This document shows positions 1 through 64,000 of a DNA stretch of 64,000 nt, in pieces. The position numbers and the translations under genes are program-made. The stretch's first letter is position 1. Each line of letters begins with the position of its first letter. The notes under the pieces are model-generated. The model was given only the letters and a program-made list of their open reading frames with translations, made no database searches and was not told the DNA's origin. This DNA comes from Thiocapsa bogorovii (GTDB taxonomy: Bacteria > Pseudomonadota > Gammaproteobacteria > Chromatiales > Chromatiaceae), in NCBI RefSeq assembly GCF_021228795.1, contig NZ_CP089309.1, positions 744,001 to 808,000 of the forward strand, written 5' to 3'.

Positions 1-1185
1 GCAAGGAGCAATCAACGTAGGACATTTTGATTGTAATCCTCCCGCCGGGTCATTCGGGAAGCGCTGGGGAAGCTTCGACCACAAAGCCTTCACGTTGGCC
101 CAATACGGGTCTCTAGGCGTCCAGGTAGCGAAGTTTGTTTTCAGCGTATCCTTATGCAGGCCGAAAAGATCCTCGATTGGGACAGGCTCGCCGGCAGTTG
201 GACCCTTCTCCCAGCCAAGATAATTCCTTGTCTGAATCGAATACATTAAAGGGACAAGACCGCGCAGACGGATCGCCATATCATACGTACCGGTTACGGT
301 CTGTCCGTATTCCCATGCCGTCGGAATCGTGTCCGGCCCACCGTGACCATTACCTGATTGACGAGCGGAATTCTCGAACGCCGGTAACCAGCTCTCAGGG
401 GAGTTGGCATAAGATAGCGTTGGGGTCTCTTTGAAAACCGAACGGAGATATGGCCCAAGCGAAGCAACGTAGTCTCTTGTCGCCGCTTGCTTCTGAGACC
501 AGTCCAACATATCCGGCGGAGGAGAAACGGCAGACTCGTTGATATTGATGAGCGCAATTGCGGGGTGTGCGTCAACGGCCGCGGCCAAAGCTGTAATTAG
601 CGCCGTGTATCGCTCTTGGACTTTTGGATGCCAGGAATTCATCATCCAACCCCCAGAATTAGACCCGCCAATCTGAAAATGACCGCCGTCATATTCAGCC
701 GTCTCCATGTAGGGTGGGACAACTTTCTGCCCTGGAACAAAAGTTTTATGCTGCAACTGAATAATTAACTTCTTACCGCGCGCATGAAGATAATCCGCAT
801 CTGCAAGGATCTTATCGAAACGATAAGATCCTTTTGTTGTTGGCTCCAGCTCACGCCAAACATATCGGACTTGAGAACCTCTTATAATTTGGTATGGCGC
901 ATAATCATTATAGGTTCTGACTAGCTGATCGGGCTCATCATCCATAAAATACTTTGAGCGGTTACCAATAAATACGTAATGCCCGGGATACCACTTGACA
1001 CCTTCCTCTGGGCGATTCGGAGGGCCTTCTCCTTCCTTCAGGAACCGCAGTTCGGTTGGTGCATCCAGCGACGCGAGCATTAGCGCGGAAGGCTGGTGCA
1101 GATCGAGCGGCCCTGCAGAGAGCGCGCCTGTTACGCAGAGTAGCGCGATGGACGCGCCGATAGCGACTCGATTCAAAGATTTCAT
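1..1185 (-). CDS. Exported glycoside hydrolase-like protein, 3' end beyond window
   Basis: The reading frame is open from an ATG at 1185 to base 1, so 395 codons are visible and the C-terminus is missing. GGAG lies 9 nt before the ATG. Residues 1-24 look like a Sec signal peptide with likely cleavage after ALSA. The body resembles a TIM-barrel glycoside hydrolase of clan GH-A: YVWRELEP near residue 108, a KKLIIQLQ strand near 138, and ININES with the Asn-Glu pair at 215-216 where clan GH-A enzymes carry the acid/base Glu. The exact family is not recognisable. Located beside exopolysaccharide genes, it may trim the secreted polymer; that role is inference. Its base composition is clearly more AT-rich than the rest of the window, which suggests separate acquisition. 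Confidence 0.7.
   Translation of the reverse strand, partial: MKSLNRVAIGASIALLCVTGALSAGPLDLHQPSALMLASLDAPTELRFLKEGEGPPNRPEEGVKWYPGHYVFIGNRSKYFMDDEPDQLVRTYNDYAPYQIIRGSQVRYVWRELEPTTKGSYRFDKILADADYLHARGKKLIIQLQHKTFVPGQKVVPPYMETAEYDGGHFQIGGSNSGGWMMNSWHPKVQERYTALITALAAAVDAHPAIALININESAVSPPPDMLDWSQKQAATRDYVASLGPYLRSVFKETPTLSYANSPESWLPAFENSARQSGNGHGGPDTIPTAWEYGQTVTGTYDMAIRLRGLVPLMYSIQTRNYLGWEKGPTAGEPVPIEDLFGLHKDTLKTNFATWTPRDPYWANVKALWSKLPQRFPNDPAGGLQSKCPTLIAPC
805..833. repeat. Perfect 13-bp inverted repeat inside the hydrolase gene
   Basis: AAGGATCTTATCG at 805-817 and its exact reverse complement at 821-833 are separated by AAA. On the plus strand T residues follow, so it looks like an intrinsic terminator, yet it lies within coding sequence of the minus-strand gene. 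No function is assigned. Confidence 0.6.
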
Positions 1186-2131
1186 CGTATGGAACTCCAA
1201 TAGTATTCAGCGCCGCGAAGGACGCGCAAGCACGCCGGTCCCCAAGAGCTGATCGATAGCCGAACCTAGAAAGAATGACAAGTCTCGCAAATCCTTAGCT
1301 TACTGTGGCTGTTGTCTTGAGTCCCGACTTGGCTCTCACGGCCGTCTAATGTTGGATAGCTGCTCGCAGCCCTGGCGTAGGCCTGTCAACGAGCGTCCCG
1401 AGACTTAGTGGAATCGTCCGCTCTGCACTGTGAGCCACCAAGACCGCTACCCTCTCTTCGGTAGGCAAAGGGTGACACTTTTGAAAGGGACCGGCTGTGT
1501 CGACCCTCACAGATTGCGAAAGGACGACACGCAAAGAACCGATGCCCTTCCCGTGCCCAGGCGATCTAGGCAGGACGTGTTCCTAACGTCGGCATATTTC
1601 TTGCTTTAACGTCGAAGGGGAAAAGCCCAGAGCAATTGACCAGTTCCAGCTCAGTGTTCGGTGGACTTCGCTTTCACGGGTCCACCCCATCGGACGTTTT
1701 CTTCAGCGAGGTCCACTGGGAGCCCCGACCAGCGAGGGTAAAACTACTAAACCTCATGCAAAGTTGCCAGACAACCTGACTGCGACCTTCGAACGACGGC
1801 ACGATATCCCTCAAGCATCATATGATACCATTTGTAAGGACACTCGACGAAAAGACCCGTTCCGGCACGCGGTATCGAACCCTGTGAACGTTTTGCTGCC
1901 AGCCTTGTCGAGAAACCGGGTAATTGACTCCGTCACCTGCGCGTCTCGTAAACCTTTTCCGGCCACGTGGGTTGGTTGGCGGCTTCAAAACTGACCGGAC
2001 ACCGCCCGGCCAGATCCGCGCAGCGAAGTTCCTCAGGGAACAGCGAACCTACGACGTCGGTTCTATATACACTTCAATGACAGACTAAATGCAGGCTCAC
2101 AGCATGCGGGAACGATGATGGAGCACACCAG
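1186..2131. other. Intergenic region without recognised gene
   Basis: This 946-bp stretch separates the divergent hydrolase (minus) and GT4 (plus) genes. Short open frames occur on both strands but none has a recognisable motif or a convincing ribosome site. Promoters for both flanking genes presumably lie here; I could not pick a strong sigma-70 pair. Confidence 0.5.
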
Positions 2132-3256
2132 ATGACTCCCAAACGACGCGTCGCAGTCGTATTGCCTGAACACTGGTCTACATCCAAGGGTGGTGCCGAG
2201 TACCAAGCACACCAGATCTGCACTCGACTCGTCGAGACCGGGAACGCCGAGATCCATTATCTCGCCAAGGCTTTCGGGTCCTCGCCAAGCCAACACGAAT
2301 ACCGGTGCACCGAAGTAGGGAGTCGGCTCCCTTTGCGCGCAGCAAAAGGCACACTCCTCGATTCGCTTCGGCTTTGGTCGGCGCTGCGTCGGATCCGACC
2401 GGACGTGATCTACCAAAGGGTCGGTAGTGGTTACACGGGGGTATGCGGACTTTACGCGAGGTGGCATGGTTGCCGCTTCGTTTGGCACATCGCACATGAT
2501 TATGACGTCACTCCAGGGAGGTTCGCCGGCTCTGGTAACCGGCTCAATCTGGCGGCCCATAAATGGCTCTTGGAAAGAGGCATCCCAAGGGCAACGCACG
2601 TCATTGCGCAAACGGTCAGGCAGGCTGATTTATTAGGCGAACACTACCGGAGGCACGACGCAATCGTCATCCCGAACTCACATCCCCCCCCCGAGCCGAC
2701 AACCACTGCGGCCCCACGCACGAAGATCGTCTGGATCGCTAACCTTAAACCGATTAAACGACCGGAAGTGTTCATTCGACTCGCAGGTTTACTCTCCGCC
2801 CTAGAGGCTGTCGATTTGGTAATGGTCGGAAAACCATCGTGGAACCCGGGGTGGCAGTCCGCCTTAGAAAAGGCAATCGCTTCAACACCGAGGCTTTCCT
2901 ATCTTGGCGCGATCACGCAGGACGACGTGAATGCACTCCTTAAGGAGGCGTTGGTTCTCGTCAGTACCAGCGTCGCGGAGGGTTTTCCCAATACCTTCAT
3001 TCAAGCCTGGATGCGAGGCGTTCCGGTCGTCAGCTTCGGGGCCGACCCGGACGGGGTGTTGGAGAAACACGAGATCGGGTTCGTTGCTGATACTGAAGAC
3101 CACTTGGCGACGTTGGTTCGAAGGATTGTCGAGGATCCCGCCCTGCGAGAGCGTCTTGCCGCGAATGCTCGAACCTATGCGCTGGCAAACCATGGCCTCG
3201 CGAATTTTGACCAGCTGGTGAGTCTTTTGCTCGACGACCGCGACGCAAAGGCTTGA
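2132..3256 (+). CDS. GT4-family glycosyltransferase
   Basis: A 374-residue GT-B fold glycosyltransferase that would move a sugar from a nucleotide donor onto a lipid-linked or growing glycan at the cytoplasmic membrane face. The N-terminal half opens with the KGGAEYQAHQI acceptor-domain motif of this family. The C-terminal half has the donor-site segment AEGFPNTFIQAW near residue 285 followed by GVPVVSFG. The ATG at 2132 has GGAG 9 nt upstream. It is one of few plus-strand genes in the polysaccharide region and is followed by a sulfotransferase on the same strand, so the two may form a short transcript. The sugar specificity cannot be read from the sequence. Confidence 0.9.
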   Translation: MTPKRRVAVVLPEHWSTSKGGAEYQAHQICTRLVETGNAEIHYLAKAFGSSPSQHEYRCTEVGSRLPLRAAKGTLLDSLRLWSALRRIRPDVIYQRVGSGYTGVCGLYARWHGCRFVWHIAHDYDVTPGRFAGSGNRLNLAAHKWLLERGIPRATHVIAQTVRQADLLGEHYRRHDAIVIPNSHPPPEPTTTAAPRTKIVWIANLKPIKRPEVFIRLAGLLSALEAVDLVMVGKPSWNPGWQSALEKAIASTPRLSYLGAITQDDVNALLKEALVLVSTSVAEGFPNTFIQAWMRGVPVVSFGADPDGVLEKHEIGFVADTEDHLATLVRRIVEDPALRERLAANARTYALANHGLANFDQLVSLLLDDRDAKA

Positions 3257-3482
3257 CGAAACCGAGAGGCAAGAACAACCGATCGTATTGCCCGCCGGTA
3301 GCCCGCGGCAGCCTACGGCACAGGTGGCGTGCGCTGCGATTGTCCACCTTACCGCTCCAATCAGCGACGTGGCCGGGTTCCGGATCGAGACGCGCCAAGA
3401 CGTCCTAGAGACGTTCATTGGGGCTTTTAGCCAAGCCGTAGGAGACGGCGTACGACAGACAAAGTTGCGGAGCCCAAGGGAA

Positions 3483-4334
3483 ATGTTACCAACCTTCATG
3501 ATCATCGGCGCCCATAAGGCCGGTACCACATCGCTCGCGGAATGGCTCCGAAACCACCCGGAAGCATACATACCGGCACTAAAGGAGCCTCGGTTCTTTG
3601 CCTTCGATCCTGTTGATCCGGTCTTTATCGAGAAGCCACGGCATATCTTCTCGATCCGAACCATGTCCGAGTACGAGCAGCTCTTCAGCGATTCCGTGGG
3701 CCACAAAGCGGTCGGCGAGGCCAGCCCCCAGTACTTGACCTCCGCATATGCCTGCAATGCCATATTCAGCGCACTCCCCAGCTCCCAAATCGTCGTTAGC
3801 CTGCGGCATCCTGTCCTACGCGCCTATTCCCAATACTGGATGCGAGTGCGCCTCGGCAGGGAAGCCCGAACATTCGAGGATGCATTCTCAAGCTCGGAAG
3901 AATGGGTGATGACGAGTTTCTACTACGAAAACGTCAAACGGTACGTCGATCGGTTCGGCCGGTCACAGGTCCTCGCACTGGTCTTTGAGAAACTGATCGC
4001 CGATCCGCAATCAGAGCTAGTTCGGCTCTCAGATTATCTGGGGATCGATGTCGCGCTTGGGACAGCTGCGCTCCCTTCCGAGAATGTGGGGCGAATCTCC
4101 AGAATACCGGCACTCAATCGACTCAGCGATAATCGTCAACTTTCTCTTTTATCCCGAAAATTTGTACCCCGCTCAGTCGTTCGGGTTTTCCGATCGGTAA
4201 CCAGTAAATGGTCATCTCCGACACCTAAATTGCCGCCAGATCGGACAGCCGCCTTGACCGCTCGATTCCGTGAGGATATTCAACGAACCGAGGACCTCCT
4301 ACAGATGGACCTTTCCAGTCACTGGCTGCGCTGA
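3483..4334 (+). CDS. PAPS-dependent sulfotransferase-like protein
   Basis: This protein carries the 5'-phosphosulfate loop GAHKAGTTSL at residues 9-18 and the 3'-phosphate binding segment SLRHPVLRAYSQYW near 106, the two hallmarks of PAPS-using sulfotransferases. It would transfer a sulfate group to a hydroxyl, here probably on a sugar of the neighbouring exopolysaccharide. The frame is open to 3288, but I chose ATG 3483 because it places the loop near the N-terminus as in the family and has GGAG about 10 nt upstream. It follows the GT4 gene on the same strand. It is one of five sulfotransferases in the window. Confidence 0.85.
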   Translation: MLPTFMIIGAHKAGTTSLAEWLRNHPEAYIPALKEPRFFAFDPVDPVFIEKPRHIFSIRTMSEYEQLFSDSVGHKAVGEASPQYLTSAYACNAIFSALPSSQIVVSLRHPVLRAYSQYWMRVRLGREARTFEDAFSSSEEWVMTSFYYENVKRYVDRFGRSQVLALVFEKLIADPQSELVRLSDYLGIDVALGTAALPSENVGRISRIPALNRLSDNRQLSLLSRKFVPRSVVRVFRSVTSKWSSPTPKLPPDRTAALTARFREDIQRTEDLLQMDLSSHWLR

Positions 4335-4379
4335 ACAGATTCCGAATCATCAGAGGGCGCAACAAAAACGAGACGACGC

Positions 4380-5693
4380 TCACACGCCCTTTAAACGACT
4401 TCGTGCGCGTTTTACAGTCTCCACTAGGACGCGTGGGTGACCTAACTGGGTTGCCAGATCTCGTAATCCGCGGAAGATCAAATGCCGTTTCGTTACGCGC
4501 ACGTCTCTCAATGATGCCTTGATGATGGCTAGTCCCTCCGGAAAATTGCCGCGAAACATTGCACGTAGAGCCTCATTGACCCATTGCTTCGCCAGCCACA
4601 AGGATATCGTGTCGTCAGTCAGATAGCATTCGGGGATTCCCATATCATCGAAGTACCGCTTAACCCCGTCCGGTCGCTGCCAACCCTTCACAGGCTTCTG
4701 CCCGCCCGTTTCTAAGACACGCGATTGATCCTGAACTCCGTCGTTCGAGATACTCTTCCCACGCACACGATAATGGCAAACCAGACTTGGCACTTGAATG
4801 ATACCCGTAAGTTGCCCCTCGTACAGCTCGGCGCTCCGCTTGAACAAATGCGCATAGAAACTGGAATCTTGACCGCGATAATGATACGGAATGAAAGGTA
4901 CCCCTTTCCGCACCATAAGCGTCTGGAAATGCAGCACCCCGTGGTTACCGAGCGCGAGATTTTTCCAAGTCAAGGAACGACTCGCCTTCCAGGCGTAGCC
5001 GCCCGTTATTTTCTTGACCAGCTCTCCCGCTGGCTTCATCGCTGCGCCTGACTCTGAAATCCAATCATAATCCCCGTACGCTGCGAAAGCTCGAGGATGA
5101 TTTTCCAGGCTCGCCTTCAAAGCCCCGATCGCATTTGGATCTGCATAAAGATCGTCCCCATCCATGAACGTGATATAGCCAGCGTTCTTTGGAACAAGGT
5201 TATATAGTGCCACGTTTCTACTGACGCTCGGCCACCCCACATGAGGTATCTGCAACAGGCACGCCGACATCACGGATGAATGCGCGTTCAAATCCTCGAG
5301 GGCGATCGCATCGGTTCCGTCAGAAGAGCCGTCATCAACGATCAGGGATGTAATATTCGGATCCGTTTGCCTCCTTATTGACTCCAAGGTAGCGCGAACA
5401 AATCCCGCAATATTATATGTCGGTACAACGACCGCCACATTAGCTTCACCTGGCTCCTTAAGAAGATACTCAAAATGTTCCGTCGTGTAGAGAGCCAGCG
5501 AGACTTCCGAACAGCTCTGGAGCAGGCGCAAGAGCGTTTCGCGCCGGGGGGTATCCCGGATAGACTCCACGTCCGGGAGTAGCGATATAAGAGGCAGACC
5601 ATCGAAATTTCTGCAGAACAGATGCGGGTAACTACAGCCTGCTGGCGGCAAATCAAATGGCGAAAAAGCATCGTTGACGTCACCTATCAGCAT
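4380..5693 (-). CDS. GT2-family glycosyltransferase
   Basis: A 437-residue protein with a central GT-A domain: VAVVVPTYNIAGFVRATLES begins near residue 86, LIVDDGSSDGTDA follows, and ITFMDGDDLYAD near residue 175 supplies the metal-binding DxD-type motif. About 85 residues precede the catalytic domain and include no clear motif. It probably adds one sugar of the exopolysaccharide repeat on the cytoplasmic side. It converges with the plus-strand sulfotransferase and lies downstream of other minus-strand glycan genes. Sugar donor unknown. Confidence 0.88.
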   Translation of the reverse strand: MLIGDVNDAFSPFDLPPAGCSYPHLFCRNFDGLPLISLLPDVESIRDTPRRETLLRLLQSCSEVSLALYTTEHFEYLLKEPGEANVAVVVPTYNIAGFVRATLESIRRQTDPNITSLIVDDGSSDGTDAIALEDLNAHSSVMSACLLQIPHVGWPSVSRNVALYNLVPKNAGYITFMDGDDLYADPNAIGALKASLENHPRAFAAYGDYDWISESGAAMKPAGELVKKITGGYAWKASRSLTWKNLALGNHGVLHFQTLMVRKGVPFIPYHYRGQDSSFYAHLFKRSAELYEGQLTGIIQVPSLVCHYRVRGKSISNDGVQDQSRVLETGGQKPVKGWQRPDGVKRYFDDMGIPECYLTDDTISLWLAKQWVNEALRAMFRGNFPEGLAIIKASLRDVRVTKRHLIFRGLRDLATQLGHPRVLVETVKRARSRLKGV

Positions 5694-6000
5694 GTTCCAT
5701 GGCTCCCAATTATCTGTTGGACCATCGTGGCGTCGGACTATTCCGCCTGCCTATGACTCACCGTGACCGCCGGTCGGAGTTCCCGCCCGCGCCTCGCTCG
5801 GATAACCGAGAACTATCTTCGTTCGTGTCTTCTGTCCCACCGTCACTTCGCGTAAGGGCATTCCCCGCCAGCCACAAACTGGAATGTCGAGTTACGTTTC
5901 GCGAACCCAACCTAAATCGATGGACTGAGTTCCAAATGACCCCTACCGGGCGTCGCAGCGATATGTTGGATTTGCCGTGCAGAGATCCATCTCCTACGCT
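5694..6000. other. Intergenic gap, nothing recognised
   Basis: About 307 bp between two minus-strand genes of the polysaccharide cluster. It must hold the ribosome site of the GT2 gene and may hold a promoter, but no strong motif, RNA or repeat is visible. Confidence 0.4.
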
Positions 6001-6885
6001 TTACTCGCCATAACCGTAGCGTGCTAGGTGTGAATCAAGTATCCGCTCAAGAATGGTCACTTGCTGTTGACTCAGATCCCTTCGATATGCCGAATGACGT
6101 GAGGACGAAAAGCGATAACCTTCGACAATCTTGAGGAACTGCGGGGTCATCGGTAAGTCGAGGAAATCCAGCACAAGCTGGAACGACGCACAGGGGTCGC
6201 TGGTGAAATCCTCGAAACGCAGAATGAGATACCGATCGGCAGGCAGGGCAGGTTCTGCTGCGCGCGCTGCGTCCATTAAGAGCTTCCAAGCGATCCCGGC
6301 CAACGCTACAAACGATCGCCCTTCACGCTCCCATTCACTTCGATACGTTGCCGACAGAGGTCCCCACAGCCAACTTTCCGGGCCAAGGTACCCATTCCAC
6401 CACGGCATTTGCAGCCAAGAGTTAGCGACCGCTCGGCCGTCACGAACGATATGGATAAACCTGGCATCCGGAAAGATCTCATTGAAGAACAGCAACCGCG
6501 GCCAACCGGTGTATTTGTGGAGAAAGAGCTCACGCCGTTGGGCGACCGCACGTTCGCTGAAGAACCTTTGGAATCGATCCCTCATCCAAGGGGTCACATC
6601 TTCCGCCACCAAGTCGCGACAGCTATTGACGTAGATGGGAGAGACCTCCCGGCCGATGATCCTGTACCCTTCAGAGGGTGCGAACCGCACTCCGCCCTTG
6701 CGTGTCGGTATCGCGATCGGCGCACGATACAGTAGATTGTTCCAACACCCCAGGCGGTTCAACCCGCCAAGATTGTCTTCGATATTCGACAGAAATCCGA
6801 ACGCGGGATGCCGCGCAAGGACCTCATGGACGACCGTGGAGCCACAACGCCCCGTACCCATCAGGAATGCGATCCTCAACTGCAC
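6001..6885 (-). CDS. Sulfotransferase family protein
   Basis: A 294-residue protein with the 5'-phosphosulfate loop GTGRCGSTVVHEVL at residues 10-23 and the 3'-phosphate segment IHIVRDGRAVANSW around residue 144. The RDGR motif is typical of the broad Sulfotransfer_3 group. It should use PAPS; the acceptor is probably a glycan in this locus, which is inference. It lies 161 bp downstream of a GT4 gene on the same strand and may share its transcript. Confidence 0.85.
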   Translation of the reverse strand: MQLRIAFLMGTGRCGSTVVHEVLARHPAFGFLSNIEDNLGGLNRLGCWNNLLYRAPIAIPTRKGGVRFAPSEGYRIIGREVSPIYVNSCRDLVAEDVTPWMRDRFQRFFSERAVAQRRELFLHKYTGWPRLLFFNEIFPDARFIHIVRDGRAVANSWLQMPWWNGYLGPESWLWGPLSATYRSEWEREGRSFVALAGIAWKLLMDAARAAEPALPADRYLILRFEDFTSDPCASFQLVLDFLDLPMTPQFLKIVEGYRFSSSRHSAYRRDLSQQQVTILERILDSHLARYGYGE

Positions 6886-7046
6886 CTCCCACTTAAGCTA
6901 TCCATAGAACGTCCAACCCCGGATTGCAGAAGGGATCTCACCTTGTCGAGCATCACCTACATGGCTCGCACCCTGCGACACTGCGTCTGCGGCAAACCGC
7001 GCTCATACGGAACGCAGCCTCTTGTCCGGGAGGCCAGTCGAGCCTC

Positions 7047-8315
7047 CTAGCCGATACTACCATCCGGGCGCGGAGCTCCCTCGGGGCATCCAAACAACTC
7101 AAGGTACTTTGCCTCGAGTAGGGGGGTCATTGCTTCATAGGACCGATGACGGCGGACATAATCCGGACCCAGTTGGCCCATACGCTCCGCATCAGCGGGC
7201 GATTTCAGCAGCGTCACAACCGCGTCTGCAAAGCGCCGAACGTCATAAGGAACAATAAGCCCGGCGCCGCTCTCGCGAACTACCTTGGATTGGTCAGGCT
7301 GATCGTTTGCGACAACGGGGCAACCCAAGGCTAGATACTCCATGACCTTCGTCGGCGACCCGGCGTCCAGCATGGGACTCGGCCGTAGCGGCGATAGTCC
7401 CAGCTTCGCGGCCTTGATCAGACTCCATGCCTTTTCCATCTGAACATGCCCCGTGAAATGCACGTAGTCCTGAACGCCTCGCGTCTCAATCACTCGTTCG
7501 ATGAACGACATATCGGATATCGACCCGTCTCCCACCAGAACCAACAATACGGTGGGGCATTCGACGCGTACGAAATCGAGGACTTCAACAAGAAAATCCA
7601 GACGCCTTGCCTTGACCAATGTCCCGACGTAGACGATTACCAGACGATCCTGAAGCCAAGCCTCGTCAGCAGGGGCGACCTCGGACCCTCCGATCTTCGA
7701 CCACTTAACCCCCATAGGAACCGGCGTCATCTTCGAACGTGCGACGCCCCTCTCGGCGAGGTCGTCCTCCATCCGATCACTCTGGACAAAGATATGGTGC
7801 GCGCGCGGTAGAATCACACGATATAGAACCTGCGCGGAGACGTACCCACGGATGAACAGCATAATGCGCTTTGCGAGAGAGAGTCCGAGAGTGTTATCCC
7901 GGGCTTTGAAGAGATCGGCCTCGACATATCGGAACGACATCCAAAACACAAAAGGCCGCCGTGCCAGCGCGCACCCGATGACGGCGATCAGGGCCCCGAG
8001 AATCTGATCTCGCACCTGCACGAAATCATAGGGGTTTTGCTTGATCAAGCCAATGAGGCTCAACGTGTGCCCTAGCCTACTCAGCGAATTTTCCCACCGC
8101 GCTCGTACTGATGAGCTTGGTTTCTTGGCACAGAGGAATACCCGTTCGTTCACCCCGACCTGCCGAACCCCACCGTCAGAGATTTCGGCGGGATGCATGT
8201 GCCAATCGATCCGGTGACCTCGGTCGGCGATGCCGGAAGAAAACAACTCCGTCAAATCGACACGATCGTTCGGAAACTCTTCGAATGTCGAATACAGAAA
8301 GTACAACTTTCTCAT
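7047..8315 (-). CDS. GT4-family glycosyltransferase
   Basis: A 422-residue GT-B glycosyltransferase beginning MRKLYFLYSTFEEFPNDR. A longer frame reaches 8648, but that extension overlaps the polymerase gene out of frame. ATG 8315 overlaps the stop of the upstream polymerase gene by 4 bp (ATGA), which implies translational coupling. The C-terminal domain has VYVGTLVKARRLDFLVEVL and the donor-binding stretch SPTKVMEYLALGCPVVAND. It is part of the exopolysaccharide operon; the sugar is unknown. Confidence 0.9.
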   Translation of the reverse strand: MRKLYFLYSTFEEFPNDRVDLTELFSSGIADRGHRIDWHMHPAEISDGGVRQVGVNERVFLCAKKPSSSVRARWENSLSRLGHTLSLIGLIKQNPYDFVQVRDQILGALIAVIGCALARRPFVFWMSFRYVEADLFKARDNTLGLSLAKRIMLFIRGYVSAQVLYRVILPRAHHIFVQSDRMEDDLAERGVARSKMTPVPMGVKWSKIGGSEVAPADEAWLQDRLVIVYVGTLVKARRLDFLVEVLDFVRVECPTVLLVLVGDGSISDMSFIERVIETRGVQDYVHFTGHVQMEKAWSLIKAAKLGLSPLRPSPMLDAGSPTKVMEYLALGCPVVANDQPDQSKVVRESGAGLIVPYDVRRFADAVVTLLKSPADAERMGQLGPDYVRRHRSYEAMTPLLEAKYLELFGCPEGAPRPDGSIG

Positions 8316-9817
8316 TCCGTTACCTTCGATCCTATTGTCGTCCTGTGTTGGAGCCAGAAGAGGAGGCCGAACGTACTCATCAGCAAGAACATCATATTCC
8401 CGGCATAGGGAACGTCGCTTCGATAGAGAACCGCGACACCGAACAGAGGAAAACTCGGAACAAGCGCTTGGGCCAGCGCCCGCTCGAAACCGCCGAACGT
8501 CTCGTTCGCCATCAAACGAGACGCCATCAGAGATGCAGACAGCAACAAGCCAAAGAAGGTCACCGCGCCAATCAAACCAACCTCCCACAGCAATAAGGCC
8601 AATCCCGTGCGATCGATGAACATAGGATCCTCCTGTTTCGCCACCCACCCTGTCGCTTGGCCGCCTGTTTTCGCGGACCCCAGACCATGCCCGAAAAGCA
8701 TCTCACCGAGTCCTGCATCGAAATTTTGGCGTGCCCAATAAACGACTGCCCCAGGACGGGTCAAATGTCCGGTGGATTCGTCGTGCTCGCTCTCCACCTG
8801 AAAACTATACGCGAACATGTGCGTCGCATCCTTGCCCCGATCATCCCAGTGGATCGCTTGATAAACGGCGAGTAGACCAGAAAGGGCGATCGCAACCACT
8901 CCGACGGTCAAAGCAAATGCGAGGGGCCGACGGTAAGCGTAATCTCTGAACAATACCAACGCCCCTAGCGGCACGTACAAAAAAACGATCTTCTCTTCCA
9001 TGAACACCAGCGGGAGCAGAACGATCATCAGCAACAAGCTCAGCCGCTTCGCGTTGATCAAAGATTGGCGCCAGGCCGACAAGAGCATCAGGGCGATCAA
9101 CACGAGAAATAGCGCGAGCACTGGAGCCAGCCCGCCCTGGCCAACGCCTCCTCCGAAGGTGCCGGTGACGGAATCGCCCGAGAACATGCCAGTGGCTGCT
9201 TTTTGCCGGCCGCCAACGACAAACCATTGGTACAGAACAAGCAACGGCTGCAGGAACGCGATGCCGAGCCAGCCGTAAAACCATGCCTTCAGAGAGGCCA
9301 AAGGAATCGGGTACACTGCGAGGAAGACCCAGACACCGCCGAAGAAAGCCCAAGTCTTTATCGACGCCAATAAGAGTCCGGGTGACGGTGGGTAAAAGGA
9401 CCAGGAAACGACCACCGTAAGCAAGAACACAGTCAACCAAAACAGGACCCATGTCGACGCTGAGCGCTGCTGAAAGCGGGCTTGACCTCCAGCGAGTACC
9501 GCGAGGGCCGGCAAATAAAGCAACGCGCCTAACCCGTAGGAAATCCACTGCACGCCCCCTACTCCTGCGATGAAGTATTTCGCGAGGCCGACCACGACGA
9601 GGGTCAGGATCGTCACGATCCAAAGTAGTGCAATCGGATGAAGGAACAGCACCGACGCAACAAGCGCACCCAAAGCCGCGGCACCGATCACAGGTGCAGA
9701 CATCTTCGCAACAAAGGGCTCAAGACCCAATGCCACGATGGCGCTTGTGGCCGCAATAGCGGCCAAGACGAACGTGACACCAACAAATTTCAGCGGGCTA
9801 TGCATCGGTTTGGCCAA
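8312..9817 (-). CDS. O-antigen ligase/Wzy-like polysaccharide polymerase
   Basis: A 501-residue polytopic inner-membrane protein with many hydrophobic segments from residue 8 to 480 and a large loop around residues 310-400 rich in charged residues. This is the layout of the O-antigen ligase/polymerase (Wzy_C) superfamily, which joins lipid-linked repeat units or ligates glycans on the periplasmic side. No flippase is visible in the window. It lies 12 bp after a sulfotransferase gene and overlaps the following GT4 start by 4 bp, so it belongs to one transcript with them. Assignment rests on topology and context rather than on a conserved motif. Confidence 0.75.
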   Translation of the reverse strand: MAKPMHSPLKFVGVTFVLAAIAATSAIVALGLEPFVAKMSAPVIGAAALGALVASVLFLHPIALLWIVTILTLVVVGLAKYFIAGVGGVQWISYGLGALLYLPALAVLAGGQARFQQRSASTWVLFWLTVFLLTVVVSWSFYPPSPGLLLASIKTWAFFGGVWVFLAVYPIPLASLKAWFYGWLGIAFLQPLLVLYQWFVVGGRQKAATGMFSGDSVTGTFGGGVGQGGLAPVLALFLVLIALMLLSAWRQSLINAKRLSLLLMIVLLPLVFMEEKIVFLYVPLGALVLFRDYAYRRPLAFALTVGVVAIALSGLLAVYQAIHWDDRGKDATHMFAYSFQVESEHDESTGHLTRPGAVVYWARQNFDAGLGEMLFGHGLGSAKTGGQATGWVAKQEDPMFIDRTGLALLLWEVGLIGAVTFFGLLLSASLMASRLMANETFGGFERALAQALVPSFPLFGVAVLYRSDVPYAGNMMFLLMSTFGLLFWLQHRTTIGSKVTE

Positions 9818-9829
9818 AGAACGCTTCAG

Positions 9830-10669
9830 TCACAGCTCGCCGATGGTCCAGTAATCGGCCGGCTTACCATAGAAAGCGAGAAACTTTTCCATATCCGGTG
9901 TGACCTTTTCGATCGCGTGAGCGCGGATCGCTTCCGGCCATTCGGGCTTCTTCTCAAGCCTGAAGGTCAAGAAAGGTTGAATCGCTGCTCGCAGGCTCGG
10001 GGGAAGCTTTTTCCAAAGGCTCAGGCTACCCGGCACCTGTCTCAGGGCGCGACCCGAGCCTTTGTCGGCCCGTCGCCCGAGTGAGCGGTTCTGCGCCTCG
10101 CGTGAGTCGGGAATGACAAAGGTTTCGTCTACACCGAGGAATGCGAAGCAGTCGGCCAAAACCATGTCCGGGTCTTTGACGTAGTCTTCAAAAAAGACGA
10201 CATGGATTCTGTCGTCCGGGAAGTTTTCCCGATACAGGCTGATCTGACGCCAAAACAAAGAGGCGTCCAGCATCCAAGGAACTTCTCGATAGGTTCTCTC
10301 GAAATCCCACAAGGGGTTTCGCCTCAAGCGACGTCGATGTAACCAATGCGTCTCCATTCGACGCAAAGGGTGTCTGACCATGTAAATTAGACGTACATTC
10401 GGGAGATGGCGATAGATCAGGTCAGGCGCATCCGGCTGATAGACGTTACGGGAATATGTCGTACTCCCTTCGCCGATGGCGGTCTCTGTGGTGACGGTCT
10501 TGAAATGCTCCTCGTACCAGCCCCATCCCCTCGCGAACACCTTCGGGTCCGAAAAGAAATGGAGCTCTTTCGGGTTCGTCATAAAGACGTCCGGGTGCTT
10601 ACCCAGATTCGCACATAGGCTTGTCGTGCCGCAATTCTGTGCGCCGATGACGAGATAATTCGGTCTCAT
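9830..10669 (-). CDS. PAPS-dependent sulfotransferase-like protein
   Basis: A 279-residue protein with the 5'-phosphosulfate loop GAQNCGTTSLCANL at residues 8-21, followed by HPDVFMTNPKELHFFSD, and the 3'-phosphate segment LIYMVRHPLRRMETHW near residue 93. It resembles the heparan sulfotransferase-like Sulfotransfer_1 group, as does the product at 3483. It is 12 bp upstream of the polymerase gene. It probably sulfates the polysaccharide or a lipid-linked intermediate. Confidence 0.88.
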   Translation of the reverse strand: MRPNYLVIGAQNCGTTSLCANLGKHPDVFMTNPKELHFFSDPKVFARGWGWYEEHFKTVTTETAIGEGSTTYSRNVYQPDAPDLIYRHLPNVRLIYMVRHPLRRMETHWLHRRRLRRNPLWDFERTYREVPWMLDASLFWRQISLYRENFPDDRIHVVFFEDYVKDPDMVLADCFAFLGVDETFVIPDSREAQNRSLGRRADKGSGRALRQVPGSLSLWKKLPPSLRAAIQPFLTFRLEKKPEWPEAIRAHAIEKVTPDMEKFLAFYGKPADYWTIGEL

Positions 10670-10971
10670 GGCTTTATTTCTTCATCCGTCGACAAATTTT
10701 GTGTGAGGCATCCCACATGCTCGCTCGTCACTCGGATCAAGCCTGCACGCGGCGCAGAGCGCCGCTGGGCATGCGTGACACTGCGGAGCGGGTGTCACGA
10801 GTACCTTGTGATTTGGAGGGCCGAACTCATGGGCGAGGTCGCGTCCTGCCACTGACTCCAACGCCTCTTTGTGATTCTCGATGACTTACCGTAAAGGACG
10901 AGGCGCTTGCTTGTGGTCCGGTTTCTGGGTATGGCTTCCGAAACGCTGAGGCGTGCTCTCAATGATTTTCG
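10670..10971. other. Intergenic gap between two sulfotransferase genes
   Basis: About 302 bp with no recognised gene, RNA or repeat. It may contain a promoter for the downstream minus-strand genes. Confidence 0.4.
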
Positions 10972-11931
10972 TCATACGGAAACGCCGTTTTTGGTGAGCA
11001 CGCTGTGCGCCCGCCGCAACATACGAATCGGAGCCAGCATGGTATGCCGGGTGCGGTAAGAACGTCGCGTGCGGGTTCTAAATATTCGCCAGCGGGGATT
11101 CTCCGGATTATCGAGCTCAGCACTCGTGTATCCGAAGGCGTGTGCCATTTCGCGCACGGACGGAGCAAGCTGGAACCCGTAATCGCGATCGTCCTTCCAC
11201 TTGCTGAACGATCGGGCGTGGAGATAGTCGGCCGGAACCTGGTCTCGGGTCGCTCCGACGAATCGGATGACCGGATCAAGGGTATCGAGGTCGCTGACCA
11301 TGTCTTCGTACCGGACGACGACGAGTCGATCATCGAGCCGTTCGCGCAGACACTGGAGATTGCGGTAGGCGAGCTCCCACTCGAATTGGGCCTCTTCCGG
11401 AAAGGTTCTCCATCGCGACCAAGCCGAGTATAGGACATCCATCGGGTTTCGAATCAGCCCGATATAGAGAAACTCGGTCGAATCAAGGCGCGCTTCACAT
11501 TCGAGCATCAGCTCGAGTGCGGACCACTGTACCAGGTGGTGAGGCGATTTCTCGAGGAACACCGGGCGATGAGACTCGCAGAGTTTTTCCCAGCCGAGGA
11601 AGATCATGTCGCGGGGATCGGTCGGGATGCGGAAGTCACGGGTGTTTTTCCGGAGAAAAGACACGAGCTCGCGCCGCGCCCGCCTAGCCGGAATCGGGAC
11701 CTCGCTGTCCAGCATCTTGATCTGCGGGAGACCGAGGACGGATGCCGCCTTTGTCCAGTAGAGGGTCTCGGACTCGCGGTGACGTGTATGACGGACGTGG
11801 CGCGCACCGGCCAGACTGCCGATCAGCCGTTGGATCGCACTCGAACCGGATGACTTCGTCGACAGAACAATGACGCATTTGTTCTTCCCCGGTTCCTGCG
11901 GGTGTCCGGGACCGCGCACTGTCGGCGTCAT
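10972..11931 (-). CDS. Sulfotransferase family protein
   Basis: A 319-residue protein with a P-loop-like start VIVLSTKSSGSSAIQRLI near residue 20, matching the 5'-phosphosulfate loop, and YIGLIRNPMDVLYSAWSRW near residue 157, matching the 3'-phosphate site. Its ATG at 11931 overlaps the stop of the preceding GT4 gene by 4 bp, so the two are translationally coupled. The loop has Ser-Ser-Gly-Ser-Ser rather than the usual Gly-Thr-Thr. Substrate unknown; a glycan acceptor is inferred from context. Confidence 0.8.
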   Translation of the reverse strand: MTPTVRGPGHPQEPGKNKCVIVLSTKSSGSSAIQRLIGSLAGARHVRHTRHRESETLYWTKAASVLGLPQIKMLDSEVPIPARRARRELVSFLRKNTRDFRIPTDPRDMIFLGWEKLCESHRPVFLEKSPHHLVQWSALELMLECEARLDSTEFLYIGLIRNPMDVLYSAWSRWRTFPEEAQFEWELAYRNLQCLRERLDDRLVVVRYEDMVSDLDTLDPVIRFVGATRDQVPADYLHARSFSKWKDDRDYGFQLAPSVREMAHAFGYTSAELDNPENPRWRIFRTRTRRSYRTRHTMLAPIRMLRRAHSVLTKNGVSV

Positions 11932-13136
11932 GGGTCGATGCTCCTTTCGGATGAGGCGCGTTCGCTCACCTGGCGATAGAAGTCGACGTGGCGCTCGGCG
12001 ATACGGCGCCGATCGTAACGTTCGGCAAGAAGTCTATTCTCGCGTCCGAGATCGGGATTCTCACGGATCCGCCGGCCCATCTCGAGCAGCGCCGCCCCGA
12101 ATGCCCCTGGATCGCGATCCTGAACAAGCATGCGGCTGTGGGACTCCGAGAGGATGTCGCGGGATCCTTCGGCATCCATCGCAACCACGGGGAGCCCGGC
12201 CGCGAATGCTTCGACCGTGACGAGCCCGAAGCTCTCGATCAGCGAGGGCATGACGAAGCAATCCGCGGCGTGGAAATAGGTGTCGGTGTGGGGTGGATCC
12301 GTACCGGGGCCATCCTGCAAATCGACGCCGACGGGCGGCGCAGGCCCGAAGAGAAAGACCTTGTCAGTCAATTGAAGTGAATCGACCTGCGGCTGCAGGT
12401 CTGGCACGCGCGCTCCGACGATGACGCAGATCATCTCTGGATCCTGTTCGGCGACGACCTTCATCGCATCGATCAGAGAAGAGAAGCCTTTCTTCGCATG
12501 GTTCCGGCCGACGGCCAAGAACGTGATCGGACCCTGCGGGAGGCCCGAACGCCCCTTGGCCTGCGGGTCTCTGCGCGCAAGCAAGGCGGCGTTGATTCCG
12601 TTCGGAAGGTCCGCGACTCGGCTAGGAGATACGCCCAACTCCAGGTATTCGGCTCTCACGTCCGATCCAATCGCGATCAGACCCGAGGCACGCCGGACCG
12701 CGTCCGAGATCAGGCGGTCGAGATGCGGGTCCAGGCGCATGCCGTATCCAATCTCGGGAAGCTTCTGAATATCGTCGCCGTGGCAGGTCAGGACGAAGGG
12801 CATTCCAATGCGATCACAGACCTCCGCAGCGATGTGACCTGCCGGATAGGCGACGTGCGCGTGGACGACATCAGGCTTGAGGCGCCGGACAAGGCGGTTG
12901 AGCCGATGCCGCCAGGCGGGAATGCGCAATCCGAGAAGCCCCATCAAGGGTGGTGGTGCGAACCAATGGATGGTGTGGAGCGCGTTAACCTGTCCAGCGC
13001 CGGCGCCGCGACGCTTGGGCGCCAGGAGGTGAACCTCATGCCCGGCTTCACAAAGCCCTTCCGCCAGATTGTGGACGGCAAGCTGCACGCCCCCGATTTT
13101 CGGGAGATAGTGCGAGGTGACCAGAAGGATCCGCAT
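11928..13136 (-). CDS. GT4-family glycosyltransferase
   Basis: A 402-residue GT-B protein beginning MRILLVTSHYLPKIGGVQLA, the classical GT4 N-terminus. The donor site is seen as MPSLIESFGLVTVEAFAAGL in the C-terminal half. An upstream in-frame start at 13187 is possible, but ATG 13136 overlaps the stop of the preceding gene as TAATG and gives the family's normal N-terminus. It is coupled at its 3' end to a sulfotransferase. It should add a sugar during exopolysaccharide repeat assembly. Confidence 0.92.
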   Translation of the reverse strand: MRILLVTSHYLPKIGGVQLAVHNLAEGLCEAGHEVHLLAPKRRGAGAGQVNALHTIHWFAPPPLMGLLGLRIPAWRHRLNRLVRRLKPDVVHAHVAYPAGHIAAEVCDRIGMPFVLTCHGDDIQKLPEIGYGMRLDPHLDRLISDAVRRASGLIAIGSDVRAEYLELGVSPSRVADLPNGINAALLARRDPQAKGRSGLPQGPITFLAVGRNHAKKGFSSLIDAMKVVAEQDPEMICVIVGARVPDLQPQVDSLQLTDKVFLFGPAPPVGVDLQDGPGTDPPHTDTYFHAADCFVMPSLIESFGLVTVEAFAAGLPVVAMDAEGSRDILSESHSRMLVQDRDPGAFGAALLEMGRRIRENPDLGRENRLLAERYDRRRIAERHVDFYRQVSERASSERSIDP

Positions 13137-14011
13137 TAAACCGATCCGCCTCCGCTCGCCGCGCGGCGCGGAGCGTGGTCGGGCCAAGCTTCTGATTCCG
13201 CACGCCGGTTCTCGGGACTCTTTTCCGTCAAGGTCTGGAAGCGAAGAAACGTGCGGAAATTCTCCTCGACCCAGTCGGCTCGATACTCGATACGCGGGTC
13301 ATCGAGGCGATAGTAACGATAGCCGATGTCGTACTCGAGCGCGTTCCGGCCCGTATGCTGCCTGCACTCCACGATCGGAAGCGACTTGGACATGATGGCC
13401 TCGTAGAAGCGCATGCTCCACGGCGCGTCACCGGCCGGACACAGGGTAAATTTGCTGGAGCACATGAGACGAAAATAGTCGTCGTCGAAGAAGTCGCGTT
13501 CTTTGACGGGGCGCTCCTTGGGGACGAAGCCGGATTGCTTGAAGGTTCGGTCGTACGGGCCGAGGATCTTGTGGCGGCGCTGCAGGAGCCAGTTACGGCG
13601 CCGGGCGTTGCGATCCGTGACCTGGAAAAAAGACGATTCCGTGAAGTGCGCCTTCGCGAAATCGAGGACCCACTGGCGGTTTCGTTGCGTGACCTCGTCG
13701 ATGTACAGGGCACCGCGGAAGTTGAAATCGCGGGTTTTCGCGAAACCGAGTTGCTCGACGCGCTCGATGAAGCTCGCGGGATAGAGTGCGATGCGTGGTT
13801 CCGCGTAGGGATCGGGGATGGCGTCGAGGCCGAACCCGGCTTCCAGATGGCTCTGGTTCCAGAGCATCACGAGTCTGGGTGAAAGCCGAATGTTGTTTTG
13901 TATGTCCGTCAATGGGCTGGTCCGGAACGTCGGTTGGATCGGGCTCGCGCTTGGCGTTTGCGTTGTAACTCCGGTGCGCCGGCGCGTCGCATCTCGCGCG
14001 GGTCGGGCCAT
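13136..14011 (-). CDS. Exostosin/GT47-like glycosyltransferase
   Basis: A 291-residue protein whose segment SKFTLCPAGDAPWSMRFYEA near residue 190, followed by IMSKSLPIV, is the signature shared by exostosin (GT47) and related glycosyltransferases. The first 40 residues are low complexity and Pro/Thr-rich, so translation may start later, for example at the Met of MLWNQSHLE. It overlaps the next GT4 gene by one base. It probably transfers a sugar to the nascent polysaccharide. Which GT family it belongs to is uncertain. Confidence 0.7.
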   Translation of the reverse strand: MARPARDATRRRTGVTTQTPSASPIQPTFRTSPLTDIQNNIRLSPRLVMLWNQSHLEAGFGLDAIPDPYAEPRIALYPASFIERVEQLGFAKTRDFNFRGALYIDEVTQRNRQWVLDFAKAHFTESSFFQVTDRNARRRNWLLQRRHKILGPYDRTFKQSGFVPKERPVKERDFFDDDYFRLMCSSKFTLCPAGDAPWSMRFYEAIMSKSLPIVECRQHTGRNALEYDIGYRYYRLDDPRIEYRADWVEENFRTFLRFQTLTEKSPENRRAESEAWPDHAPRRAASGGGSV

Positions 14012-14017
14012 GACGCG

Positions 14018-14135
14018 TAAGGCTGGATGGTGGATGCGCTTCGCTTATCCACCCTACGGCTTGTCGCGGGCTGGTGCGCGGGGGCGTGGTTCATGGGTTG
14101 GATGGTGGGTGCGCTGGGCTTATCGACCCTTCGGA
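14018..14135. repeat. Dispersed GGTGGATGCGC-type palindromic repeat, two copies
   Basis: The stretch GGATGGTGGATGCGCTTCGC near 14028 continues as TTATCCACCCTACG, an imperfect palindrome. A diverged second copy follows at about 14096-14135. I recognise this as a type of short intergenic repeat common in gammaproteobacterial genomes. It lies between the BY-kinase-like and exostosin-like genes. Confidence 0.6.
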
Positions 14136-14183
14136 TTCCTGTTGAGGCTTGACCTGGATCCCGTGAGCTATTCGGTCGGCGGA

Positions 14184-14250
14184 AGAAGACGACTGCAAGT
14201 CGTCGATGCCGGGAGGTTGGCGATCCGCGACGATCGCCGGCGCTTTTTCC
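14184..14250. repeat. Dispersed repeat with GACGACT hairpin
   Basis: A 7-bp stem GACGACT-GCA-AGTCGTC at 14188-14204 is followed by a conserved tail. A related copy lies at 62719-62795. On the minus strand the hairpin is about 80 nt downstream of the BY-kinase-like gene, where it could act as a weak terminator. Confidence 0.55.
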
Positions 14251-14284
14251 AGCGAGTGCTACAAACACGGCCGATGCGCGGGCA

Positions 14285-15124
14285 TCAGGCGTACGCATAG
14301 GTATCGTGGTCGCCGACCGCCTTATTCAAGACGGTACCAAGCAGCTGCGACGCACCCAGTGTCTCGTAGGCCCGACGAAGATCGTCCTTGGTTGTGACGC
14401 CGTCTTCCACCACCAGAAGGAAGGCATCGACGTTCGGGGCAAACGCCATGACGTCGTCGCCCGCAAGAACGGGCGGGAGGTCGAACAGCACGAAGCGATC
14501 GGGGTAACGCGTCTTCAACTCGCCGACCAAGTCGCGGACCAGCGGGCTAGAGAGCTTTTCCGACGAGTCGACCATGGGCTCGTTTCCGGGGAGGACGACC
14601 AGACGCTCGATACCCGGATTGAACAGGATCTCGGAGATGGATTTTTCGCCGCGCAGATAGTCGCTGATGCCGGGGACCGGTTCGTCGAGAAGATAACGGG
14701 CGACCGCCGGATGACAGAGGTCGAAGTCCGCCACCAGAACGGTCTGGTTCATCTCACGGGCTAGACTGATCGCGAGATTGAGCGTCGTCAGGGTCTTTCC
14801 GTTGCCCTGGCGCGCGCCGGTCACGCCGAGTGTGTTCCAACCGTTGGCTCGCATCTTCTGGAGCACGGTGGTGCGCAGCACCTTGTAGGCGGCCTCCGCG
14901 GGGTCACGCATGGAGGGTGTGACGATGCGTCGGTCACGAAGTCGGCGCGGATCGATCTCGATGCCGCGGGTCTGCTGGTAGACGACGTCCCGAGTCTGCG
15001 TTGATGTCGACCGGCTCGGCTCGCGGGCACGCCCGCCCGAAGACGCCAGCCGTTCTGTCTCGCTGGGTTTGCCCTGCGCCCGTTCGGCGCGAGCGCGGTC
15101 CAATGCCTGCTTCAAGCGTTCCAT
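14285..15124 (-). CDS. CpsD/CapB-family BY-kinase-like ATPase
   Basis: A 279-residue cytoplasmic protein with a Walker A-type loop GARQGNGKTLTTLN near residue 103, Walker A' VLVADFDLCHPAV near 135, and Walker B VLFDLPPV near 210. This matches the stand-alone ATPase partner of Wzz-type co-polymerases in exopolysaccharide systems. In the family it autophosphorylates on C-terminal tyrosines and controls chain length. Here the tail is short, with only two Tyr (DTYAYA), and Walker A is ARQGNGKT rather than the usual PGEGKT. It lies downstream of the chain-length gene, with a repeat-containing gap of about 470 bp between them. Kinase activity is therefore probable but not certain. Confidence 0.85.
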   Translation of the reverse strand: MERLKQALDRARAERAQGKPSETERLASSGGRAREPSRSTSTQTRDVVYQQTRGIEIDPRRLRDRRIVTPSMRDPAEAAYKVLRTTVLQKMRANGWNTLGVTGARQGNGKTLTTLNLAISLAREMNQTVLVADFDLCHPAVARYLLDEPVPGISDYLRGEKSISEILFNPGIERLVVLPGNEPMVDSSEKLSSPLVRDLVGELKTRYPDRFVLFDLPPVLAGDDVMAFAPNVDAFLLVVEDGVTTKDDLRRAYETLGASQLLGTVLNKAVGDHDTYAYA

Positions 15125-15591
15125 GATCCGTCAATTCCTCACATCCGCATGATTTTAGGAGCGGTGTTCATGTTTTCTCGCGGCGTTGCTCGCCCGGCGT
15201 GCGCGGAACGCACCCACCCTGCATTCTCCTCGCGAATCCGCTGCACCTTTCACGCCAACGATAGTCGGCCGATCCATGCGCTGTTGGACCGGCATCGGTC
15301 TGCCGTTGCGGGTCGCATTCTGACAATCTGCGGGGACCGAACTCATTTAGGAACGATTCAAACGCAACCGAACTATGTAGGATGAGTAGAGCGCAGCGGA
15401 ACCCATCCAGGCCGCGCCAAGGGCATCAGACCGAAACCCGGCAACGCGGCGGTTGGGGGATGGGTTTCGCTCCCCCTACCCATCCTGCTGGTCAATCAAG
15501 ATGTTTGCCTTGTTTCTTGTTGTGCCTCCTATCGTCAGCACAACCTGCGGGTGTGTGATTGTACGTAAATCGCCTTGTTGCTCGACGGCTG
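15125..15591. other. Intergenic region with an inverted pair of dispersed repeats
   Basis: Two related ~32-bp sequences face each other at about 15373-15404 and 15457-15488, both containing GGATGnGTAG...AACCCATCC-type motifs. They could fold as a large hairpin. The rest of the gap shows no gene or RNA. Confidence 0.55.
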
Positions 15592-17370
15592 CTATTGTTC
15601 AACAGCTGTGCTGGTTTCGGACGGATCCGATGCACCGGTGAGCGTTGCGGCAATGTCGCCTAAGGGCATCACGAAGAGATGAACGAGCAACACACCCAAA
15701 GCGATTGCGCCCGCGACGGCGCCACTCAGCATCATGACTCGTCTCGAGCGCAGGCGCTGATCTGCCTCGGTCTCGATGAATGGAATCACGGCGAGGGGCG
15801 ATGAGCCGATGATCGATTGAACGATCTTGGGTCCGTAGATGCGTTTATCCATCGCCTCGCGAACCACGGCATGCCCCATACCACCGCCGACCGAAAGCAC
15901 GAACCCCAGGAAAAGCAAACCCAGCCGGTTGGGCTTGTAGGGTTTGCGTGGGAGAGGCGGCGGCTCGATCAGCGAGAAGCGCTCGCCTCGACTCTCGGTT
16001 TCCAAGGCCTCGGCCAACCGAGCGGCGCTCAGCTTTTCGAGAATATCCTGATAGCTCGTGACGGCGTTGTTGTAATCACGGGTCAACGTCTTGTATTCGC
16101 GTTCGATTTGCGGACTATCCGTGATCCGCTGCTCATACTCCTTCAAGCTGGCCAGAAGCTCGTCTCGCGTGACGCGCGCCGAGCGTAGATCGGCTTCGAT
16201 TGCCGCCAAGCGCGTTTGAAGCTGAACGTACGAGGGATTGTTCGCGTCCGATACGCCGGGGACCCAATCGCTGGCGCCATTTCCTTGCTTGCCCAACTCC
16301 GCACGCGTCGCCGCGACGGCCCGTTGGAGACGTTTGACGTCCGGATGCTCCTCGGAATAACGATCAAGCGCGGACCGAAGCTCGGCCTGTTGCTGCACGA
16401 GTTGACGGCCGAGATTCTCGGTGTCGGAGGTACCGACGGCCTTGCGCAGTGCCGCCAGCTCTCTCTCGACGCGGACTCGATCTGGGTGTGTCGGCGAATA
16501 GCGAGCGGCTAGACTGACATACTCGGCTTCCAGGACGCGCAGACGATCGGCCGGTGTCATCACCCGCTCGCCCGTCGAGGAAAACATCGCAGCATAAGGC
16601 TCGGTCGAGGCGAGCTCCGACTGAAGATACATGCGCTGTTGCTCGAGCGTGCGGATCGACTCCTCCTGATTCCGCAGACGTTCCTCCGTGCTCTTCATGC
16701 GCTCGAGGTTGAAGTTCATCAACTCGGGCAGGCGATGGCCCTCAGCCTCCTTGAACTCCGCGAGCTGCTTCTCGAGCACGTCGATCTGTCCGGAGAGCTT
16801 ACGCGCCTCTTGCTCGAGGAAGTCGGACGTCTTCTGTGCCGTTTCCTTGCGGTCGCGAACGTTCTCCTCGAGGAACAACTGAATGATCTCGTTGGCTACG
16901 GCTTGCGCGACCTCCGGTGACGGGTGATCGAACGACAGCGAGAAGGCGATCGCAACCTGCTGAGCGCGCCCTCCGCGCGCGTCGGCGACATTGGCGCTGA
17001 TCGTTTCGAGCTCGATGTCCTTCTGCATCTCGCGCACGGCGTACGCCAGGCCGAAATCGCGCCTGATATCCGAATAGAGATCGTAGCGCTCCATGATCCG
17101 ACCGAGGTTCTCGGCGGTCATCACCTTTTGGCTGACGATCTGCACGCGCTCGCCGGCGTAGCTCGTCACGGTCGACTGGACGAGATCGCTCGGGATCTCT
17201 TGCTGCTCGATGAGGATCGTCCCTGTGGAGCGGTAGACCGCGGGGAGCCCGACGGCGACCGCGGCGGCAGCGAGGAAGATCACCAAAGCAGGCACGATGA
17301 TTTGCCATCTGCGCCGCTTCAGGGTCGCGACGTAGTCGTCGATGTTTTGGGTTTGGTAGTGCTCGGCCAT
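15592..17370 (-). CDS. Wzz/GNVR-type exopolysaccharide chain-length determinant
   Basis: A 592-residue inner-membrane co-polymerase. An N-terminal membrane segment (about residues 19-38) leads into a long periplasmic coiled coil rich in Glu, Gln and Arg (about 170-400). A proline-rich motif PPPLPRKPYKPNR near residue 480 precedes another membrane segment, and a third lies near residue 550. This is the usual layout of polysaccharide co-polymerases that work with a Wzy-type polymerase, an OPX exporter and a BY-kinase. It starts 9 bp after the stop of the outer-membrane barrel gene on the same strand and is clearly part of the operon. Confidence 0.92.
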   Translation of the reverse strand: MAEHYQTQNIDDYVATLKRRRWQIIVPALVIFLAAAAVAVGLPAVYRSTGTILIEQQEIPSDLVQSTVTSYAGERVQIVSQKVMTAENLGRIMERYDLYSDIRRDFGLAYAVREMQKDIELETISANVADARGGRAQQVAIAFSLSFDHPSPEVAQAVANEIIQLFLEENVRDRKETAQKTSDFLEQEARKLSGQIDVLEKQLAEFKEAEGHRLPELMNFNLERMKSTEERLRNQEESIRTLEQQRMYLQSELASTEPYAAMFSSTGERVMTPADRLRVLEAEYVSLAARYSPTHPDRVRVERELAALRKAVGTSDTENLGRQLVQQQAELRSALDRYSEEHPDVKRLQRAVAATRAELGKQGNGASDWVPGVSDANNPSYVQLQTRLAAIEADLRSARVTRDELLASLKEYEQRITDSPQIEREYKTLTRDYNNAVTSYQDILEKLSAARLAEALETESRGERFSLIEPPPLPRKPYKPNRLGLLFLGFVLSVGGGMGHAVVREAMDKRIYGPKIVQSIIGSSPLAVIPFIETEADQRLRSRRVMMLSGAVAGAIALGVLLVHLFVMPLGDIAATLTGASDPSETSTAVEQ

Positions 17371-17379
17371 CGTGCGTCC

Positions 17380-18588
17380 CTACCGTAACGTTGAGAAACG
17401 GCGGAGGGGTTCCCTCGGCCACTTGTAGTTGACGCTCAGGAAGATAGCATTCGACACCGCATCCTCGGCGATGATCTCGCGCTTCTGCCAACGGAGACGA
17501 TAGCTGAGATCAAGACTCAGGGATTCGCTTAAACGACGTCCGAGTCTTGGCGACACGTCGACGTAGTCGCGGTCGTTCCCGGAGATCTCACCGCCCGGAT
17601 TTCGGTTGCGATAGGCGCTAGCGTTCAGGCCGAACGTCCACAGGGGGCTGATGGGATAGTCGAAGCCCAGCGTGATGCCGGTGGTATCGAGGAGGGTGCC
17701 TCGGCCACTCGGCAGCAAGGATCGCTCCGCCAAGAGCTCGACGCCGCCGACGATGAAGTCTTTCGTCCATTCCAGTTGAAAAATCGGCCCGAAGCTGTCC
17801 GTGTCGTCCACGCCATCTTCGATCGGCGTCTCCGCATCCGAATGTCGAACACCGGCGAGTGCTCTGATGGACGAGGTCTCCGACAGTAGATATCGCAGAC
17901 CCGCTTCCACCCCGACGCTGGTCGTCCGAGTGCCGTCGGCAGTGGATTCGTAATTGTCGTAAGCTGTCTGACCGACGAGTTGCATACGCTCGCTGATCTG
18001 GTAGCCGATTGTCACATTCGCTCTTGCAAAGGTGTAGTTCGACAACGGGATTTGGTTGACGTCCTCATAGGAGACGTCTTCGTAGCTCAGCCCTGTATCG
18101 AGCGTCGCGCGCTCGGTGATCTGGTAGGCCCAAGTAGGCCGAACCACGAACCGGCTCCGCCGCTTATTGACCTGCACGAAACCTGTTGTCGCCTCTTCGC
18201 TGGTCAGCGTCGAGTCGTAGTCGAGATCCGCATTTAACCCCAAACGATGACGGTCAAGCTGGTAACTGGAGATGAAAGCGAGCGAGCCGTTCGTTCGGTC
18301 GAGGTCTGACGCATCCGCGTATTGCTTGCTGTTGACCGTCAAACCCAGGCCGATGTCGCTGACCTCCGTCCGGCGCCCCGCCGTCACCGTACCCCTCAGG
18401 ACGGCACCGAGCGAGCTCTCGGGATCTCTCGTGGAGAGTCGAACGTTGTCGTCGTAAAAGGTGCGGATGCCGGCCCTGGGTTCGACATACCAGATATCGG
18501 AAAGCGCTTCGGACGACATGCAGGTGAGAAGCGCTAGCATCACGGCGGCATGGCCGACGAGACGCGGCTGAAAGGTTTCGTTATTCAA
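17380..18588 (-). CDS. Outer-membrane beta-barrel protein of the polysaccharide export system
   Basis: A 402-residue exported protein. Residues 1-30 form a signal peptide. The rest alternates aromatic and polar residues with many short predicted strands and Asp/Ser/Thr-rich turns, typical of the outer-membrane barrel (BBP2-like) proteins found in PEP-CTERM-type exopolysaccharide loci. It lies between the OPX exporter and the chain-length gene, which suggests that it forms the outer-membrane channel for the polymer. It does not end in a classical terminal Phe. Confidence 0.78.
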   Translation of the reverse strand: MNNETFQPRLVGHAAVMLALLTCMSSEALSDIWYVEPRAGIRTFYDDNVRLSTRDPESSLGAVLRGTVTAGRRTEVSDIGLGLTVNSKQYADASDLDRTNGSLAFISSYQLDRHRLGLNADLDYDSTLTSEEATTGFVQVNKRRSRFVVRPTWAYQITERATLDTGLSYEDVSYEDVNQIPLSNYTFARANVTIGYQISERMQLVGQTAYDNYESTADGTRTTSVGVEAGLRYLLSETSSIRALAGVRHSDAETPIEDGVDDTDSFGPIFQLEWTKDFIVGGVELLAERSLLPSGRGTLLDTTGITLGFDYPISPLWTFGLNASAYRNRNPGGEISGNDRDYVDVSPRLGRRLSESLSLDLSYRLRWQKREIIAEDAVSNAIFLSVNYKWPREPLRRFSTLR

Positions 18589-18652
18589 GATCTCACCTCA
18601 GGCCGTAACACCTACAGCATCCTTATACGCCGCGACGGCGAATCCGAGGGCA

Positions 18653-19255
18653 TCAGGGCACGACAATGACGTCGCCGGCCTGCAACGGGATATTTTGCTC
18701 GAGGTCTTCTCCGCGGCGTATCCTACGGTAGTCGAACGGAATCGAACGTTGTTGACCGTTTTCCACTCGGAGGACTTTGATCTTTTTCTCGTCTGCGAAC
18801 GGGGTTAGCCCACCAGCCATCGAAAGGGCCTGCATGACTGTTACATCCCGGGCGATGATTGCAAAATCACCGGGCTTGTTGACCTTCCCGATGACGTAGA
18901 TGCGGTTACCGGGGATTTCCTGAAGCGTCACCGTCACGACAGGGTCCGGGATGAACTTTGAGAGGCGCTGCTTAAGTACCGCGCCGAGCTCCTCCAGGGT
19001 CAGGCCTTCGGCCCTTAGATCGCCGGCCAATGGAAAGGATATGCCGCCGTCCGGCCGGACGAGCACGAGTTGCTCGAGACCCGGCTCTTGCCAGACCGAC
19101 ACGGCGACGATATCGCCGGGACGCAGCTCGTAACCCTGTTGCGGCACGGCCGCATCGGCGATGGACGCAGCCGCGATGCCGACCAGCATGAGCATGGCGC
19201 AAAGCGCTGTTCCCACGTCAGCAACGCGACGAATGCACGGCAGTTCCAGTTTCAT
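18653..19255 (-). CDS. Short OPX/Wza-type polysaccharide export protein
   Basis: A 200-residue periplasmic protein with a signal peptide (about 1-36) and one export domain starting YELRPGDIVAVSVWQEPGLE, then an SLBB-type domain from GNRIYVIGKVNKPGDFAI to the end. It lacks a lipobox cysteine and lacks the C-terminal amphipathic helix that full-length Wza uses to cross the outer membrane. It therefore probably needs a partner barrel, most likely the next gene. It is the first gene of the export/assembly part of the operon. Confidence 0.9.
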   Translation of the reverse strand: MKLELPCIRRVADVGTALCAMLMLVGIAAASIADAAVPQQGYELRPGDIVAVSVWQEPGLEQLVLVRPDGGISFPLAGDLRAEGLTLEELGAVLKQRLSKFIPDPVVTVTLQEIPGNRIYVIGKVNKPGDFAIIARDVTVMQALSMAGGLTPFADEKKIKVLRVENGQQRSIPFDYRRIRRGEDLEQNIPLQAGDVIVVP

Positions 19256-19443
19256 GGGCCTTCTACCTCGGGTCCTGGGAGATCGGTGTCTAGTCGTCGG
19301 AAAGTGTTGATTTCGACGAAAGTGGTTTCGATGGAATCACGCGAAAACAAGCACGCGGTGACTGCGTCATTAGATCAGGTCTCTCAGGGTTTTTCTACCC
19401 GACAAGACCTCGGCGATACAGCCGGATTCCAGATTAGGGCCCC
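19256..19443. other. Upstream region of the export operon
   Basis: Gap between the terminator of the PKD gene and the OPX gene, both on the minus strand. It should hold the promoter of the OPX-barrel-Wzz operon. I could not identify a convincing -35/-10 or -24/-12 pair. Confidence 0.4.
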
Positions 19444-19493
19444 AAAAAAAAGACCGCCGGCGGCGATCCGTTTCGGGTCGCTGAACGGCGGTT
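19444..19493 (-). terminator. Intrinsic terminator after the PKD/lectin gene
   Basis: On the minus strand ACCGCCG pairs with CGGCGGT around an inner stem (CGACCCG/CGGATCG), followed by a run of eight T. It lies about 80 bp past the stop codon at 19575 and separates that gene from the export operon. Confidence 0.8.
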
Positions 19494-19574
19494 GAAGCTC
19501 GTCGGAAATCAATGCCTCAGATTACTTCAGGGTGACTGGAAGAGCGGGGTCCCTCCCGCTCCGTCAGCACTCGC

Positions 19575-21137
19575 CTACTGGAAGACCGCCCAGCCTACGC
19601 TCTCTGCAACGTGGTTGGTTTCGGCGTCCTTGGACTGCTCTTCTTCAGCTCGAAGCTCCACGTCGCTCGCACTGAGGTTGGCATGGCGCAGTGCCGTCGG
19701 GTCGCCGCCGTTGGCCGTCTGCATGTCCGCCAGAAACACCGGAGTCTCGGTGAAGCCGGCGCCGAAGCTCAGGGTCGAGGGTTGATCGGTCACGGCGTTG
19801 GCCTTGATACCGACCGCGAACTGCAACCCGTCCACCGTACCCTTCGAAGGCTGCCAGGCGATGTAGCTGATGCTCTCGGCGCCATGACCGGCCGTGAACG
19901 ACTCTTGCTCGTCCAGCCGCAGCCGGAAACCCTGCGCCGTGATGTCGCGGACCCGTGCCGATACCGCCTTGGCATCATTAACGCTGCTCACCGAGGCGAA
20001 CACCACCGGCACCGTCGGGAAGGCTTCGGCGAACCCGAAGCTCGAGTACCAGCGACCGGACTGCGTCAGAGTACCCGCCTCGATGCGTTCGCCGCTCGGC
20101 AGTACGTGACTGCCCTTCTCCATCGCCACGTAGGTCACGGTCTCGAAGGCGTGTTTTCCGTCGAGGTAATCCCATTCCTGGATGCGGACCCAGAAGCCGT
20201 CCGACTCGATACCGGAGATGCGCACCACGACCGGTTCGCTGCCGTTGAAGCTCGGCGGATTGGCCACGACGACCGGATCGACGAACGACCGACCGAACTC
20301 AACCCACTGCCAATTGTGATCGACCACGACCTCGCCGACTTCAATGATCGCCGGAGTCTCGTCTGCGGCTTGGAAGATGGCCCAGCCCACGCTCTCTGCA
20401 ACGTGTTTGGTTTCGGCGTCCTTGGACTGCTCTTCTTCAGCTCGAAGCTCCACGTCGCTCGCACTGAGGTTGGCATGGCGCAGTGCCGTCGGGTCGCCGC
20501 CGTTGGCCGTCTGCATGTCCGCCAGAAACACCGGAGTCTCGGTGAAGCCGGCGCCGAAGCTCAGGGTCGAGGGTTGATCGGTCACGGCGTTGGCCTTGAT
20601 ACTGACCGCGAACTGCAACCCGTCCACCGTACCCTTTGAAGGCTGCCAGGCGATGTAGCTGATGCTCTCGGCGCCATGACCGGCCGTGAACGACTCTTGC
20701 TCGTCCAGCCGCAGCCGGAAACCCTGCGCCGTGATGTCGCGGACCCGTGCCGATACCGCCTTGGCATCATTAACGCTGCTCACCGAGGCGAACACCACCG
20801 GCACCGTCGGGAAGGCTTCGGCGAACCCGAAGCTCGAGTACCAGCGACCGGACTGCGTCAGAGTACCCGCCTCGATGCGTTCGCCGCTCGGCAGTACGTG
20901 ACTGCCCTTCTCCATCGCCACGTAGGTCAGGGTCTCGAAGGCGTGTTTTCCGTCGAGGTAATCCCATTCCTGGATGCGGACCCAGAAGCCGTCCGACTCG
21001 ATACCGGAGATGCGTACCACGGCCGGCTCTGCATCGTTGAAGCTCGACGGATTGGCCACGACGACCGGATCGACGAACGACCGACCGAACTCAACCCACT
21101 GCCAGTTGTGATCGACCACGACCTCGCCGACTTCGAT
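19575..21137 (-). repeat. 792-bp tandem duplication within the PKD/lectin gene
   Basis: Unit one runs 21137-20346 and unit two 20345-19575, the second cut short by the stop codon. The period is exactly 792 bp (264 codons). Only a handful of substitutions separate the units, most of them near the junctions and in the first 40 codons. Confidence 0.95.
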
Positions 21138-22502
21138 CGGCAGGGTTCCGTCTTCAGGCTTTACTTCGACAAAGCCGCTCTTGGTCATGACGTGATCGCC
21201 ATAAGGCCCTGTGACCGACAGCGTGACGTCGTAGCTACCGGCCTCATCGTAGACATGGGTCGGATTGGGTTCGCCGCTGGTCTGCCCGTCGCCGAAGTTC
21301 CAGGTCACCCGCGAGATTTCGCCCGAGGACAGATCTCGGAAGGCCACGCTCAGCGGCGCATTGCCGACGCGGCTCACCGCGTCGAAGTCCGCGACCGGGG
21401 GAGGACCGGCAACGGTTACGAGGTTGGTCTTGGTCATGACGTCGGATCCGCCGGCGCCGCTAACCTTCAGAGTGACCGAATAGGTTCCCGGCTCTTGATA
21501 GGTCCAAACCGCTTGCGATCCCGTGGCACGCCCGCCATCGCCGAAGTCCCATTCGCAAGCACTGACGTCGCCCCTGGACACGTCGGTGAAGACCAGTGAC
21601 ATCGGGGCAACGCCGCTCGTGGCACTCTCACTGAAACCGGCGACCGGAGGAGGAACCACAACGCTGATCTTGGCCGTCGCTGCTTGCGCGGAGACGCCTC
21701 CCGCGCCCTTCACGCGAAGACTCGCGAGGTATTCACCCGCTTTCAAATAGACATGATTCGGTGAACGTTCATTGCTGGTGTTCCCGTCGCCGAGATCCCA
21801 TTCCCAGGAATCGATTACGCCGGTGGAGCGATCGGTGAATTGAACGGCAAAGGGAGCCTGACCGGCACTGGCGTTCGTTTCGAACGCGGCGAACGGCGCC
21901 GGAGTGGCAACCGTGACAACGGCCTTTGCCGGCTGCAGCGCCGCGCCGCCGGGTCCGCTGACCATGAGGCTTACGGTGTAGGTGCCGGGTGTCGTGAAGG
22001 TGTATTTCGGCGAGGACTGGCTGCTGGTGGCTCCGTCTCCGAAACTCCACTGCCAGTTGTCGACCTTGCTGGTGGAGGTGTCGCTGAAGGCCACGGTCAA
22101 TGGCGCCACACCCGAGCTTGCACTCATCGTAAATCCGGCTTCGGGTGCCGGATAGGGAATCGTGGTGCTGACCTCGTTGGAGAAGGCGCTGTCCAGCGAG
22201 CGATCGGAGTTGAATGCCTTGACCGCGAAGTAGTAGGTCTTGCCGGCCTCCAGCCCGCTGACGGACTGACTGTTGGTCGAAGACTGCACTGATTTGGAAT
22301 AGTTTCCGCTCGCTTCGCCGTAATGCAGCTCGTATCCTGCGACACGGGAGTCATCGACCCCGTTCCAGGCCAGGGTGAGATCCGAAGCTGTAACGTTTGC
22401 CGACATGGCGAGGATAAAGAGCATCGCCCAAAGGCCGAAGCTCCATTGATAAAATCGCGATTGAGCGAGAGTGGCTACCCGTAGTGTATGCTGAGTGTTC
22501 AT
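19575..22502 (-). CDS. Secreted FnIII-PKD protein with duplicated H-lectin-like modules
   Basis: A 975-residue exported protein. An N-terminal signal/membrane segment (about 20-40) precedes one fibronectin III domain (about 42-122), four PKD domains (about 125-450, each with a WxFGDG-type motif), and two modules at 456-719 and 720-975. Each module holds three repeats of the type SVNDAKAVSARVRDI...GFRLRL, which resemble the H-type lectin fold. The two modules are nearly identical. No PEP-CTERM or LPXTG sorting tail is present. The likely role is extracellular carbohydrate binding or adhesion, perhaps to the polymer made nearby; this is inference. AAAGGTG precedes the ATG. A terminator follows the gene. 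Confidence 0.85.
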   Translation of the reverse strand: MNTQHTLRVATLAQSRFYQWSFGLWAMLFILAMSANVTASDLTLAWNGVDDSRVAGYELHYGEASGNYSKSVQSSTNSQSVSGLEAGKTYYFAVKAFNSDRSLDSAFSNEVSTTIPYPAPEAGFTMSASSGVAPLTVAFSDTSTSKVDNWQWSFGDGATSSQSSPKYTFTTPGTYTVSLMVSGPGGAALQPAKAVVTVATPAPFAAFETNASAGQAPFAVQFTDRSTGVIDSWEWDLGDGNTSNERSPNHVYLKAGEYLASLRVKGAGGVSAQAATAKISVVVPPPVAGFSESATSGVAPMSLVFTDVSRGDVSACEWDFGDGGRATGSQAVWTYQEPGTYSVTLKVSGAGGSDVMTKTNLVTVAGPPPVADFDAVSRVGNAPLSVAFRDLSSGEISRVTWNFGDGQTSGEPNPTHVYDEAGSYDVTLSVTGPYGDHVMTKSGFVEVKPEDGTLPIEVGEVVVDHNWQWVEFGRSFVDPVVVANPSSFNDAEPAVVRISGIESDGFWVRIQEWDYLDGKHAFETLTYVAMEKGSHVLPSGERIEAGTLTQSGRWYSSFGFAEAFPTVPVVFASVSSVNDAKAVSARVRDITAQGFRLRLDEQESFTAGHGAESISYIAWQPSKGTVDGLQFAVSIKANAVTDQPSTLSFGAGFTETPVFLADMQTANGGDPTALRHANLSASDVELRAEEEQSKDAETKHVAESVGWAIFQAADETPAIIEVGEVVVDHNWQWVEFGRSFVDPVVVANPPSFNGSEPVVVRISGIESDGFWVRIQEWDYLDGKHAFETVTYVAMEKGSHVLPSGERIEAGTLTQSGRWYSSFGFAEAFPTVPVVFASVSSVNDAKAVSARVRDITAQGFRLRLDEQESFTAGHGAESISYIAWQPSKGTVDGLQFAVGIKANAVTDQPSTLSFGAGFTETPVFLADMQTANGGDPTALRHANLSASDVELRAEEEQSKDAETNHVAESVGWAVFQ

Positions 22503-23604
22503 CGTGTCACCTTTAGTCCGACGTGATCGGCTCTTTCAGGTGTCACAGCTGAGCTCTATGCTGAGCCTAGAAGGCATCGGCGACCGCACTGCCGAGGTCT
22601 TATGTGTTGCCGTGTTATACCTGGAGAAGCCAAATCGCCCTGCGTAGCTAGATCCGATCGAGCGATATTTCTGCGTACGCTGTGACTCTAGTGACTTGAG
22701 GTAACCGAATCCGTGACGTCATTCCCATCATCGCGGGATGCCCCTTTTCGCGATGCGGTCAATGAGCAAAACGTGAAGCAGATCCCATTTCGGAGCTGAT
22801 ATGAAGAACGGAATTGGAGCTGCGGATTGGCGTTGAATCATTGAATGGATTTGCGTTCCGTGAACCGGGTCACGGAATCGACATCGCGGGGGGCAAGAAT
22901 TGAGGAACAGAGGTGCGGAGAGCGGCCGGAGAGGGTGAGTCTCGATCGTGACTCAGGTCGAGCCTGAAGCTGGCGACGGGCGCCGGGGGGCGGCATGCTT
23001 GGCACCGCTGAGAGTGTGTCGCACGTTTTTTCTGGCGAGCTCTCTCCCGAGACTCTGCCTGATTAGAAAGAATCGTCCGCAAGGCTCACGGAGTGAGCAC
23101 CGATCAGCGCGGACTCTTCCCAGATCCACCGTCCGATGGAGCCTACCCTGGCCATGAATCGATGCCGGTGGTTTCCGGCTGCCCCGACGGGGCTCACCAC
23201 GCGAGCCCAGGGCAACGCCCCGGGACCACGACCCCCGTCCAGCCTGAGCCCTGAAGGGGCGGCCCAACGCTTTGATGTGTCGCTCTTAGGGGCGCGTTTC
23301 GGGAGGGGCCGAACGGTGACAACGCCCCGGTAGGGGGCATCTCTTGACCGCCCTTTCAGGGCTCAAGGATTTTGGTTGATTGAAACCCGGGGCGCTGCCC
23401 CGGGCTGACATCGGTCGCGCCGTTGGCGCTCGACACAAAGTGCCGCAACGCGGCTCGCCAGGCCCGCCCTCGGTGGTTTTGGTTGCTTGATACTCGCGGC
23501 CCTCCGCTCAATCGCGGATTCGGCGCGTAGCTGAATCTCCTTACTGGTCAGTAGACCCTGTCAGGTTTGGGTGGCCGGTCTCTGAGCGAGCACCCCGATG
23601 GGTG
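22503..23604. other. Long intergenic region with an inverted repeat pair
   Basis: About 1.1 kb between two minus-strand genes. It holds no convincing gene. The part from 23203 to 23407 contains an inverted repeat described separately; the rest shows nothing recognisable. Confidence 0.5.
23203..23407. repeat. Pair of 60-bp elements in inverted orientation
   Basis: The arm at 23203-23262 begins GAGCCCAGGGCAACGCCCCG and ends GAGCCCTGAAGGGGCGG. The arm at 23348-23407 is its reverse complement at both conserved ends (17 bp with one mismatch, and 22 bp with a few). The middle of each arm differs. The spacer of 85 bp contains further GGGGCG/CGCCCC palindromes. Confidence 0.7.
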
Positions 23605-24429
23605 CTATCCGTCAAGCATCCATTCGTATGGCGTTGCGGTGAGATAGGATTTTAGGTCGGAGAAGTTGACGACGATCTCGGAGAGGGTAAACGGTGTCGT
23701 TCGAGACAAGCGAGGTGAAACCTCGGCAGGGGTGATGTTCAGGAAATCGCAGAACATGCGATAGGCGCGTGTCGGGTCGGTTTCGATATCCCTTTCGAAC
23801 TCGAGGGAGAGCATGCGTTCTTGATTCAACTCGGTTCGCAAGCTGTCGTAGCCTGCCTGCAGATAATCGAGCCACCCGATGAGTGAGACCGGATAGTCTC
23901 CGCGTGCATCGTGAACGACGTTGCGCTCTTGATCGGTTTCCAGGAATTGGAGCATGGCCGTTTCGAGGTCGATTTCGATTCCTTTGAACTCAGGCTTGGT
24001 TTGTCCTTTCTTCTGCCACACACCCGATTGGCGTGCATTGAGTGCCGAAATGACGAGACGGACCAGGTTACGCCGCTCCAGCATGGCGAAGTGAGTAAAC
24101 CCGAGCTGCTTGAGCTGCGCGATGAAGTCCGGCAGCTCGAATCCGATCGGTTTGAGCTGATAGAGCTGCAGATCGAACCCGTAGAAACGGCGTCCGGCAT
24201 AGAGCATACGTCCTTTGAGCTTCTTTACGGCATCCTGACGGCGCCCCGGGAAGTGATGGAAGATCTCGCCTCCCCACAGAACCTCCGGATGCTGCCCCAT
24301 CAGATCGGCGAGCACGGAGCTGCCGCTGCGCGCCTGATGAAAGAGCACGACGTTTCCTTTGCGCAGCGGCGAGGTGGCGGCCCCGTATACCCAGCGCACC
24401 CCGTTCTCAAGCGTTTTTCTCGGGTTCAT
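23605..24429 (-). CDS. Sulfotransferase family protein
   Basis: A 274-residue protein with the 5'-phosphosulfate loop FHQARSGSSVLADLM at about residues 30-44, followed by HPEVLWGGEIF, a pattern of the Stf0-like or Sulfotransfer_3 groups. The 3'-phosphate site is probably the Arg-rich stretch LERRNLVRLVISALNAR near residue 117. It lies 11 bp downstream of the UDP-glucuronate decarboxylase gene, so the two are co-transcribed. It is the fifth sulfotransferase in the window. Confidence 0.8.
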   Translation of the reverse strand: MNPRKTLENGVRWVYGAATSPLRKGNVVLFHQARSGSSVLADLMGQHPEVLWGGEIFHHFPGRRQDAVKKLKGRMLYAGRRFYGFDLQLYQLKPIGFELPDFIAQLKQLGFTHFAMLERRNLVRLVISALNARQSGVWQKKGQTKPEFKGIEIDLETAMLQFLETDQERNVVHDARGDYPVSLIGWLDYLQAGYDSLRTELNQERMLSLEFERDIETDPTRAYRMFCDFLNITPAEVSPRLSRTTPFTLSEIVVNFSDLKSYLTATPYEWMLDG

Positions 24430-24440
24430 CGCGACAACCC

Positions 24441-25406
24441 TTATCCGGCGGGAGTTTTACCCAGCAGTTCATCGAAGTAGGCAATCGTGCGCTGAAGTCC
24501 GGTGGCAAGAGGCACCTCAGGCTCCCAACCCATTGCGGATCTGGCGAGGCTGATGTCCGGCTGGCGCTGTGTGGGATCATCGCTCGGAAGCGGCTTGTAG
24601 GTCAGCTCCGAGCGGGAGCCGGTCAACTCGATGACCTTGGTTGCCAGTTCGAGGATCGTGAACTCGTTCGGATTGCCGACGTTCACGGGGCCCGTGAAGT
24701 CGTCCGGCGTATCCATGAGCCTCACGAAAGCCTCGATCAAATCGTCGACATAGCAGAAGGATCGGGTCTGGGATCCGCCACCGTAGATGGTGATGGGTTG
24801 ATTGCGAAGGGCTTGGACGATGAAGTTCGAGACGACCCGTCCGTCGTTGGGGTGCATCCGCGGGCCGTAGGTATTGAAGATCCGTGCGACCTTGATGCGT
24901 AGATTGTGTTGCCGGCGATAATCGAAGAAGAGGGTCTCCGCGCAGCGTTTGCCTTCGTCGTAACAGGAGCGCAGTCCGATGGGGTTGACGTGTCCCCAGT
25001 AACTTTCGACTTGCGGGTGCACCTTCGGATCGCCGTAGACCTCGCTCGTGGACGCCTGGAAGATCTTCGCCTTGATGCGTTTGGCGAGCCCCAGCATGTT
25101 GATCGCGCCGTGGACCGAGGTCTTTGTGGTCTGCACCGGATCGTGTTGATAATGGATGGGGGATGCAGGACAGGCGAGATTGTAGATCTCGTCGACCTCG
25201 ACATAGAGCGGGAAGGTTACGTCGTGGCGCAGGATTTCGAAGTGCGGCCGATCCAGCAGGTGGATGACGTTGTCCTTGGTGCCGGTGAAGAAGTTGTCCA
25301 GGCAGATGACGTCATGGCCATCGGCGAGCAATCGCTCGCACAGATGGGACCCCAAAAAACCCGCGCCACCGGTCACCAGAACTCGCTTTCTCAGCCCGTA
25401 ACCCAT
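24441..25406 (-). CDS. uxs: UDP-glucuronate decarboxylase (UDP-xylose synthase)
   Basis: A 321-residue short-chain dehydrogenase that converts UDP-glucuronate to UDP-xylose with bound NAD. Visible motifs are the dinucleotide loop [17 protein letters not shown] near residue 10, the catalytic STSEVYGDP near 118 and the YDEGKR Tyr-Lys pair near 148. [20 protein letters not shown] is typical of this family rather than of dTDP-glucose dehydratases. I chose ATG 25406 ([14 protein letters not shown]) over the earlier frame start at 25469. Together with the nearby glycosyltransferases it suggests xylose, or a pentose derived from it, in the polymer. Confidence 0.9.
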
Positions 25407-25643
25407 TACCCTGCCTCCACTTTGATCTCTAAGTCCGTCGCGACGGGGATGCCCCGACTCGTTGTACACGACCCGCCTTATTTCTCACTCTATTGCACGT
25501 CCCGCACCCTGCGTTGCAATGATTCCGCGCGTGACGGGGGTCGACTGGATCCCTGCGAGTGCACCGCGACTATGCCAGGACTTGGCGTGGCGGGAAAGCC
25601 GCACGGCCCCGATGTTCGCTGGTCGACTGCCTGCTCGGCGGCG

Positions 25644-26876
25644 TCAGGCTACGGATCTTGATTCGACCATGAAGCGAGAAAGGGCCCCGGCAACCACGGA
25701 AACCGCAAAACGTGTCTCGATGCAGGCTCGAGCAGCCCGGCCGAGCTCGGCACGAAGCTCCGGCGCCTCGGCCAAGCGGGACAGGGCGTCTGCAACACCC
25801 GTCGAATCCTCGCAGTCGACCAGAATGCCGCCCGATGCCTCGCCGTCGCGGAAGATGTCCGGCAAGCCATGTGCTCGGCTCGCGACAACGGGCAAGCCGC
25901 AGGCCATCGCTTCCAACGGGGCCACCGGCATCCCCTCGACGCGCGAGGTCGTCACGTAGATGTCCGCGGCCGAGAGCCAACGACGCAACCTCGGGCGATC
26001 GGTCGAATAAGCGTTTTCCCAAATGATGCCTTTGGCGCCGGACCGGTCGATGGCCTCGCCGAACGCAGCTTGGTCCGGTCCCGAGCCCAGGACGACGAGG
26101 AGTGCTGGCGGATGCTCGTCCGAGAACGCCGACCAAGCCGCAAGAAGGACATCCAATCCCTTGCGATTCATGTCGATGCGACCGTGATTGACGACCACCA
26201 GTGCCTGCTCCGGCAGCCCCAACTCGGACCGGCACTTCGATCGAGAGGACGCGCGCCACTCGTCGGCGTCGATCGGGCTCGGAATATCGGCGATCCGCAG
26301 GTTCGATGCCTTATAGGTCCGGGCCAGGCGCTCGCGCTCACGTGTGGAGGGCACAATGAGGCCCTGCGCCAGACGCAACGTCCATGGCCGAGTGCGCGCC
26401 TCCAAACGCGACAGTGTCAAATCCCCGCCCTGAAAGGTCGCGAACACCGGCAGACCAAACAGCCTCGAGAGCAGAGCGAGCGCGTCGAAGCGCGCGTACT
26501 CGTACTCCTGCACCAAGACGATCGAGCAATCCTCGGCACGCAGGATCCGCCCGAAGGCACGCCAAGGCGTGCGTAGGATCTGTCGCGCGCTTTTGATCGA
26601 GTCGCGACGGGCGATGCTGCGACGCCCGGGTACCGCCCAGATGGCGGCACCCGTCTCGGCATGGGTCAGGCACCGGGGGGTTGTCAGCCGCTCGGAGGCG
26701 CAGACAATGACGGCATCCCAGCCGAGCGACCGGAACGCCGCGACATAGCCGAAGAGCCAGCCGCCGGTCATCCGATGCGCGAAATCCTCGAGGTCCAGCC
26801 CGATTGGATCGAGGAACTCCTCCACCACATCGCCCCAGGGGAAAATCGCAACCTTGGGAGGAGCGCGTGATGTCAC
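25644..26876 (-). CDS. GT4-family glycosyltransferase
   Basis: A 410-residue GT-B glycosyltransferase. The N-terminal domain starts PPKVAIFPWGDVVEEF; the C-terminal domain has VVNHGRIDMNRKGLDVLLAA and the donor site SRVEGMPVAPLEAMACGLPV. Its start overlaps the stop of the upstream methyltransferase by 4 bp (ATGA), so it is coupled to it. It belongs to the second, minus-strand glycan operon. Confidence 0.9.
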   Translation of the reverse strand: MTSRAPPKVAIFPWGDVVEEFLDPIGLDLEDFAHRMTGGWLFGYVAAFRSLGWDAVIVCASERLTTPRCLTHAETGAAIWAVPGRRSIARRDSIKSARQILRTPWRAFGRILRAEDCSIVLVQEYEYARFDALALLSRLFGLPVFATFQGGDLTLSRLEARTRPWTLRLAQGLIVPSTRERERLARTYKASNLRIADIPSPIDADEWRASSRSKCRSELGLPEQALVVVNHGRIDMNRKGLDVLLAAWSAFSDEHPPALLVVLGSGPDQAAFGEAIDRSGAKGIIWENAYSTDRPRLRRWLSAADIYVTTSRVEGMPVAPLEAMACGLPVVASRAHGLPDIFRDGEASGGILVDCEDSTGVADALSRLAEAPELRAELGRAARACIETRFAVSVVAGALSRFMVESRSVA

Positions 26877-27748
26877 GTCCTTGCTCCCTCGCCCGCCGTG
26901 TCGGGCTTTTGCCAGGCCATCGCGATCTCGGTGCCCGGCGTTTTCCGTTGATGCAGAAGGTAGCCGAGGAGCGTCATCGGAGCCGCAACGGCGTAGAGCA
27001 GCCGACGTTTACGTCGACCCAGATTCGAAAAGGCGATGTCGTGATAAAAGACCGTGAGCGGGTTGATGAAGGTCGCGGAGGCTGTGGGCTTTGCGCCGAA
27101 CAGTACGGCGAGGACGTCCTTGCGGTAGCCGCGACGCACGTGACCCCACTCCTGCATCAAACTGGACTCGGGCGGACACCAGCGACGCATGACGCGGTAG
27201 TAGGGATAGTGCCAATCGGCTCCGGGGGTGGACAAGAGAAGCCACCCGCCCGGACACGTGACACGTAGGGCCTCGCGCGCCGCTAACGCATCGTCTTCGA
27301 TATGCTTGAGCACGTCGAAGAGGGTCACGACATCGAATGCGCCGTCGGGAAAGGGCAGCCGACAGGCATCGGCGCACACCGGATCGGCCGTGTCTGCAGA
27401 CGGACCCTGCCCCAGCAACGAACGATCTCGGTCAAGCGTCGTCGCCCGGGCGTCGGGATAGAGCAGACTCGCGAGACCGCTGCGCCCTCCCCCGATCTCG
27501 AGCACCCTCGCGGGCGTGCTCCCGGGACCCGACCGATCGGGCGCAATGCGATGGATGGCACGCATCTTCTCGCGGTAGAACAGGCCGTCGGTCAAGCCGT
27601 TCGGAAACGGATTTCGGGCGAGAAACGCGCTTAAGGGCGTCTTCTGAATGCGCCTTAGCTCTCCTGATCGGGCGGCGGGGCGAGCGTCGGCACCGCACGG
27701 CGCGAGCGCCATATCGGATTGAAAAGAAAGAGCACGCCGCCGAGCCAA
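26873..27748 (-). CDS. Class I SAM-dependent methyltransferase
   Basis: A cytoplasmic methyltransferase with SAM motif I VLEIGGGRSGLASLL near residue 80, the acidic DRD of motif II, and the motif IV region FDVVTLFDVLKHIEDDALA. It matches the Methyltransf_11 group common in glycan clusters, where such enzymes O-methylate sugars or phosphate ends. The frame reaches ATG 27748, which overlaps the 3' end of the disrupted GT2 gene by 94 bp; a later start near the GT2 stop codon at 27655 is possible. It is followed by a coupled GT4 gene. Confidence 0.82.
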   Translation of the reverse strand: MARRRALSFQSDMALAPCGADARPAARSGELRRIQKTPLSAFLARNPFPNGLTDGLFYREKMRAIHRIAPDRSGPGSTPARVLEIGGGRSGLASLLYPDARATTLDRDRSLLGQGPSADTADPVCADACRLPFPDGAFDVVTLFDVLKHIEDDALAAREALRVTCPGGWLLLSTPGADWHYPYYRVMRRWCPPESSLMQEWGHVRRGYRKDVLAVLFGAKPTASATFINPLTVFYHDIAFSNLGRRKRRLLYAVAAPMTLLGYLLHQRKTPGTEIAMAWQKPDTAGEGART

Positions 27749-27970
27749 CCGCGTATCTCTTCAAGCAGCACACGTCCGCGATGGGGCTTGCCGTTGCGCA
27801 CGATGTCGAGAGCGGTCCGCATGAAATAACGCGGGAGCTGCACGAGGATACGATGGATGTTCCCGCCATGACGATAGCGGTCATGCTGGACCACCAACGC
27901 GGCGACATGACCGCGCATGTAGGCGCGCATCTGTCGCTGCAGGCCCGGCCAATCCTCGCGATGGTGGTGG
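27655..27970 (-). pseudogene. 3' part of a GT2 gene split by the 3.47-kb transposon
   Basis: This fragment encodes the C-terminal part of a GT2 glycosyltransferase (RQMRAYMRGHVAALVVQ and onward to the TAA at 27655). Joining it to the 5' part that ends at 31437, after removing the transposon and one GTGG copy, gives the continuous in-frame reading ALVFHHHREDWPGLQRQM. It is now separated from its start codon by 3.5 kb and cannot be made as one protein. Confidence 0.85.
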
Positions 27971-28051
27971 TGAGCACGGCCACCTTCCCTGATGGTTATT
28001 TCCCCTTAAATCGTCATCTTTCATGAGGGCGAGCGGTGGGCCTCCCTCGGG

Positions 28052-28684
28052 GTGCTTGAACAACAGCACCCGTCGGGAGAGTCTCTTGTTTGCGAAGACA
28101 AAGAGACGCCATCAGTGTGCCACGCCGTCCTTGAAAGCCCCACGTTTTTCGCCTTGTTGCTGCACATCGACGAGGATCTCGCCGAGGCCGCCCGAGAGGC
28201 CGGTTGTCCCGCCTGCGGCGGCACGCTGCATCAGGCCGACTACCCCCGTAAACCGCGCGGCTGTCCGGAGCCATGGCGCGAGGCGTTCGCCACGCGTCGC
28301 AGCTTTTGCTGTGCGCAGTGTCGGCGACGCCTGACGCCGCGCTCGGTGCGGTTCTTGGGCCGGCGGGTCTATCTCGGCCTCATCGTCGTGGTGGCCTGCG
28401 TGCGCCATAGCGGACATCACCCCAAAGCGGACGCCTTGGCCGCGACGTTGGCGGTCCCGATCCGCACCCTGCGGCGCTGGCAGACCTGGTGGCGGGAGCA
28501 GTTGGCGCAGACCCCGCTGTGGTGCAGCGCGCAGGGGGGCTTTGTCCCGCCGGTGGATCTGCAGCAGGCGCCGGGGAGTCTGCTCGAGCGCTTCCTCGGC
28601 GATGCCGCGGACGCCCTGGTGGCGTTGCTGCGCTTTTTGAGTCCCTTGACGAGTCGTTCGTGCAGGCTGCACGAGGGCGGCTGA
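28052..28684 (+). CDS. Zinc-ribbon/HTH accessory protein of the transposon
   Basis: A protein of up to 210 residues with CPACGG near residue 52 and FCCAQCRRR near 85, a likely zinc ribbon, and then HPKADALAATLAVPIRTLRR, which looks like a helix-turn-helix. A start within the frame, near the segment HAVLESPTFFALLL, would remove a doubtful N-terminus. It precedes the transposase gene by 96 bp. Its role is probably end recognition or regulation; this is inference. Confidence 0.6.
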   Translation: MLEQQHPSGESLVCEDKETPSVCHAVLESPTFFALLLHIDEDLAEAAREAGCPACGGTLHQADYPRKPRGCPEPWREAFATRRSFCCAQCRRRLTPRSVRFLGRRVYLGLIVVVACVRHSGHHPKADALAATLAVPIRTLRRWQTWWREQLAQTPLWCSAQGGFVPPVDLQQAPGSLLERFLGDAADALVALLRFLSPLTSRSCRLHEGG

Positions 28685-28780
28685 CGCCACGCAGAGGATG
28701 CAGCTCGAAGGCGCCGGGGCACCCGGCTAGGCTGGTCGCGAAGGTGTCGGAACCCCCGGCGCCGTGGCCGGGAGACCCCT

Positions 28781-30226
28781 ATGCCGACCCCCGTGGAGGT
28801 TCCGCAACGCGAGCGTTGGGCCCGCGTGCGCTTTGCGATCATCGGACCCTTGCTCGCCGCCCCGCCGTCGGACGGCGAGTTGCAGGCGGCACTCGCCGCC
28901 TTGGCCGCCAAGACCTGGCGCCATCCCGTCACCGGCCTGGATGTTCGGTTCGGTGTGTCGACCCTCGAGCGCTGGTACTACGCCGCGCGCGCCGCGCCCG
29001 ATCCGGTGGCGGTGCTGCGCAATCGCGTGCGCGCCGATCGCGGGGCCTTCCCGAGCGTGCTGCCCGCCGCCCGCGAGGCCCTGCAGGCGCAGTACCGCGA
29101 TCATCCCGGCTGGACCGCCCAGCTGCATCGCGACAACCTGGCCGCGACCCTCGCCGGCACCGCCACCCCGGTGCCGTCCTATCCGAGCGTGCGGCGCTAC
29201 TTGAAGGCCCACGGGATGGTGCGCCGCGCCACCCCCAAGCGCGACACCGCCGGCGCGCTGGCCGCGCGCGATCGCCTGGAGCAGCGCGAGGTGCGCAGCT
29301 TCGAGGTCGAGCACGTCTCGGCGCTCTGGCACCTGGATTTCCATCACGGCTCGCGCAAGGTGCTCACGGCGGCCGGAACCTGGCTCACGCCGTTGCTGTT
29401 CGGGGTCATCGACGATCGCTCGCGCTTGGTCTGTCACCTGCAGTGGTACACCAACGAGACCGCCGAGGTGCTGGTGCACGGGCTGTCGCAGGCGTTCATG
29501 AAGCGCGGCCTGCCGCGCGCCCTGATGACCGACAACGGCGCGGCGATGCTGGCCGAGGAGACGACCGCCGGATTGGCCCGTCTGGGCGTCCTGCATCAGA
29601 CCACCTTGCCCTATTCGCCCTATCAGAACGCCAAGCAGGAGGCCTTTTGGGGCCGCGTGGAAGGCCGCCTGATGGCGATGCTCGAAGGCGAGTCCGGGCT
29701 CACGCTGCAGGCCCTCAACCACGCCACCCAGGCCTGGGTCGAGCAGGAGTATCACCGCAGCACCCATTCGGAATTGGCCACTACGCCGCTGGCGCGCTAT
29801 CTGGAGGGCCCGACCGTGGCGCGCCCCTGCCCGGACGCCGCCGCCTTGCGCGCGGCCTTCCGCATCGAGGTCGCACGACGCCAACGCCGGGCCGACGGCA
29901 CCGTCAGCCTGGCCGGCATCCGCCTGGAAATCCCCGCACGCTACCGCGCCCTGGAGACGGTGCATCTGCGTTACGCGCGCTGGGATCTGGCCCATGTCGA
30001 TCTGGTGGATCCGCACAGCGGTGCGATCTTGAGCCCCCTGCGTCCGCTGGATAAGGCCGCCAATGCCGGGGAGGCCCGCCGTGCGCTGGTGCCCGGCGCA
30101 CCGGTGCCGCAACCGAGCACACCGAGCGGGATGGCGCCGCTGCTGCGCCAGCTCCTCGAGACCCATGCCGCGACCGGCTTGCCGCCGGCCTATCTGCCCC
30201 TGAACACCGCCGAGGACACCCGATGA
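28781..30226 (+). CDS. DD35E rve-superfamily transposase
   Basis: A 481-residue integrase-fold transposase. The catalytic triad is visible as Asp in ALWHLDFHHGS (near residue 186), Asp in LMTDNGAAM (near 250) and Glu in NAKQEAFWGRVEG, with exactly 35 residues between the last two. An N-terminal helical DNA-binding region precedes it and a C-terminal basic domain follows (QRRADGTVSLAGIRLEIP). Its stop overlaps the start of the ATPase gene by 4 bp, as in TniA/TniB-type pairs. It catalyses strand transfer of the element. Confidence 0.88.
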   Translation: MPTPVEVPQRERWARVRFAIIGPLLAAPPSDGELQAALAALAAKTWRHPVTGLDVRFGVSTLERWYYAARAAPDPVAVLRNRVRADRGAFPSVLPAAREALQAQYRDHPGWTAQLHRDNLAATLAGTATPVPSYPSVRRYLKAHGMVRRATPKRDTAGALAARDRLEQREVRSFEVEHVSALWHLDFHHGSRKVLTAAGTWLTPLLFGVIDDRSRLVCHLQWYTNETAEVLVHGLSQAFMKRGLPRALMTDNGAAMLAEETTAGLARLGVLHQTTLPYSPYQNAKQEAFWGRVEGRLMAMLEGESGLTLQALNHATQAWVEQEYHRSTHSELATTPLARYLEGPTVARPCPDAAALRAAFRIEVARRQRRADGTVSLAGIRLEIPARYRALETVHLRYARWDLAHVDLVDPHSGAILSPLRPLDKAANAGEARRALVPGAPVPQPSTPSGMAPLLRQLLETHAATGLPPAYLPLNTAEDTR

Positions 30227-31068
30227 ATGCGCGACTGCTCGCCCTCTACGGCCTGAAATGGCATCCCTTCTCCTCGGAGCTGCCGATCGAGGCGCTCTAC
30301 ATCCCCCCGCGCGTGGAACACTTCCTGTGGCGCATCGAACAGGCGCAGATCCGCGAAGGCGGGTTTGCGATGATCCACGGCGAACCGGGCACCGGCAAAA
30401 GCGTCGTGCTGCGTCTGCTCGCCGAGCGTCTCGCCCGGCTCCCGGATCTGAGCGTCGGCGCCATCGATCATCCGCAAAGCAGCCTCGGGGATTTCTACCG
30501 CGAGCTCGGCGAGCTGTTCGCCGTGCCGCTGCGTCCGCACAACCGCTGGGGCGGTTTCAAGGCGCTGCGTGCCACCTGGCTCGGCCATCTGCAGACCACC
30601 CGCCGGCGCGCCGTGCTGCTCGTGGACGAGGCCCAGGAGATGAGCCCCGCCGTGCTCAACGAGCTGCGCCTGCTCGCCAGCGCCCGCTTCGACTCCCAAC
30701 CGCTGCTGTGCGTCGTCCTCGCCGGGGATACCCGCCTCACCGATCACCTGCGCCGCGAGGAGCTGCTGCCCCTGGGCTCGCGCATCCGCACCCGTCTGGC
30801 CACCGAGCATGCGCGCCGCGAGGAGCTGCTCGCCTGCCTGCAACACCTGTGCGCCAGCGCCGGCAACGCCGCCCTCATGAGCGAGCCCCTGCAACACACC
30901 CTCTGCGACCACGCCGCCGGCAACTACCGCATCCTCACCACCCTGGCCGCCGAGTTGCTCGCCGTCGCCGCCCAAACCGAGCGCCCCCACCTCGACGAGG
31001 CGCTCTTCCTCGAGGTCTTCACCCCGCCCACCACCGCCACCCCGCGGCGGGCCGCCCTGCCACGTTGA
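30223..31068 (+). CDS. ExeA/TniB-like AAA ATPase of the transposon
   Basis: A 281-residue AAA ATPase with Walker A GEPGTGKSVVLRLL near residue 54, Walker B AVLLVDEAQEM near 130 and a sensor-1 segment LLCVVLAGD. It starts FKWHPF-like (GLKWHPFSSELP), a hallmark of ExeA-type ATPases. In TniB/MuB-like systems such proteins choose or prepare target DNA and stimulate the transposase. It overlaps the transposase gene by 4 bp. Confidence 0.88.
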   Translation: MNARLLALYGLKWHPFSSELPIEALYIPPRVEHFLWRIEQAQIREGGFAMIHGEPGTGKSVVLRLLAERLARLPDLSVGAIDHPQSSLGDFYRELGELFAVPLRPHNRWGGFKALRATWLGHLQTTRRRAVLLVDEAQEMSPAVLNELRLLASARFDSQPLLCVVLAGDTRLTDHLRREELLPLGSRIRTRLATEHARREELLACLQHLCASAGNAALMSEPLQHTLCDHAAGNYRILTTLAAELLAVAAQTERPHLDEALFLEVFTPPTTATPRRAALPR

Positions 31069-31086
31069 CCGACTCGGAGCACCACC

Positions 31087-31305
31087 ATGCCGCAGCCCGA
31101 CACCACCCTGCAGCCATTCTTCTGGCCACCCCTGTCCGATGACGCGGTCCTCGCCATCCGGGAGGTCCTCTTCCGACTGACCGATCAGTTCGAGACCCGC
31201 TACGCCTCCCAAATCCGCGATGCCGAACGCGACGACAACCGGCCTCGCGACCACCAACCGGACCTGTTCGACGGACCGGATTTCGACGATCCCCTGTTGT
31301 TCTGA
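31087..31305 (+). CDS. Small acidic protein of the transposon
   Basis: A 72-residue acidic protein ending DGPDFDDPLLF, 18 bp after the ATPase gene and before the right end of the element. No domain is recognised. Its position within the conserved cargo block suggests that it is a genuine accessory gene. Confidence 0.5.
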   Translation: MPQPDTTLQPFFWPPLSDDAVLAIREVLFRLTDQFETRYASQIRDAERDDNRPRDHQPDLFDGPDFDDPLLF

Positions 31306-31436
31306 GTCCCGTCACCGCGCTTGATCCACCTCGCGCCGCCGGCCCATACCCCGGCCGCGCGAGACCGCGGGAGCGCTTCGCCGACCCCCATCACGCAACT
31401 TGATCACGCCACCATCAAAATCGCTGACCGCACTCA

Positions 31437-32424
31437 GTGGAAGACCAGGGCGCGGGGCTCGTAGAAACACTCCCCTCCGGTCGCGAGGATGCGATACCAG
31501 ATCTCGGAATCTTCCGAGCAACCGGCGGCACCGGCGCCGAGCCGCTCATCGAAGCCTCCGATACGCTCGAACAGGGCCCGGCGAAACGCCATATTGGCAC
31601 CGGCACCGACATGCCAGACCTGTGTGCCGCGATGACGGGTCTCTTCGAAAAAGATCCGACCGAAACGCGTCGGCAGGCAATTCGCTCCGAAACCGCCCAT
31701 CTCCATCTGAAAGACCCGCTGCGCTTCGGTATCGAGCGTCGCGGAAATCACCAGACCCGTTACCGATTCAACATCCGATTCCTCGAATGCGCGGACGATC
31801 TCGCCCGACCAACGCTCGTGGACCTCGACGTCGTCGTCGGTGAAGGCGACGAGTGGACGGGTCGCTGCAGCGACACCGCAATTGCGGGCGCGACTCAGTC
31901 CGGAGCTCGACTCATGCAGATAGCGCACCCGAGGGAAGTCGAGACACACCGAGGCGGCCGTGCGATCGGAGGAATTGTCGACCACGAGGATCTCGCCCGG
32001 GGGCGCCTTCTGAGCCGACAAGGCATTCAGGCAGGTCCTCAAGGGTCCGGGCCGATCGCGTGTGCACACAATCACCGACAGGTCGTCGGCTTCCGAATGA
32101 ACAGGCCGCTCGAGCTCGGACAACAGAGCCGGAGTCACATGGGCCTCCCGCACGTCGGTGAAGGGGACCTGCACTAGCGCCCGACCGTCGTAACGCGCGA
32201 GCGGCGGACCGCCGAATCCGGCGGCGCGGCTGGCGACCTGCTCGGAAAGGAATCGGGCCGCGAGCGCAAGGAGGCGGTCTCGCCGCAACGGGAGCTCCTC
32301 GGGGGCGTAGGCGCGCGCCCAACGGCAGGTCTCCCCACCAGTAGACGACGTAAAGGGGAGAAGCGCCGGCCTCCAGGACGCAGGGCGCCTGCTTGAGATC
32401 CAGATGGACGATATCCCAGCTCAT
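31437..32424 (-). pseudogene. 5' part of a GT2 glycosyltransferase gene, frameshifted and interrupted
   Basis: The gene starts at ATG 32424 (MSWDIVHLDLKQAPCVLE), overlapping the upstream GT2 stop by 4 bp. Near 32333 the frame is lost within a TGGTGGGG run; one added G would give the continuous reading VVYWWGETCRWARAYAPEEL. The catalytic domain then reads LSVIVCTRDRPGPLRTCLNA and VAFTDDDVEV. At 31437 the transposon cuts the frame after ALVFH. The 3' part is at 27655-27970. A single-base loss in a G run could also be a sequencing error, but the insertion alone inactivates the gene. Confidence 0.85.
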
Positions 32425-33660
32425 GCGACCTGCTCGCGGATTCGGCGGCTGCGTGCCAGGGAACGATCGTATTCGCCGAGCAGACCCTGGATTGCGCCGC
32501 GTAATTCCGCAGCGAGGTCGCCGGTGCGCCTCAAATCGAGGTCGCGTAGGGCGCCTATCAACGAGAGCAGCTTGTCGCAGAACCACCATCTCAGCATCGC
32601 GTCCTGACGCCGCCGCAGGCCGGGATCCGTGCGACGAGCCTTCTCCAGAAAGGCCATAAAACCGAGGCCCCAGGACCAGTACTGACGTCGCAGCTGCGCC
32701 ATGCATGGTCTCGCGATGCTCATGGAACACCGCGTAGCGCGGCTCGTAGACGATGGCATTCCCGCTGCGCAGGACGCGATAGAAGATGTCGAGATCGCCC
32801 CCGCCCTGGAGCGGCGCTCCCGTATCCAGGGCCTCGTCGAACCCTCCGAGATCAAACAGCAGATCCCGGCGAAAACACGTGTTCGCACCCGCCCCGACAA
32901 CCCCGGCGCCCACAGGATGGAGCGGGTTTCCGAGCTGAGCGCCTCGATGATGGATGCGCTCGAAACCACGCCCGAATCCACCTTCGCGCTCGAACCGGAT
33001 CTGCGCAGGCGTCTCGAGCCGATACCGCAGAACCAGTCCGGAATAGCCGCCGGCATCCGGGCAGTCGGCCCAGACCCGGTAGAGCCCCGACAACCAGCCG
33101 CGCTCCACGACGACATCGTCGTCCAGGTAGGCGATCAGGTCACCGCTCGCGGCCTCGAGGGCGGCGTTGCGCGCGAAGTCGAGGCCGGTTTTGGGCTCGA
33201 AGCGATAGCGTACGTCGGTTCGCGACTCGACGACCTCGCGCGTAGCGGAATCGACCGATGCGTTGTCGACGACCAGGATCTCGAGCGCTCGGAACGCGGA
33301 CGCGCCCCTGATCGCCTCGAGCGATTCGAGCAAACGGGTCAGGCGAGCGGCCCGGTCTTTGGTGCAGATCGCGATGGTCAGCGAAGGGGGCTCGACCACA
33401 GGCGTCGCGTGCCAGCGATCCGCGAGTGATGCCTCGAGCTTGATGGCCAAGATGCGCAGCGCAAACTCGCGTTCGACGATGTCCAGAAGCGCATCCTGCT
33501 CCATGCGGAATCCCTCGGGCGTCTCCTTCATGAGAAATCCGATGATGCGTCCCTCCCAGCGCACCACGATGGCGTAACCCGTCTCATGCGATGCGAGGGC
33601 GAAGCCGGCAAGCGGCCGGGACAGTTCCAGATCCATCATTCGATACGACACGGACGTCAT
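32421..33660 (-). pseudogene. GT2 glycosyltransferase gene with a 4-bp duplication frameshift
   Basis: Translation starts at ATG 33660, overlapping the ABC transporter stop by 4 bp. The GT2 domain is intact at first: LTIAICTKDRAARLTRLLES, LVVDNASVDSATREVV and IAYLDDDVVVERGW. At 32700-32707 the sequence CATGCATG contains a 4-bp tandem duplication. Removing one CATG joins the first frame to RETMAQLRRQYWSWGLGFMA and on to the stop at 32421. As read, the protein leaves frame after about 320 residues. Confidence 0.82.
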
Positions 33661-35466
33661 CCCTCCAAGGCAACCCCTGTCGAAACATGCAGGCGATGAA
33701 GACGGGCGAATGGCCCGTTCGCAGCAAGCAACGCTCCGGGCGAACCGCACTCCACGACACGCCCGAAATCGAGCATCACGACCTGATCGGCGTCTTCGAC
33801 CGTCGTCAGGCGATGGGCGATGGGCGATGGGCGATCACCACGAGCGTGCGGCCCTCGCAGTAGGTCCGCAGTGCACTTTGAAAAAGTCGCTCGGACTCCG
33901 CATCGAGGGCGTTGGTCGCCTCGTCGAGCAACAGGATATCCGGATTGCGAAGGATCGTCCGGGCCAGCGCGATGCGCTGACGCTGCCCTCCAGAGAGACG
34001 AAACCCTTCATCGCCGAGCAGGGTCTCGTAGCCGATCGGGAGGGCCTCGATGAACCCTGCCGCACCGGCAATCTCGGCGGCGCGTCGGATCTCCTCCCGC
34101 GCACCGTTCGCCTTGCCGTAGCCGATATTGGCGGCGACGCTGTCGTTGAGCAGGTAGACGGCTTGAGACATGATCGAGAGCCGCTCGCGCCAACTTCGGA
34201 TCTCGAGCCGAGACAGAGGAACACCGTCGACCAGAATCTCGCCCTCGGTCGGATCTCGGAACCGGAAGAGAAGGTCCATCAGCGTGGATTTTCCCGAGCC
34301 GGAGCGACCGACGATCGCAGTCGTCTCCCCTTTCGGGATCCGGAGCGAGACGCGATCGAGCGCGGGCGAGTCACTGCCTGGGTAGCGAAAGGTGACGTCG
34401 CGAAACTCGACGCCGTGTTGCAGGTGAATAAATCGTCGGTCGCCGTCGACCAGAAAGGGCTCGGCGGTCCGTTCCAGGTAATCGGCGACATCCTCGACCG
34501 CGGGGAATCCGGCGTCGAAGGCGACCCGCGAGGACAAGACATCTCGGACCGGTCGCTGCATCCGGTAGAGCAAGGCGAGAAACGCCGCCAGCGCGGGGAT
34601 CCCCACCTCCAGCCGATACCCGACAGGATGAGGATACCGATCAGGACCGCCCCCGAGATCTCGGAGACCGGACCCGGCACGCCCCAGAGCACGTCCATCT
34701 TGAGAATCCTCCGCCGCAGCACGTCGGACGCCTGATCGAAACGATCGATCTCGTCGCACTCGCGAGAAAAACTGCGGATCAGACGCAGTCCCCCGAGGCT
34801 CTCCTACATGCGCAGCCCGAATTCCTTGTTCTGATCGACGACCTCTTGGCCGAGACGTTGGGCGCGACGCGAGATCAGCATGACGATCAAGGCGGTCGTG
34901 CCGAGAAACGCGGCGGCGATCAGCGTCAAGAGAGGCGAAATCATCATCAAGAGGACGAGGAAGACCAGGATGGCCGAGCCCGAGACCGCCATCTGATGGA
35001 GCTGAGTCAGGGCACCTCCCACCTTCCAGGTGTTGGTGGCGATCGTGTTGACGATATCCGATCGGCGGTTCTCCACCCGATAGTCGATGCAGGAATCGAC
35101 TGTTTGGCGAAGGACGCGGGCGCGTAAGCGGTGGGCCACCAATCCATCGAAATAACGGGTCACGATGTGATTGGCCTGGGCGACCAGGTTCTTGAGGATG
35201 ACCGCGACACAGAGGCCGATCACCAAGGCGGGGATCCGCTACCCATCCGGAATCGGCGCCAAGACGTGCGCGAAGGCGGCCGAGACCGCGGACGCACCGC
35301 CCGATGTCGCGCCTAGACTTTCAAGAAGCGGGCTGAAGAGATACATGCCGGCGCCCTCGAGGAGAGCCGCGGTGATTCCAAGCGCAATAATCAGGGGCGA
35401 GCCCCACCGAGGCGCCTGTGCGGTGCGCGCGAGTCGGGATATCCGAGCGGTGATGGATCGAACCAC
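33657..35466 (-). pseudogene. MsbA-like ABC transporter gene, multiply broken
   Basis: A fused membrane-ATPase half transporter, probably a glycan or lipid-linked sugar exporter. It starts at GTG 35466 and ends at TGA 33657. Walker A VGRSGSGKSTLMDLL, the signature LSGGQRQRIALARTI and Walker B ILLLDEATNALD are all recognisable. Four lesions are visible: an in-frame TAG at 35239 (after IPDG), an in-frame TAG at 34804 (before ESLGGLRLIRSF), a one-base loss near 34622, and a 7-bp repeat GATGGGC present three times near 33806-33835 that shifts the frame at the H-loop VIAHR. With one copy the frame runs to LTTVEDADQVVMLDFGRVVE and the normal stop. Confidence 0.85.
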
Positions 35467-35551
35467 GATCAAACGCTCCGGGTGTTGTTGCGACGCGGCG
35501 ACGCGATGGTCGACCCGCGGGCCGAACGCCTTCGGCTCGAGACGCCGGGCA

Positions 35552-35713
35552 TCACGTATTCGCGGCAGCCGATTCGGAACAATCCGGATCGTACGGCACG
35601 GGCCACACGAGCGTCTGCTGCAACCGCGCGAGTTTTCGTTTCCGACTGCGCCAGATCCTGTCCCAGACAACAGCCCAGACGGGAATCGAGCGTGTCGAAA
35701 GCAAGATGAGCTC
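35552..35713 (-). pseudogene. 3' part of a GT2 gene split by the 1.5-kb insertion sequence
   Basis: This fragment encodes ILLSTRSIPVWAVVWDRIWR and continues to the TGA at 35552. It joins in frame to the 5' part ending at 37217 through one copy of GAGCTC, giving GPWDELILLSTRS. It supplies the final ~50 residues of the glycosyltransferase. Confidence 0.8.
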
Positions 35714-37216
35714 CTCGACTTTGGCCATTTCCGGGCCTCGGCGGAAGCGCCGCGAGGCGCCGGGAGCGACGGTGACAGACCCGATTGATGTGGCGGCAGA
35801 GGGCCGCGGACGGTATCGTCCGATGTCGACCAAAACCTCGGACCTGCCCGCGGATGTTCCCTCTGCCAGCCTCGATTGTATCTGTTCTGCAGCCCTTTGC
35901 CTGCCTGTTCACCGCGCCGACCCTGGCGCATCTGCACGTCTTGCTCACGGGAACGCTGCTGGCGCAAGGACCACGCACGGTGACGGCGGCACTGCGGGCG
36001 ATGGGGCTGAGCGCGGAGCGGCGCTTCGAGCGTTACCACCGGGTGCTGAATCGGGCGCGTTGGTCGTCGCGCCAAGGGGCGCGGATTCTGCTGGGGTTGT
36101 TGCTCGGGATGTTGCCGGCGCAGGTGCCGATCGTGGTGGCGGTCGACGAGACGCTGGAACGGCGCAAGGGCGCGCGCATTCGAGCAGAAGGGATGTATCG
36201 CGATGCGGTGCGCTCCTCGCGCGGCAAGGTGGTGACCTGTTTGGGGCTGGAGTGGATCTGCATGGCGTTGTTGGTGCCCGTGCCGTGGAGCACGCGGCCT
36301 TGGGCGCTGCCCTTTCTCACCCGCTTGGCGCCGTCGAAACGGGCCGACGAGGCGGCCGCGCGGCACCATCGCACGGTCGTGGAGCTCACCATCGGGATGG
36401 TCTGGCTGGTCTCGCGCTGGCTGCAGCAACGCCGCTGGATCCTGCTCGGCGACGGCAGCTACTCCTGCATCCAGCTGGGGTGGGAAGTGCTGGCTGCGCA
36501 AGCGACCCTGATCACGCGCCTGCGCCTGGATGCACGCCTGTTCGCCTTTCCCGAGCCGGTGCCCGCCGGGCGGCGCGGCCCCAAGCCGAAGAAAGGCGGC
36601 GTACTGGCCAAGCTCGCCACACGCGAGGAAGCGGCGCACACCCGAGGCGAGGAGGTCGCGATTCAATGGTACGGACAGCCCAAAACGCTGCGCCTGCTCA
36701 GCGAGGTGTGTCTGTGGCACACCGCGGGATGGCCGCCGTTGCCGATTCGCTGGGTGCTCGTGGTCGATCCCGAGGGCCGGCTGCCGACGCAAGCCTTCTT
36801 CACCACCGACCTGAACATGGCGCCGGCCCGCGTCGTGGAGCTGTTCGTCCAGCGCTGGTCGCTCGAGGTCACCTTCGAGGAAGTCCGTCGCCACCTCGGC
36901 GTCGAGACCCAGCGCCAGTGGAACGACCTGGCGATCGCACGCACCACGCCGATGCTGATGGCGCTGTTCTCGCTCGTCTGTCTCATGGTCTACCGGTGGC
37001 GCGAGCGCTGGGACGCCCTGCCGCGCTCCACGGCCTGGTATCTGAAGTCCCACGCCACCTTCTCCGATTGCCTGGCCCTGGTGCGGCGCACCATCTGGGC
37101 CGAGGAGAATTACGCCTACTCACGGTCCGAGGGGGAGATGGTCCTAATTTCGTCCAAGCGACTCGATCGCCTGCTGGAACAGCTCGCGGCGACCGCCTAG
37201 ATTGGCCAAAGTCGAG
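35714..37216 (+). mobile_element. 1503-bp insertion sequence, IS4/IS701-like
   Basis: Terminal inverted repeats CTCGACTTTGGCCA (35714-35727) and TGGCCAAAGTCGAG (37203-37216) are perfect over 14 bp. Each is flanked by GAGCTC, the probable target duplication, although this hexamer is itself palindromic so the exact edge is ambiguous. One transposase gene fills the element. It sits inside a GT2 gene. Confidence 0.85.
35854..37200 (+). CDS. DDE transposase, IS4/IS701-like
   Basis: A 448-residue transposase from ATG 35854 (MFPLPASIVSVLQPF); the frame is open further upstream to 35785. The first catalytic Asp lies in IVVAVDETLERRKG, the second in ILLGDGSYSC, and the Glu probably in RWSLEVTFEEVRRHLG near the C-terminus, a spacing typical of IS4-type enzymes. 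The gene lies wholly between the inverted repeats and appears intact. Confidence 0.85.
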   Translation: MFPLPASIVSVLQPFACLFTAPTLAHLHVLLTGTLLAQGPRTVTAALRAMGLSAERRFERYHRVLNRARWSSRQGARILLGLLLGMLPAQVPIVVAVDETLERRKGARIRAEGMYRDAVRSSRGKVVTCLGLEWICMALLVPVPWSTRPWALPFLTRLAPSKRADEAAARHHRTVVELTIGMVWLVSRWLQQRRWILLGDGSYSCIQLGWEVLAAQATLITRLRLDARLFAFPEPVPAGRRGPKPKKGGVLAKLATREEAAHTRGEEVAIQWYGQPKTLRLLSEVCLWHTAGWPPLPIRWVLVVDPEGRLPTQAFFTTDLNMAPARVVELFVQRWSLEVTFEEVRRHLGVETQRQWNDLAIARTTPMLMALFSLVCLMVYRWRERWDALPRSTAWYLKSHATFSDCLALVRRTIWAEENYAYSRSEGEMVLISSKRLDRLLEQLAATA

Positions 37217-38176
37217 GAGCTCGTCCCAAGGCCCGTTCTCCGAGCTCGGAACCGCACGGCGCGGTCGCAGGTCCGCGAGCAGCGATCTAGCCAGGATGCG
37301 CGCTACCCGCCGATCCAACACATGGACCGGATCGATCGAGATCGCTCGGAGCAATAAAAGAACTGTCAAGCCGATGCGACGAGCCTGTGCAGCACGATCT
37401 GCCAGGTAGAGTAAGTAGGACGCGCGAGACCACCGGTGAAACCAAACTGGAATTTCCGCGCCCCGCGGACTGAGCTTGGACATCATCAATTCATAGGACC
37501 GCATCATTTGCTCGACGTCCACCGACATGTTCCCGCGAACCTGGCGATAGCCGTTGAGGCACTCGGGCTGGCAGAGGAACCGAAACCGCCGAGCGATCCT
37601 CATATAGAGATCCCAATCCTCGCAACCCTGCGCGCGCTGCACGAAGTACGCCTCGTCGTAGAGACCGACCTCCCGAAGGCAATCCGCCTTGATCAGGCAG
37701 GTGCTCGCGCTTCCCGAGAAATTTCCAAGCATCAACTGAAGCCAGACAATGCCTTCGAATCGCTCTCTGTCCATGCAGGGAGAAAGCCGGGCACCGGTTT
37801 CGTCGATCGTGATCCACGGGGAATACACCAGGCCGACATCGCTCGGTGCGTCGAACAAGCAGCGCAACTGCTTGGAGATCCGCTCCGGGTGCCAGATGTC
37901 GTCGGCATCCAGCGGGGCGACGAAATCGCCGCGCGCGGATCGAATCCCGAGATTTCGTGCCGCGGCGACCCCTTTGTTCGCCTGCTGCAGGATCCTGATC
38001 CGCGAGTCGTGACGCGCGAAGCGACGCAGGATCTCGGCGGTTCCGTCCGTGGAGCCATCGTCGACGATAAGGATCTCCAAGCTTCGATATGATTGCTCGG
38101 AAACGGATTTAAGCGTGGAGCCGATGTATTGCTCACCGTTGTAGACCGGGATGACGACGGAAACGAGCTCGTTCAT
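37217..38176 (-). pseudogene. 5' part of a GT2 gene interrupted by the insertion sequence
   Basis: ATG 38176 begins a typical GT2 protein: MNELVSVVIPVYNGEQYIGS, LIVDDGSTDGTAEIL and VAPLDADDIWHPERISKQL, with the acceptor-side motif GCEDWDLYMRIA near residue 190. The frame is intact for 320 codons, up to GPWDEL, where the insertion sequence begins. The catalytic domain is complete, so a truncated enzyme with a few foreign residues at its end could in principle be active. Confidence 0.82.
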
Positions 38177-38203
38177 GATCGAGGCGTCATTCGCACCCGG
38201 CCG

Positions 38204-39256
38204 TTACAGCCAGCCTCCCTTCGACCGCAACAACCACCGTGCGAGCGCAACGCTCGGCCCCTTCGGCAAAAACCAGATCACGGCAAGCAAAGAAGACACG
38301 ACGAGCGCCTTGAGCGGACCGGCTTGGCCTCGACCGTAGGGCGCGGAGACGAAATCCCGCCAAGAGATCCCGCGCCCGGAATCGGACATGCGGTTCAACG
38401 TCATCTCGATCAGCATATCGCGCCAGGACCGTTTATACCTCCGCCATCGCAGAGGATCGGTCGGATAACCCCGCTCACCCATAAACGCGACGAGGTAATC
38501 GATATTGCGATTGACTTTGTCCACTTAGTCTTGCATGGCCTGACGTGTGAGGACGCGACTCCCGTACCATGAATTATTGCCGTGGATACGGTATTCGACG
38601 ACCGTTTCCGGTAGGGACTCGATCCGTCCGTGCAGCGGCGCCAGGTCGTGGAGGTAGTCGTCGAGCCAACCGACCGTCGGGAGCGGAAAGACCTGCTGAA
38701 GGTAGCGCCTCGACCAGGCATTGCCGGAGGTATAGGCAAAAGGGAGCGGCAGCAGACCGTGCCGCAGCGTAAGCGCCCGATAATCGCCCGAATCGGGTAG
38801 CCGCCCGGGGATGCGCTCCCCCATCGCTTGCCCGTCTCGGTCGATCACCGACATGTAGCCCTGGACCTTGACGACGTCCGGACAAGCAACGAAGGGATGA
38901 CACATACGTTCGACCGCATCGGGTAAAAGCACGTCGTCGGCATCCAGGAAGATCAGGATATCGCCTTGGCTTCGCCTGAATCCCTCAGCGCACGCGCCGA
39001 TCTGACCCTGATGCTCGACCTGCACACACTGGATCGCGGGCAGAAAACGCGAGATCTCCTCCAGCGAGCGGTCGGTCGACCCGTCGTCCACGACGATGAC
39101 CTCGACTCGCGGGTAGGTTTGCGCCAGTGCGCTCGCAATCGCGGTACCGATAAACTCTACATAATTGAAGTTCGCGATGATGATACTGACGAGGCGAGGG
39201 TCCGCCTTCGCACTATCGTCGACGGATCGGTGTGATGCGGTAGAGGCATCTAGCAC
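38204..39256 (-). pseudogene. GT2 glycosyltransferase gene with an in-frame stop
   Basis: The likely start is GTG 39256 (VLDASTASHRSVD); an open frame extends further upstream to 39619. The GT2 domain reads LVSIIIANFNYVEFIGTAIA, VIVVDDGSTDRSLEE and LIFLDADDVLLPD. A TAA at 38525 follows RQAMQD, and the same frame continues without a gap into VDKVNRNIDYLVAFMGERG and a hydrophobic C-terminus ending at 38204. The stop removes the last ~106 residues. The catalytic part is retained, so partial function is possible. Confidence 0.75.
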
Positions 39257-39955
39257 GTGTGTGCCGTCGGTCCGCGCTTGAGGCGTATCACGATGCTCTC
39301 TCGGGGCCGATCGTCCGGGAGACGGGGGTTCTCGGCCCCGTATCTCGATCCCCTGGCGACGGTTGCGAGCAAGGTGCGGCGCTTTCGTTCGAAGAGGCCG
39401 AGTCGAGAGGCGCGACGAGCGAACGACGGCCTCGTGGAGCACCATCGGACGCACGGAGCCCCGATTTGAACCACGACGACAGCCAGTTATCTGTTTCATC
39501 AAAGAGGGTTCCGCTCGAATCAAACACCGGAGCTCGGCGCACCATCCCGATACCAACACCGACAACCTTCGATGCAAGACTGACCCACTGCACGAGATAA
39601 TAGACGCCGATACGATCACGGATGACCGGAAGCGGCACCTCTATCCGACTCTTCGGCATCATGCTCGACGTTCTTCACAGACATACGCATAGGTCAAGCC
39701 ACTGGGACCGGACATCGCGGCAATTGTCGGACCCGATGTTCCTACGAGGGACATCGATACCGTCCTCGGATACCGTCTTCGTGATTCCGGCCTCTAAACC
39801 ACCCGCGCTCGCACGGTGTCGTCGCGATGCCCCGCCGCTCGGATCGCTCGGCCACTGTGCCCGAGCGATGAGTAAGGTTGCCCTCGGTGCACGGACCTAT
39901 CTTGAAAAAAGGGTAATATCCTGACCAGAATTCGCACACAGGGACGAGGATCGAG
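39257..39955. other. Intergenic region, no gene recognised
   Basis: About 700 bp between divergent genes, the GT2 pseudogene (minus) and the nucleotidyltransferase (plus). An open minus-strand frame extends the GT2 gene upstream to 39619 but shows no GT2-like sequence. No RNA gene or repeat is seen. Confidence 0.45.
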
Positions 39956-41251
39956 TTGATGCTCAAGCATCTCGCTGAACGTTCCACAACAACCTCGGCA
40001 CTCTTACTCGCGTGCCTGTCTGCCGACGCGGACAGCCGACAAGAGCGGAGCTGGCGATCGGTCCTTGATCGCGGCATCGACTGGGATCTCTTACTAACGC
40101 TCGGCGAGCATCACGACCTGCTGCCGTTGTTGTTTTCGGGACTGGAGCACGCCCCGCCTGAATTCTTGCCGCAGTCCCTGTTGCCGCTGCTGCGCGACCA
40201 CTTCCAAGCCAACCATCTGCGAAATCGCTTGGCGCTGCAATGTTTTCTCAGCGCCGAGTCAGCATTGGCCGAGACGGGCGTCCCGGCGCTTGTCTTAAAA
40301 GGCTTGGCACTCGCAACAACCGTCTACGAGCACCTCGCGGCTCGACAGTTCGGCGATGTCGATCTGCTGATACCTGAGAACAAGGTCGTTCAAGCCCGCT
40401 ATGTCTTGGAGCGTCTGGATTATCGGCCAGTCTATCCGCCGAACATGCTGCGCGACCTCAACATACAGCAGCTCACGCCAAGTCAGGAGCGTATCTATTC
40501 AGCGTATTACCATGAGCTTACGCTACAAAGCCCGGACGCACTCTTTCAGCTCGACATGCATTGGGCATTGGTACCGCAACATTTTCCGATCATCTCGGAT
40601 TGCAAAGCAATTTGGCAAGATGCGGCGCGAGCGACATGCGACGGGCGATCCATCGCTACCCTGTCCGCGGAACATCAGATCATTCACACCTGCATCCACG
40701 CAACGAAGGACCGCTGGCGCAAGCTCAAGTGGGTCGTGGACCTCGACCGGATCGTTCGCGCCGATTCACGGCTCGGCCGGGCACCACTCGACTGGGAACG
40801 ACTCGTTTGGTACGCCAAGACGTGGAGGGCGCGGCGCATGGTGATTACGGGGCTCGGGCTCGCCGAAAGGCTGCTCGCAACGCCGATCCCGGAAAGCGCG
40901 TCACGGCTATTCGCCCATGCTGCCTCCGAGACGGACCTGTCGACAGTCATAAAGACCCTTCTCAACCCCGAGATTCACGAGCCGCGGGTGCTCAGATGCC
41001 TCGGAATCAACGCCACATTACTCCGGCTCTTGGATACGGACGCTTGTCGGCGGCGCTATCTGCTTCAAGCGCTGACCATGCCGAGACCCGAGGACGAGGC
41101 CCTGTTCGGACCGGGACCGCCGAACGGCGCGCTGTGGAAATTTCGCCGCCCGTTTTGGGTCCTGGCGCGTTGTGTCGGACGCATCGGGCGGCCGCGACGC
41201 AACGATTATCATCGGGTCGATCTCGCGCGGAGCACACCCGACGGCGACTGA
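39956..41251 (+). CDS. Nucleotidyltransferase-family protein (NTP_transf_5 type)
   Basis: A 431-residue protein. Residues around 105-145 contain VPALVLKGLALATTVYEHLA and then RQFGDVDLLIPENKVVQA, where GDVDLLIP is the metal-binding DxD of the nucleotidyltransferase superfamily. The remaining part is mostly helical. Proteins of this type accompany HprK-related kinase A and a PqqD-like protein in the HPr-rel-A system, and both are present just downstream on the opposite strand. The substrate in that system is not known to me. Confidence 0.8.
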   Translation: MMLKHLAERSTTTSALLLACLSADADSRQERSWRSVLDRGIDWDLLLTLGEHHDLLPLLFSGLEHAPPEFLPQSLLPLLRDHFQANHLRNRLALQCFLSAESALAETGVPALVLKGLALATTVYEHLAARQFGDVDLLIPENKVVQARYVLERLDYRPVYPPNMLRDLNIQQLTPSQERIYSAYYHELTLQSPDALFQLDMHWALVPQHFPIISDCKAIWQDAARATCDGRSIATLSAEHQIIHTCIHATKDRWRKLKWVVDLDRIVRADSRLGRAPLDWERLVWYAKTWRARRMVITGLGLAERLLATPIPESASRLFAHAASETDLSTVIKTLLNPEIHEPRVLRCLGINATLLRLLDTDACRRRYLLQALTMPRPEDEALFGPGPPNGALWKFRRPFWVLARCVGRIGRPRRNDYHRVDLARSTPDGD

Positions 41252-41315
41252 AGACCATGCGATATCATGTCGCCGCGAGATGGGATTACCCCGACCCCGG
41301 CGATTCGTGTCACCC

Positions 41316-42167
41316 TCAAAACGCACAAAGGAGTCCAGTCACTTCCTGCGCGGTCTCCTCGAGGGCCGCGGAAGCCAGGTACCAGCATGGCACGGAGCCC
41401 GTCATTCGGATCACGTCGTCAAGCCCCATGGAGTGATGCGCCAAGGCGTTGAGAACATTGGGATAAAGGCGGGATGCAGCCTCTGCGGCAGAGAGCTTGC
41501 GGAGCGCAGGCACGGAGTGACTCGACGCGTAGTCCACGAACAGGATCGCACCGATCGGAGCGGATTCGGTCGCCGGTGCGCTCGGCAGGGCATCGATCGG
41601 GACATAGTGCGAACGATGCGTCGTGAGGGTCGATGCCGGCAGAGGACAGCAATACGGAGGCCGCGCCTTCAATGTGACGGCCAAGGGAAACGGCTTGATC
41701 CTGAGTGTCGCGGGATCAACCGGCGCGAGCTCGTCGCTCATCAGGCGGAAGCCATGATGCAGCATCGCCCAACAGAGGGTCGATTTGCCGCTTCCGGACG
41801 GTGCCGCCAAGACAAACGCCCGACCGCCGCGCTGGACGACGGCCGCGTGGACAAAAACGAGGTCAGGGCGCAGACATTGAATGCCGACGACGATATCTTG
41901 CTGGAGCGCGAACAGAAGTTGCGAAGCGTCAAGGCCCCGGTTGATCACTGCCCCGTTCCGAACGAGGCTGAAACAGGCGTCTCCCGACTCGGAAACGATT
42001 CGATAGGACAGAGCGGCCGGCTGGCTCGATGCGCACGGCTCGAAGCCGTCGAAGGCTGCGCAAATCATAGGGTAGAGGCAATCAGCCTCCCACGCGACAT
42101 CCACGACGCGCTCAACGACACTGAACCGGCTTTGGTTCATCGGCGAGCGAGCCCCGCGCACCGCCAT
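41316..42167 (-). CDS. HprK-related kinase A
   Basis: A protein of about 283 residues related to HPr kinase/phosphorylase. The P-loop LAAPSGSGKSTLCWAML lies near residue 138, after VFVHAAVVQRGGRAF, and the segment MSDELAPVD supplies the second acidic motif of the HprK fold. Real HPr kinases of the PTS have a different N-terminal domain, so this is the HPr-rel-A branch. Starts at 42167 or 42140 are both possible and neither has a strong ribosome site. It lies downstream of a PqqD-like gene and a small twin-arginine protein on the same strand. Confidence 0.8.
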   Translation of the reverse strand: MAVRGARSPMNQSRFSVVERVVDVAWEADCLYPMICAAFDGFEPCASSQPAALSYRIVSESGDACFSLVRNGAVINRGLDASQLLFALQQDIVVGIQCLRPDLVFVHAAVVQRGGRAFVLAAPSGSGKSTLCWAMLHHGFRLMSDELAPVDPATLRIKPFPLAVTLKARPPYCCPLPASTLTTHRSHYVPIDALPSAPATESAPIGAILFVDYASSHSVPALRKLSAAEAASRLYPNVLNALAHHSMGLDDVIRMTGSVPCWYLASAALEETAQEVTGLLCAF

Positions 42168-42210
42168 CCGAGCACGACCGGGGCAGGAAAGCCTTCCCGC
42201 GGCCCCCCGA

Positions 42211-42690
42211 TCACCCTCCCGACTTCCACAACTTACTGGATAGTTCACGCAGCGCATCGGCACCGGACCGGGCGACGGCCTCGTCGCTGCATGCGCCGAC
42301 GGTCACCCTGGGCGCGCGGCTTCCGGCCTCTCTGGACGCGGCTGAAGCGGCTCTGGGCAGACCGTAGCGGTCGTCATCGACGGGCTCACATGCACTCGGA
42401 CCGCCGGTCGACGCGGCATTCCCGAATTCCGGTAGATCAGGCCCAGACGAACTCCCTCCGCCTGCACCACGGCCTGCCGAACGCGGACTCGCCGCCGGCT
42501 CCGTGGCCGATGCGATCGTCGGATTCATTGCCTGAACATCCGGCTTCAGCGTCTGAATGCCGGCCTGCGGCGGACCGACCGGAACCGATCCCGGGCGCGC
42601 AAACGAGGGTGCGGCATGAAAGCTAAGGAGAAGCGGGGGAACGTAGGTGGCTTTCTTCAGAAAGTCTCGTCGTGAGCTATCGTGTGGCAT
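42211..42690 (-). CDS. Small twin-arginine signal protein, candidate HPr-rel-A substrate
   Basis: A 159-residue protein starting MPHDSSRRDFLKKATYVPPL. SRRDFLKK at 6-13 fits the twin-arginine motif and the following hydrophobic stretch ends at HAAPSFARP, so it is likely to be exported. The rest is low complexity, rich in Ala, Gly, Ser and Pro, without a known domain. It lies between the PqqD-like and HprK-related genes. That position suggests a peptide or protein handled by the system; this is inference. Confidence 0.6.
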   Translation of the reverse strand: MPHDSSRRDFLKKATYVPPLLLSFHAAPSFARPGSVPVGPPQAGIQTLKPDVQAMNPTIASATEPAASPRSAGRGAGGGSSSGPDLPEFGNAASTGGPSACEPVDDDRYGLPRAASAASREAGSRAPRVTVGACSDEAVARSGADALRELSSKLWKSGG

Positions 42691-42966
42691 CTCTTTGCCT
42701 CCATTATCCCGAGGATTAAGTGCATCCGGAACATCGTAGTGTCGGACTTTTCTCCCGACCGCAAAATTTCGTCTGCGCGCTCGGCGCCTTCGAAAATCAA
42801 GGTGTGCGTCGCGGCAATCATCCTCTAAGCAAACAGGGTTCCGAACGGCCCCCATCGAGAGCGAAATGACCGGCAGGGCTTGAAACCGTGCTCGTTCCGC
42901 AATATCGACCTACTGATACGCGTTCTGTTCCCGAACATCGAGCGCGGTCTCGAATCGCGGGAAAGC

Positions 42967-43227
42967 CTAAGCGATCGGTTCCAGGAGACCGGCACGTTGC
43001 AGTTGCTCGACAAAGCCGAGCACATCGCGTCGCGCCTCCTCCGCATCGAGATCGAACTCATCCGAGAGACGGGTCTCGATGGACTCGATCGATGTCCCTC
43101 CGTCGAGCAGTCTCCAAATCAAGGCGCCGGTGGGATTCATCTGGTGAATATAGCCCGTCGCGGCATCAAGAACGATCAACTCGCCATCGAGGTCACGATA
43201 TGTCAGTCCGGCCTTAAAAGATCCCAT
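42967..43227 (-). CDS. PqqD-family peptide-binding protein of the HPr-rel-A system
   Basis: An 86-residue protein starting at ATG 43227 with GGAG 5 nt upstream. The sequence GELIVLDAATGYIHQMNPTG followed by ALIWRLLDGGTSIESI is the PqqD fold (beta hairpins plus winged helix), which in RiPP pathways binds a precursor peptide and presents it to an enzyme. It is first in a minus-strand group ahead of the twin-arginine protein and the HprK-related kinase. Confidence 0.8.
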   Translation of the reverse strand: MGSFKAGLTYRDLDGELIVLDAATGYIHQMNPTGALIWRLLDGGTSIESIETRLSDEFDLDAEEARRDVLGFVEQLQRAGLLEPIA

Positions 43228-43698
43228 CGTCACTCCGGGTCCAGTCCGATCAAGATTGCTAAGCACGCAGAGAGCGAGCATGGCCGAGACGACCGATCGT
43301 CGACGACTCGCGCTCCATGAGGCCACCGCAAAACGCACGCCAGATTCGTTGCGCTGGATGCGGCGAGTCACGATGAAACAAGAACGAGAGCTGGATGAGG
43401 AAGGCCGAAGGCAGATTGAGACCTGCTCGCGGAACGATGGCGAGGCACTCGCGACTCTCCCAACTCAGGACCGAACTTGCCTCGGCGCGCACCGATCGGT
43501 GCCGATTCGGATCCGACCGAGAGAGCCAGGTGACAAGAAGTGTCACCCGACATAGGCGCGATCCTGACGCTCAGCGACACCCAATTGGATCGGCGCCCGA
43601 TCCATCGTCCGGGATATCCGATGCCGAGCGGTGAAGGGATGGAGGTAACGAGACCGGAATCCGTCGGGAAACGGGACGACAATGTCGCCGAGCGGATC
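43228..43698. other. Intergenic region, nothing recognised
   Basis: About 470 bp between the tRNA-Ile gene and the PqqD-like gene, both on the minus strand. It may hold the promoter of the HPr-rel-A genes. No gene, RNA or repeat is apparent. Confidence 0.4.
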
Positions 43699-43774
<76 letters not shown>

Positions 43775-43834
43775 GTCTTGCGATGGAGTGGTTGTTGCGG
43801 AAACTGCGCCATCCATGGCGACTGGACTGCCGGT

Positions 43835-45664
<1,830 letters not shown>

Positions 45665-45735
45665 GGGATACCCTGATTGATACGACGGATGGCGCGTGAA
45701 AGGCGAACTACGTAGTTTAGCACGTTGAGCCCGAC

Positions 45736-47490
45736 TTATTCTAATCTGTGGCCGCCTGTCCGGGCGCCGACCTCCTCTTCCGGCTGCGCCCGGTCCCCCT
45801 CTCGCGCGACGCCCTGGCCGGCGACAACGGTGCGCGGCTCGGTCAACGGCCGGCGACGTTCTTCCTTGAGAACGTCTTCACCGATTCGCGTCAAGGCACC
45901 GATGAACTCCGCGGCAACCCCGTCGGGGGGAATACCTTGGAGGAATGGGGCGACGCTGAGTCGCTGGAGGTACACGAAGTGCTCCCGATCACGCCAACGC
46001 TCCACTAGACCGCCCTTGCTGATAGTTGGGTGCGCTGCAATCGTTTCAAGCAGTTGCGCCAGAATCGCGACGCCCGGACTGGGCGAGCGCCGCCAATCGT
46101 CAGGGGCATCGACAACCTCCGCCGCAAGCTCGGGATGATCGAGAAGCAAAGCGATCGCCTGTGCGACAAGGCTCGGCCGGGTAGGATGCGCCGTCGGCGT
46201 CCGAGCACGCCTCACCGGCCGCCGCGGTGACATCGGCAGTCCGGCCAGCGCAGCCATGCGGTCGGCCAGCATGTCGTGATAGATCCCAGGCGGAACCGCC
46301 TGAATAAGTGGCTGCGCCAAGATGGAGAAACGCGCGCGTCCGTCGATGCTCGACATGTCGACCTGATTGCAGAGCTGCTCGAACAGAAATTCCGACAGAG
46401 GCTGCGCCTGTGTCATGCGTCCCCGGAAGGCGTCGGCGCCCTCGGCTCGCATCAGGGTGTCGGGATCCTCGCCGTCCGGCAGAAACAGAAATCGAATGGA
46501 TTGACGGCCGGTCGCCGACGGCAGCGCGCTCTCCAATGCCTTCCAGGCGGCGGCGCGCCCGGCGCGATCGCCGTCGAAGCAGAACACAATCTCGGGCGTC
46601 GTCCGCGAAAGCAGCTGGAGATGCTCGGAGGTCGTCGCCGTGCCGAGCGTCGCGACGACGTTGGTCACCCCAAACTGCGCCAATGCGATGACATCCATGT
46701 ACCCTTCGACAACGAGGACGACATCGAGCTTGCGATTGGCCTTCTGCGCTTCGAACAGGCCGTAGAGCTCGCGACCCTTGTGGAAGATCGGGGTCTCGGG
46801 CGAGTTGAGGTATTTCGGCTTACCCTCGCCGAGCAACCGCCCTCCGAAACCGATCACACGGCCGCGCCGATCTCGAATCGGAAACATGATCCGATCACGG
46901 AAGCGGTCGCGTCGCCGCCCCTCCTCGTCGTAAATCAGCCCGCAGCTGAGCAAGCGCTCGCGTTCCGACGGGCTCGCCCCGAGGCGCGACAGGAGCAAAC
47001 GACCATCGGCCGGCGCGAAGCCCAGCCCGTAATGCGCCGCCACCTCGCCGGTGAGACCGCGTCCTTTGAGGTAGTCGACGGCACGCCGTCCGTCCGGATG
47101 GATCCGCAGCTGCTCGCGATAAAGCTCGGCGGCCTGCTCGTGAAGCGCGTACAACGGCCCGTGATCGGGACCGGCGGGGCCCGTCTCGGTCGCCCCGGGC
47201 ACAGTCAATCCCACGCGCTGGGCCAGTTCGTCGACGGCTTCGCGAAAGTCGAGGCGGTCGTATTCCATGAGGAAACCGATCGCCGTACCGTGCGCGCCGC
47301 AGCCAAAACAGTGATAGAACTGCTTGTCGGGGCTGACGGTAAAGGATGGGGTCTTTTCGTCGTGGAAGGGGCAGCGGGCTTGGTAGTCTTTGCCGGCCTT
47401 GCGCAGCTGGATCCGTGTTCCGACGAGGTCGACGATGTCGGTTCGCGTCAGAAGCTCGTCGATAAATTCGGGGGGAATGCGACCGGCCAT
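45736..47490 (-). CDS. dnaG: DNA primase DnaG
   Basis: A 584-residue primase that makes RNA primers at the replication fork with DnaB helicase. The N-terminal zinc finger is [20 protein letters not shown] followed by HCFGCG (about residues 40-64). The catalytic toprim region contains [13 protein letters not shown] and [14 protein letters not shown]. The C-terminal helicase-interaction domain is present but diverged. It is 35 bp downstream of yqeY and upstream of rpoD, the classical macromolecular-synthesis operon order. Confidence 0.98.
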
Positions 47491-47525
47491 GTGCCTCGAC
47501 AGACCGTTGAAGGACGACGCCGGAG

Positions 47526-47969
47526 TCAGCCTCCGAGGCGCTGCTTGACGCGGGCGCTGACGCTGCCCACGTCGGCCCGGCCTTGAATCTGCGGCTTCAG
47601 CAGACCCATCACCTTGCCCATATCGCTCATCGCGCTCGCCTGAGTCGACGCCATCGCCGCATCGATCAAGGCCGTAAGCTCTTCGTCCGTGAGCGCGCGC
47701 GGGAGATACGACTGGATGACCTCGACCTCGAATCGCTCGATCTCCGCGAGATCCTCGCGACCGGCCCCACTGTATTGCGCGATCGAGTCGCGACGCTGCT
47801 TGAGCATCTTGTCGAGTACGGCCAGAACCTGAGCGTCGTCGAGCTCGATGCGCTCGTCGACCTCGCGCTGCTTGATCGCCGCTAGGATCAGCCGAATCAC
47901 CCCGAGCCTAGTCTTGTCGCCCGCCTTCATGGCGGTCTTCATATCACTTTGGATTTGAAGCTTGAGCAT
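47526..47969 (-). CDS. yqeY: GatB/YqeY-domain protein
   Basis: A 147-residue protein with the YqeY fold: KTRLGVIRLILAAIKQREVD near residue 20, then IERFEVEVIQSYLPRALTDE and a small C-terminal helical domain ending KQRLGG. This domain is also found at the end of the GatB amidotransferase subunit, where it contacts tRNA; the stand-alone protein has no firmly known role. It lies between rpsU and dnaG, a common place in gammaproteobacteria. Confidence 0.93.
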   Translation of the reverse strand: MLKLQIQSDMKTAMKAGDKTRLGVIRLILAAIKQREVDERIELDDAQVLAVLDKMLKQRRDSIAQYSGAGREDLAEIERFEVEVIQSYLPRALTDEELTALIDAAMASTQASAMSDMGKVMGLLKPQIQGRADVGSVSARVKQRLGG

Positions 47970-48074
47970 GGTAGGGCGTTGAAACCAAAGCGGAAAGAAG
48001 ATAGAGCCTTGCGAATGCGCCGCAAGTCAGGCAGCCGCCCCGATCATCGCGGGACCGACATCGACGATCCGTCC

Positions 48075-48290
48075 TCAGTACGGGCGCTCCCAGCGGCGAG
48101 ACTCGCGCTGCAGCTTCTTCTGATGCCGCTTGACCGCAGCAGCCTTCTTGCGCTTGCGCTCGGATGTCGGCTTTTCGTAAAACTCGCGGCGACGGACCTC
48201 GGCGAGTACGCCTGCCTTTTCGCAGGACCGCTTGAAACGCCGCATTGCGACTTCGAAAGGCTCATTCTCTTTGACACGCACGCTGGGCAT
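48075..48290 (-). CDS. rpsU: Small ribosomal subunit protein bS21
   Basis: A 71-residue basic protein with the conserved start [20 protein letters not shown] and Lys/Arg-rich tail, the normal length for S21. It assists translation initiation on the 30S subunit. It is the first gene of the rpsU-yqeY-dnaG-rpoD operon. AGGGAT precedes the ATG and a good sigma-70 promoter lies 58-87 bp upstream. Confidence 0.97.
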
Positions 48291-48347
48291 GGATGATCCC
48301 TAAGGTTGGCTCCGGACAAGGGCGGATGGTCAAGGTTAAGCGCCGGG

Positions 48348-48377
48348 ATTCTAGCGGAACCTCGGTGCTGATTGCAA
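48348..48377 (-). promoter_or_regulatory. Sigma-70 promoter of the rpsU operon
   Basis: On the minus strand TTGCAA (48377-48372) and TAGAAT (48353-48348) are separated by 18 bp, upstream of rpsU. Both boxes are close to consensus. Confidence 0.7.
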
Positions 48378-48437
48378 AAATTTCGGCGTGATGCTCGAAA
48401 TAGATCGGGCGGGCTAGAAACGATCGAGCGATCGCCC

Positions 48438-48443
48438 TATACT
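48438..48443 (+). promoter_or_regulatory. Probable -10 box of the tRNA-Thr gene
   Basis: TATACT ends 12 bp before the tRNA 5' end. No clear -35 box was found at the usual distance. Confidence 0.45.
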
Positions 48444-48455
48444 TCTCGGCTTGTT

Positions 48456-48531
<76 letters not shown>

Positions 48532-48807
48532 GATACTCTACGACATCCCCAAAAGCCGGCACAACGCCGGCCCTCGTTGTTTGTGTGTGATCCAAGCGTG
48601 GACCTTACGTCGAGCTGCGGCGTTTCCGTGACGGTGCAGCGGCGCAGTCGCGCCGGGAGCCCGCGCGCGAAGGCGACGTTCAGAGGCTGGCCTCTCGCTC
48701 CGGGGTATGGCACGCTTCGTATCAACTGTGGTGCCGGCGGTTGTGACCTTCGAAAACTGCGTTGTGTCGCCTGCGGTATCACGCGTTCTTTAGCTTGAGG
48801 GTTTGAC

Positions 48808-49941
48808 GTGAACCTGCGCCCCGCTATTTTGATCTTGACCCTGACGACGGCCGGCCTGCTGCAGATCGGTTGCGCCGGTGACCCCGGGAGCCGTGCGTAC
48901 GACCCGCAACCCGGATCCTTCGCGATCGGGGATCGTCCGCAGATGGAATTTCCAGGCGCAACCCGCGCGGAGGTCCAAGCCTTGGCGATGGGATCCGCAA
49001 GGAGCCGGGCTTGGGTCATCGCCGAGTCGACCGACGGTCGTTTGGTCGTCCAGCGACCGCTCGATTCGAGCTCCGCTCGCGCTCTCGGGGCGCAGGCGGC
49101 GCCGGGCAGCCTGGTCGAGGTCACATCCTACTTTCTCGAAGACCGCAACGGTGTCAAGGTCGCGTTGGACTCGGCGCTCGTCTCCACGACCCCTGCAGGC
49201 CAACCGACCCGCATCGACACCACCGAGACCTTTCGCCCGTCTCTGGAGGATTCGCTTCGCTCCCTACAGACGTCCTGGTCGCGTAATCGCGCTCGGATCG
49301 CGCGAGCGGCACCCCCGGTCAGCGACCCGAGCACTCAAGAAACGGACGCAGCCGACTCCGACAGCCTTGGCGCTTCGGGTGCCGAGCTGGCCGATTCCGG
49401 CTCATCTCCGCCTCAGGCGGGACGGGGCGCCGACGCGTCCCCTGCCGCGCCGGCGGCTGCGGCGACATCGGATCGGGCGCCGGGAGCAGCGGCATCTGCT
49501 TGGAGCGCACCGGCGCAAACACCGCAGGCAGCGCCGGCGGCAAGCGTCGTCGCTGCCACGGCGCCTGTACCGGAACCGCGCCGCCCGGCAGGCAGGCCCG
49601 CGCCCATCGTCGACACCAGACCTGCCCTGACGCGCGCCCCGCCAGGCGCGGCCACGCAACCGATGTCGCTCCCCGAACCGCTCTCCGCACCGCTCCCCGA
49701 GCCGATCGTCGAGACGATCCCGGAGAGTGAGAACATGATGGCGCTCTCGCCGTCGTCGGAGGATGTCAGCTGGACTTACTACGCAGAGCAGTATGCGCGT
49801 CTTCGGGGCTGCAACGTCGAGCCTACCGGGTCAATCCTCATCGACTCGCGCAGCGACGGGGAGATCCACAAGGTGCCCTGTGTGGATGCGGACAGCGTCC
49901 TGGTGCAGTGCCAAAACGGCGAGTGCCGCGGTCTGCTGTAG
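48808..49941 (+). CDS. Exported lipoprotein-like protein with C-terminal YYAE/Cys domain
   Basis: A 377-residue protein of unknown function. Residues 1-23 form a signal sequence with a lipobox-like end (LLQIGC, not perfect). A folded N-terminal domain (about 45-155) includes VTSYFLEDRNGVKVALDSAL. A long Pro/Ala-rich linker (about 160-310) follows, then a short C-terminal domain with TYYAEQYARLRGCN and VQCQNGECRGLL holding four Cys. The next gene encodes a protein with the same C-terminal domain. It may bridge the periplasm and bind a partner at its C-terminus; this is inference. Confidence 0.65.
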   Translation: MNLRPAILILTLTTAGLLQIGCAGDPGSRAYDPQPGSFAIGDRPQMEFPGATRAEVQALAMGSARSRAWVIAESTDGRLVVQRPLDSSSARALGAQAAPGSLVEVTSYFLEDRNGVKVALDSALVSTTPAGQPTRIDTTETFRPSLEDSLRSLQTSWSRNRARIARAAPPVSDPSTQETDAADSDSLGASGAELADSGSSPPQAGRGADASPAAPAAAATSDRAPGAAASAWSAPAQTPQAAPAASVVAATAPVPEPRRPAGRPAPIVDTRPALTRAPPGAATQPMSLPEPLSAPLPEPIVETIPESENMMALSPSSEDVSWTYYAEQYARLRGCNVEPTGSILIDSRSDGEIHKVPCVDADSVLVQCQNGECRGLL

Positions 49942-50102
49942 CGCCGCCGACCCGGCGGCGTCGATCCGAATCGCAGGTGCCCACGGCCGGATCCGATGTC
50001 CTGGCGATGGAGACACCAGGGCCCTTACCCGAACGACCGCTCGGCTGCGACGCCCACGGCCGTGCCCCATCTCGCGCGACCAACCGATCGTCTCCCGCAC
50101 TG

Positions 50103-50777
50103 ATGTTTCGAATCGGCCCGATCGCGTTCGGATTTCTCGCGATCGGTTTCGCTGCCGCGTCCGTCCCCGGCGTGCTTCTCTTCGGGGCGACCCCCGAGCA
50201 GGCCAGAGACTTTGCGATCGCCTCGGCCTATAGGCGCGGCTGGAGTGTCCCGGAGGTCGCTGCAACCGCAGCCGGGTTCGAGCAGGTCCTCGAAGAAAGC
50301 GATCCCGACGATCCTCTCGCCGAACGGCATGTCATCCGCATTTCCGCGTCTTTCGTGGAAGAGACCGCAGGTACACGTGTCCTGTTGCGTGCTCGCGAGG
50401 TACGGATATCCGCGACGGGCGACGAGTGGTCGACGGATGTGACCGAACGCTATGCCGAGAATCTCGGGAACGCCTTGAGCTCGCTCAGGAAGCACTGGGA
50501 TGAACAGCGCGAGCCGGCTGGGGTCCTCCCACGAGAGCCCGATCGATCCAGCGCACTCCGCCCCGAATCGCCCGACCGCCAGGCAGGGACCGTGGCGGTC
50601 GGCACTTGGGCATACTATGCCGAGCGCTACGCGGAGAGTCGCGGTTGCCTCTTGACCGACACGGGCACGCTGCTCGAAGCCTCGGGACCGGAGTGGGAGC
50701 AGCACAGGGTCAAATGCCGGGATGGCCGATCGCTGAGCGTGTATTGCCGCTTCGGCGACTGCACGGCGCGCGAATAA
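50103..50777 (+). CDS. Exported protein related to the preceding gene product
   Basis: A 224-residue protein starting MFRIGPIAFGFLAIGFAAAS, a signal peptide or anchor. Its N-terminal domain (about 40-145, TPEQARDFAIASAYRRGWSV and ISASFVEETAGTRVLLRARE) parallels that of the preceding gene, and the C-terminus repeats TWAYYAERYAESRGCLL and VYCRFGDCTARE. The linker is much shorter. An earlier in-frame start at 49908 would overlap the previous gene and lacks a signal peptide. The two genes look like diverged tandem duplicates. Function unknown. Confidence 0.65.
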   Translation: MFRIGPIAFGFLAIGFAAASVPGVLLFGATPEQARDFAIASAYRRGWSVPEVAATAAGFEQVLEESDPDDPLAERHVIRISASFVEETAGTRVLLRAREVRISATGDEWSTDVTERYAENLGNALSSLRKHWDEQREPAGVLPREPDRSSALRPESPDRQAGTVAVGTWAYYAERYAESRGCLLTDTGTLLEASGPEWEQHRVKCRDGRSLSVYCRFGDCTARE

Positions 50778-50859
50778 CCATGCCGTATATCGAAAGCCCG
50801 CGGCCCGCGCGCTCGCTTCGAAAAGCGCCAACGGCGGTCGTGCAGCCGGGGAGCGACCT

Positions 50860-50988
50860 TCAGGATGGAGGCGGGGGATCGTCGTCGTTCGATGAGCGGC
50901 TGTCGCTTCCGGCCAAGAACAACGCCACAACCGCGAGCGCGATGAGCAGCAGCAAAGACACTGCGATGAGGGATGCGGCGAGATTCAT
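50860..50988 (-). CDS. Possible 42-residue single-span membrane protein
   Basis: ATG 50988 opens a short frame MNLAASLIAVSLLLLIALAV, with a continuous hydrophobic helix to about residue 27, then a polar tail SSNDDDPPPPS. GGAGG lies 13 nt before the ATG, a long spacing. It is divergent from trkH and convergent with the exported-protein gene. Base composition and the clean membrane helix support it, but there is no known family. Confidence 0.4.
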   Translation of the reverse strand: MNLAASLIAVSLLLLIALAVVALFLAGSDSRSSNDDDPPPPS

Positions 50989-51083
50989 CGTGTCTATCGT
51001 TCCTCCAGAGTCGATGCGCGCCTGTCGGCAAGGACTCAAACCGTGTTGATCGATCGAGGTCGGCCGATGCGTCGGGGCACACG

Positions 51084-52535
51084 ATGAAGCTCTTTGCCGT
51101 TCAAAAGGTCCTCGGCCTGCTGTTGACGCTGTTCAGCTTCACGATGCTCCCGCCCGTCGTGGTCGGATTGATCTACCGGGACGGTGAGGTTTGGCCTTTC
51201 CTGGCGGCCTTTCTACTGATTCTCGGCGTCGGCTTGCTGACCTTTCTCCCGGTGATGCGGCTCCGCCAAGAGCTTCGCATCAGGGACGGGTTCCTCGTCG
51301 TCGTCCTATTTTGGACCGGCCTCGGCTTGGCCGGTTCCTTGCCATTCCTGCTCGCCGACGAACCCATGCTCTCGGTGACCGACGCCATCTTCGAGTCCAT
51401 GTCCGGGCTCACCACCACCGGCGCAACTGTGATCGTCGGGCTCGACGACATGCCCAAGGCCATCCTCTTTTACCGTCAGCAACTCCAATGGTTGGGCGGC
51501 ATGGGGATCATCGTGCTCGCGGTCGCCGTGCTGCCGATGCTCGGGATCGGCGGCATGCAGCTTTTTCGAGCCGAGATGCCCGGCCCGGTGAAGGACGCCA
51601 AACTCACGCCTAGGATCACCGAGACCGCCAAGGCACTCTGGTACATCTACGTCTCGATGACCGTCGCCTGCACCCTCGCCTATTGGGCTGCAGGCATGAC
51701 CTTCTTCGATGCCATCGGCCATGCCTTCTCCACCGTCGCCATCGGCGGCTTCTCCACCCATGATGCCAGCATGGGTTACTTCAACAGCACCCTGATCGAG
51801 ATGATCGCGGTGCTCTTCATGCTCCTCGCGGCGATGAGCTTCGCCTTGCATTTCGTCGCCTTTCATCGACTCGATCTCGGCGTCTACCGGCGCGACAGCG
51901 AGCTGAGGTTCTTTCTCTTCATCATGGCCTCCGTCACCGCGATCACGACGCTGGCCCTTTTCTACAGCGACACCTATATCACTTGGGACGATGCCTTCAC
52001 GAATGGCCTGTTCCAAGCCGTCTCGATCGGCACCACCGCCGGGTTCACCACCGCGGAGTTCTTTTACTGGCCTCCGTTCATCGAGATTCTTCTGCTTTTC
52101 GCGAGCTTTGTCGGCGGGTGTGCGGGCTCGACCGCCGGAGGTATCAAGGTGATCCGCTTTCTCCTGCTCATCAAGCAGGGGATCCGCGAGATCGAGCGCC
52201 TCATCCATCCCAGCGCCCAGATCCCGGTTCGCGTCGGCGGAAACAGCGTGAATCACCGTGTCGTCGATGCCGTCTGGGGGTTTTTCTCGCTCTATGTCGC
52301 GAGCTTCGTCATCATGTATCTTCTGCTCGCCGCCACCGGCCTGGACCTGCTGACGTCCTTCTCTGCGGTTGCGGCCTGCATCAACAACCTCGGGCCCGGA
52401 CTGGCTCAGGTCGGCCCGCATTACGCAAACCTGCACGATCCCGCGAAATGGATCCTCTGCGTGGCGATGCTCCTGGGGCGCTTGGAGATCTTCACACTCC
52501 TGGTCTTGCTGACGCCGGCCTTCTGGCAGCGCTGA
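51084..52535 (+). CDS. trkH: Trk-type potassium uptake channel subunit TrkH
   Basis: A 483-residue inner-membrane potassium transporter. The four pore loops are visible as MSGLTTTGATV, STVAIGGFSTH, SIGTTAGFTTAEF and ACINNLGPGLAQV, each carrying the selectivity Gly. WWGG-like WLGGMGIIVLAVAVLPMLG and RAEMPGPVKDAKLTPRITET are TrkH/KtrB family marks. ATG 51084 gives the usual N-terminus; the frame is open to 50973. It needs the cytosolic TrkA subunit, which is not in this window. Confidence 0.95.
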   Translation: MKLFAVQKVLGLLLTLFSFTMLPPVVVGLIYRDGEVWPFLAAFLLILGVGLLTFLPVMRLRQELRIRDGFLVVVLFWTGLGLAGSLPFLLADEPMLSVTDAIFESMSGLTTTGATVIVGLDDMPKAILFYRQQLQWLGGMGIIVLAVAVLPMLGIGGMQLFRAEMPGPVKDAKLTPRITETAKALWYIYVSMTVACTLAYWAAGMTFFDAIGHAFSTVAIGGFSTHDASMGYFNSTLIEMIAVLFMLLAAMSFALHFVAFHRLDLGVYRRDSELRFFLFIMASVTAITTLALFYSDTYITWDDAFTNGLFQAVSIGTTAGFTTAEFFYWPPFIEILLLFASFVGGCAGSTAGGIKVIRFLLLIKQGIREIERLIHPSAQIPVRVGGNSVNHRVVDAVWGFFSLYVASFVIMYLLLAATGLDLLTSFSAVAACINNLGPGLAQVGPHYANLHDPAKWILCVAMLLGRLEIFTLLVLLTPAFWQR

Positions 52536-52631
52536 TCGAGCCGGGCGGTATTACATGGACCCGAATCGCGCCGGGGCAGGGTCCGGTTTACAAGTGGGCG
52601 CCAGTGATTACCGACAGGGCGGAACGACACG

Positions 52632-52961
52632 ATGAGCATCGTCGACAACCTCGAATCCATGCTGAAGCGGGGACAGGATTCTGCCCTGCTGCGCTACAGC
52701 CTGGGTGCCGAATATCTCAAAACAGACGAAACCGAACGCGCGCTCGAGCATCTCGCCGAGGCCGTTCGGCTCGACCCCGACTACTCAGCCGCCTGGAAGC
52801 TCTACGGAAAAGCGCTTACGGCAACCGGCCGCCACGCCGAGGCCATCGTCGCCCTCGATCGCGGCATCGCGGTCGCCGAGACCAAGGGCGATATCCAGGC
52901 TGCAAAGGAGATGAAGGTCTTTCGAAAGCGCGCCGATCGTGCACTCACGGCCGCCGACTGA
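52632..52961 (+). CDS. Short TPR-repeat protein
   Basis: A 109-residue cytoplasmic protein with two to three tetratricopeptide repeats: SALLRYSLGAEYLKTDETER, ALEHLAEAVRLDPDYSAAWK and LYGKALTATGRHAEAIVALD. It has no signal peptide. It probably serves as a protein-protein adaptor. It lies between trkH and a zinc-ribbon gene on the same strand. Confidence 0.85.
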   Translation: MSIVDNLESMLKRGQDSALLRYSLGAEYLKTDETERALEHLAEAVRLDPDYSAAWKLYGKALTATGRHAEAIVALDRGIAVAETKGDIQAAKEMKVFRKRADRALTAAD

Positions 52962-53082
52962 ATGGCGCCCGGCATAGCCCGGGCGGGGATCGCCGTTCGG
53001 AATCGCGGTGCGCTTGCCTGCTCTGCGTGCACGGATATAATGATGTCCATAAGCATTCATCGATATACCTTGGAGAAAGGCG

Positions 53083-53340
53083 ATGCCGACCTATGATTAC
53101 CGCTGCGAGGCCAATGACCGAGTCCTCGAGGTCAACCACCGCATGAGCGAGAGCGTGACGAGCTGGGGTGAGCTGTGTGCCCGCACCGGAACCGCTCTCG
53201 GCGACACCCCGGCCGATGCACCGGTGCATCGTCTCGCGACCGGCGGAAACGTCATCTCAAGCAAGAGCCTCGGCAGCGGAAACGCCCCTGCCTGCTCGAC
53301 CGGGGCCTGTTGTCCGGGCGGGATGTGCGGCCTGAACTGA
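53083..53340 (+). CDS. FmdB-like zinc-ribbon domain protein
   Basis: An 85-residue protein starting MPTYDYRCEANDRVLEVNHR, the FmdB-type opening, but the first knuckle keeps only one Cys. The C-terminus is Cys-rich (CSTGACCPGGMCGLN). Metal binding is probable but through an atypical set of cysteines. It follows the TPR gene by 121 bp. Function unknown. Confidence 0.7.
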   Translation: MPTYDYRCEANDRVLEVNHRMSESVTSWGELCARTGTALGDTPADAPVHRLATGGNVISSKSLGSGNAPACSTGACCPGGMCGLN

Positions 53341-53462
53341 TCCGAACCGACCCGAGCCAATCAAAGCTTCTCAGAGGCCTGAACCGCGTCCGCTGCGAGC
53401 TGCTCGGGCTCGCAGAACGCCCAGGTCGACCCGCAACGCAGGAAGACCCCGGGCGACGCGGT

Positions 53463-54569
53463 TTAACCGAGCACGACCTCGACCTCGATCATCCGCCCAT
53501 TGCGGAAAACCCGCAGCTTGACTTTATCCCCGATCCGATAGGCGTCGAGCAGGTCGATCAGCCTCTCGACCGAGTCGACCTCACGCCCGTCTACCGCAAC
53601 GATCACATCGGCGGCAGCCAGATCCCCGTTCCTATTGATGATTGCGTCGCGCAGCCCGGCCCGCGCGGCAGGCGAACCCTCTTGGACCTGAAGGATCACC
53701 ACCCCGGCGACGCCGACGGTCTCGGCGAGGCGCCGGCTCAGATCGCCATCCGTGGTGACGCCGAGCGAAGGCCGCACATAGCGACCGTAGGCGATCAGGC
53801 GCGGCACGACGCGGTTGATGGTATCCACGGGCACGGCAAAGCCGATCCCGGCAAAATTTCCGGACGGGCTGAAGATGGCCGTATTCATACCGATGACCCG
53901 CCCGGCGCTGTCGATCAAAGGGCCGCCCGAGTTTCCGGGATTGATCGCCGCGTCCGTCTGGATCAGATGTTCGATCTTGCGCCCCTCATCCGAGGGAATC
54001 GTCCGATCGAGCGCCGAGATCACGCCTCCGGTGAGCGAATAGTCCAGTCCGAACGGGTTGCCGATCGCAAAGACCTTCTGTCCCACCCTCAGGTCGTGAC
54101 TCGAGCCGATCGCCACCGGCGGCGGCCCGCCGGCACCGGTATCGATCCGCAGTACGGCAATATCGTGCTCCGGACTGACGCCGACCAACACCGCCTCGTA
54201 AACGCGTTGACTGGAGAGCCGAACATAGGCCGCCTGCACGTCGGCAACCACATGATAATTCGTCACGACATGGCCATGACGGTCCCACATGAATCCGGAT
54301 CCCGTACCGCGCGGGACCTCCAATAGATTGCGCGACAACAGATCCATGACCCGCCCGGAGGTCGTGATATAGACAACCGACGGACTGACCGACTCGAAAA
54401 TCGCAATGGTCGTCTGCTCGTCCGCGGCCAACTCTCCGCGAGCCATGATCGCGCGTGGTTCGGCTTGATAGCGAATGAACAGATCCTCGATCCACGGCCG
54501 GCTCGCCAGCGCGAGCAGAAAGAAGATCACGAACCAAAACAGGAATCGACTGAGGGCGAAGGCGTGCAT
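53463..54569 (-). CDS. Membrane-anchored DegS-like serine protease
   Basis: A 368-residue periplasmic HtrA-family protease. One N-terminal membrane anchor (about 5-24) is followed by a trypsin-like domain with His106 (TNYHVV), Asp136 (HDIAVL) and Ser214 (GNSGGPL), and one C-terminal PDZ domain (about 270-368). A single PDZ and an anchor fit DegS, the sensor protease that starts release of sigma-E, rather than DegP/DegQ. ATG 54569 gives the anchor directly; the frame runs on to 54749. Confidence 0.88.
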   Translation of the reverse strand: MHAFALSRFLFWFVIFFLLALASRPWIEDLFIRYQAEPRAIMARGELAADEQTTIAIFESVSPSVVYITTSGRVMDLLSRNLLEVPRGTGSGFMWDRHGHVVTNYHVVADVQAAYVRLSSQRVYEAVLVGVSPEHDIAVLRIDTGAGGPPPVAIGSSHDLRVGQKVFAIGNPFGLDYSLTGGVISALDRTIPSDEGRKIEHLIQTDAAINPGNSGGPLIDSAGRVIGMNTAIFSPSGNFAGIGFAVPVDTINRVVPRLIAYGRYVRPSLGVTTDGDLSRRLAETVGVAGVVILQVQEGSPAARAGLRDAIINRNGDLAAADVIVAVDGREVDSVERLIDLLDAYRIGDKVKLRVFRNGRMIEVEVVLG

Positions 54570-54784
54570 GGGTGCGCCGTAGCGTTGGACGGGCTTGGAT
54601 TGTATACCGAGCGCACGTGGGTTTTTCGGAAAGCCGGGCGCGTCCCGCGCGCGTCGGGACAAGGCGCGCCGACGAGGCGTAGCGGCCCCTACGGCGGGGA
54701 GGCGCAACGCCGGCCCGGCGGGCGCGGGGCTTGCAGCGCGGCGAAACATCCAGGTGTGCTCGGTATGGACCGAGCGTGCGGGTC

Positions 54785-55855
54785 TCAGGCGAGCGCGTCA
54801 CCCGGGTCGTCGGGCGGAATGGGCCAGACCGTAAGAATGGCCTGAACCAGGGTTGCAAGCGGGATCGCGAAAAACACGCCCCAGAAGCCCCAGAGCCCGC
54901 CGAACACCAAAATCGCCACGATGATCGCGACGGGATGCAGATTCACCACCTCGGAGAACAGCAGGGGCACCAAGACATTGCCGTCGAGTGCCTGAACGAT
55001 GAAGTACGCGACCGCAAGCCAGATAAAGGTGGGAGTCCAGCCCCACTGGAACCAGGCGACCAATAAAACCGGCACCGTGACCACTGCAGCCCCGATGTAG
55101 GGAATCACCACGGAGAAGCCAACCAGCAAGGACAGAAGCATCGCGTATTTGAGCCCGAAGGCCACGAAGGTGGCGTAGCTGACCAACCAGACGATCAGGA
55201 TCTCCCACGCCTTTCCCCTCACGTAGTTGGAGATCTGCCGATCGACGTCCCTCCAGATGTCGTTCACGATCGTACGATGCGTCGGCAGGAACCGACGAAA
55301 CCATTTCATGATCAGCTCCTTGTCCTTCATGAAGAAGAACACGAGCAGCGGCATGAGGATGAGGTATACCAGGATCGTGATGATGCCGACGACGCTCGCG
55401 AGTGACCAGGAGAGCACACGCTGACCGAACATCACGGTCTCGGCTCGGATCGCCCCGATCAACTCGGCGACTTGGGCCTCGGTCACCAACTCCGGGTAGT
55501 GCTCGGGCAGATCCAGAAGGGCCGTGGTCGCAGCCGAGATCATCGACGGCAGTTGCTGCACCAGCTCGGTAATCTGCAGCGACACCGAGGGTAAGACGCC
55601 CACCAACACCAAGACGACGAACACCAAAAAGGCCACGTAAACCACCAAGACGCTCGCCAACCGCGGCAACCCGCGACGCTCGAGCGACCCGACCAGACCC
55701 TCCAACAAATAGGCGATGACGATGCTGGCCAAGACGGGCATGAGCATGCCGCCCATGGTGATGACCACGGCGAACAGGATCAGCAGCAGGATGGCCAGGA
55801 AGATGATCTGGGGGTCGGAAAAATAACGCCGAAACCAGTTCGCGACGATTCTCAT
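54785..55855 (-). CDS. AI-2E family transporter (PerM/YdiK-like)
   Basis: A 356-residue inner-membrane protein with about eight membrane segments: two near the N-terminus (IIFLAILLLILFAVVITMGG), one at residues 60-90, then a soluble part with MKDKELIMKWFRRFLPTHR, and a C-terminal group with FSVVIPYIGAAVVTVPVLLV and VFGGLWGFWGVFFAIPLATL. These are typical of the PF01594 family of putative exporters. ATG 55855 was chosen over the longer frame. It begins 10 bp after the upstream hypothetical gene. Confidence 0.88.
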   Translation of the reverse strand: MRIVANWFRRYFSDPQIIFLAILLLILFAVVITMGGMLMPVLASIVIAYLLEGLVGSLERRGLPRLASVLVVYVAFLVFVVLVLVGVLPSVSLQITELVQQLPSMISAATTALLDLPEHYPELVTEAQVAELIGAIRAETVMFGQRVLSWSLASVVGIITILVYLILMPLLVFFFMKDKELIMKWFRRFLPTHRTIVNDIWRDVDRQISNYVRGKAWEILIVWLVSYATFVAFGLKYAMLLSLLVGFSVVIPYIGAAVVTVPVLLVAWFQWGWTPTFIWLAVAYFIVQALDGNVLVPLLFSEVVNLHPVAIIVAILVFGGLWGFWGVFFAIPLATLVQAILTVWPIPPDDPGDALA

Positions 55856-55865
55856 GTGGACTGGA

Positions 55866-56246
55866 TCAACCTTCCGAGGGGAATTTGGCTCGGTAGTCGC
55901 GATAATGTCGGGCGAACAACGCCTCGAGATCGTCGATGACCTCGCTTGCCGAACGACCCTGCAGGACGTGCGCGGACATGAGCGCCGAGGTCTCGTTGAG
56001 CATCGGTCCGCGGTCGAGCATCGCGTAGGTCTTCGACAGACGTTTGATCGCGGCGACCACGCTTTCCGTGCTCGGACGCGGGGCGGGAACCGGTTCGCGC
56101 GGCCCGCGATGCGGCTCAGGCGTCGCAGCCCCGCGCTGTGCGAGAAACTCGGCGAATGCGAGCAAGGTGTCACGCTCCGCGGCAGCAAGCGCACGGAACG
56201 AACGCACGAGACGCCGCTCCGACTCCGATCCTTGAATTCGACTCAT
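55866..56246 (-). CDS. Conserved-looking helical protein of unknown function
   Basis: A 126-residue soluble protein, mainly helical: RRLVRSFRALAAAERDTLLA, a Pro-rich linker, then VVAAIKRLSKTYAMLDRGPM and VIDDLEALFARHYRDYRA. No domain is recognised. The start at 56246 (MSRIQGSESERR) is preferred; the frame is open to 56330. It is 10 bp upstream of the AI-2E transporter gene and likely co-transcribed. Confidence 0.6.
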   Translation of the reverse strand: MSRIQGSESERRLVRSFRALAAAERDTLLAFAEFLAQRGAATPEPHRGPREPVPAPRPSTESVVAAIKRLSKTYAMLDRGPMLNETSALMSAHVLQGRSASEVIDDLEALFARHYRDYRAKFPSEG

Positions 56247-56361
56247 CACGGGGAAACGCTCAGCGGAAGATGGAGGGTCGGATGCAGGGCAATCCGTCAT
56301 AGATGGTCGGCGCCCAAGTCGCCGGAGCAAGAGCCGTCACGAGGTCCATCGTACTTCGGTG

Positions 56362-57264
56362 TCAGTCGTCGTGCTCACGGCAATAGGAACGCGCAAACTC
56401 AAGCAGCTCCTCCATGACGCGCAGTCGAAACTTCTGCTTCTGATGAACGAACGAGAAAGGGCGATCCAACGGCGGATCCAGGTTGAGCGCAACCAGAGTG
56501 CCCAGCTTGAGCTCTTTCTGAATCGTGGCCCCCGAGACGACCGACACACCCATTCCGGCCTCGACGGCGCCCTTCACGGCCTCGGGACTTCCCAGCTCCA
56601 TCGAGACCTTCAGCACCGAATGACAGTCGTGCTGCAGGTTGAGGTAATCGTTGATCACCTCGCGGGTTCCCGAACCTTCTTCGCGGCAGATGAAGGGATA
56701 CTCGAGGAGCCGCTCGAAGGTGACCATCTCGGCACCGGCAAGCGGATGACCCGGGGGTACGATCGCGAAGAGTTGATCGCGCTTGCAATGCTCGACGACG
56801 AGATTCTTGTTCCCGACCGGCGCCTCGACCACCCCGAGATCGATGGCATTGTTCTCCACCATCGAGACGATCCCGTCGCTATTGGAGACCTTCAGGTGGA
56901 TGGTCACATCCGGATAGCGTTCCTTGAAATCTCCCAAGAGGGTCGGGAGCATGTACTCGGCGATGGTCGTGCTCGCGCCGATCGCCAGCGCGCCGGTGAT
57001 CTCCCCGGTGATCTCGCGTACGGCGTTCTCCATCTCGGAATAGAGCTCGAAGATGCGATCCGCCGAGGCGAACACGGTCTTGCCGGCATCCGTTAGGCTG
57101 ATCCGGTTGTGCGTCCGGTCGAACAGGCGCGTGTTGAAGTGTTCCTCCAGCTGTCGCACCTGAAAGGTCACGGCCGGCTGGGTCATATGCAGCACTTCGG
57201 CCGCCTTCGTGAAGCTGAGCAGCCGAGCGACCGTATGAAAAACCTGGAGTCTGCGATCTGCCAT
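56362..57264 (-). CDS. LysR-family transcriptional regulator
   Basis: A 300-residue regulator. The N-terminal winged helix-turn-helix is LQVFHTVARLLSFTKAAEVL followed by HMTQPAVTFQVRQLEEH (residues 6-42). The co-inducer domain starts GALAIGASTTIAEYMLP and includes VSMELGSPEAVKGAVEAGMG. The sequence resembles the CysB/CbbR-like and selenium-associated groups, but the effector cannot be read. It is divergent from the FadL-type porin gene, with 239 bp between, which may be its target. Confidence 0.88.
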   Translation of the reverse strand: MADRRLQVFHTVARLLSFTKAAEVLHMTQPAVTFQVRQLEEHFNTRLFDRTHNRISLTDAGKTVFASADRIFELYSEMENAVREITGEITGALAIGASTTIAEYMLPTLLGDFKERYPDVTIHLKVSNSDGIVSMVENNAIDLGVVEAPVGNKNLVVEHCKRDQLFAIVPPGHPLAGAEMVTFERLLEYPFICREEGSGTREVINDYLNLQHDCHSVLKVSMELGSPEAVKGAVEAGMGVSVVSGATIQKELKLGTLVALNLDPPLDRPFSFVHQKQKFRLRVMEELLEFARSYCREHDD

Positions 57265-57503
57265 CCGGAGACCACGTCGAGATGACGACAGCGAAATAAA
57301 GCCGGTTTATATCACAATCACGGGATGCGGGGGTAGCTCTACGGGGTCATCCGATGCCGGCCGAACGAAGGCCGGAAACACGGGATTCGGCGCGATCAGG
57401 CTCCTCGAAATTTTTCCGCAACAACTCTGGATAAATGTGGCACCTTCACCTAAAGTGTGGCGCAGAAAAACAACGGACACCGACACGACGAGGAGCCATC
57501 CGC

Positions 57504-58793
57504 ATGAATCAACAGATCGCTCGCGCGATTGCGACCGCCATCGCTGCCGGAGCATGTGTCGCTTCCGCCCAATCGTTCGCCGCGGGCTTTTCGCTCCCCG
57601 AGGTGTCGACGGCCGGCATCGGACTGGCAAACGCCTTGGTCGCGAATCCCGAGGAAACCGGTGCGTTTGCCTATAACCCCGCTGCCATGGGGTTTCATGA
57701 TGGGTCGAGCGTCGCTCTGGGCGGAATCCTGATCGGCCCCAACTTCAGCGTCCGGACCGACTCGGGGCAACACGACAGCCAGGGTGCGGACTGGACGGCA
57801 GCCCCGATGATCCAGGCCGCGTTGCGGGTCAACGAGGATTGGCGTATCGGACTGGGGATTACAGCCCCTTTCGGGCTTGAGACCCGCTGGGAAGACGGAA
57901 CCTTCCCCGCGCTGAGCGGCACTGTGCGCATACCGGTTCCGCCTCCGCTGGATCCGAACGTCCCGCGCGGCCAACCCACGGCAAGCAAGCTCGAGATCCT
58001 CGACTTCTCGCCGACGGTCGCCTATCGCGTCAACGATAACCTCAGCCTGTCCGGCGGCTTGGATATCTACTGGGTCAAAAACGCCCAGCTCGACTCCACC
58101 GCAGGGCGACTCAGCGGCGACGGAGCCGATGTCGGCTTCAACCTCAGCGCGCTCTATCGCTACGAGGCATGGAGCTTCGGCGCCGCCTTTCGATCCAGCG
58201 CAACCGTCGGCCTCGAAGGGGATTACCGGCCCTTGAGCCGCACCCTCGTGGCGATCGGCCGACTCCCGCCGGCACAGAGCGCCGAGGTGGACGTCGACCT
58301 GCCCTGGCGCCTACAGCTGGGCGTCCGCTACGCCGTTACCGAAGCACTGGCGGTCGAGTTCGATTGGACGCGCACGGGCTGGAGCTCCTTCAGTAAGCTC
58401 GAGGTCGAAGGCACAGGCACCGGAGAGACCATCTTCACCGATACGAACGACTGGAACGACAGCAATGCGTACCGACTCGGCGTCACTTACCAAATCCGAC
58501 CGGACACCCAGCTCCGATTCGGCTATTCCTACGACGAGACCGGACAGGAAGATGCGCACTTCAGCGCACGTGTCCCGGACAACGACCGGCACCTCTTCGG
58601 AATCGGGGTGGCGCACCTCTTCGGCGACGGGCTCTCGATCGAATTGGGTTACATGTACGTCAAGGCGAATGATCGCACCATCAACAGCAGCACCCCGTAT
58701 CGCGGCGGAGGCGTCAACGGAACGGATGCGATCGACGGCGATTACGAGATGGACGCTCACCTCATCGGGCTTGAGATCGTCAAGGTCTTCTGA
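57504..58793 (+). CDS. FadL/OmpP1-family outer-membrane transporter
   Basis: A 429-residue outer-membrane protein that carries hydrophobic molecules such as fatty acids or aromatics. A signal peptide (about 1-27) is cut after SFA, leaving AGFSLPEVSTAGIGLANALV, which corresponds to the N-terminal hatch, then NPAAMGFHDG. The remainder is a barrel ending LIGLEIVKVF with a terminal Phe. GAGGAG precedes ATG 57504. A terminator follows at about 58900. Confidence 0.92.
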   Translation: MNQQIARAIATAIAAGACVASAQSFAAGFSLPEVSTAGIGLANALVANPEETGAFAYNPAAMGFHDGSSVALGGILIGPNFSVRTDSGQHDSQGADWTAAPMIQAALRVNEDWRIGLGITAPFGLETRWEDGTFPALSGTVRIPVPPPLDPNVPRGQPTASKLEILDFSPTVAYRVNDNLSLSGGLDIYWVKNAQLDSTAGRLSGDGADVGFNLSALYRYEAWSFGAAFRSSATVGLEGDYRPLSRTLVAIGRLPPAQSAEVDVDLPWRLQLGVRYAVTEALAVEFDWTRTGWSSFSKLEVEGTGTGETIFTDTNDWNDSNAYRLGVTYQIRPDTQLRFGYSYDETGQEDAHFSARVPDNDRHLFGIGVAHLFGDGLSIELGYMYVKANDRTINSSTPYRGGGVNGTDAIDGDYEMDAHLIGLEIVKVF

Positions 58794-58893
58794 ACCGCGT
58801 CTGGAGCGATTTGCGCAGTTGGCGGACTGAATCGGCTACGGCCGAAACGACGGATGTCGGAGTTGACGCGGTTCAGGATGATCAGGAACACAC

Positions 58894-58924
58894 GAAAAAC
58901 GCCGCCCAGAGGGCGGCGTTTTTC
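58894..58924 (+). terminator. Intrinsic terminator
   Basis: AAACGCCGCCC-AGA-GGGCGGCGTTT forms a long GC-rich stem flanked by A and T runs on both sides, so it can end transcripts from either direction: the FadL gene on plus and dsrE2 on minus. Confidence 0.88.
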
Positions 58925-59000
58925 GCTACAACCCCGTCTTCCGGCTGTAGCGTTGGGGTAAGCTCAAAGCGAGACCGTCGTAGAGTGCGCGAAGCGCACT

Positions 59001-59480
59001 CTAGATGTACAGACAGATGTCGCTTTCCCCCGCAAACTCAAAGAAGGCCGCGGCGCCAGCATACTCGATCCCGTCGATGAAATCGGCTGTGTCCATATCG
59101 AAGAGGTCGACCGTCATCTGACAGGCGATCAGCTTGACCTCGGCCTCTTGGCAGAGATCACGCAGTTCTTCCACGCTGGCAACGCCCTTGTCCTTCATCT
59201 TCTTCTTCATCATCGAGGTCATCATGCCCTGCATGCCGGGCAATGTCAGACCCAAGACCGGGAACCACTTGTCCATGCCCATCGGCATCGGCATTCCGGG
59301 GTTACCGAGCGGGGTCACCTCGAGGGCGAGCTTCTTCTTCAGGAGCTGGAGCCCGTAAAAGGTGAAGAAGATCTGTGTCTCGTACCCGAGCGCGGATGCG
59401 GTCGAGGCGAGGATAAAGGGCGGGTAAGCCCAGTCGAGAGAGCCTTTAGTGGCGATAATGGCGAGTTTCTTTTCTTCCAT
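59001..59480 (-). CDS. dsrE2: DsrE2-type sulfur-trafficking protein
   Basis: A 159-residue DsrE/DsrF-like protein. It begins KKLAIIATKGSLDWAYPPFI, has a Met/Lys-rich middle part (MMTSMMKKKMKDKG) and the conserved segment VKLIACQMTVDLFDM with Cys120; Cys110 and Cys156 are also present. In purple sulfur bacteria DsrE2 is encoded with rhodanese and TusA, and the three pass sulfane sulfur towards the Dsr oxidation pathway. It lies 64 bp downstream of tusA on the same strand. Confidence 0.92.
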   Translation of the reverse strand: MEEKKLAIIATKGSLDWAYPPFILASTASALGYETQIFFTFYGLQLLKKKLALEVTPLGNPGMPMPMGMDKWFPVLGLTLPGMQGMMTSMMKKKMKDKGVASVEELRDLCQEAEVKLIACQMTVDLFDMDTADFIDGIEYAGAAAFFEFAGESDICLYI

Positions 59481-59544
59481 CGTGTCCTCCTCGCGGGTCG
59501 ATCGCGGCGCGGGTTGATTGGTTTGAGCGAGACGGCTCTGACCG

Positions 59545-59775
59545 TCAGCCCTTCTTGATCAGGAAGTGGAATTTCCCGCCATCTTCCTTCGACTCCATCA
59601 GCTCGTTCCCGGTTTGCTTGGCGAAGGCATCGAAGTCCTTGACGGAACCCGGATCGGTGGCGACGACGTGAAGGACCTGGCCGGAATCCATGGCGTTTAG
59701 CGTCTTCTTCGCGCGTAAAATAGGGAGCGGACAATTCAGGCCGCTGGCGTCGAGCTCTTGGTCAAAATCTGCCAT
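59545..59775 (-). CDS. tusA: Sulfur carrier protein TusA
   Basis: A 76-residue sulfur carrier. LDASGLNCPLPILRAKKTLN contains the CPxP motif with the sulfur-binding Cys15. The C-terminus FHFLIKKG is typical. In sulfur oxidisers TusA takes persulfide sulfur from rhodanese and hands it to DsrEFH/DsrC. It lies between rhodanese and dsrE2. Confidence 0.95.
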   Translation of the reverse strand: MADFDQELDASGLNCPLPILRAKKTLNAMDSGQVLHVVATDPGSVKDFDAFAKQTGNELMESKEDGGKFHFLIKKG

Positions 59776-59929
59776 GGAGTACCTCCGGTCGGGTGCTGTT
59801 TTAGAATATCAGTAGACACAAGAATTCGGTTTTATAGGCGAAATAGGCCGAAAAGGCAAGACACCGAGAGCTGTCTCCCGGGGGCGCACTCGACGGTCGC
59901 GACCGTCGAGCTGCGGGAAGTGCGACGGC

Positions 59930-60241
59930 TCATGCGATCGGGTAGCCGTGACGGGCCCAGGCGATAATGCCGCCCCGAAGATTCAGAACGCGCTCGTAAC
60001 CCTGCTGCATCATGTAGGCACAGGCTTGATACGAGCGCGCACCGCTGCGGCAGTACAGCACCACATCCCGATCCTTAGGCAACTCACTGATCCGAATCGG
60101 GATCAGATGCATGGGCAGCTGCATGGCATCGGGGATAGCGCCTTGCGCGACCTCCGCGGGCGTGCGGATATCCACAAGCAGCACATCCTCGCCGCTCGCG
60201 ATCCTGCCGTGCAGGGATTCGGAGTCGATCTCGTTGATCAC
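59930..60241 (-). CDS. Single-domain rhodanese
   Basis: A 103-residue rhodanese with the active loop VVLYCRSGARSYQACAYM and catalytic Cys64, preceded by LLVDIRTPAEVAQGAIPDA. It transfers sulfane sulfur as an enzyme-bound persulfide. It is the first gene of the rhd-tusA-dsrE2 group. The gap between it and cysG is AT-rich (TATTTAAGTATATTAAGGA near 60265) and probably holds divergent promoters. Confidence 0.93.
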   Translation of the reverse strand: MINEIDSESLHGRIASGEDVLLVDIRTPAEVAQGAIPDAMQLPMHLIPIRISELPKDRDVVLYCRSGARSYQACAYMMQQGYERVLNLRGGIIAWARHGYPIA

Positions 60242-60337
60242 GTCGTTGTCCTACCACAAACCTAAGTATTTAAGTATATTAAGGACTTTTGACGGCCAAC
60301 TCAACGACCCTTGCGGGCCATACAAACTGAAATGACC

Positions 60338-61762
60338 ATGGAATTCCTTCCGATCTTTCAAGATGTCCGGGACAAACCCTGCTTAGTCGTCGGCGGCGGC
60401 GTCACCGCGGCCCGCAAGGTGGGCAGCCTGCTGCGAGCCGGCGCTGCCGTCACGGTCGTCGCACCCGACCTCGTCGATGCGCTGCACGATCAGGCCGCCG
60501 CGGGCGTGATTCGTCATCTCGCACGACGCTTCGAATCCGGCGACATCGAAGGCAACCGCCTCGTGATCGCCGCAACGGACGACCGCGGGGTCAACCGTCG
60601 CGTCGCCGAGCTCGCCCGCGAGTACGACATCCCGGTCAACGTCATCGACGACCCGGATGCCTGCACCTTCTTGTTGCCATCGATCGTGGATCGCTCCCCC
60701 GTCGTGGTGGCGATCTCGACCGGCAAGGCGTCGCCCGTGCTGGCGCGACTGCTGCGGACCCGACTCGAATCCATCATCCCGGCCGGTTACGGACGGCTCG
60801 GTGAGCTATGCGCCCGCTATCGCGACCGGGTCAAAGAGCGTTTCAGCGCCCTGCCCGATCGGCGTCGATTCTGGGATCGCGTCCTGGAAGGCGCTGTCGC
60901 GGAACGCATCTTCGCCGGCCAATTCGCCGAGGCCGAGGCGGTGATCGAGCGCGAATTGGCCCCCGATGCGCTCGAATCCGATATGGGCGAGGTCTACCTC
61001 GTCGGCGCCGGCCCGGGTGATCCCGACCTCCTGACCTTCCGCGCCCTGCGTCTGATGCAACAGGCCGATGTCGTCGTTTACGACCGCCTCGTCGCCGAGC
61101 CCATCCTCGAGATGACGCGCCGCGACGCCCGCCGCATCTACGTCGGTAAACAGCGCAACCACCATGCGATGCGGCAGGAAGAGATCAACCGACTGCTTGC
61201 CGATCTCGCCAAGGACGGTCATCGCGTTCTGCGCCTGAAGGGCGGCGATCCCTTTATCTTCGGACGCGGGGGCGAGGAGATCGACACCCTCGCCGCGGAG
61301 GGCGTGCCCTTCCAGGTCGTTCCCGGCATCACGGCGGCCGCCGGCTGTGCCAGCTATACCGGCATCCCGCTGACCCACCGCGACTACGCCCAATCCGTAA
61401 CCTTCGTGACCGGCCATCTCAAGGACGGCACCATGAACCTGAACTGGCACGCGCTCGCGCAGCCGAGCCAAACGGTGGTCTTTTACATGGGCCTTGCGGG
61501 CCTGCCGATCATCGTCGACCAGTTGATCGCGCACGGCGTCTCGCCGCAGATGCCTATCGCGCTCATCCAGCAGGGAACGACCCACTTGCAGCGGGTCTAC
61601 TCGGGCACGCTCAAGACCATCGTGGAGCTGGTCGAGGCCGATCCTCCGGAGCCGCCGACCCTGATCATCGTCGGCGAGGTCGTGAAGCTGCGCGAAAAGC
61701 TGAGCTGGTTCCGCCCGCCGGACGAGCCGCAGCTCGGAGCCACGACACGCCTGGTCAGCTGA
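60338..61762 (+). CDS. cysG: Siroheme synthase CysG (trifunctional)
   Basis: A 474-residue fusion enzyme that turns uroporphyrinogen III into siroheme. The N-terminal dehydrogenase/ferrochelatase domain has VVGGGVTAARKVGSLLRAG near residue 16 and STGKASPVLARLLR near 127. The C-terminal methyltransferase domain begins VYLVGAGPGDPDLLTFRALR near residue 216. ATG 60338 (MEFLPIFQDVRD) matches the usual start, with another ATG two codons earlier. Siroheme serves sulfite reductases including DsrAB, which fits the divergent sulfur genes. Confidence 0.96.
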   Translation: MEFLPIFQDVRDKPCLVVGGGVTAARKVGSLLRAGAAVTVVAPDLVDALHDQAAAGVIRHLARRFESGDIEGNRLVIAATDDRGVNRRVAELAREYDIPVNVIDDPDACTFLLPSIVDRSPVVVAISTGKASPVLARLLRTRLESIIPAGYGRLGELCARYRDRVKERFSALPDRRRFWDRVLEGAVAERIFAGQFAEAEAVIERELAPDALESDMGEVYLVGAGPGDPDLLTFRALRLMQQADVVVYDRLVAEPILEMTRRDARRIYVGKQRNHHAMRQEEINRLLADLAKDGHRVLRLKGGDPFIFGRGGEEIDTLAAEGVPFQVVPGITAAAGCASYTGIPLTHRDYAQSVTFVTGHLKDGTMNLNWHALAQPSQTVVFYMGLAGLPIIVDQLIAHGVSPQMPIALIQQGTTHLQRVYSGTLKTIVELVEADPPEPPTLIIVGEVVKLREKLSWFRPPDEPQLGATTRLVS

Positions 61763-61970
61763 ACTAAACTGCGCCTCGCTAGGTCATGCACCGTTCTTGG
61801 TCGATCGCGACCTTTCGCTCCCCCAGGACGTCGGAGCCGCCGCAGTTTAGATCATTAGATTGGTCTTTTTTTTATCCTAAAACGCGTCGACTCCAACCTT
61901 GAAAATATCGTCCAATGTCGACGCAACACGACAAGAGCACATACGGCAAGGGACGCGGTTTAGCAGCGGT

Positions 61971-62558
61971 TTAGCGCGTGATGCGGTCTTCCGTTCCGCT
62001 GATCAGGTTTCGGATATTGCTGCGGTGCCGCCAGAAGAGCAGACCCGTGATGATGAGCTGCATCCCGATCAAGACGTTGTCGGGCCAGAAGATCCACACG
62101 ATGACGGGTGCGAGCGCCATGGAGATCAAGGCAGACAACGAGGAGATCTTGAGCACCTTGGCGACAAAGAGCCAGATGGCGGCCACCGAGAGGCCGATCG
62201 GCCAGAAGAGCCCGATCTGCACGCCCAGGGCCGTGGCCACACCCTTGCCGCCGCGGAACCCGAAAAAGACCGGATAGAGGTGGCCGATGAAGGCGGCCAA
62301 ACCGATGCCTGCGAGCACCGCCGGCCCGGCGCCGAGGAGATGGCCGGCCACCATCGGGATGATACCCTTCAGGCTGTCGCCGACGAGCGTGATAGCAGCG
62401 GCCTTCTTGCCGCCGATTCGCAGCACGTTGGTCGCACCGGGATTGTTGGAGCCCTGCGTGCGCGGGTCGGGCAATCCCATCAAACGGCAAACGATGATGG
62501 CGCTGGACACCGAGCCCAGCAGGTAGGCGGCGACGATCAGGAGCGAGGCTGTAATCAT
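61971..62558 (-). CDS. plsY: Acyl phosphate:glycerol-3-phosphate acyltransferase PlsY
   Basis: A 195-residue inner-membrane enzyme that makes lysophosphatidate from acyl phosphate. Motifs: AYLLGSVSSAIIVCRLMGLP, then GSNNPGATNVLR, and GHLYPVFFGFRGGKGVATAL, the active-site loops of PlsY. About five membrane segments are visible. The ATG at 62567 is an alternative start three codons earlier. It is divergent from folB, as in many proteobacteria. Confidence 0.95.
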   Translation of the reverse strand: MITASLLIVAAYLLGSVSSAIIVCRLMGLPDPRTQGSNNPGATNVLRIGGKKAAAITLVGDSLKGIIPMVAGHLLGAGPAVLAGIGLAAFIGHLYPVFFGFRGGKGVATALGVQIGLFWPIGLSVAAIWLFVAKVLKISSLSALISMALAPVIVWIFWPDNVLIGMQLIITGLLFWRHRSNIRNLISGTEDRITR

Positions 62559-62976
62559 GGGCGGCAATTGGACATGGGAAGCCGGTACAGGTCAAGCGAA
62601 TGGCAGACCTCCGCGGCAGCCCCGTTCAGTGGGTCCAGCCAACGCCCGTGCAGCGCGGTTTCTTAAGATCGGCGGATTGTCGAGTTGAACTCGATGCCGC
62701 TGGCGGTCGGGTCAGCGAAAAAAGACGACTGCAAGTCGTCGATCCCGGGGTGTTGGCGCTTCGCGGCGATCGCAGGCGTCGCTTCCGGCAGGGTCGCATA
62801 GGGCCTGCGGCGGTCCGCACTCGCTGAATTGAAGACGACGAAACCTTCGGATGGAGCTGGTCCAACATGAAGAAAGACAACATCCTAGACCGCGTTCGCG
62901 ACAACGGCGGCGAACCCCTCGGACCTCACGCCGACACGAAACCATCACATGTCCCGCCGGACGCGGTCTAGCGAGC
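62559..62976. other. plsY-folB intergenic region
   Basis: About 420 bp between divergent genes, containing the dispersed GACGACT repeat. A 34-codon open frame from 62868 to 62971 has no family and is not called as a gene. Confidence 0.45.
62719..62795. repeat. Second copy of the GACGACT hairpin repeat
   Basis: The stem GACGACT-GCA-AGTCGTC at 62724-62740 and the following ~50 bp resemble the copy at 14184-14250. On the minus strand the hairpin is followed by six T, which gives it terminator form, although no minus-strand gene ends here. Confidence 0.6.
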
Positions 62977-63333
62977 ATGGACAGGGTATTCATTCGCGGC
63001 CTGAAGATCGACACCACCATCGGCATCCACGACTGGGAGAGGCGCATCCGCCGACCCGTCGTTTTGGATTTGGAGATGGCGAGCGACATCGGGCGCGGCG
63101 CCGCCACCGATCGCATCGAAGACGCACTGGACTACGAGACCGTCACCCGGCGCCTGGAGCAATTCGTCTCCGAAAGCCGCTTCGAGCTGGTGGAGACGCT
63201 CGCCGAACGCTGTGCGTCCATCCTGATCGACGATCTCGGGATCCCCTGGGTGCGGCTCACGCTGAGCAAGCCAGGTGCCGTCGGCGAAGGCGTGGACGTG
63301 GGTGTGGTGATCGAGCGCGGCGATCCGGGCTAG
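62977..63333 (+). CDS. folB: Dihydroneopterin aldolase FolB
   Basis: A 118-residue folate-pathway aldolase that splits dihydroneopterin into hydroxymethyl-dihydropterin and glycolaldehyde. It begins MDRVFIRGLKIDTTIGIHDW, the family signature, and has DYETVTRRLEQFVSESRFEL and the catalytic LSKPGA near the C-terminus. Length is normal. ATG 62977 is chosen over a longer frame to 62851. The stop codon TAG lies in the left end of the 274-bp element that follows. Confidence 0.95.
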   Translation: MDRVFIRGLKIDTTIGIHDWERRIRRPVVLDLEMASDIGRGAATDRIEDALDYETVTRRLEQFVSESRFELVETLAERCASILIDDLGIPWVRLTLSKPGAVGEGVDVGVVIERGDPG

Positions 63334-63603
63334 TACCTCGTTCCACCTTATTTTGCATGCTCAGAGCCCCCCCAAAGGCGTCAGGGCAAGGCACAGACCG
63401 CGGGGAATAGTGGGTGCTATTTCCAAGGGCTGTAACGCTGCCCTGGCGCCTTTGGGGGGCTCCCGAAGGGGCGAGGCGAGAAGCGTTCAGCGCCGTTGTT
63501 GCGCGAGCTTGAAAGAGGGTCACTCTTCCTTCACTCGCGCGCCTAGCCGCTGAACACTTCTCGCCTCGCTGAGCACGCAAAATAAGGTGGAACGAGGTAC
63601 TAG
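63330..63603. mobile_element. 274-bp MITE-like element with perfect 27-bp inverted ends
   Basis: The outer arms at 63330-63356 and 63577-63603 are exact reverse complements, with weaker matching for another ~7 bp inward. Both outer edges are CTAG. Two more inverted repeats lie inside: 63368-63388 with 63439-63459 (21 bp, one mismatch) and 63471-63492 with 63548-63569 (22 bp, one mismatch), the latter holding a further 7-bp stem. No protein is encoded. It could fold as a cloverleaf-like structure. Confidence 0.85.
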
Positions 63604-63613
63604 GGCCGGGAGA

Positions 63614-64000
63614 TCATTTCGCAGGGTTTCCGGTCACCTCGACATCAATGAGGACCTCGTTGCGACGCAGAAAGCCAGGCGTGAAGGGATCATTGTAGTA
63701 GGCATAGACTGCAGGACCTGCGGGCGTCAGGCCGCGGGAGGCCATCCAGGTCCGCAGCGCCGCCTCCTGCTCCGCAATCGCGGCGTCGGAGGTCGAGCCG
63801 CTGAAACGAACCGCCGCGCGTCGCTGGGCAGGGATCTCGCGCAGTCGGACCTCGGATGAACCCGGCGCGGGTAGCTCGTCCAGACTGTACCGGGAAGGCA
63901 TGATGAAGCGAACCGACCAGGCGTCCTCCCCCGTCGGCGATTGGATCACCGGGGCCGTCATGGCGATCCGCTCGACGCGCGTCTCGGGGCGCTGCTGGAT
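63614..64000 (-). CDS. SOUL/HEBP family haem-binding protein, 5' end beyond window
   Basis: The frame is open from base 64000 to the stop at 63614, so 128 codons of the C-terminal part are visible. RIAMTAPVIQSP near the window edge is the family motif, followed by VRFIMPSRYSLDELP and, towards the end, YAYYNDPFTPGFLRRNEVLI. SOUL proteins bind haem or tetrapyrroles. The start codon lies outside the window. The 274-bp element ends 11 bp past its stop codon. Confidence 0.85.
   Translation of the reverse strand: MQQRPETRVERIAMTAPVIQSPTGEDAWSVRFIMPSRYSLDELPAPGSSEVRLREIPAQRRAAVRFSGSTSDAAIAEQEAALRTWMASRGLTPAGPAVYAYYNDPFTPGFLRRNEVLIDVEVTGNPAK

Follow-up and report, generated by a model that had tools for sequence, protein, structure and literature searches.

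A sulfotransferase-rich exopolysaccharide locus of Thiocapsa, probably built for a multiply sulfated heteropolysaccharide and partly broken, apparently recently, in one strain

Known sulfated polysaccharide loci

A 2021 paper described sulfated polysaccharides as restricted, among bacteria, to cyanobacteria (PMC8205485), and a few marine sulfated capsules have been reported since then (PMC11641403, PMC11766843). The portions of these papers used here place sulfated capsule loci in cyanobacteria, Vibrio, and Cobetia; a literature search found none from purple sulfur bacteria. Sulfated polymers are also reported from granular sludges, where, in the part of the source drawn on, the dominant genera gave few sulfotransferase matches (PMC10483923).

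The xss cluster for synechan in Synechocystis sp. PCC 6803 is of the Wzx/Wzy type and sits in a phototroph, as the Thiocapsa locus described below appears to be and do, and in both clusters numerous glycosyltransferase genes are mixed with sulfotransferase genes from different subfamilies. According to the sections of PMC8205485 used, xss contains two sulfotransferases and a Wzx flippase, is plasmid-borne, and has a chemically demonstrated product. In contrast, the Thiocapsa locus, described here from its genes, comprises five intact sulfotransferases (six in the putative ancestor), a GT47 enzyme, a UDP-xylose synthase, and a broken ABC exporter.

Vibrio sp. KMM 8419 (PMC11641403) and Cobetia marina KMM 1449 (PMC11766843) also have gammaproteobacterial surface-polysaccharide clusters with sulfotransferases. 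As far as the portions used describe them, their capsules are of the ABC-transporter type, with PAPS genes in the cluster and solved structures, and KMM 8419 has three named sulfotransferase genes, one of them in the O-antigen part. The assembly in Thiocapsa looks Wzy-type instead, and its PAPS genes lie elsewhere in the genome, so that sulfotransferase and PAPS genes do not share one cluster as in KMM 8419. The putative sulfated GAG-like cluster of Pontiella sulfatireligans likewise shows GAG-type sulfotransferase similarity beside GT2 and GT4 genes, but has one sulfotransferase; its polymer was measured as sulfated, mostly N-sulfated (PMC7356697, part of the source).

The XrtA/PEP-CTERM exopolysaccharide loci (TIGR03007, TIGR03016, TIGR03018, TIGR03027) have relatives of Wzz, the outer-membrane barrel, the kinase, and Wza in common with the Thiocapsa locus. 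The latter differs in being rich in sulfotransferases and in reaching none of the four equivalog cut-offs. No exosortase is present in the locus, and the best genome match lies at 5.34 Mb.

Organisation of the locus

Thiocapsa species are purple sulfur bacteria. The window is a 64,000-nucleotide stretch of the Thiocapsa bogorovii genome, and the locus is syntenic with regions of T. roseopersicina DSM 217 and Thiocapsa sp. KS1, which hold counterparts of its five sulfotransferases (ST1–ST5) plus a sixth (ST6). The accompanying genes up to 27.7 kb are as follows.

2132..3256, plus strand: GT4 glycosyltransferase (Pfam Glyco_trans_1_4, 59.5 bits; syntenic, 62% in KS1, 56% in DSM 217)
4380..5693, minus strand: GT2 glycosyltransferase (Pfam Glycos_transf_2, 58.4 bits; 54% in KS1, no counterpart found at the equivalent position in DSM 217)
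7047..8318, minus strand: GT4 glycosyltransferase (Pfam Glyco_trans_1_4, 80.4 bits)
8312..9817, minus strand: Wzy-like polymerase, candidate (80% in KS1, 50% in DSM 217)
11928..13187, minus strand: GT4 glycosyltransferase (Pfam Glyco_transf_4, 101.1 bits)
13136..14011, minus strand: GT47 exostosin-like/RXYLT1_C-like glycosyltransferase (Pfam Exostosin_GT47, 38.5 bits, cut-off 33.4; RXYLT1_C, 32.7 bits, cut-off 27)
14285..15124, minus strand: tyrosine autokinase, XrtA-associated type (TIGR03018, 160.5 bits, below the cut-off of 230.65)
15592..17370, minus strand: Wzz-type chain-length determinant (TIGR03007, 263.7 bits, below the cut-off of 278.85; Pfam match 23.7 bits, below 25.5)
17380..18588, minus strand: outer-membrane beta-barrel, PEP-CTERM system-associated type (TIGR03016, 62.8 bits, below the cut-off of 90.85)
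18653..19255, minus strand: Wza-type export protein (Pfam Poly_export, 82.2 bits; TIGR03027, 137.3 bits, below the cut-off of 180)
19575..22502, minus strand: fn3/PKD/H-type lectin protein, internally duplicated over a long stretch (Pfam PKD_4, 213.4 bits; H_lectin, 51.4 bits)
24441..25469, minus strand: UDP-glucuronate decarboxylase (UDP-xylose synthase; PDB 2b69, E 5.5e-125; 96–97% in relatives)
25644..26876, minus strand: GT4 glycosyltransferase (Pfam, 100.4 bits)
26873..27748, minus strand: methyltransferase (Pfam Methyltransf_11, 56.2 bits)

Glycosyltransferases, the GT47/exostosin-like enzyme, and UDP-xylose synthase thus accompany the five sulfotransferases among Wzy/Wzz/Wza-type genes. 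The Wza, Wzz, and glycosyltransferase families expected of a Wzx/Wzy-type locus are all present and uphold the first-pass annotation, which had placed the sulfotransferases in an exopolysaccharide locus. By gene content this is a predicted Wzy-type exopolysaccharide or capsule locus with PEP-CTERM-associated architecture. The polymerase is a candidate on the basis of its many hydrophobic segments and its position; against Pfam, even at E 10, it gave nothing usable and a single irrelevant 12.8-bit match. The ORF of the GT4 gene at 7047..8318 extends to 8648, and a start near 8318 is backed by homology in DSM 217. Neither a priming transferase nor a PAPS gene is found within the locus, and no Wzx flippase is seen among the locus genes scanned. 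The genome has three Wza-type matches, one in the locus and another 20 kb from a second sulfotransferase group.

The sulfotransferases

The five sulfotransferases proposed earlier are all present as ORFs and confirmed by sequence. The Pfam Sulfotransfer_3 cut-off is 27 bits.

3483..4334, plus strand: ST1, heparan-sulfate 3-O-sulfotransferase type (Sulfotransfer_3, 57.6 bits on ORF 3288-4334; PDB 3rnl, E 1.2e-34; heparan 3-OST 3A1, E 1.4e-11)
6001..6885, minus strand: ST2 (Sulfotransfer_3, 66.2 bits; orthologs 71% and 61%)
9830..10669, minus strand: ST3, heparan-sulfate 3-O-sulfotransferase type (Sulfotransfer_3, 54.1 bits; PDB 3rnl, E 1.5e-24; heparan 3-OST 1, E 1.1e-9)
10670..10971, minus strand: ST6 remnant (blastn of 10600-11050 against DSM 217 and KS1: both ends kept, middle missing)
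10972..11931, minus strand: ST4 (Sulfotransfer_3, 32.8 bits; 87–88% in relatives)
23605..24429, minus strand: ST5, NodH/Stf0-like (Pfam 22.9 bits, sub-threshold; hhalign to a NodH/Stf0-like set)

The ATG of ST1 at 3483 lies within the longer ORF 3288-4334, and homology starts at that ATG. ST5 alone has no significant match among PDB sequences (NodH, E 0.53). The profile of its three orthologs aligns with 11 NodH/Stf0-like proteins (hhalign 99.7%, E 2.5e-25, 220 columns), a set which in turn matches the solved 'LPS sulfotransferase NodH' 9vki (E 6.5e-42) and Stf0 1tex (E 5.7e-8). ST6 is intact between the third and fourth sulfotransferases in the syntenic loci of DSM 217 and KS1; these copies are 93% identical to each other and score 40.1 bits in Pfam.

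PAPS-dependent sulfotransferases carry a 5′ phosphosulfate loop and a 3′ phosphate-binding Arg...Ser motif. The loop is found by scripted search in ST1, ST4, ST5, and ST6, and was read by eye in ST2 and ST3. The 3′ motif is found by script in ST2–ST6 and was read by eye in the window's ST1; in ST3, Thr replaces Ser in all three genomes.

The strong divergence first noticed among the five holds, with only ST1 and ST3 (28% identity) clearly in one subfamily, and ST5 pairing with the relatives' ST6 (23%, E 1.7e-6). Since the subfamilies differ, it is plausible that the enzymes act on different positions or sugars. The reported coupling to assembly genes is also reproduced: ST3 lies 12 bp from the Wzy-like gene if the latter starts at TTG 9817 (24 bp if at ATG 9805), and ST4 overlaps the next glycosyltransferase by 4 bp. 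The gap between ST5 and UDP-xylose synthase is 11 bp. The clustering is not due to chance, because when 12 genes were placed at random 200,000 times, four never fell within 8.5 kb.

PAPS supply

A search of the genome for PAPS synthesis genes, proposed as a check in the first-pass annotation, finds ATP sulfurylase and APS kinase, and therefore PAPS can be made. They map to 4.93 and 4.97 Mb, outside the locus at 0.75-0.78 Mb. The host presumably has ample PAPS precursor.

Decay of the right third

Five adjoining genes between 27.7 and 39.5 kb carry stops, frameshifts, or insertion sequences.

27658..32424, minus strand: GT2 gene disrupted by a frameshift near 32316 and by an insertion sequence of 3.47 kb spanning about 27971-31437 (tblastn; another copy of the element, near 4.454 Mb, matches it at 99.94% identity)
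32424..33750, minus strand: GT2 gene broken by a frameshift near 32.71 kb
33660..35670, minus strand: broken HepA/MsbA-like ABC exporter, flippase candidate (in-frame TAG stops at 35239 and 34804; also frameshifted near 34.6 and 33.8 kb)
35558..38176, minus strand: GT2 gene interrupted by a DDE_5 insertion sequence (about 35714-37216)
38207..39538, minus strand: GT2 gene with a premature in-frame stop at 38525 (the DSM 217 alignment continues past the stop)

The stretch first singled out for its sulfotransferases ends short of this part. Counted by hand, nine of ten lesions lie within the rightmost 21% of the sequence (binomial 6.7e-6), or seven of eight without the two insertion sequences (1.2e-4). 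The ABC gene is the sole exporter or flippase candidate of the locus, and is intact in the two relatives, where it shows ABC_membrane and ABC_tran domains and a best NCBIfam match to HepA (436 bits, below the cut-off of 725). With this gene broken and no Wzx seen, no functional flippase is apparent in the window's locus. The broken gene still has a low dN/dS (0.11), so its loss looks recent. The assumption that this bacterium itself makes the polymer is thus not supported, as five genes including the sole exporter candidate are damaged and ST6 is a remnant.

Proposed pathway and alternative explanations

Gene families, synteny, lesions, low dN/dS, and PAPS genes together favour a locus built for a multiply sulfated heteropolysaccharide, whose common ancestor had six sulfotransferases and which was recently broken in this strain; this reading is probable, with room for doubt. 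A priming transferase encoded elsewhere would load the lipid carrier, and GT4, GT2, and GT47 enzymes would assemble the repeat unit. The sulfotransferases, which fall into about four groups, would transfer sulfate from cytosolic PAPS to different sugars. The ABC exporter would flip the unit, the Wzy-like protein would polymerise it, Wzz and the kinase would set its length, and Wza with the outer-membrane barrel would release the polymer, which probably contains xylose. The ancestor shared by the three Thiocapsa lineages would have carried an intact exporter and six sulfotransferases. ST6, four GT2 genes, and the exporter are broken, apparently recently, in the window's strain, where five sulfotransferase genes remain intact. 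Close relatives probably make the multiply sulfated polysaccharide. With those six genes broken, the window's strain may no longer make the complete polymer.

The locus may, however, still work here, a possible but on balance unlikely case: the sulfotransferase/Wzy/Wza half would itself be the machine for the sulfated polymer, the decayed GT2/ABC block would have served a side chain or a different product, and the unit would be carried by another flippase. Only one of the ten lesions lies in the left 25.6 kb. Window-branch dN/dS is low (0.04–0.20) across ST4 (0.20), ST5 (0.08), Wzz, and Wza, and is higher in the GT2 gene at 38.2-39.5 kb (0.39) and the methyltransferase (0.36), as expected of a relaxed block. 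ST4 and ST5 show no relaxed selection; the sulfotransferases may therefore remain in use, and the broken block could be a module that is separable from them. Intact MsbA-like ABC paralogs elsewhere in the genome (at most 35% identity over at least 400 residues) could replace the exporter and speak against the favoured reading, and an ORF near 4.4423 Mb is Wzx-like by appearance, without a Pfam match. Nevertheless, no second flippase candidate is seen in the locus, the order of the ABC and GT2 genes is kept in both relatives, and a dN/dS of 0.11 in the broken ABC gene is what a simply recent loss would leave.

It is improbable that the sulfotransferases merely share the locus while sulfating something else, for example LPS, O-antigen, a glycolipid, or a secreted glycoprotein. 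Among the relatives of ST5 and ST6 are the glycolipid enzyme Stf0 and the solved 'LPS sulfotransferase NodH', and PF13469 matches occur in 67 of 77 family genomes. The tight coupling of ST3, ST4, and ST5 to the Wzy-like, GT4, and UDP-xylose synthase genes argues otherwise, and ST1–ST3 diverge together with Wzy and nearby glycosyltransferases across Thiocapsa relatives, as substrate-matched parts would. Sequencing or assembly errors in an intact locus are very improbable: frameshifts could be indel errors, but two insertion sequences have copies elsewhere in the genome, three in-frame stops have alignment continuing on both sides, and the 19 genes to the left show no such lesion.

If the favoured reading is true, the six ancestral sulfotransferases of this Thiocapsa locus extend the trait to anoxygenic phototrophs and are a source of new carbohydrate sulfotransferases; the named strains DSM 217 and KS1 allow a direct test. 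A more speculative and rather unlikely extension is that some Thiocapsa have a heparan-like, multiply sulfated, xylose-containing capsule with serotype-like strain variation, switched off by loss of the exporter and one sulfotransferase. It is based on the constancy of ST4–ST6, GT47, and UDP-xylose synthase, unlike ST1–ST3, the polymerase, and nearby glycosyltransferases. The favoured reading itself, a sulfated polymer made by the locus type, also draws on another Thiocapsa genome, where a sulfotransferase comes immediately after a Wzz gene, and on a GT47 relative (56%) in a Bacteroidales MAG that adjoins two sulfotransferase genes. This GT47–sulfotransferase link outside Thiocapsa is seen at one of three loci, and counting against it, the other two have no sulfotransferase in the six neighbouring ORFs scanned.

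Sulfotransferases of the locus

The sulfotransferase locus is real, and in the relatives Thiocapsa roseopersicina DSM 217 and Thiocapsa sp. KS1 it probably makes a sulfated coat. The first-pass annotation had proposed a sulfated polymer from five sulfotransferases in one exopolysaccharide locus (3483-24429); the genes stand, but the locus is partly broken in the window's strain, with damage beyond that interval. The features are as follows.

3483-4334, sulfotransferase ST1
6001-6885, sulfotransferase ST2
8312-9817, putative Wzy-like polymerase
9830-10669, sulfotransferase ST3
10670-10971, remnant of a sixth sulfotransferase, ST6
10972-11931, sulfotransferase ST4
13136-14011, exostosin-like glycosyltransferase GT47
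19575-22502, PKD/fn3/H-type lectin protein
23605-24429, sulfotransferase ST5
27971-31437, insertion element
33660-35670, broken ABC exporter
39956-41251, uncharacterised nucleotidyltransferase

All five sulfotransferase ORFs lie where they had been placed, ST1 with an ATG at 3483, and the reported coupling distances to neighbouring genes are correct on re-measurement. ST1 to ST4 match Pfam Sulfotransfer_3 with 57.6, 66.2, 54.1, and 32.8 bits, all above the cut-off of 27 bits, and ST5 falls below it at 22.9 bits. By sequence, ST1 and ST3 belong to the heparan-sulfate 3-O-sulfotransferase type. As single sequences against PDB sequences, ST4 has no match and ST5 no significant one (NodH, E 0.53). 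The relationship of ST5 is detectable by profiles only: three ST5 orthologs align with 11 NodH/Stf0-like proteins over 220 columns at 99.7% probability. This set in turn matches two solved proteins, NodH at E 6.5e-42 and Stf0 at E 5.7e-8, and 9 of its 11 members match Sulfotransfer_3. The predicted structure of ST5 (mean pLDDT 42.2) is too poor for a fold search. Individual sulfotransferases may act at separate acceptor positions.

Assembly genes and sulfate donor

By profile and sequence matches, the stretch from 2.1 to 27.7 kb encodes GT4- and GT2-type glycosyltransferases, GT47, a UDP-glucuronate decarboxylase (PDB match, E 5.5e-125), a methyltransferase, a tyrosine kinase, Wzz, an outer-membrane barrel, Wza, and the PKD/H-lectin protein. 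The polymer would probably contain xylose. GT47 additionally matches RXYLT1_C; its link to exostosins comes from Pfam, since the best PDB match, exostosin-1, reaches only E 0.035, and its predicted structure (mean pLDDT 45.5) is too poor for a fold search. The Wzy-like polymerase is a putative assignment from hydropathy and position. The kinase, Wzz, barrel, and Wza are similar to the PEP-CTERM/XrtA set, though each scores below the cut-off of its family. The best exosortase match in the genome is at 5.34 Mb, away from the locus, and the three strong priming-transferase matches are likewise elsewhere.

In the likely route, the repeat unit would be assembled and sulfated in the cytosol on a lipid carrier, flipped in its sulfated form by the ABC exporter, polymerised by Wzy, and exported through Wza. 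PAPS-synthesis genes, which the first-pass annotation had called for, are present in the genome: a single ATP sulfurylase scores 258.7 bits, and a single clear APS kinase scores 258.9 bits with NCBIfam apsK (cut-off 138.7). They lie at 4.93 and 4.97 Mb. Another APS-kinase match is short (24.1 bits).

The lectin protein has a long near-exact internal duplication, present also in DSM 217; the duplicated part is single copy in KS1. Related proteins occur at 690 kb and in another Thiocapsa genome (G001). The nucleotidyltransferase that borders the locus on the right (PF14907, 173.8 bits) is intact and conserved in both relatives.

Comparison with relatives

A GT47 alignment scan of the genome collection matched DSM 217 and KS1, both of the same genus as the window's genome, Thiocapsa. 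They have the same gene order at the locus and all five sulfotransferases. Both also carry ST6 between ST4 and ST3, a Sulfotransfer_3 member (40.1 bits) that is 93% identical between them. At this place the window has 302 bp; blastn finds both ends of the region there, and not the middle.

ST4, ST5, GT47, UDP-xylose synthase, the kinase, Wzz, and Wza have 80-97% identity to both relatives. Wzy, ST1, ST2, and two neighbouring GT4 genes have 49-61% identity to DSM 217, with synonymous change saturated, and ST3 has 72%. KS1 has 62-85% identity to the window for Wzy, ST1, ST2, ST3, and the two GT4 genes. With identity this uneven, the left part looks like an exchangeable, substrate-defining module. 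The KS1 assembly is listed at 10.4 Mb over 40 contigs, the first of which alone measures 5.07 Mb, and so may be mixed.

Damage in the window's strain

With DSM 217 proteins as queries, five adjacent genes are broken between 27.7 and 39.5 kb. The HepA/MsbA-like ABC exporter, intact in DSM 217 with both ABC domains, has two frameshifts and two in-frame TAG stops, the latter confirmed by an independent count. One GT2 gene carries both a frameshift and the 3.47-kb insertion element, which shares 99.94% identity with a copy near 4.454 Mb. A DDE_5 element interrupts a second GT2 gene, and a 98% copy of that element lies near 706-707 kb. A third contains a frameshift, and a fourth stops prematurely. 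By hand count, 9 of 10 lesions lie within 21% of the sequence. Polymer production may have been lost in this strain.

On the window branch, the broken exporter has a dN/dS of 0.11, ST4 has 0.20, and ST5 has 0.08. Higher values are seen in the prematurely stopped GT2 gene (0.39; 0.26-0.60) and in the methyltransferase (0.36; 0.21-0.69); the remaining three broken GT2 genes have 0.16-0.22. The GT47 value of 0.43 (0.02-1.32) is too uncertain to use, and saturated dS makes the ratio unusable for ST1 and ST2 and, on the window branch, for ST3. These values indicate a recent loss for most of the block and do not yet bear on sulfotransferase disuse.

The 3.47-kb element encodes an rve integrase and a second ORF. 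Its copy near 4.454 Mb sits within the genome's other sulfotransferase-bearing polysaccharide region (G000:C1:4441309-4484439). In that region three ORFs account for four Sulfotransfer_3 matches; it also encodes an FkbM methyltransferase and a priming transferase, and a Wza match follows 20 kb further along. One of the three sulfotransferase ORFs (L033:8327-9334) matches the C-terminal part of the family only, and insertion elements occur in the area.

Known clusters and distribution

Two sulfotransferases serve synechan production in Synechocystis, and the authors of that work knew of no others among bacterial exopolysaccharide clusters (PMC8205485). Sulfated capsules and their gene clusters are described for Vibrio (PMC11641403) and Cobetia (PMC11766843), and a putative GAG-like cluster for Pontiella (PMC7356697); a 2026 paper deals with Actinoplanes. 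The Thiocapsa locus is of a known kind and has more sulfotransferases than the published clusters compared: five, or six in the relatives, against two for synechan. Titles and abstract starts of the open-access papers searched reveal no such locus for Chromatiaceae (sulfated exopolysaccharide), purple sulfur bacteria, or Thiocapsa (sulfotransferase), and nothing on point for Thiocapsa slime or exopolysaccharide.

ST5 and GT47 are rare outside Thiocapsa. With the window's own genome included throughout, 194 family genomes yield 5 with an ST5 match, 3 of them strong, and 147 order genomes yield 6 with a GT47 match, again 3 of them strong; on these counts a locus widespread in the family is rejected. 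At E 1e-6, an ST5/ST6 profile matches 12 of the 398 phylum genomes. Within the genus sample, ST5 is strong in 3 of 11 genomes and weak in a fourth. In a Bacteroidales MAG, a GT47 relative (56% identity) adjoins two sulfotransferase genes, both above the Pfam cut-off. The other two non-Thiocapsa GT47 loci have no sulfotransferase in five neighbouring ORFs of one and one ORF of the other (a 3.6-kb contig). An initial view of GT47 as a regular companion of sulfotransferases is narrowed to the Bacteroidales locus, one of three.

Sulfotransfer_3 genes occur in 67 of 77 family genomes, and therefore presence alone is ordinary; four within 8.5 kb are more than chance would give. Groups occur in other family genomes too, such as four within 9 kb in G014. 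By tblastn, the groups of G014, G058, G030, G094, G105, and G010 have none of the locus's Wza, Wzz, kinase, or barrel adjoining, except a weak kinase relative in G030, and for this reason no general claim is made for such groups. In one family genome (G105:C1:5298610-5413753), a 115-kb stretch has at least nine Sulfotransfer_3 matches, in ORFs of 437-1353 aa; this appears to be another type of sulfotransferase array.
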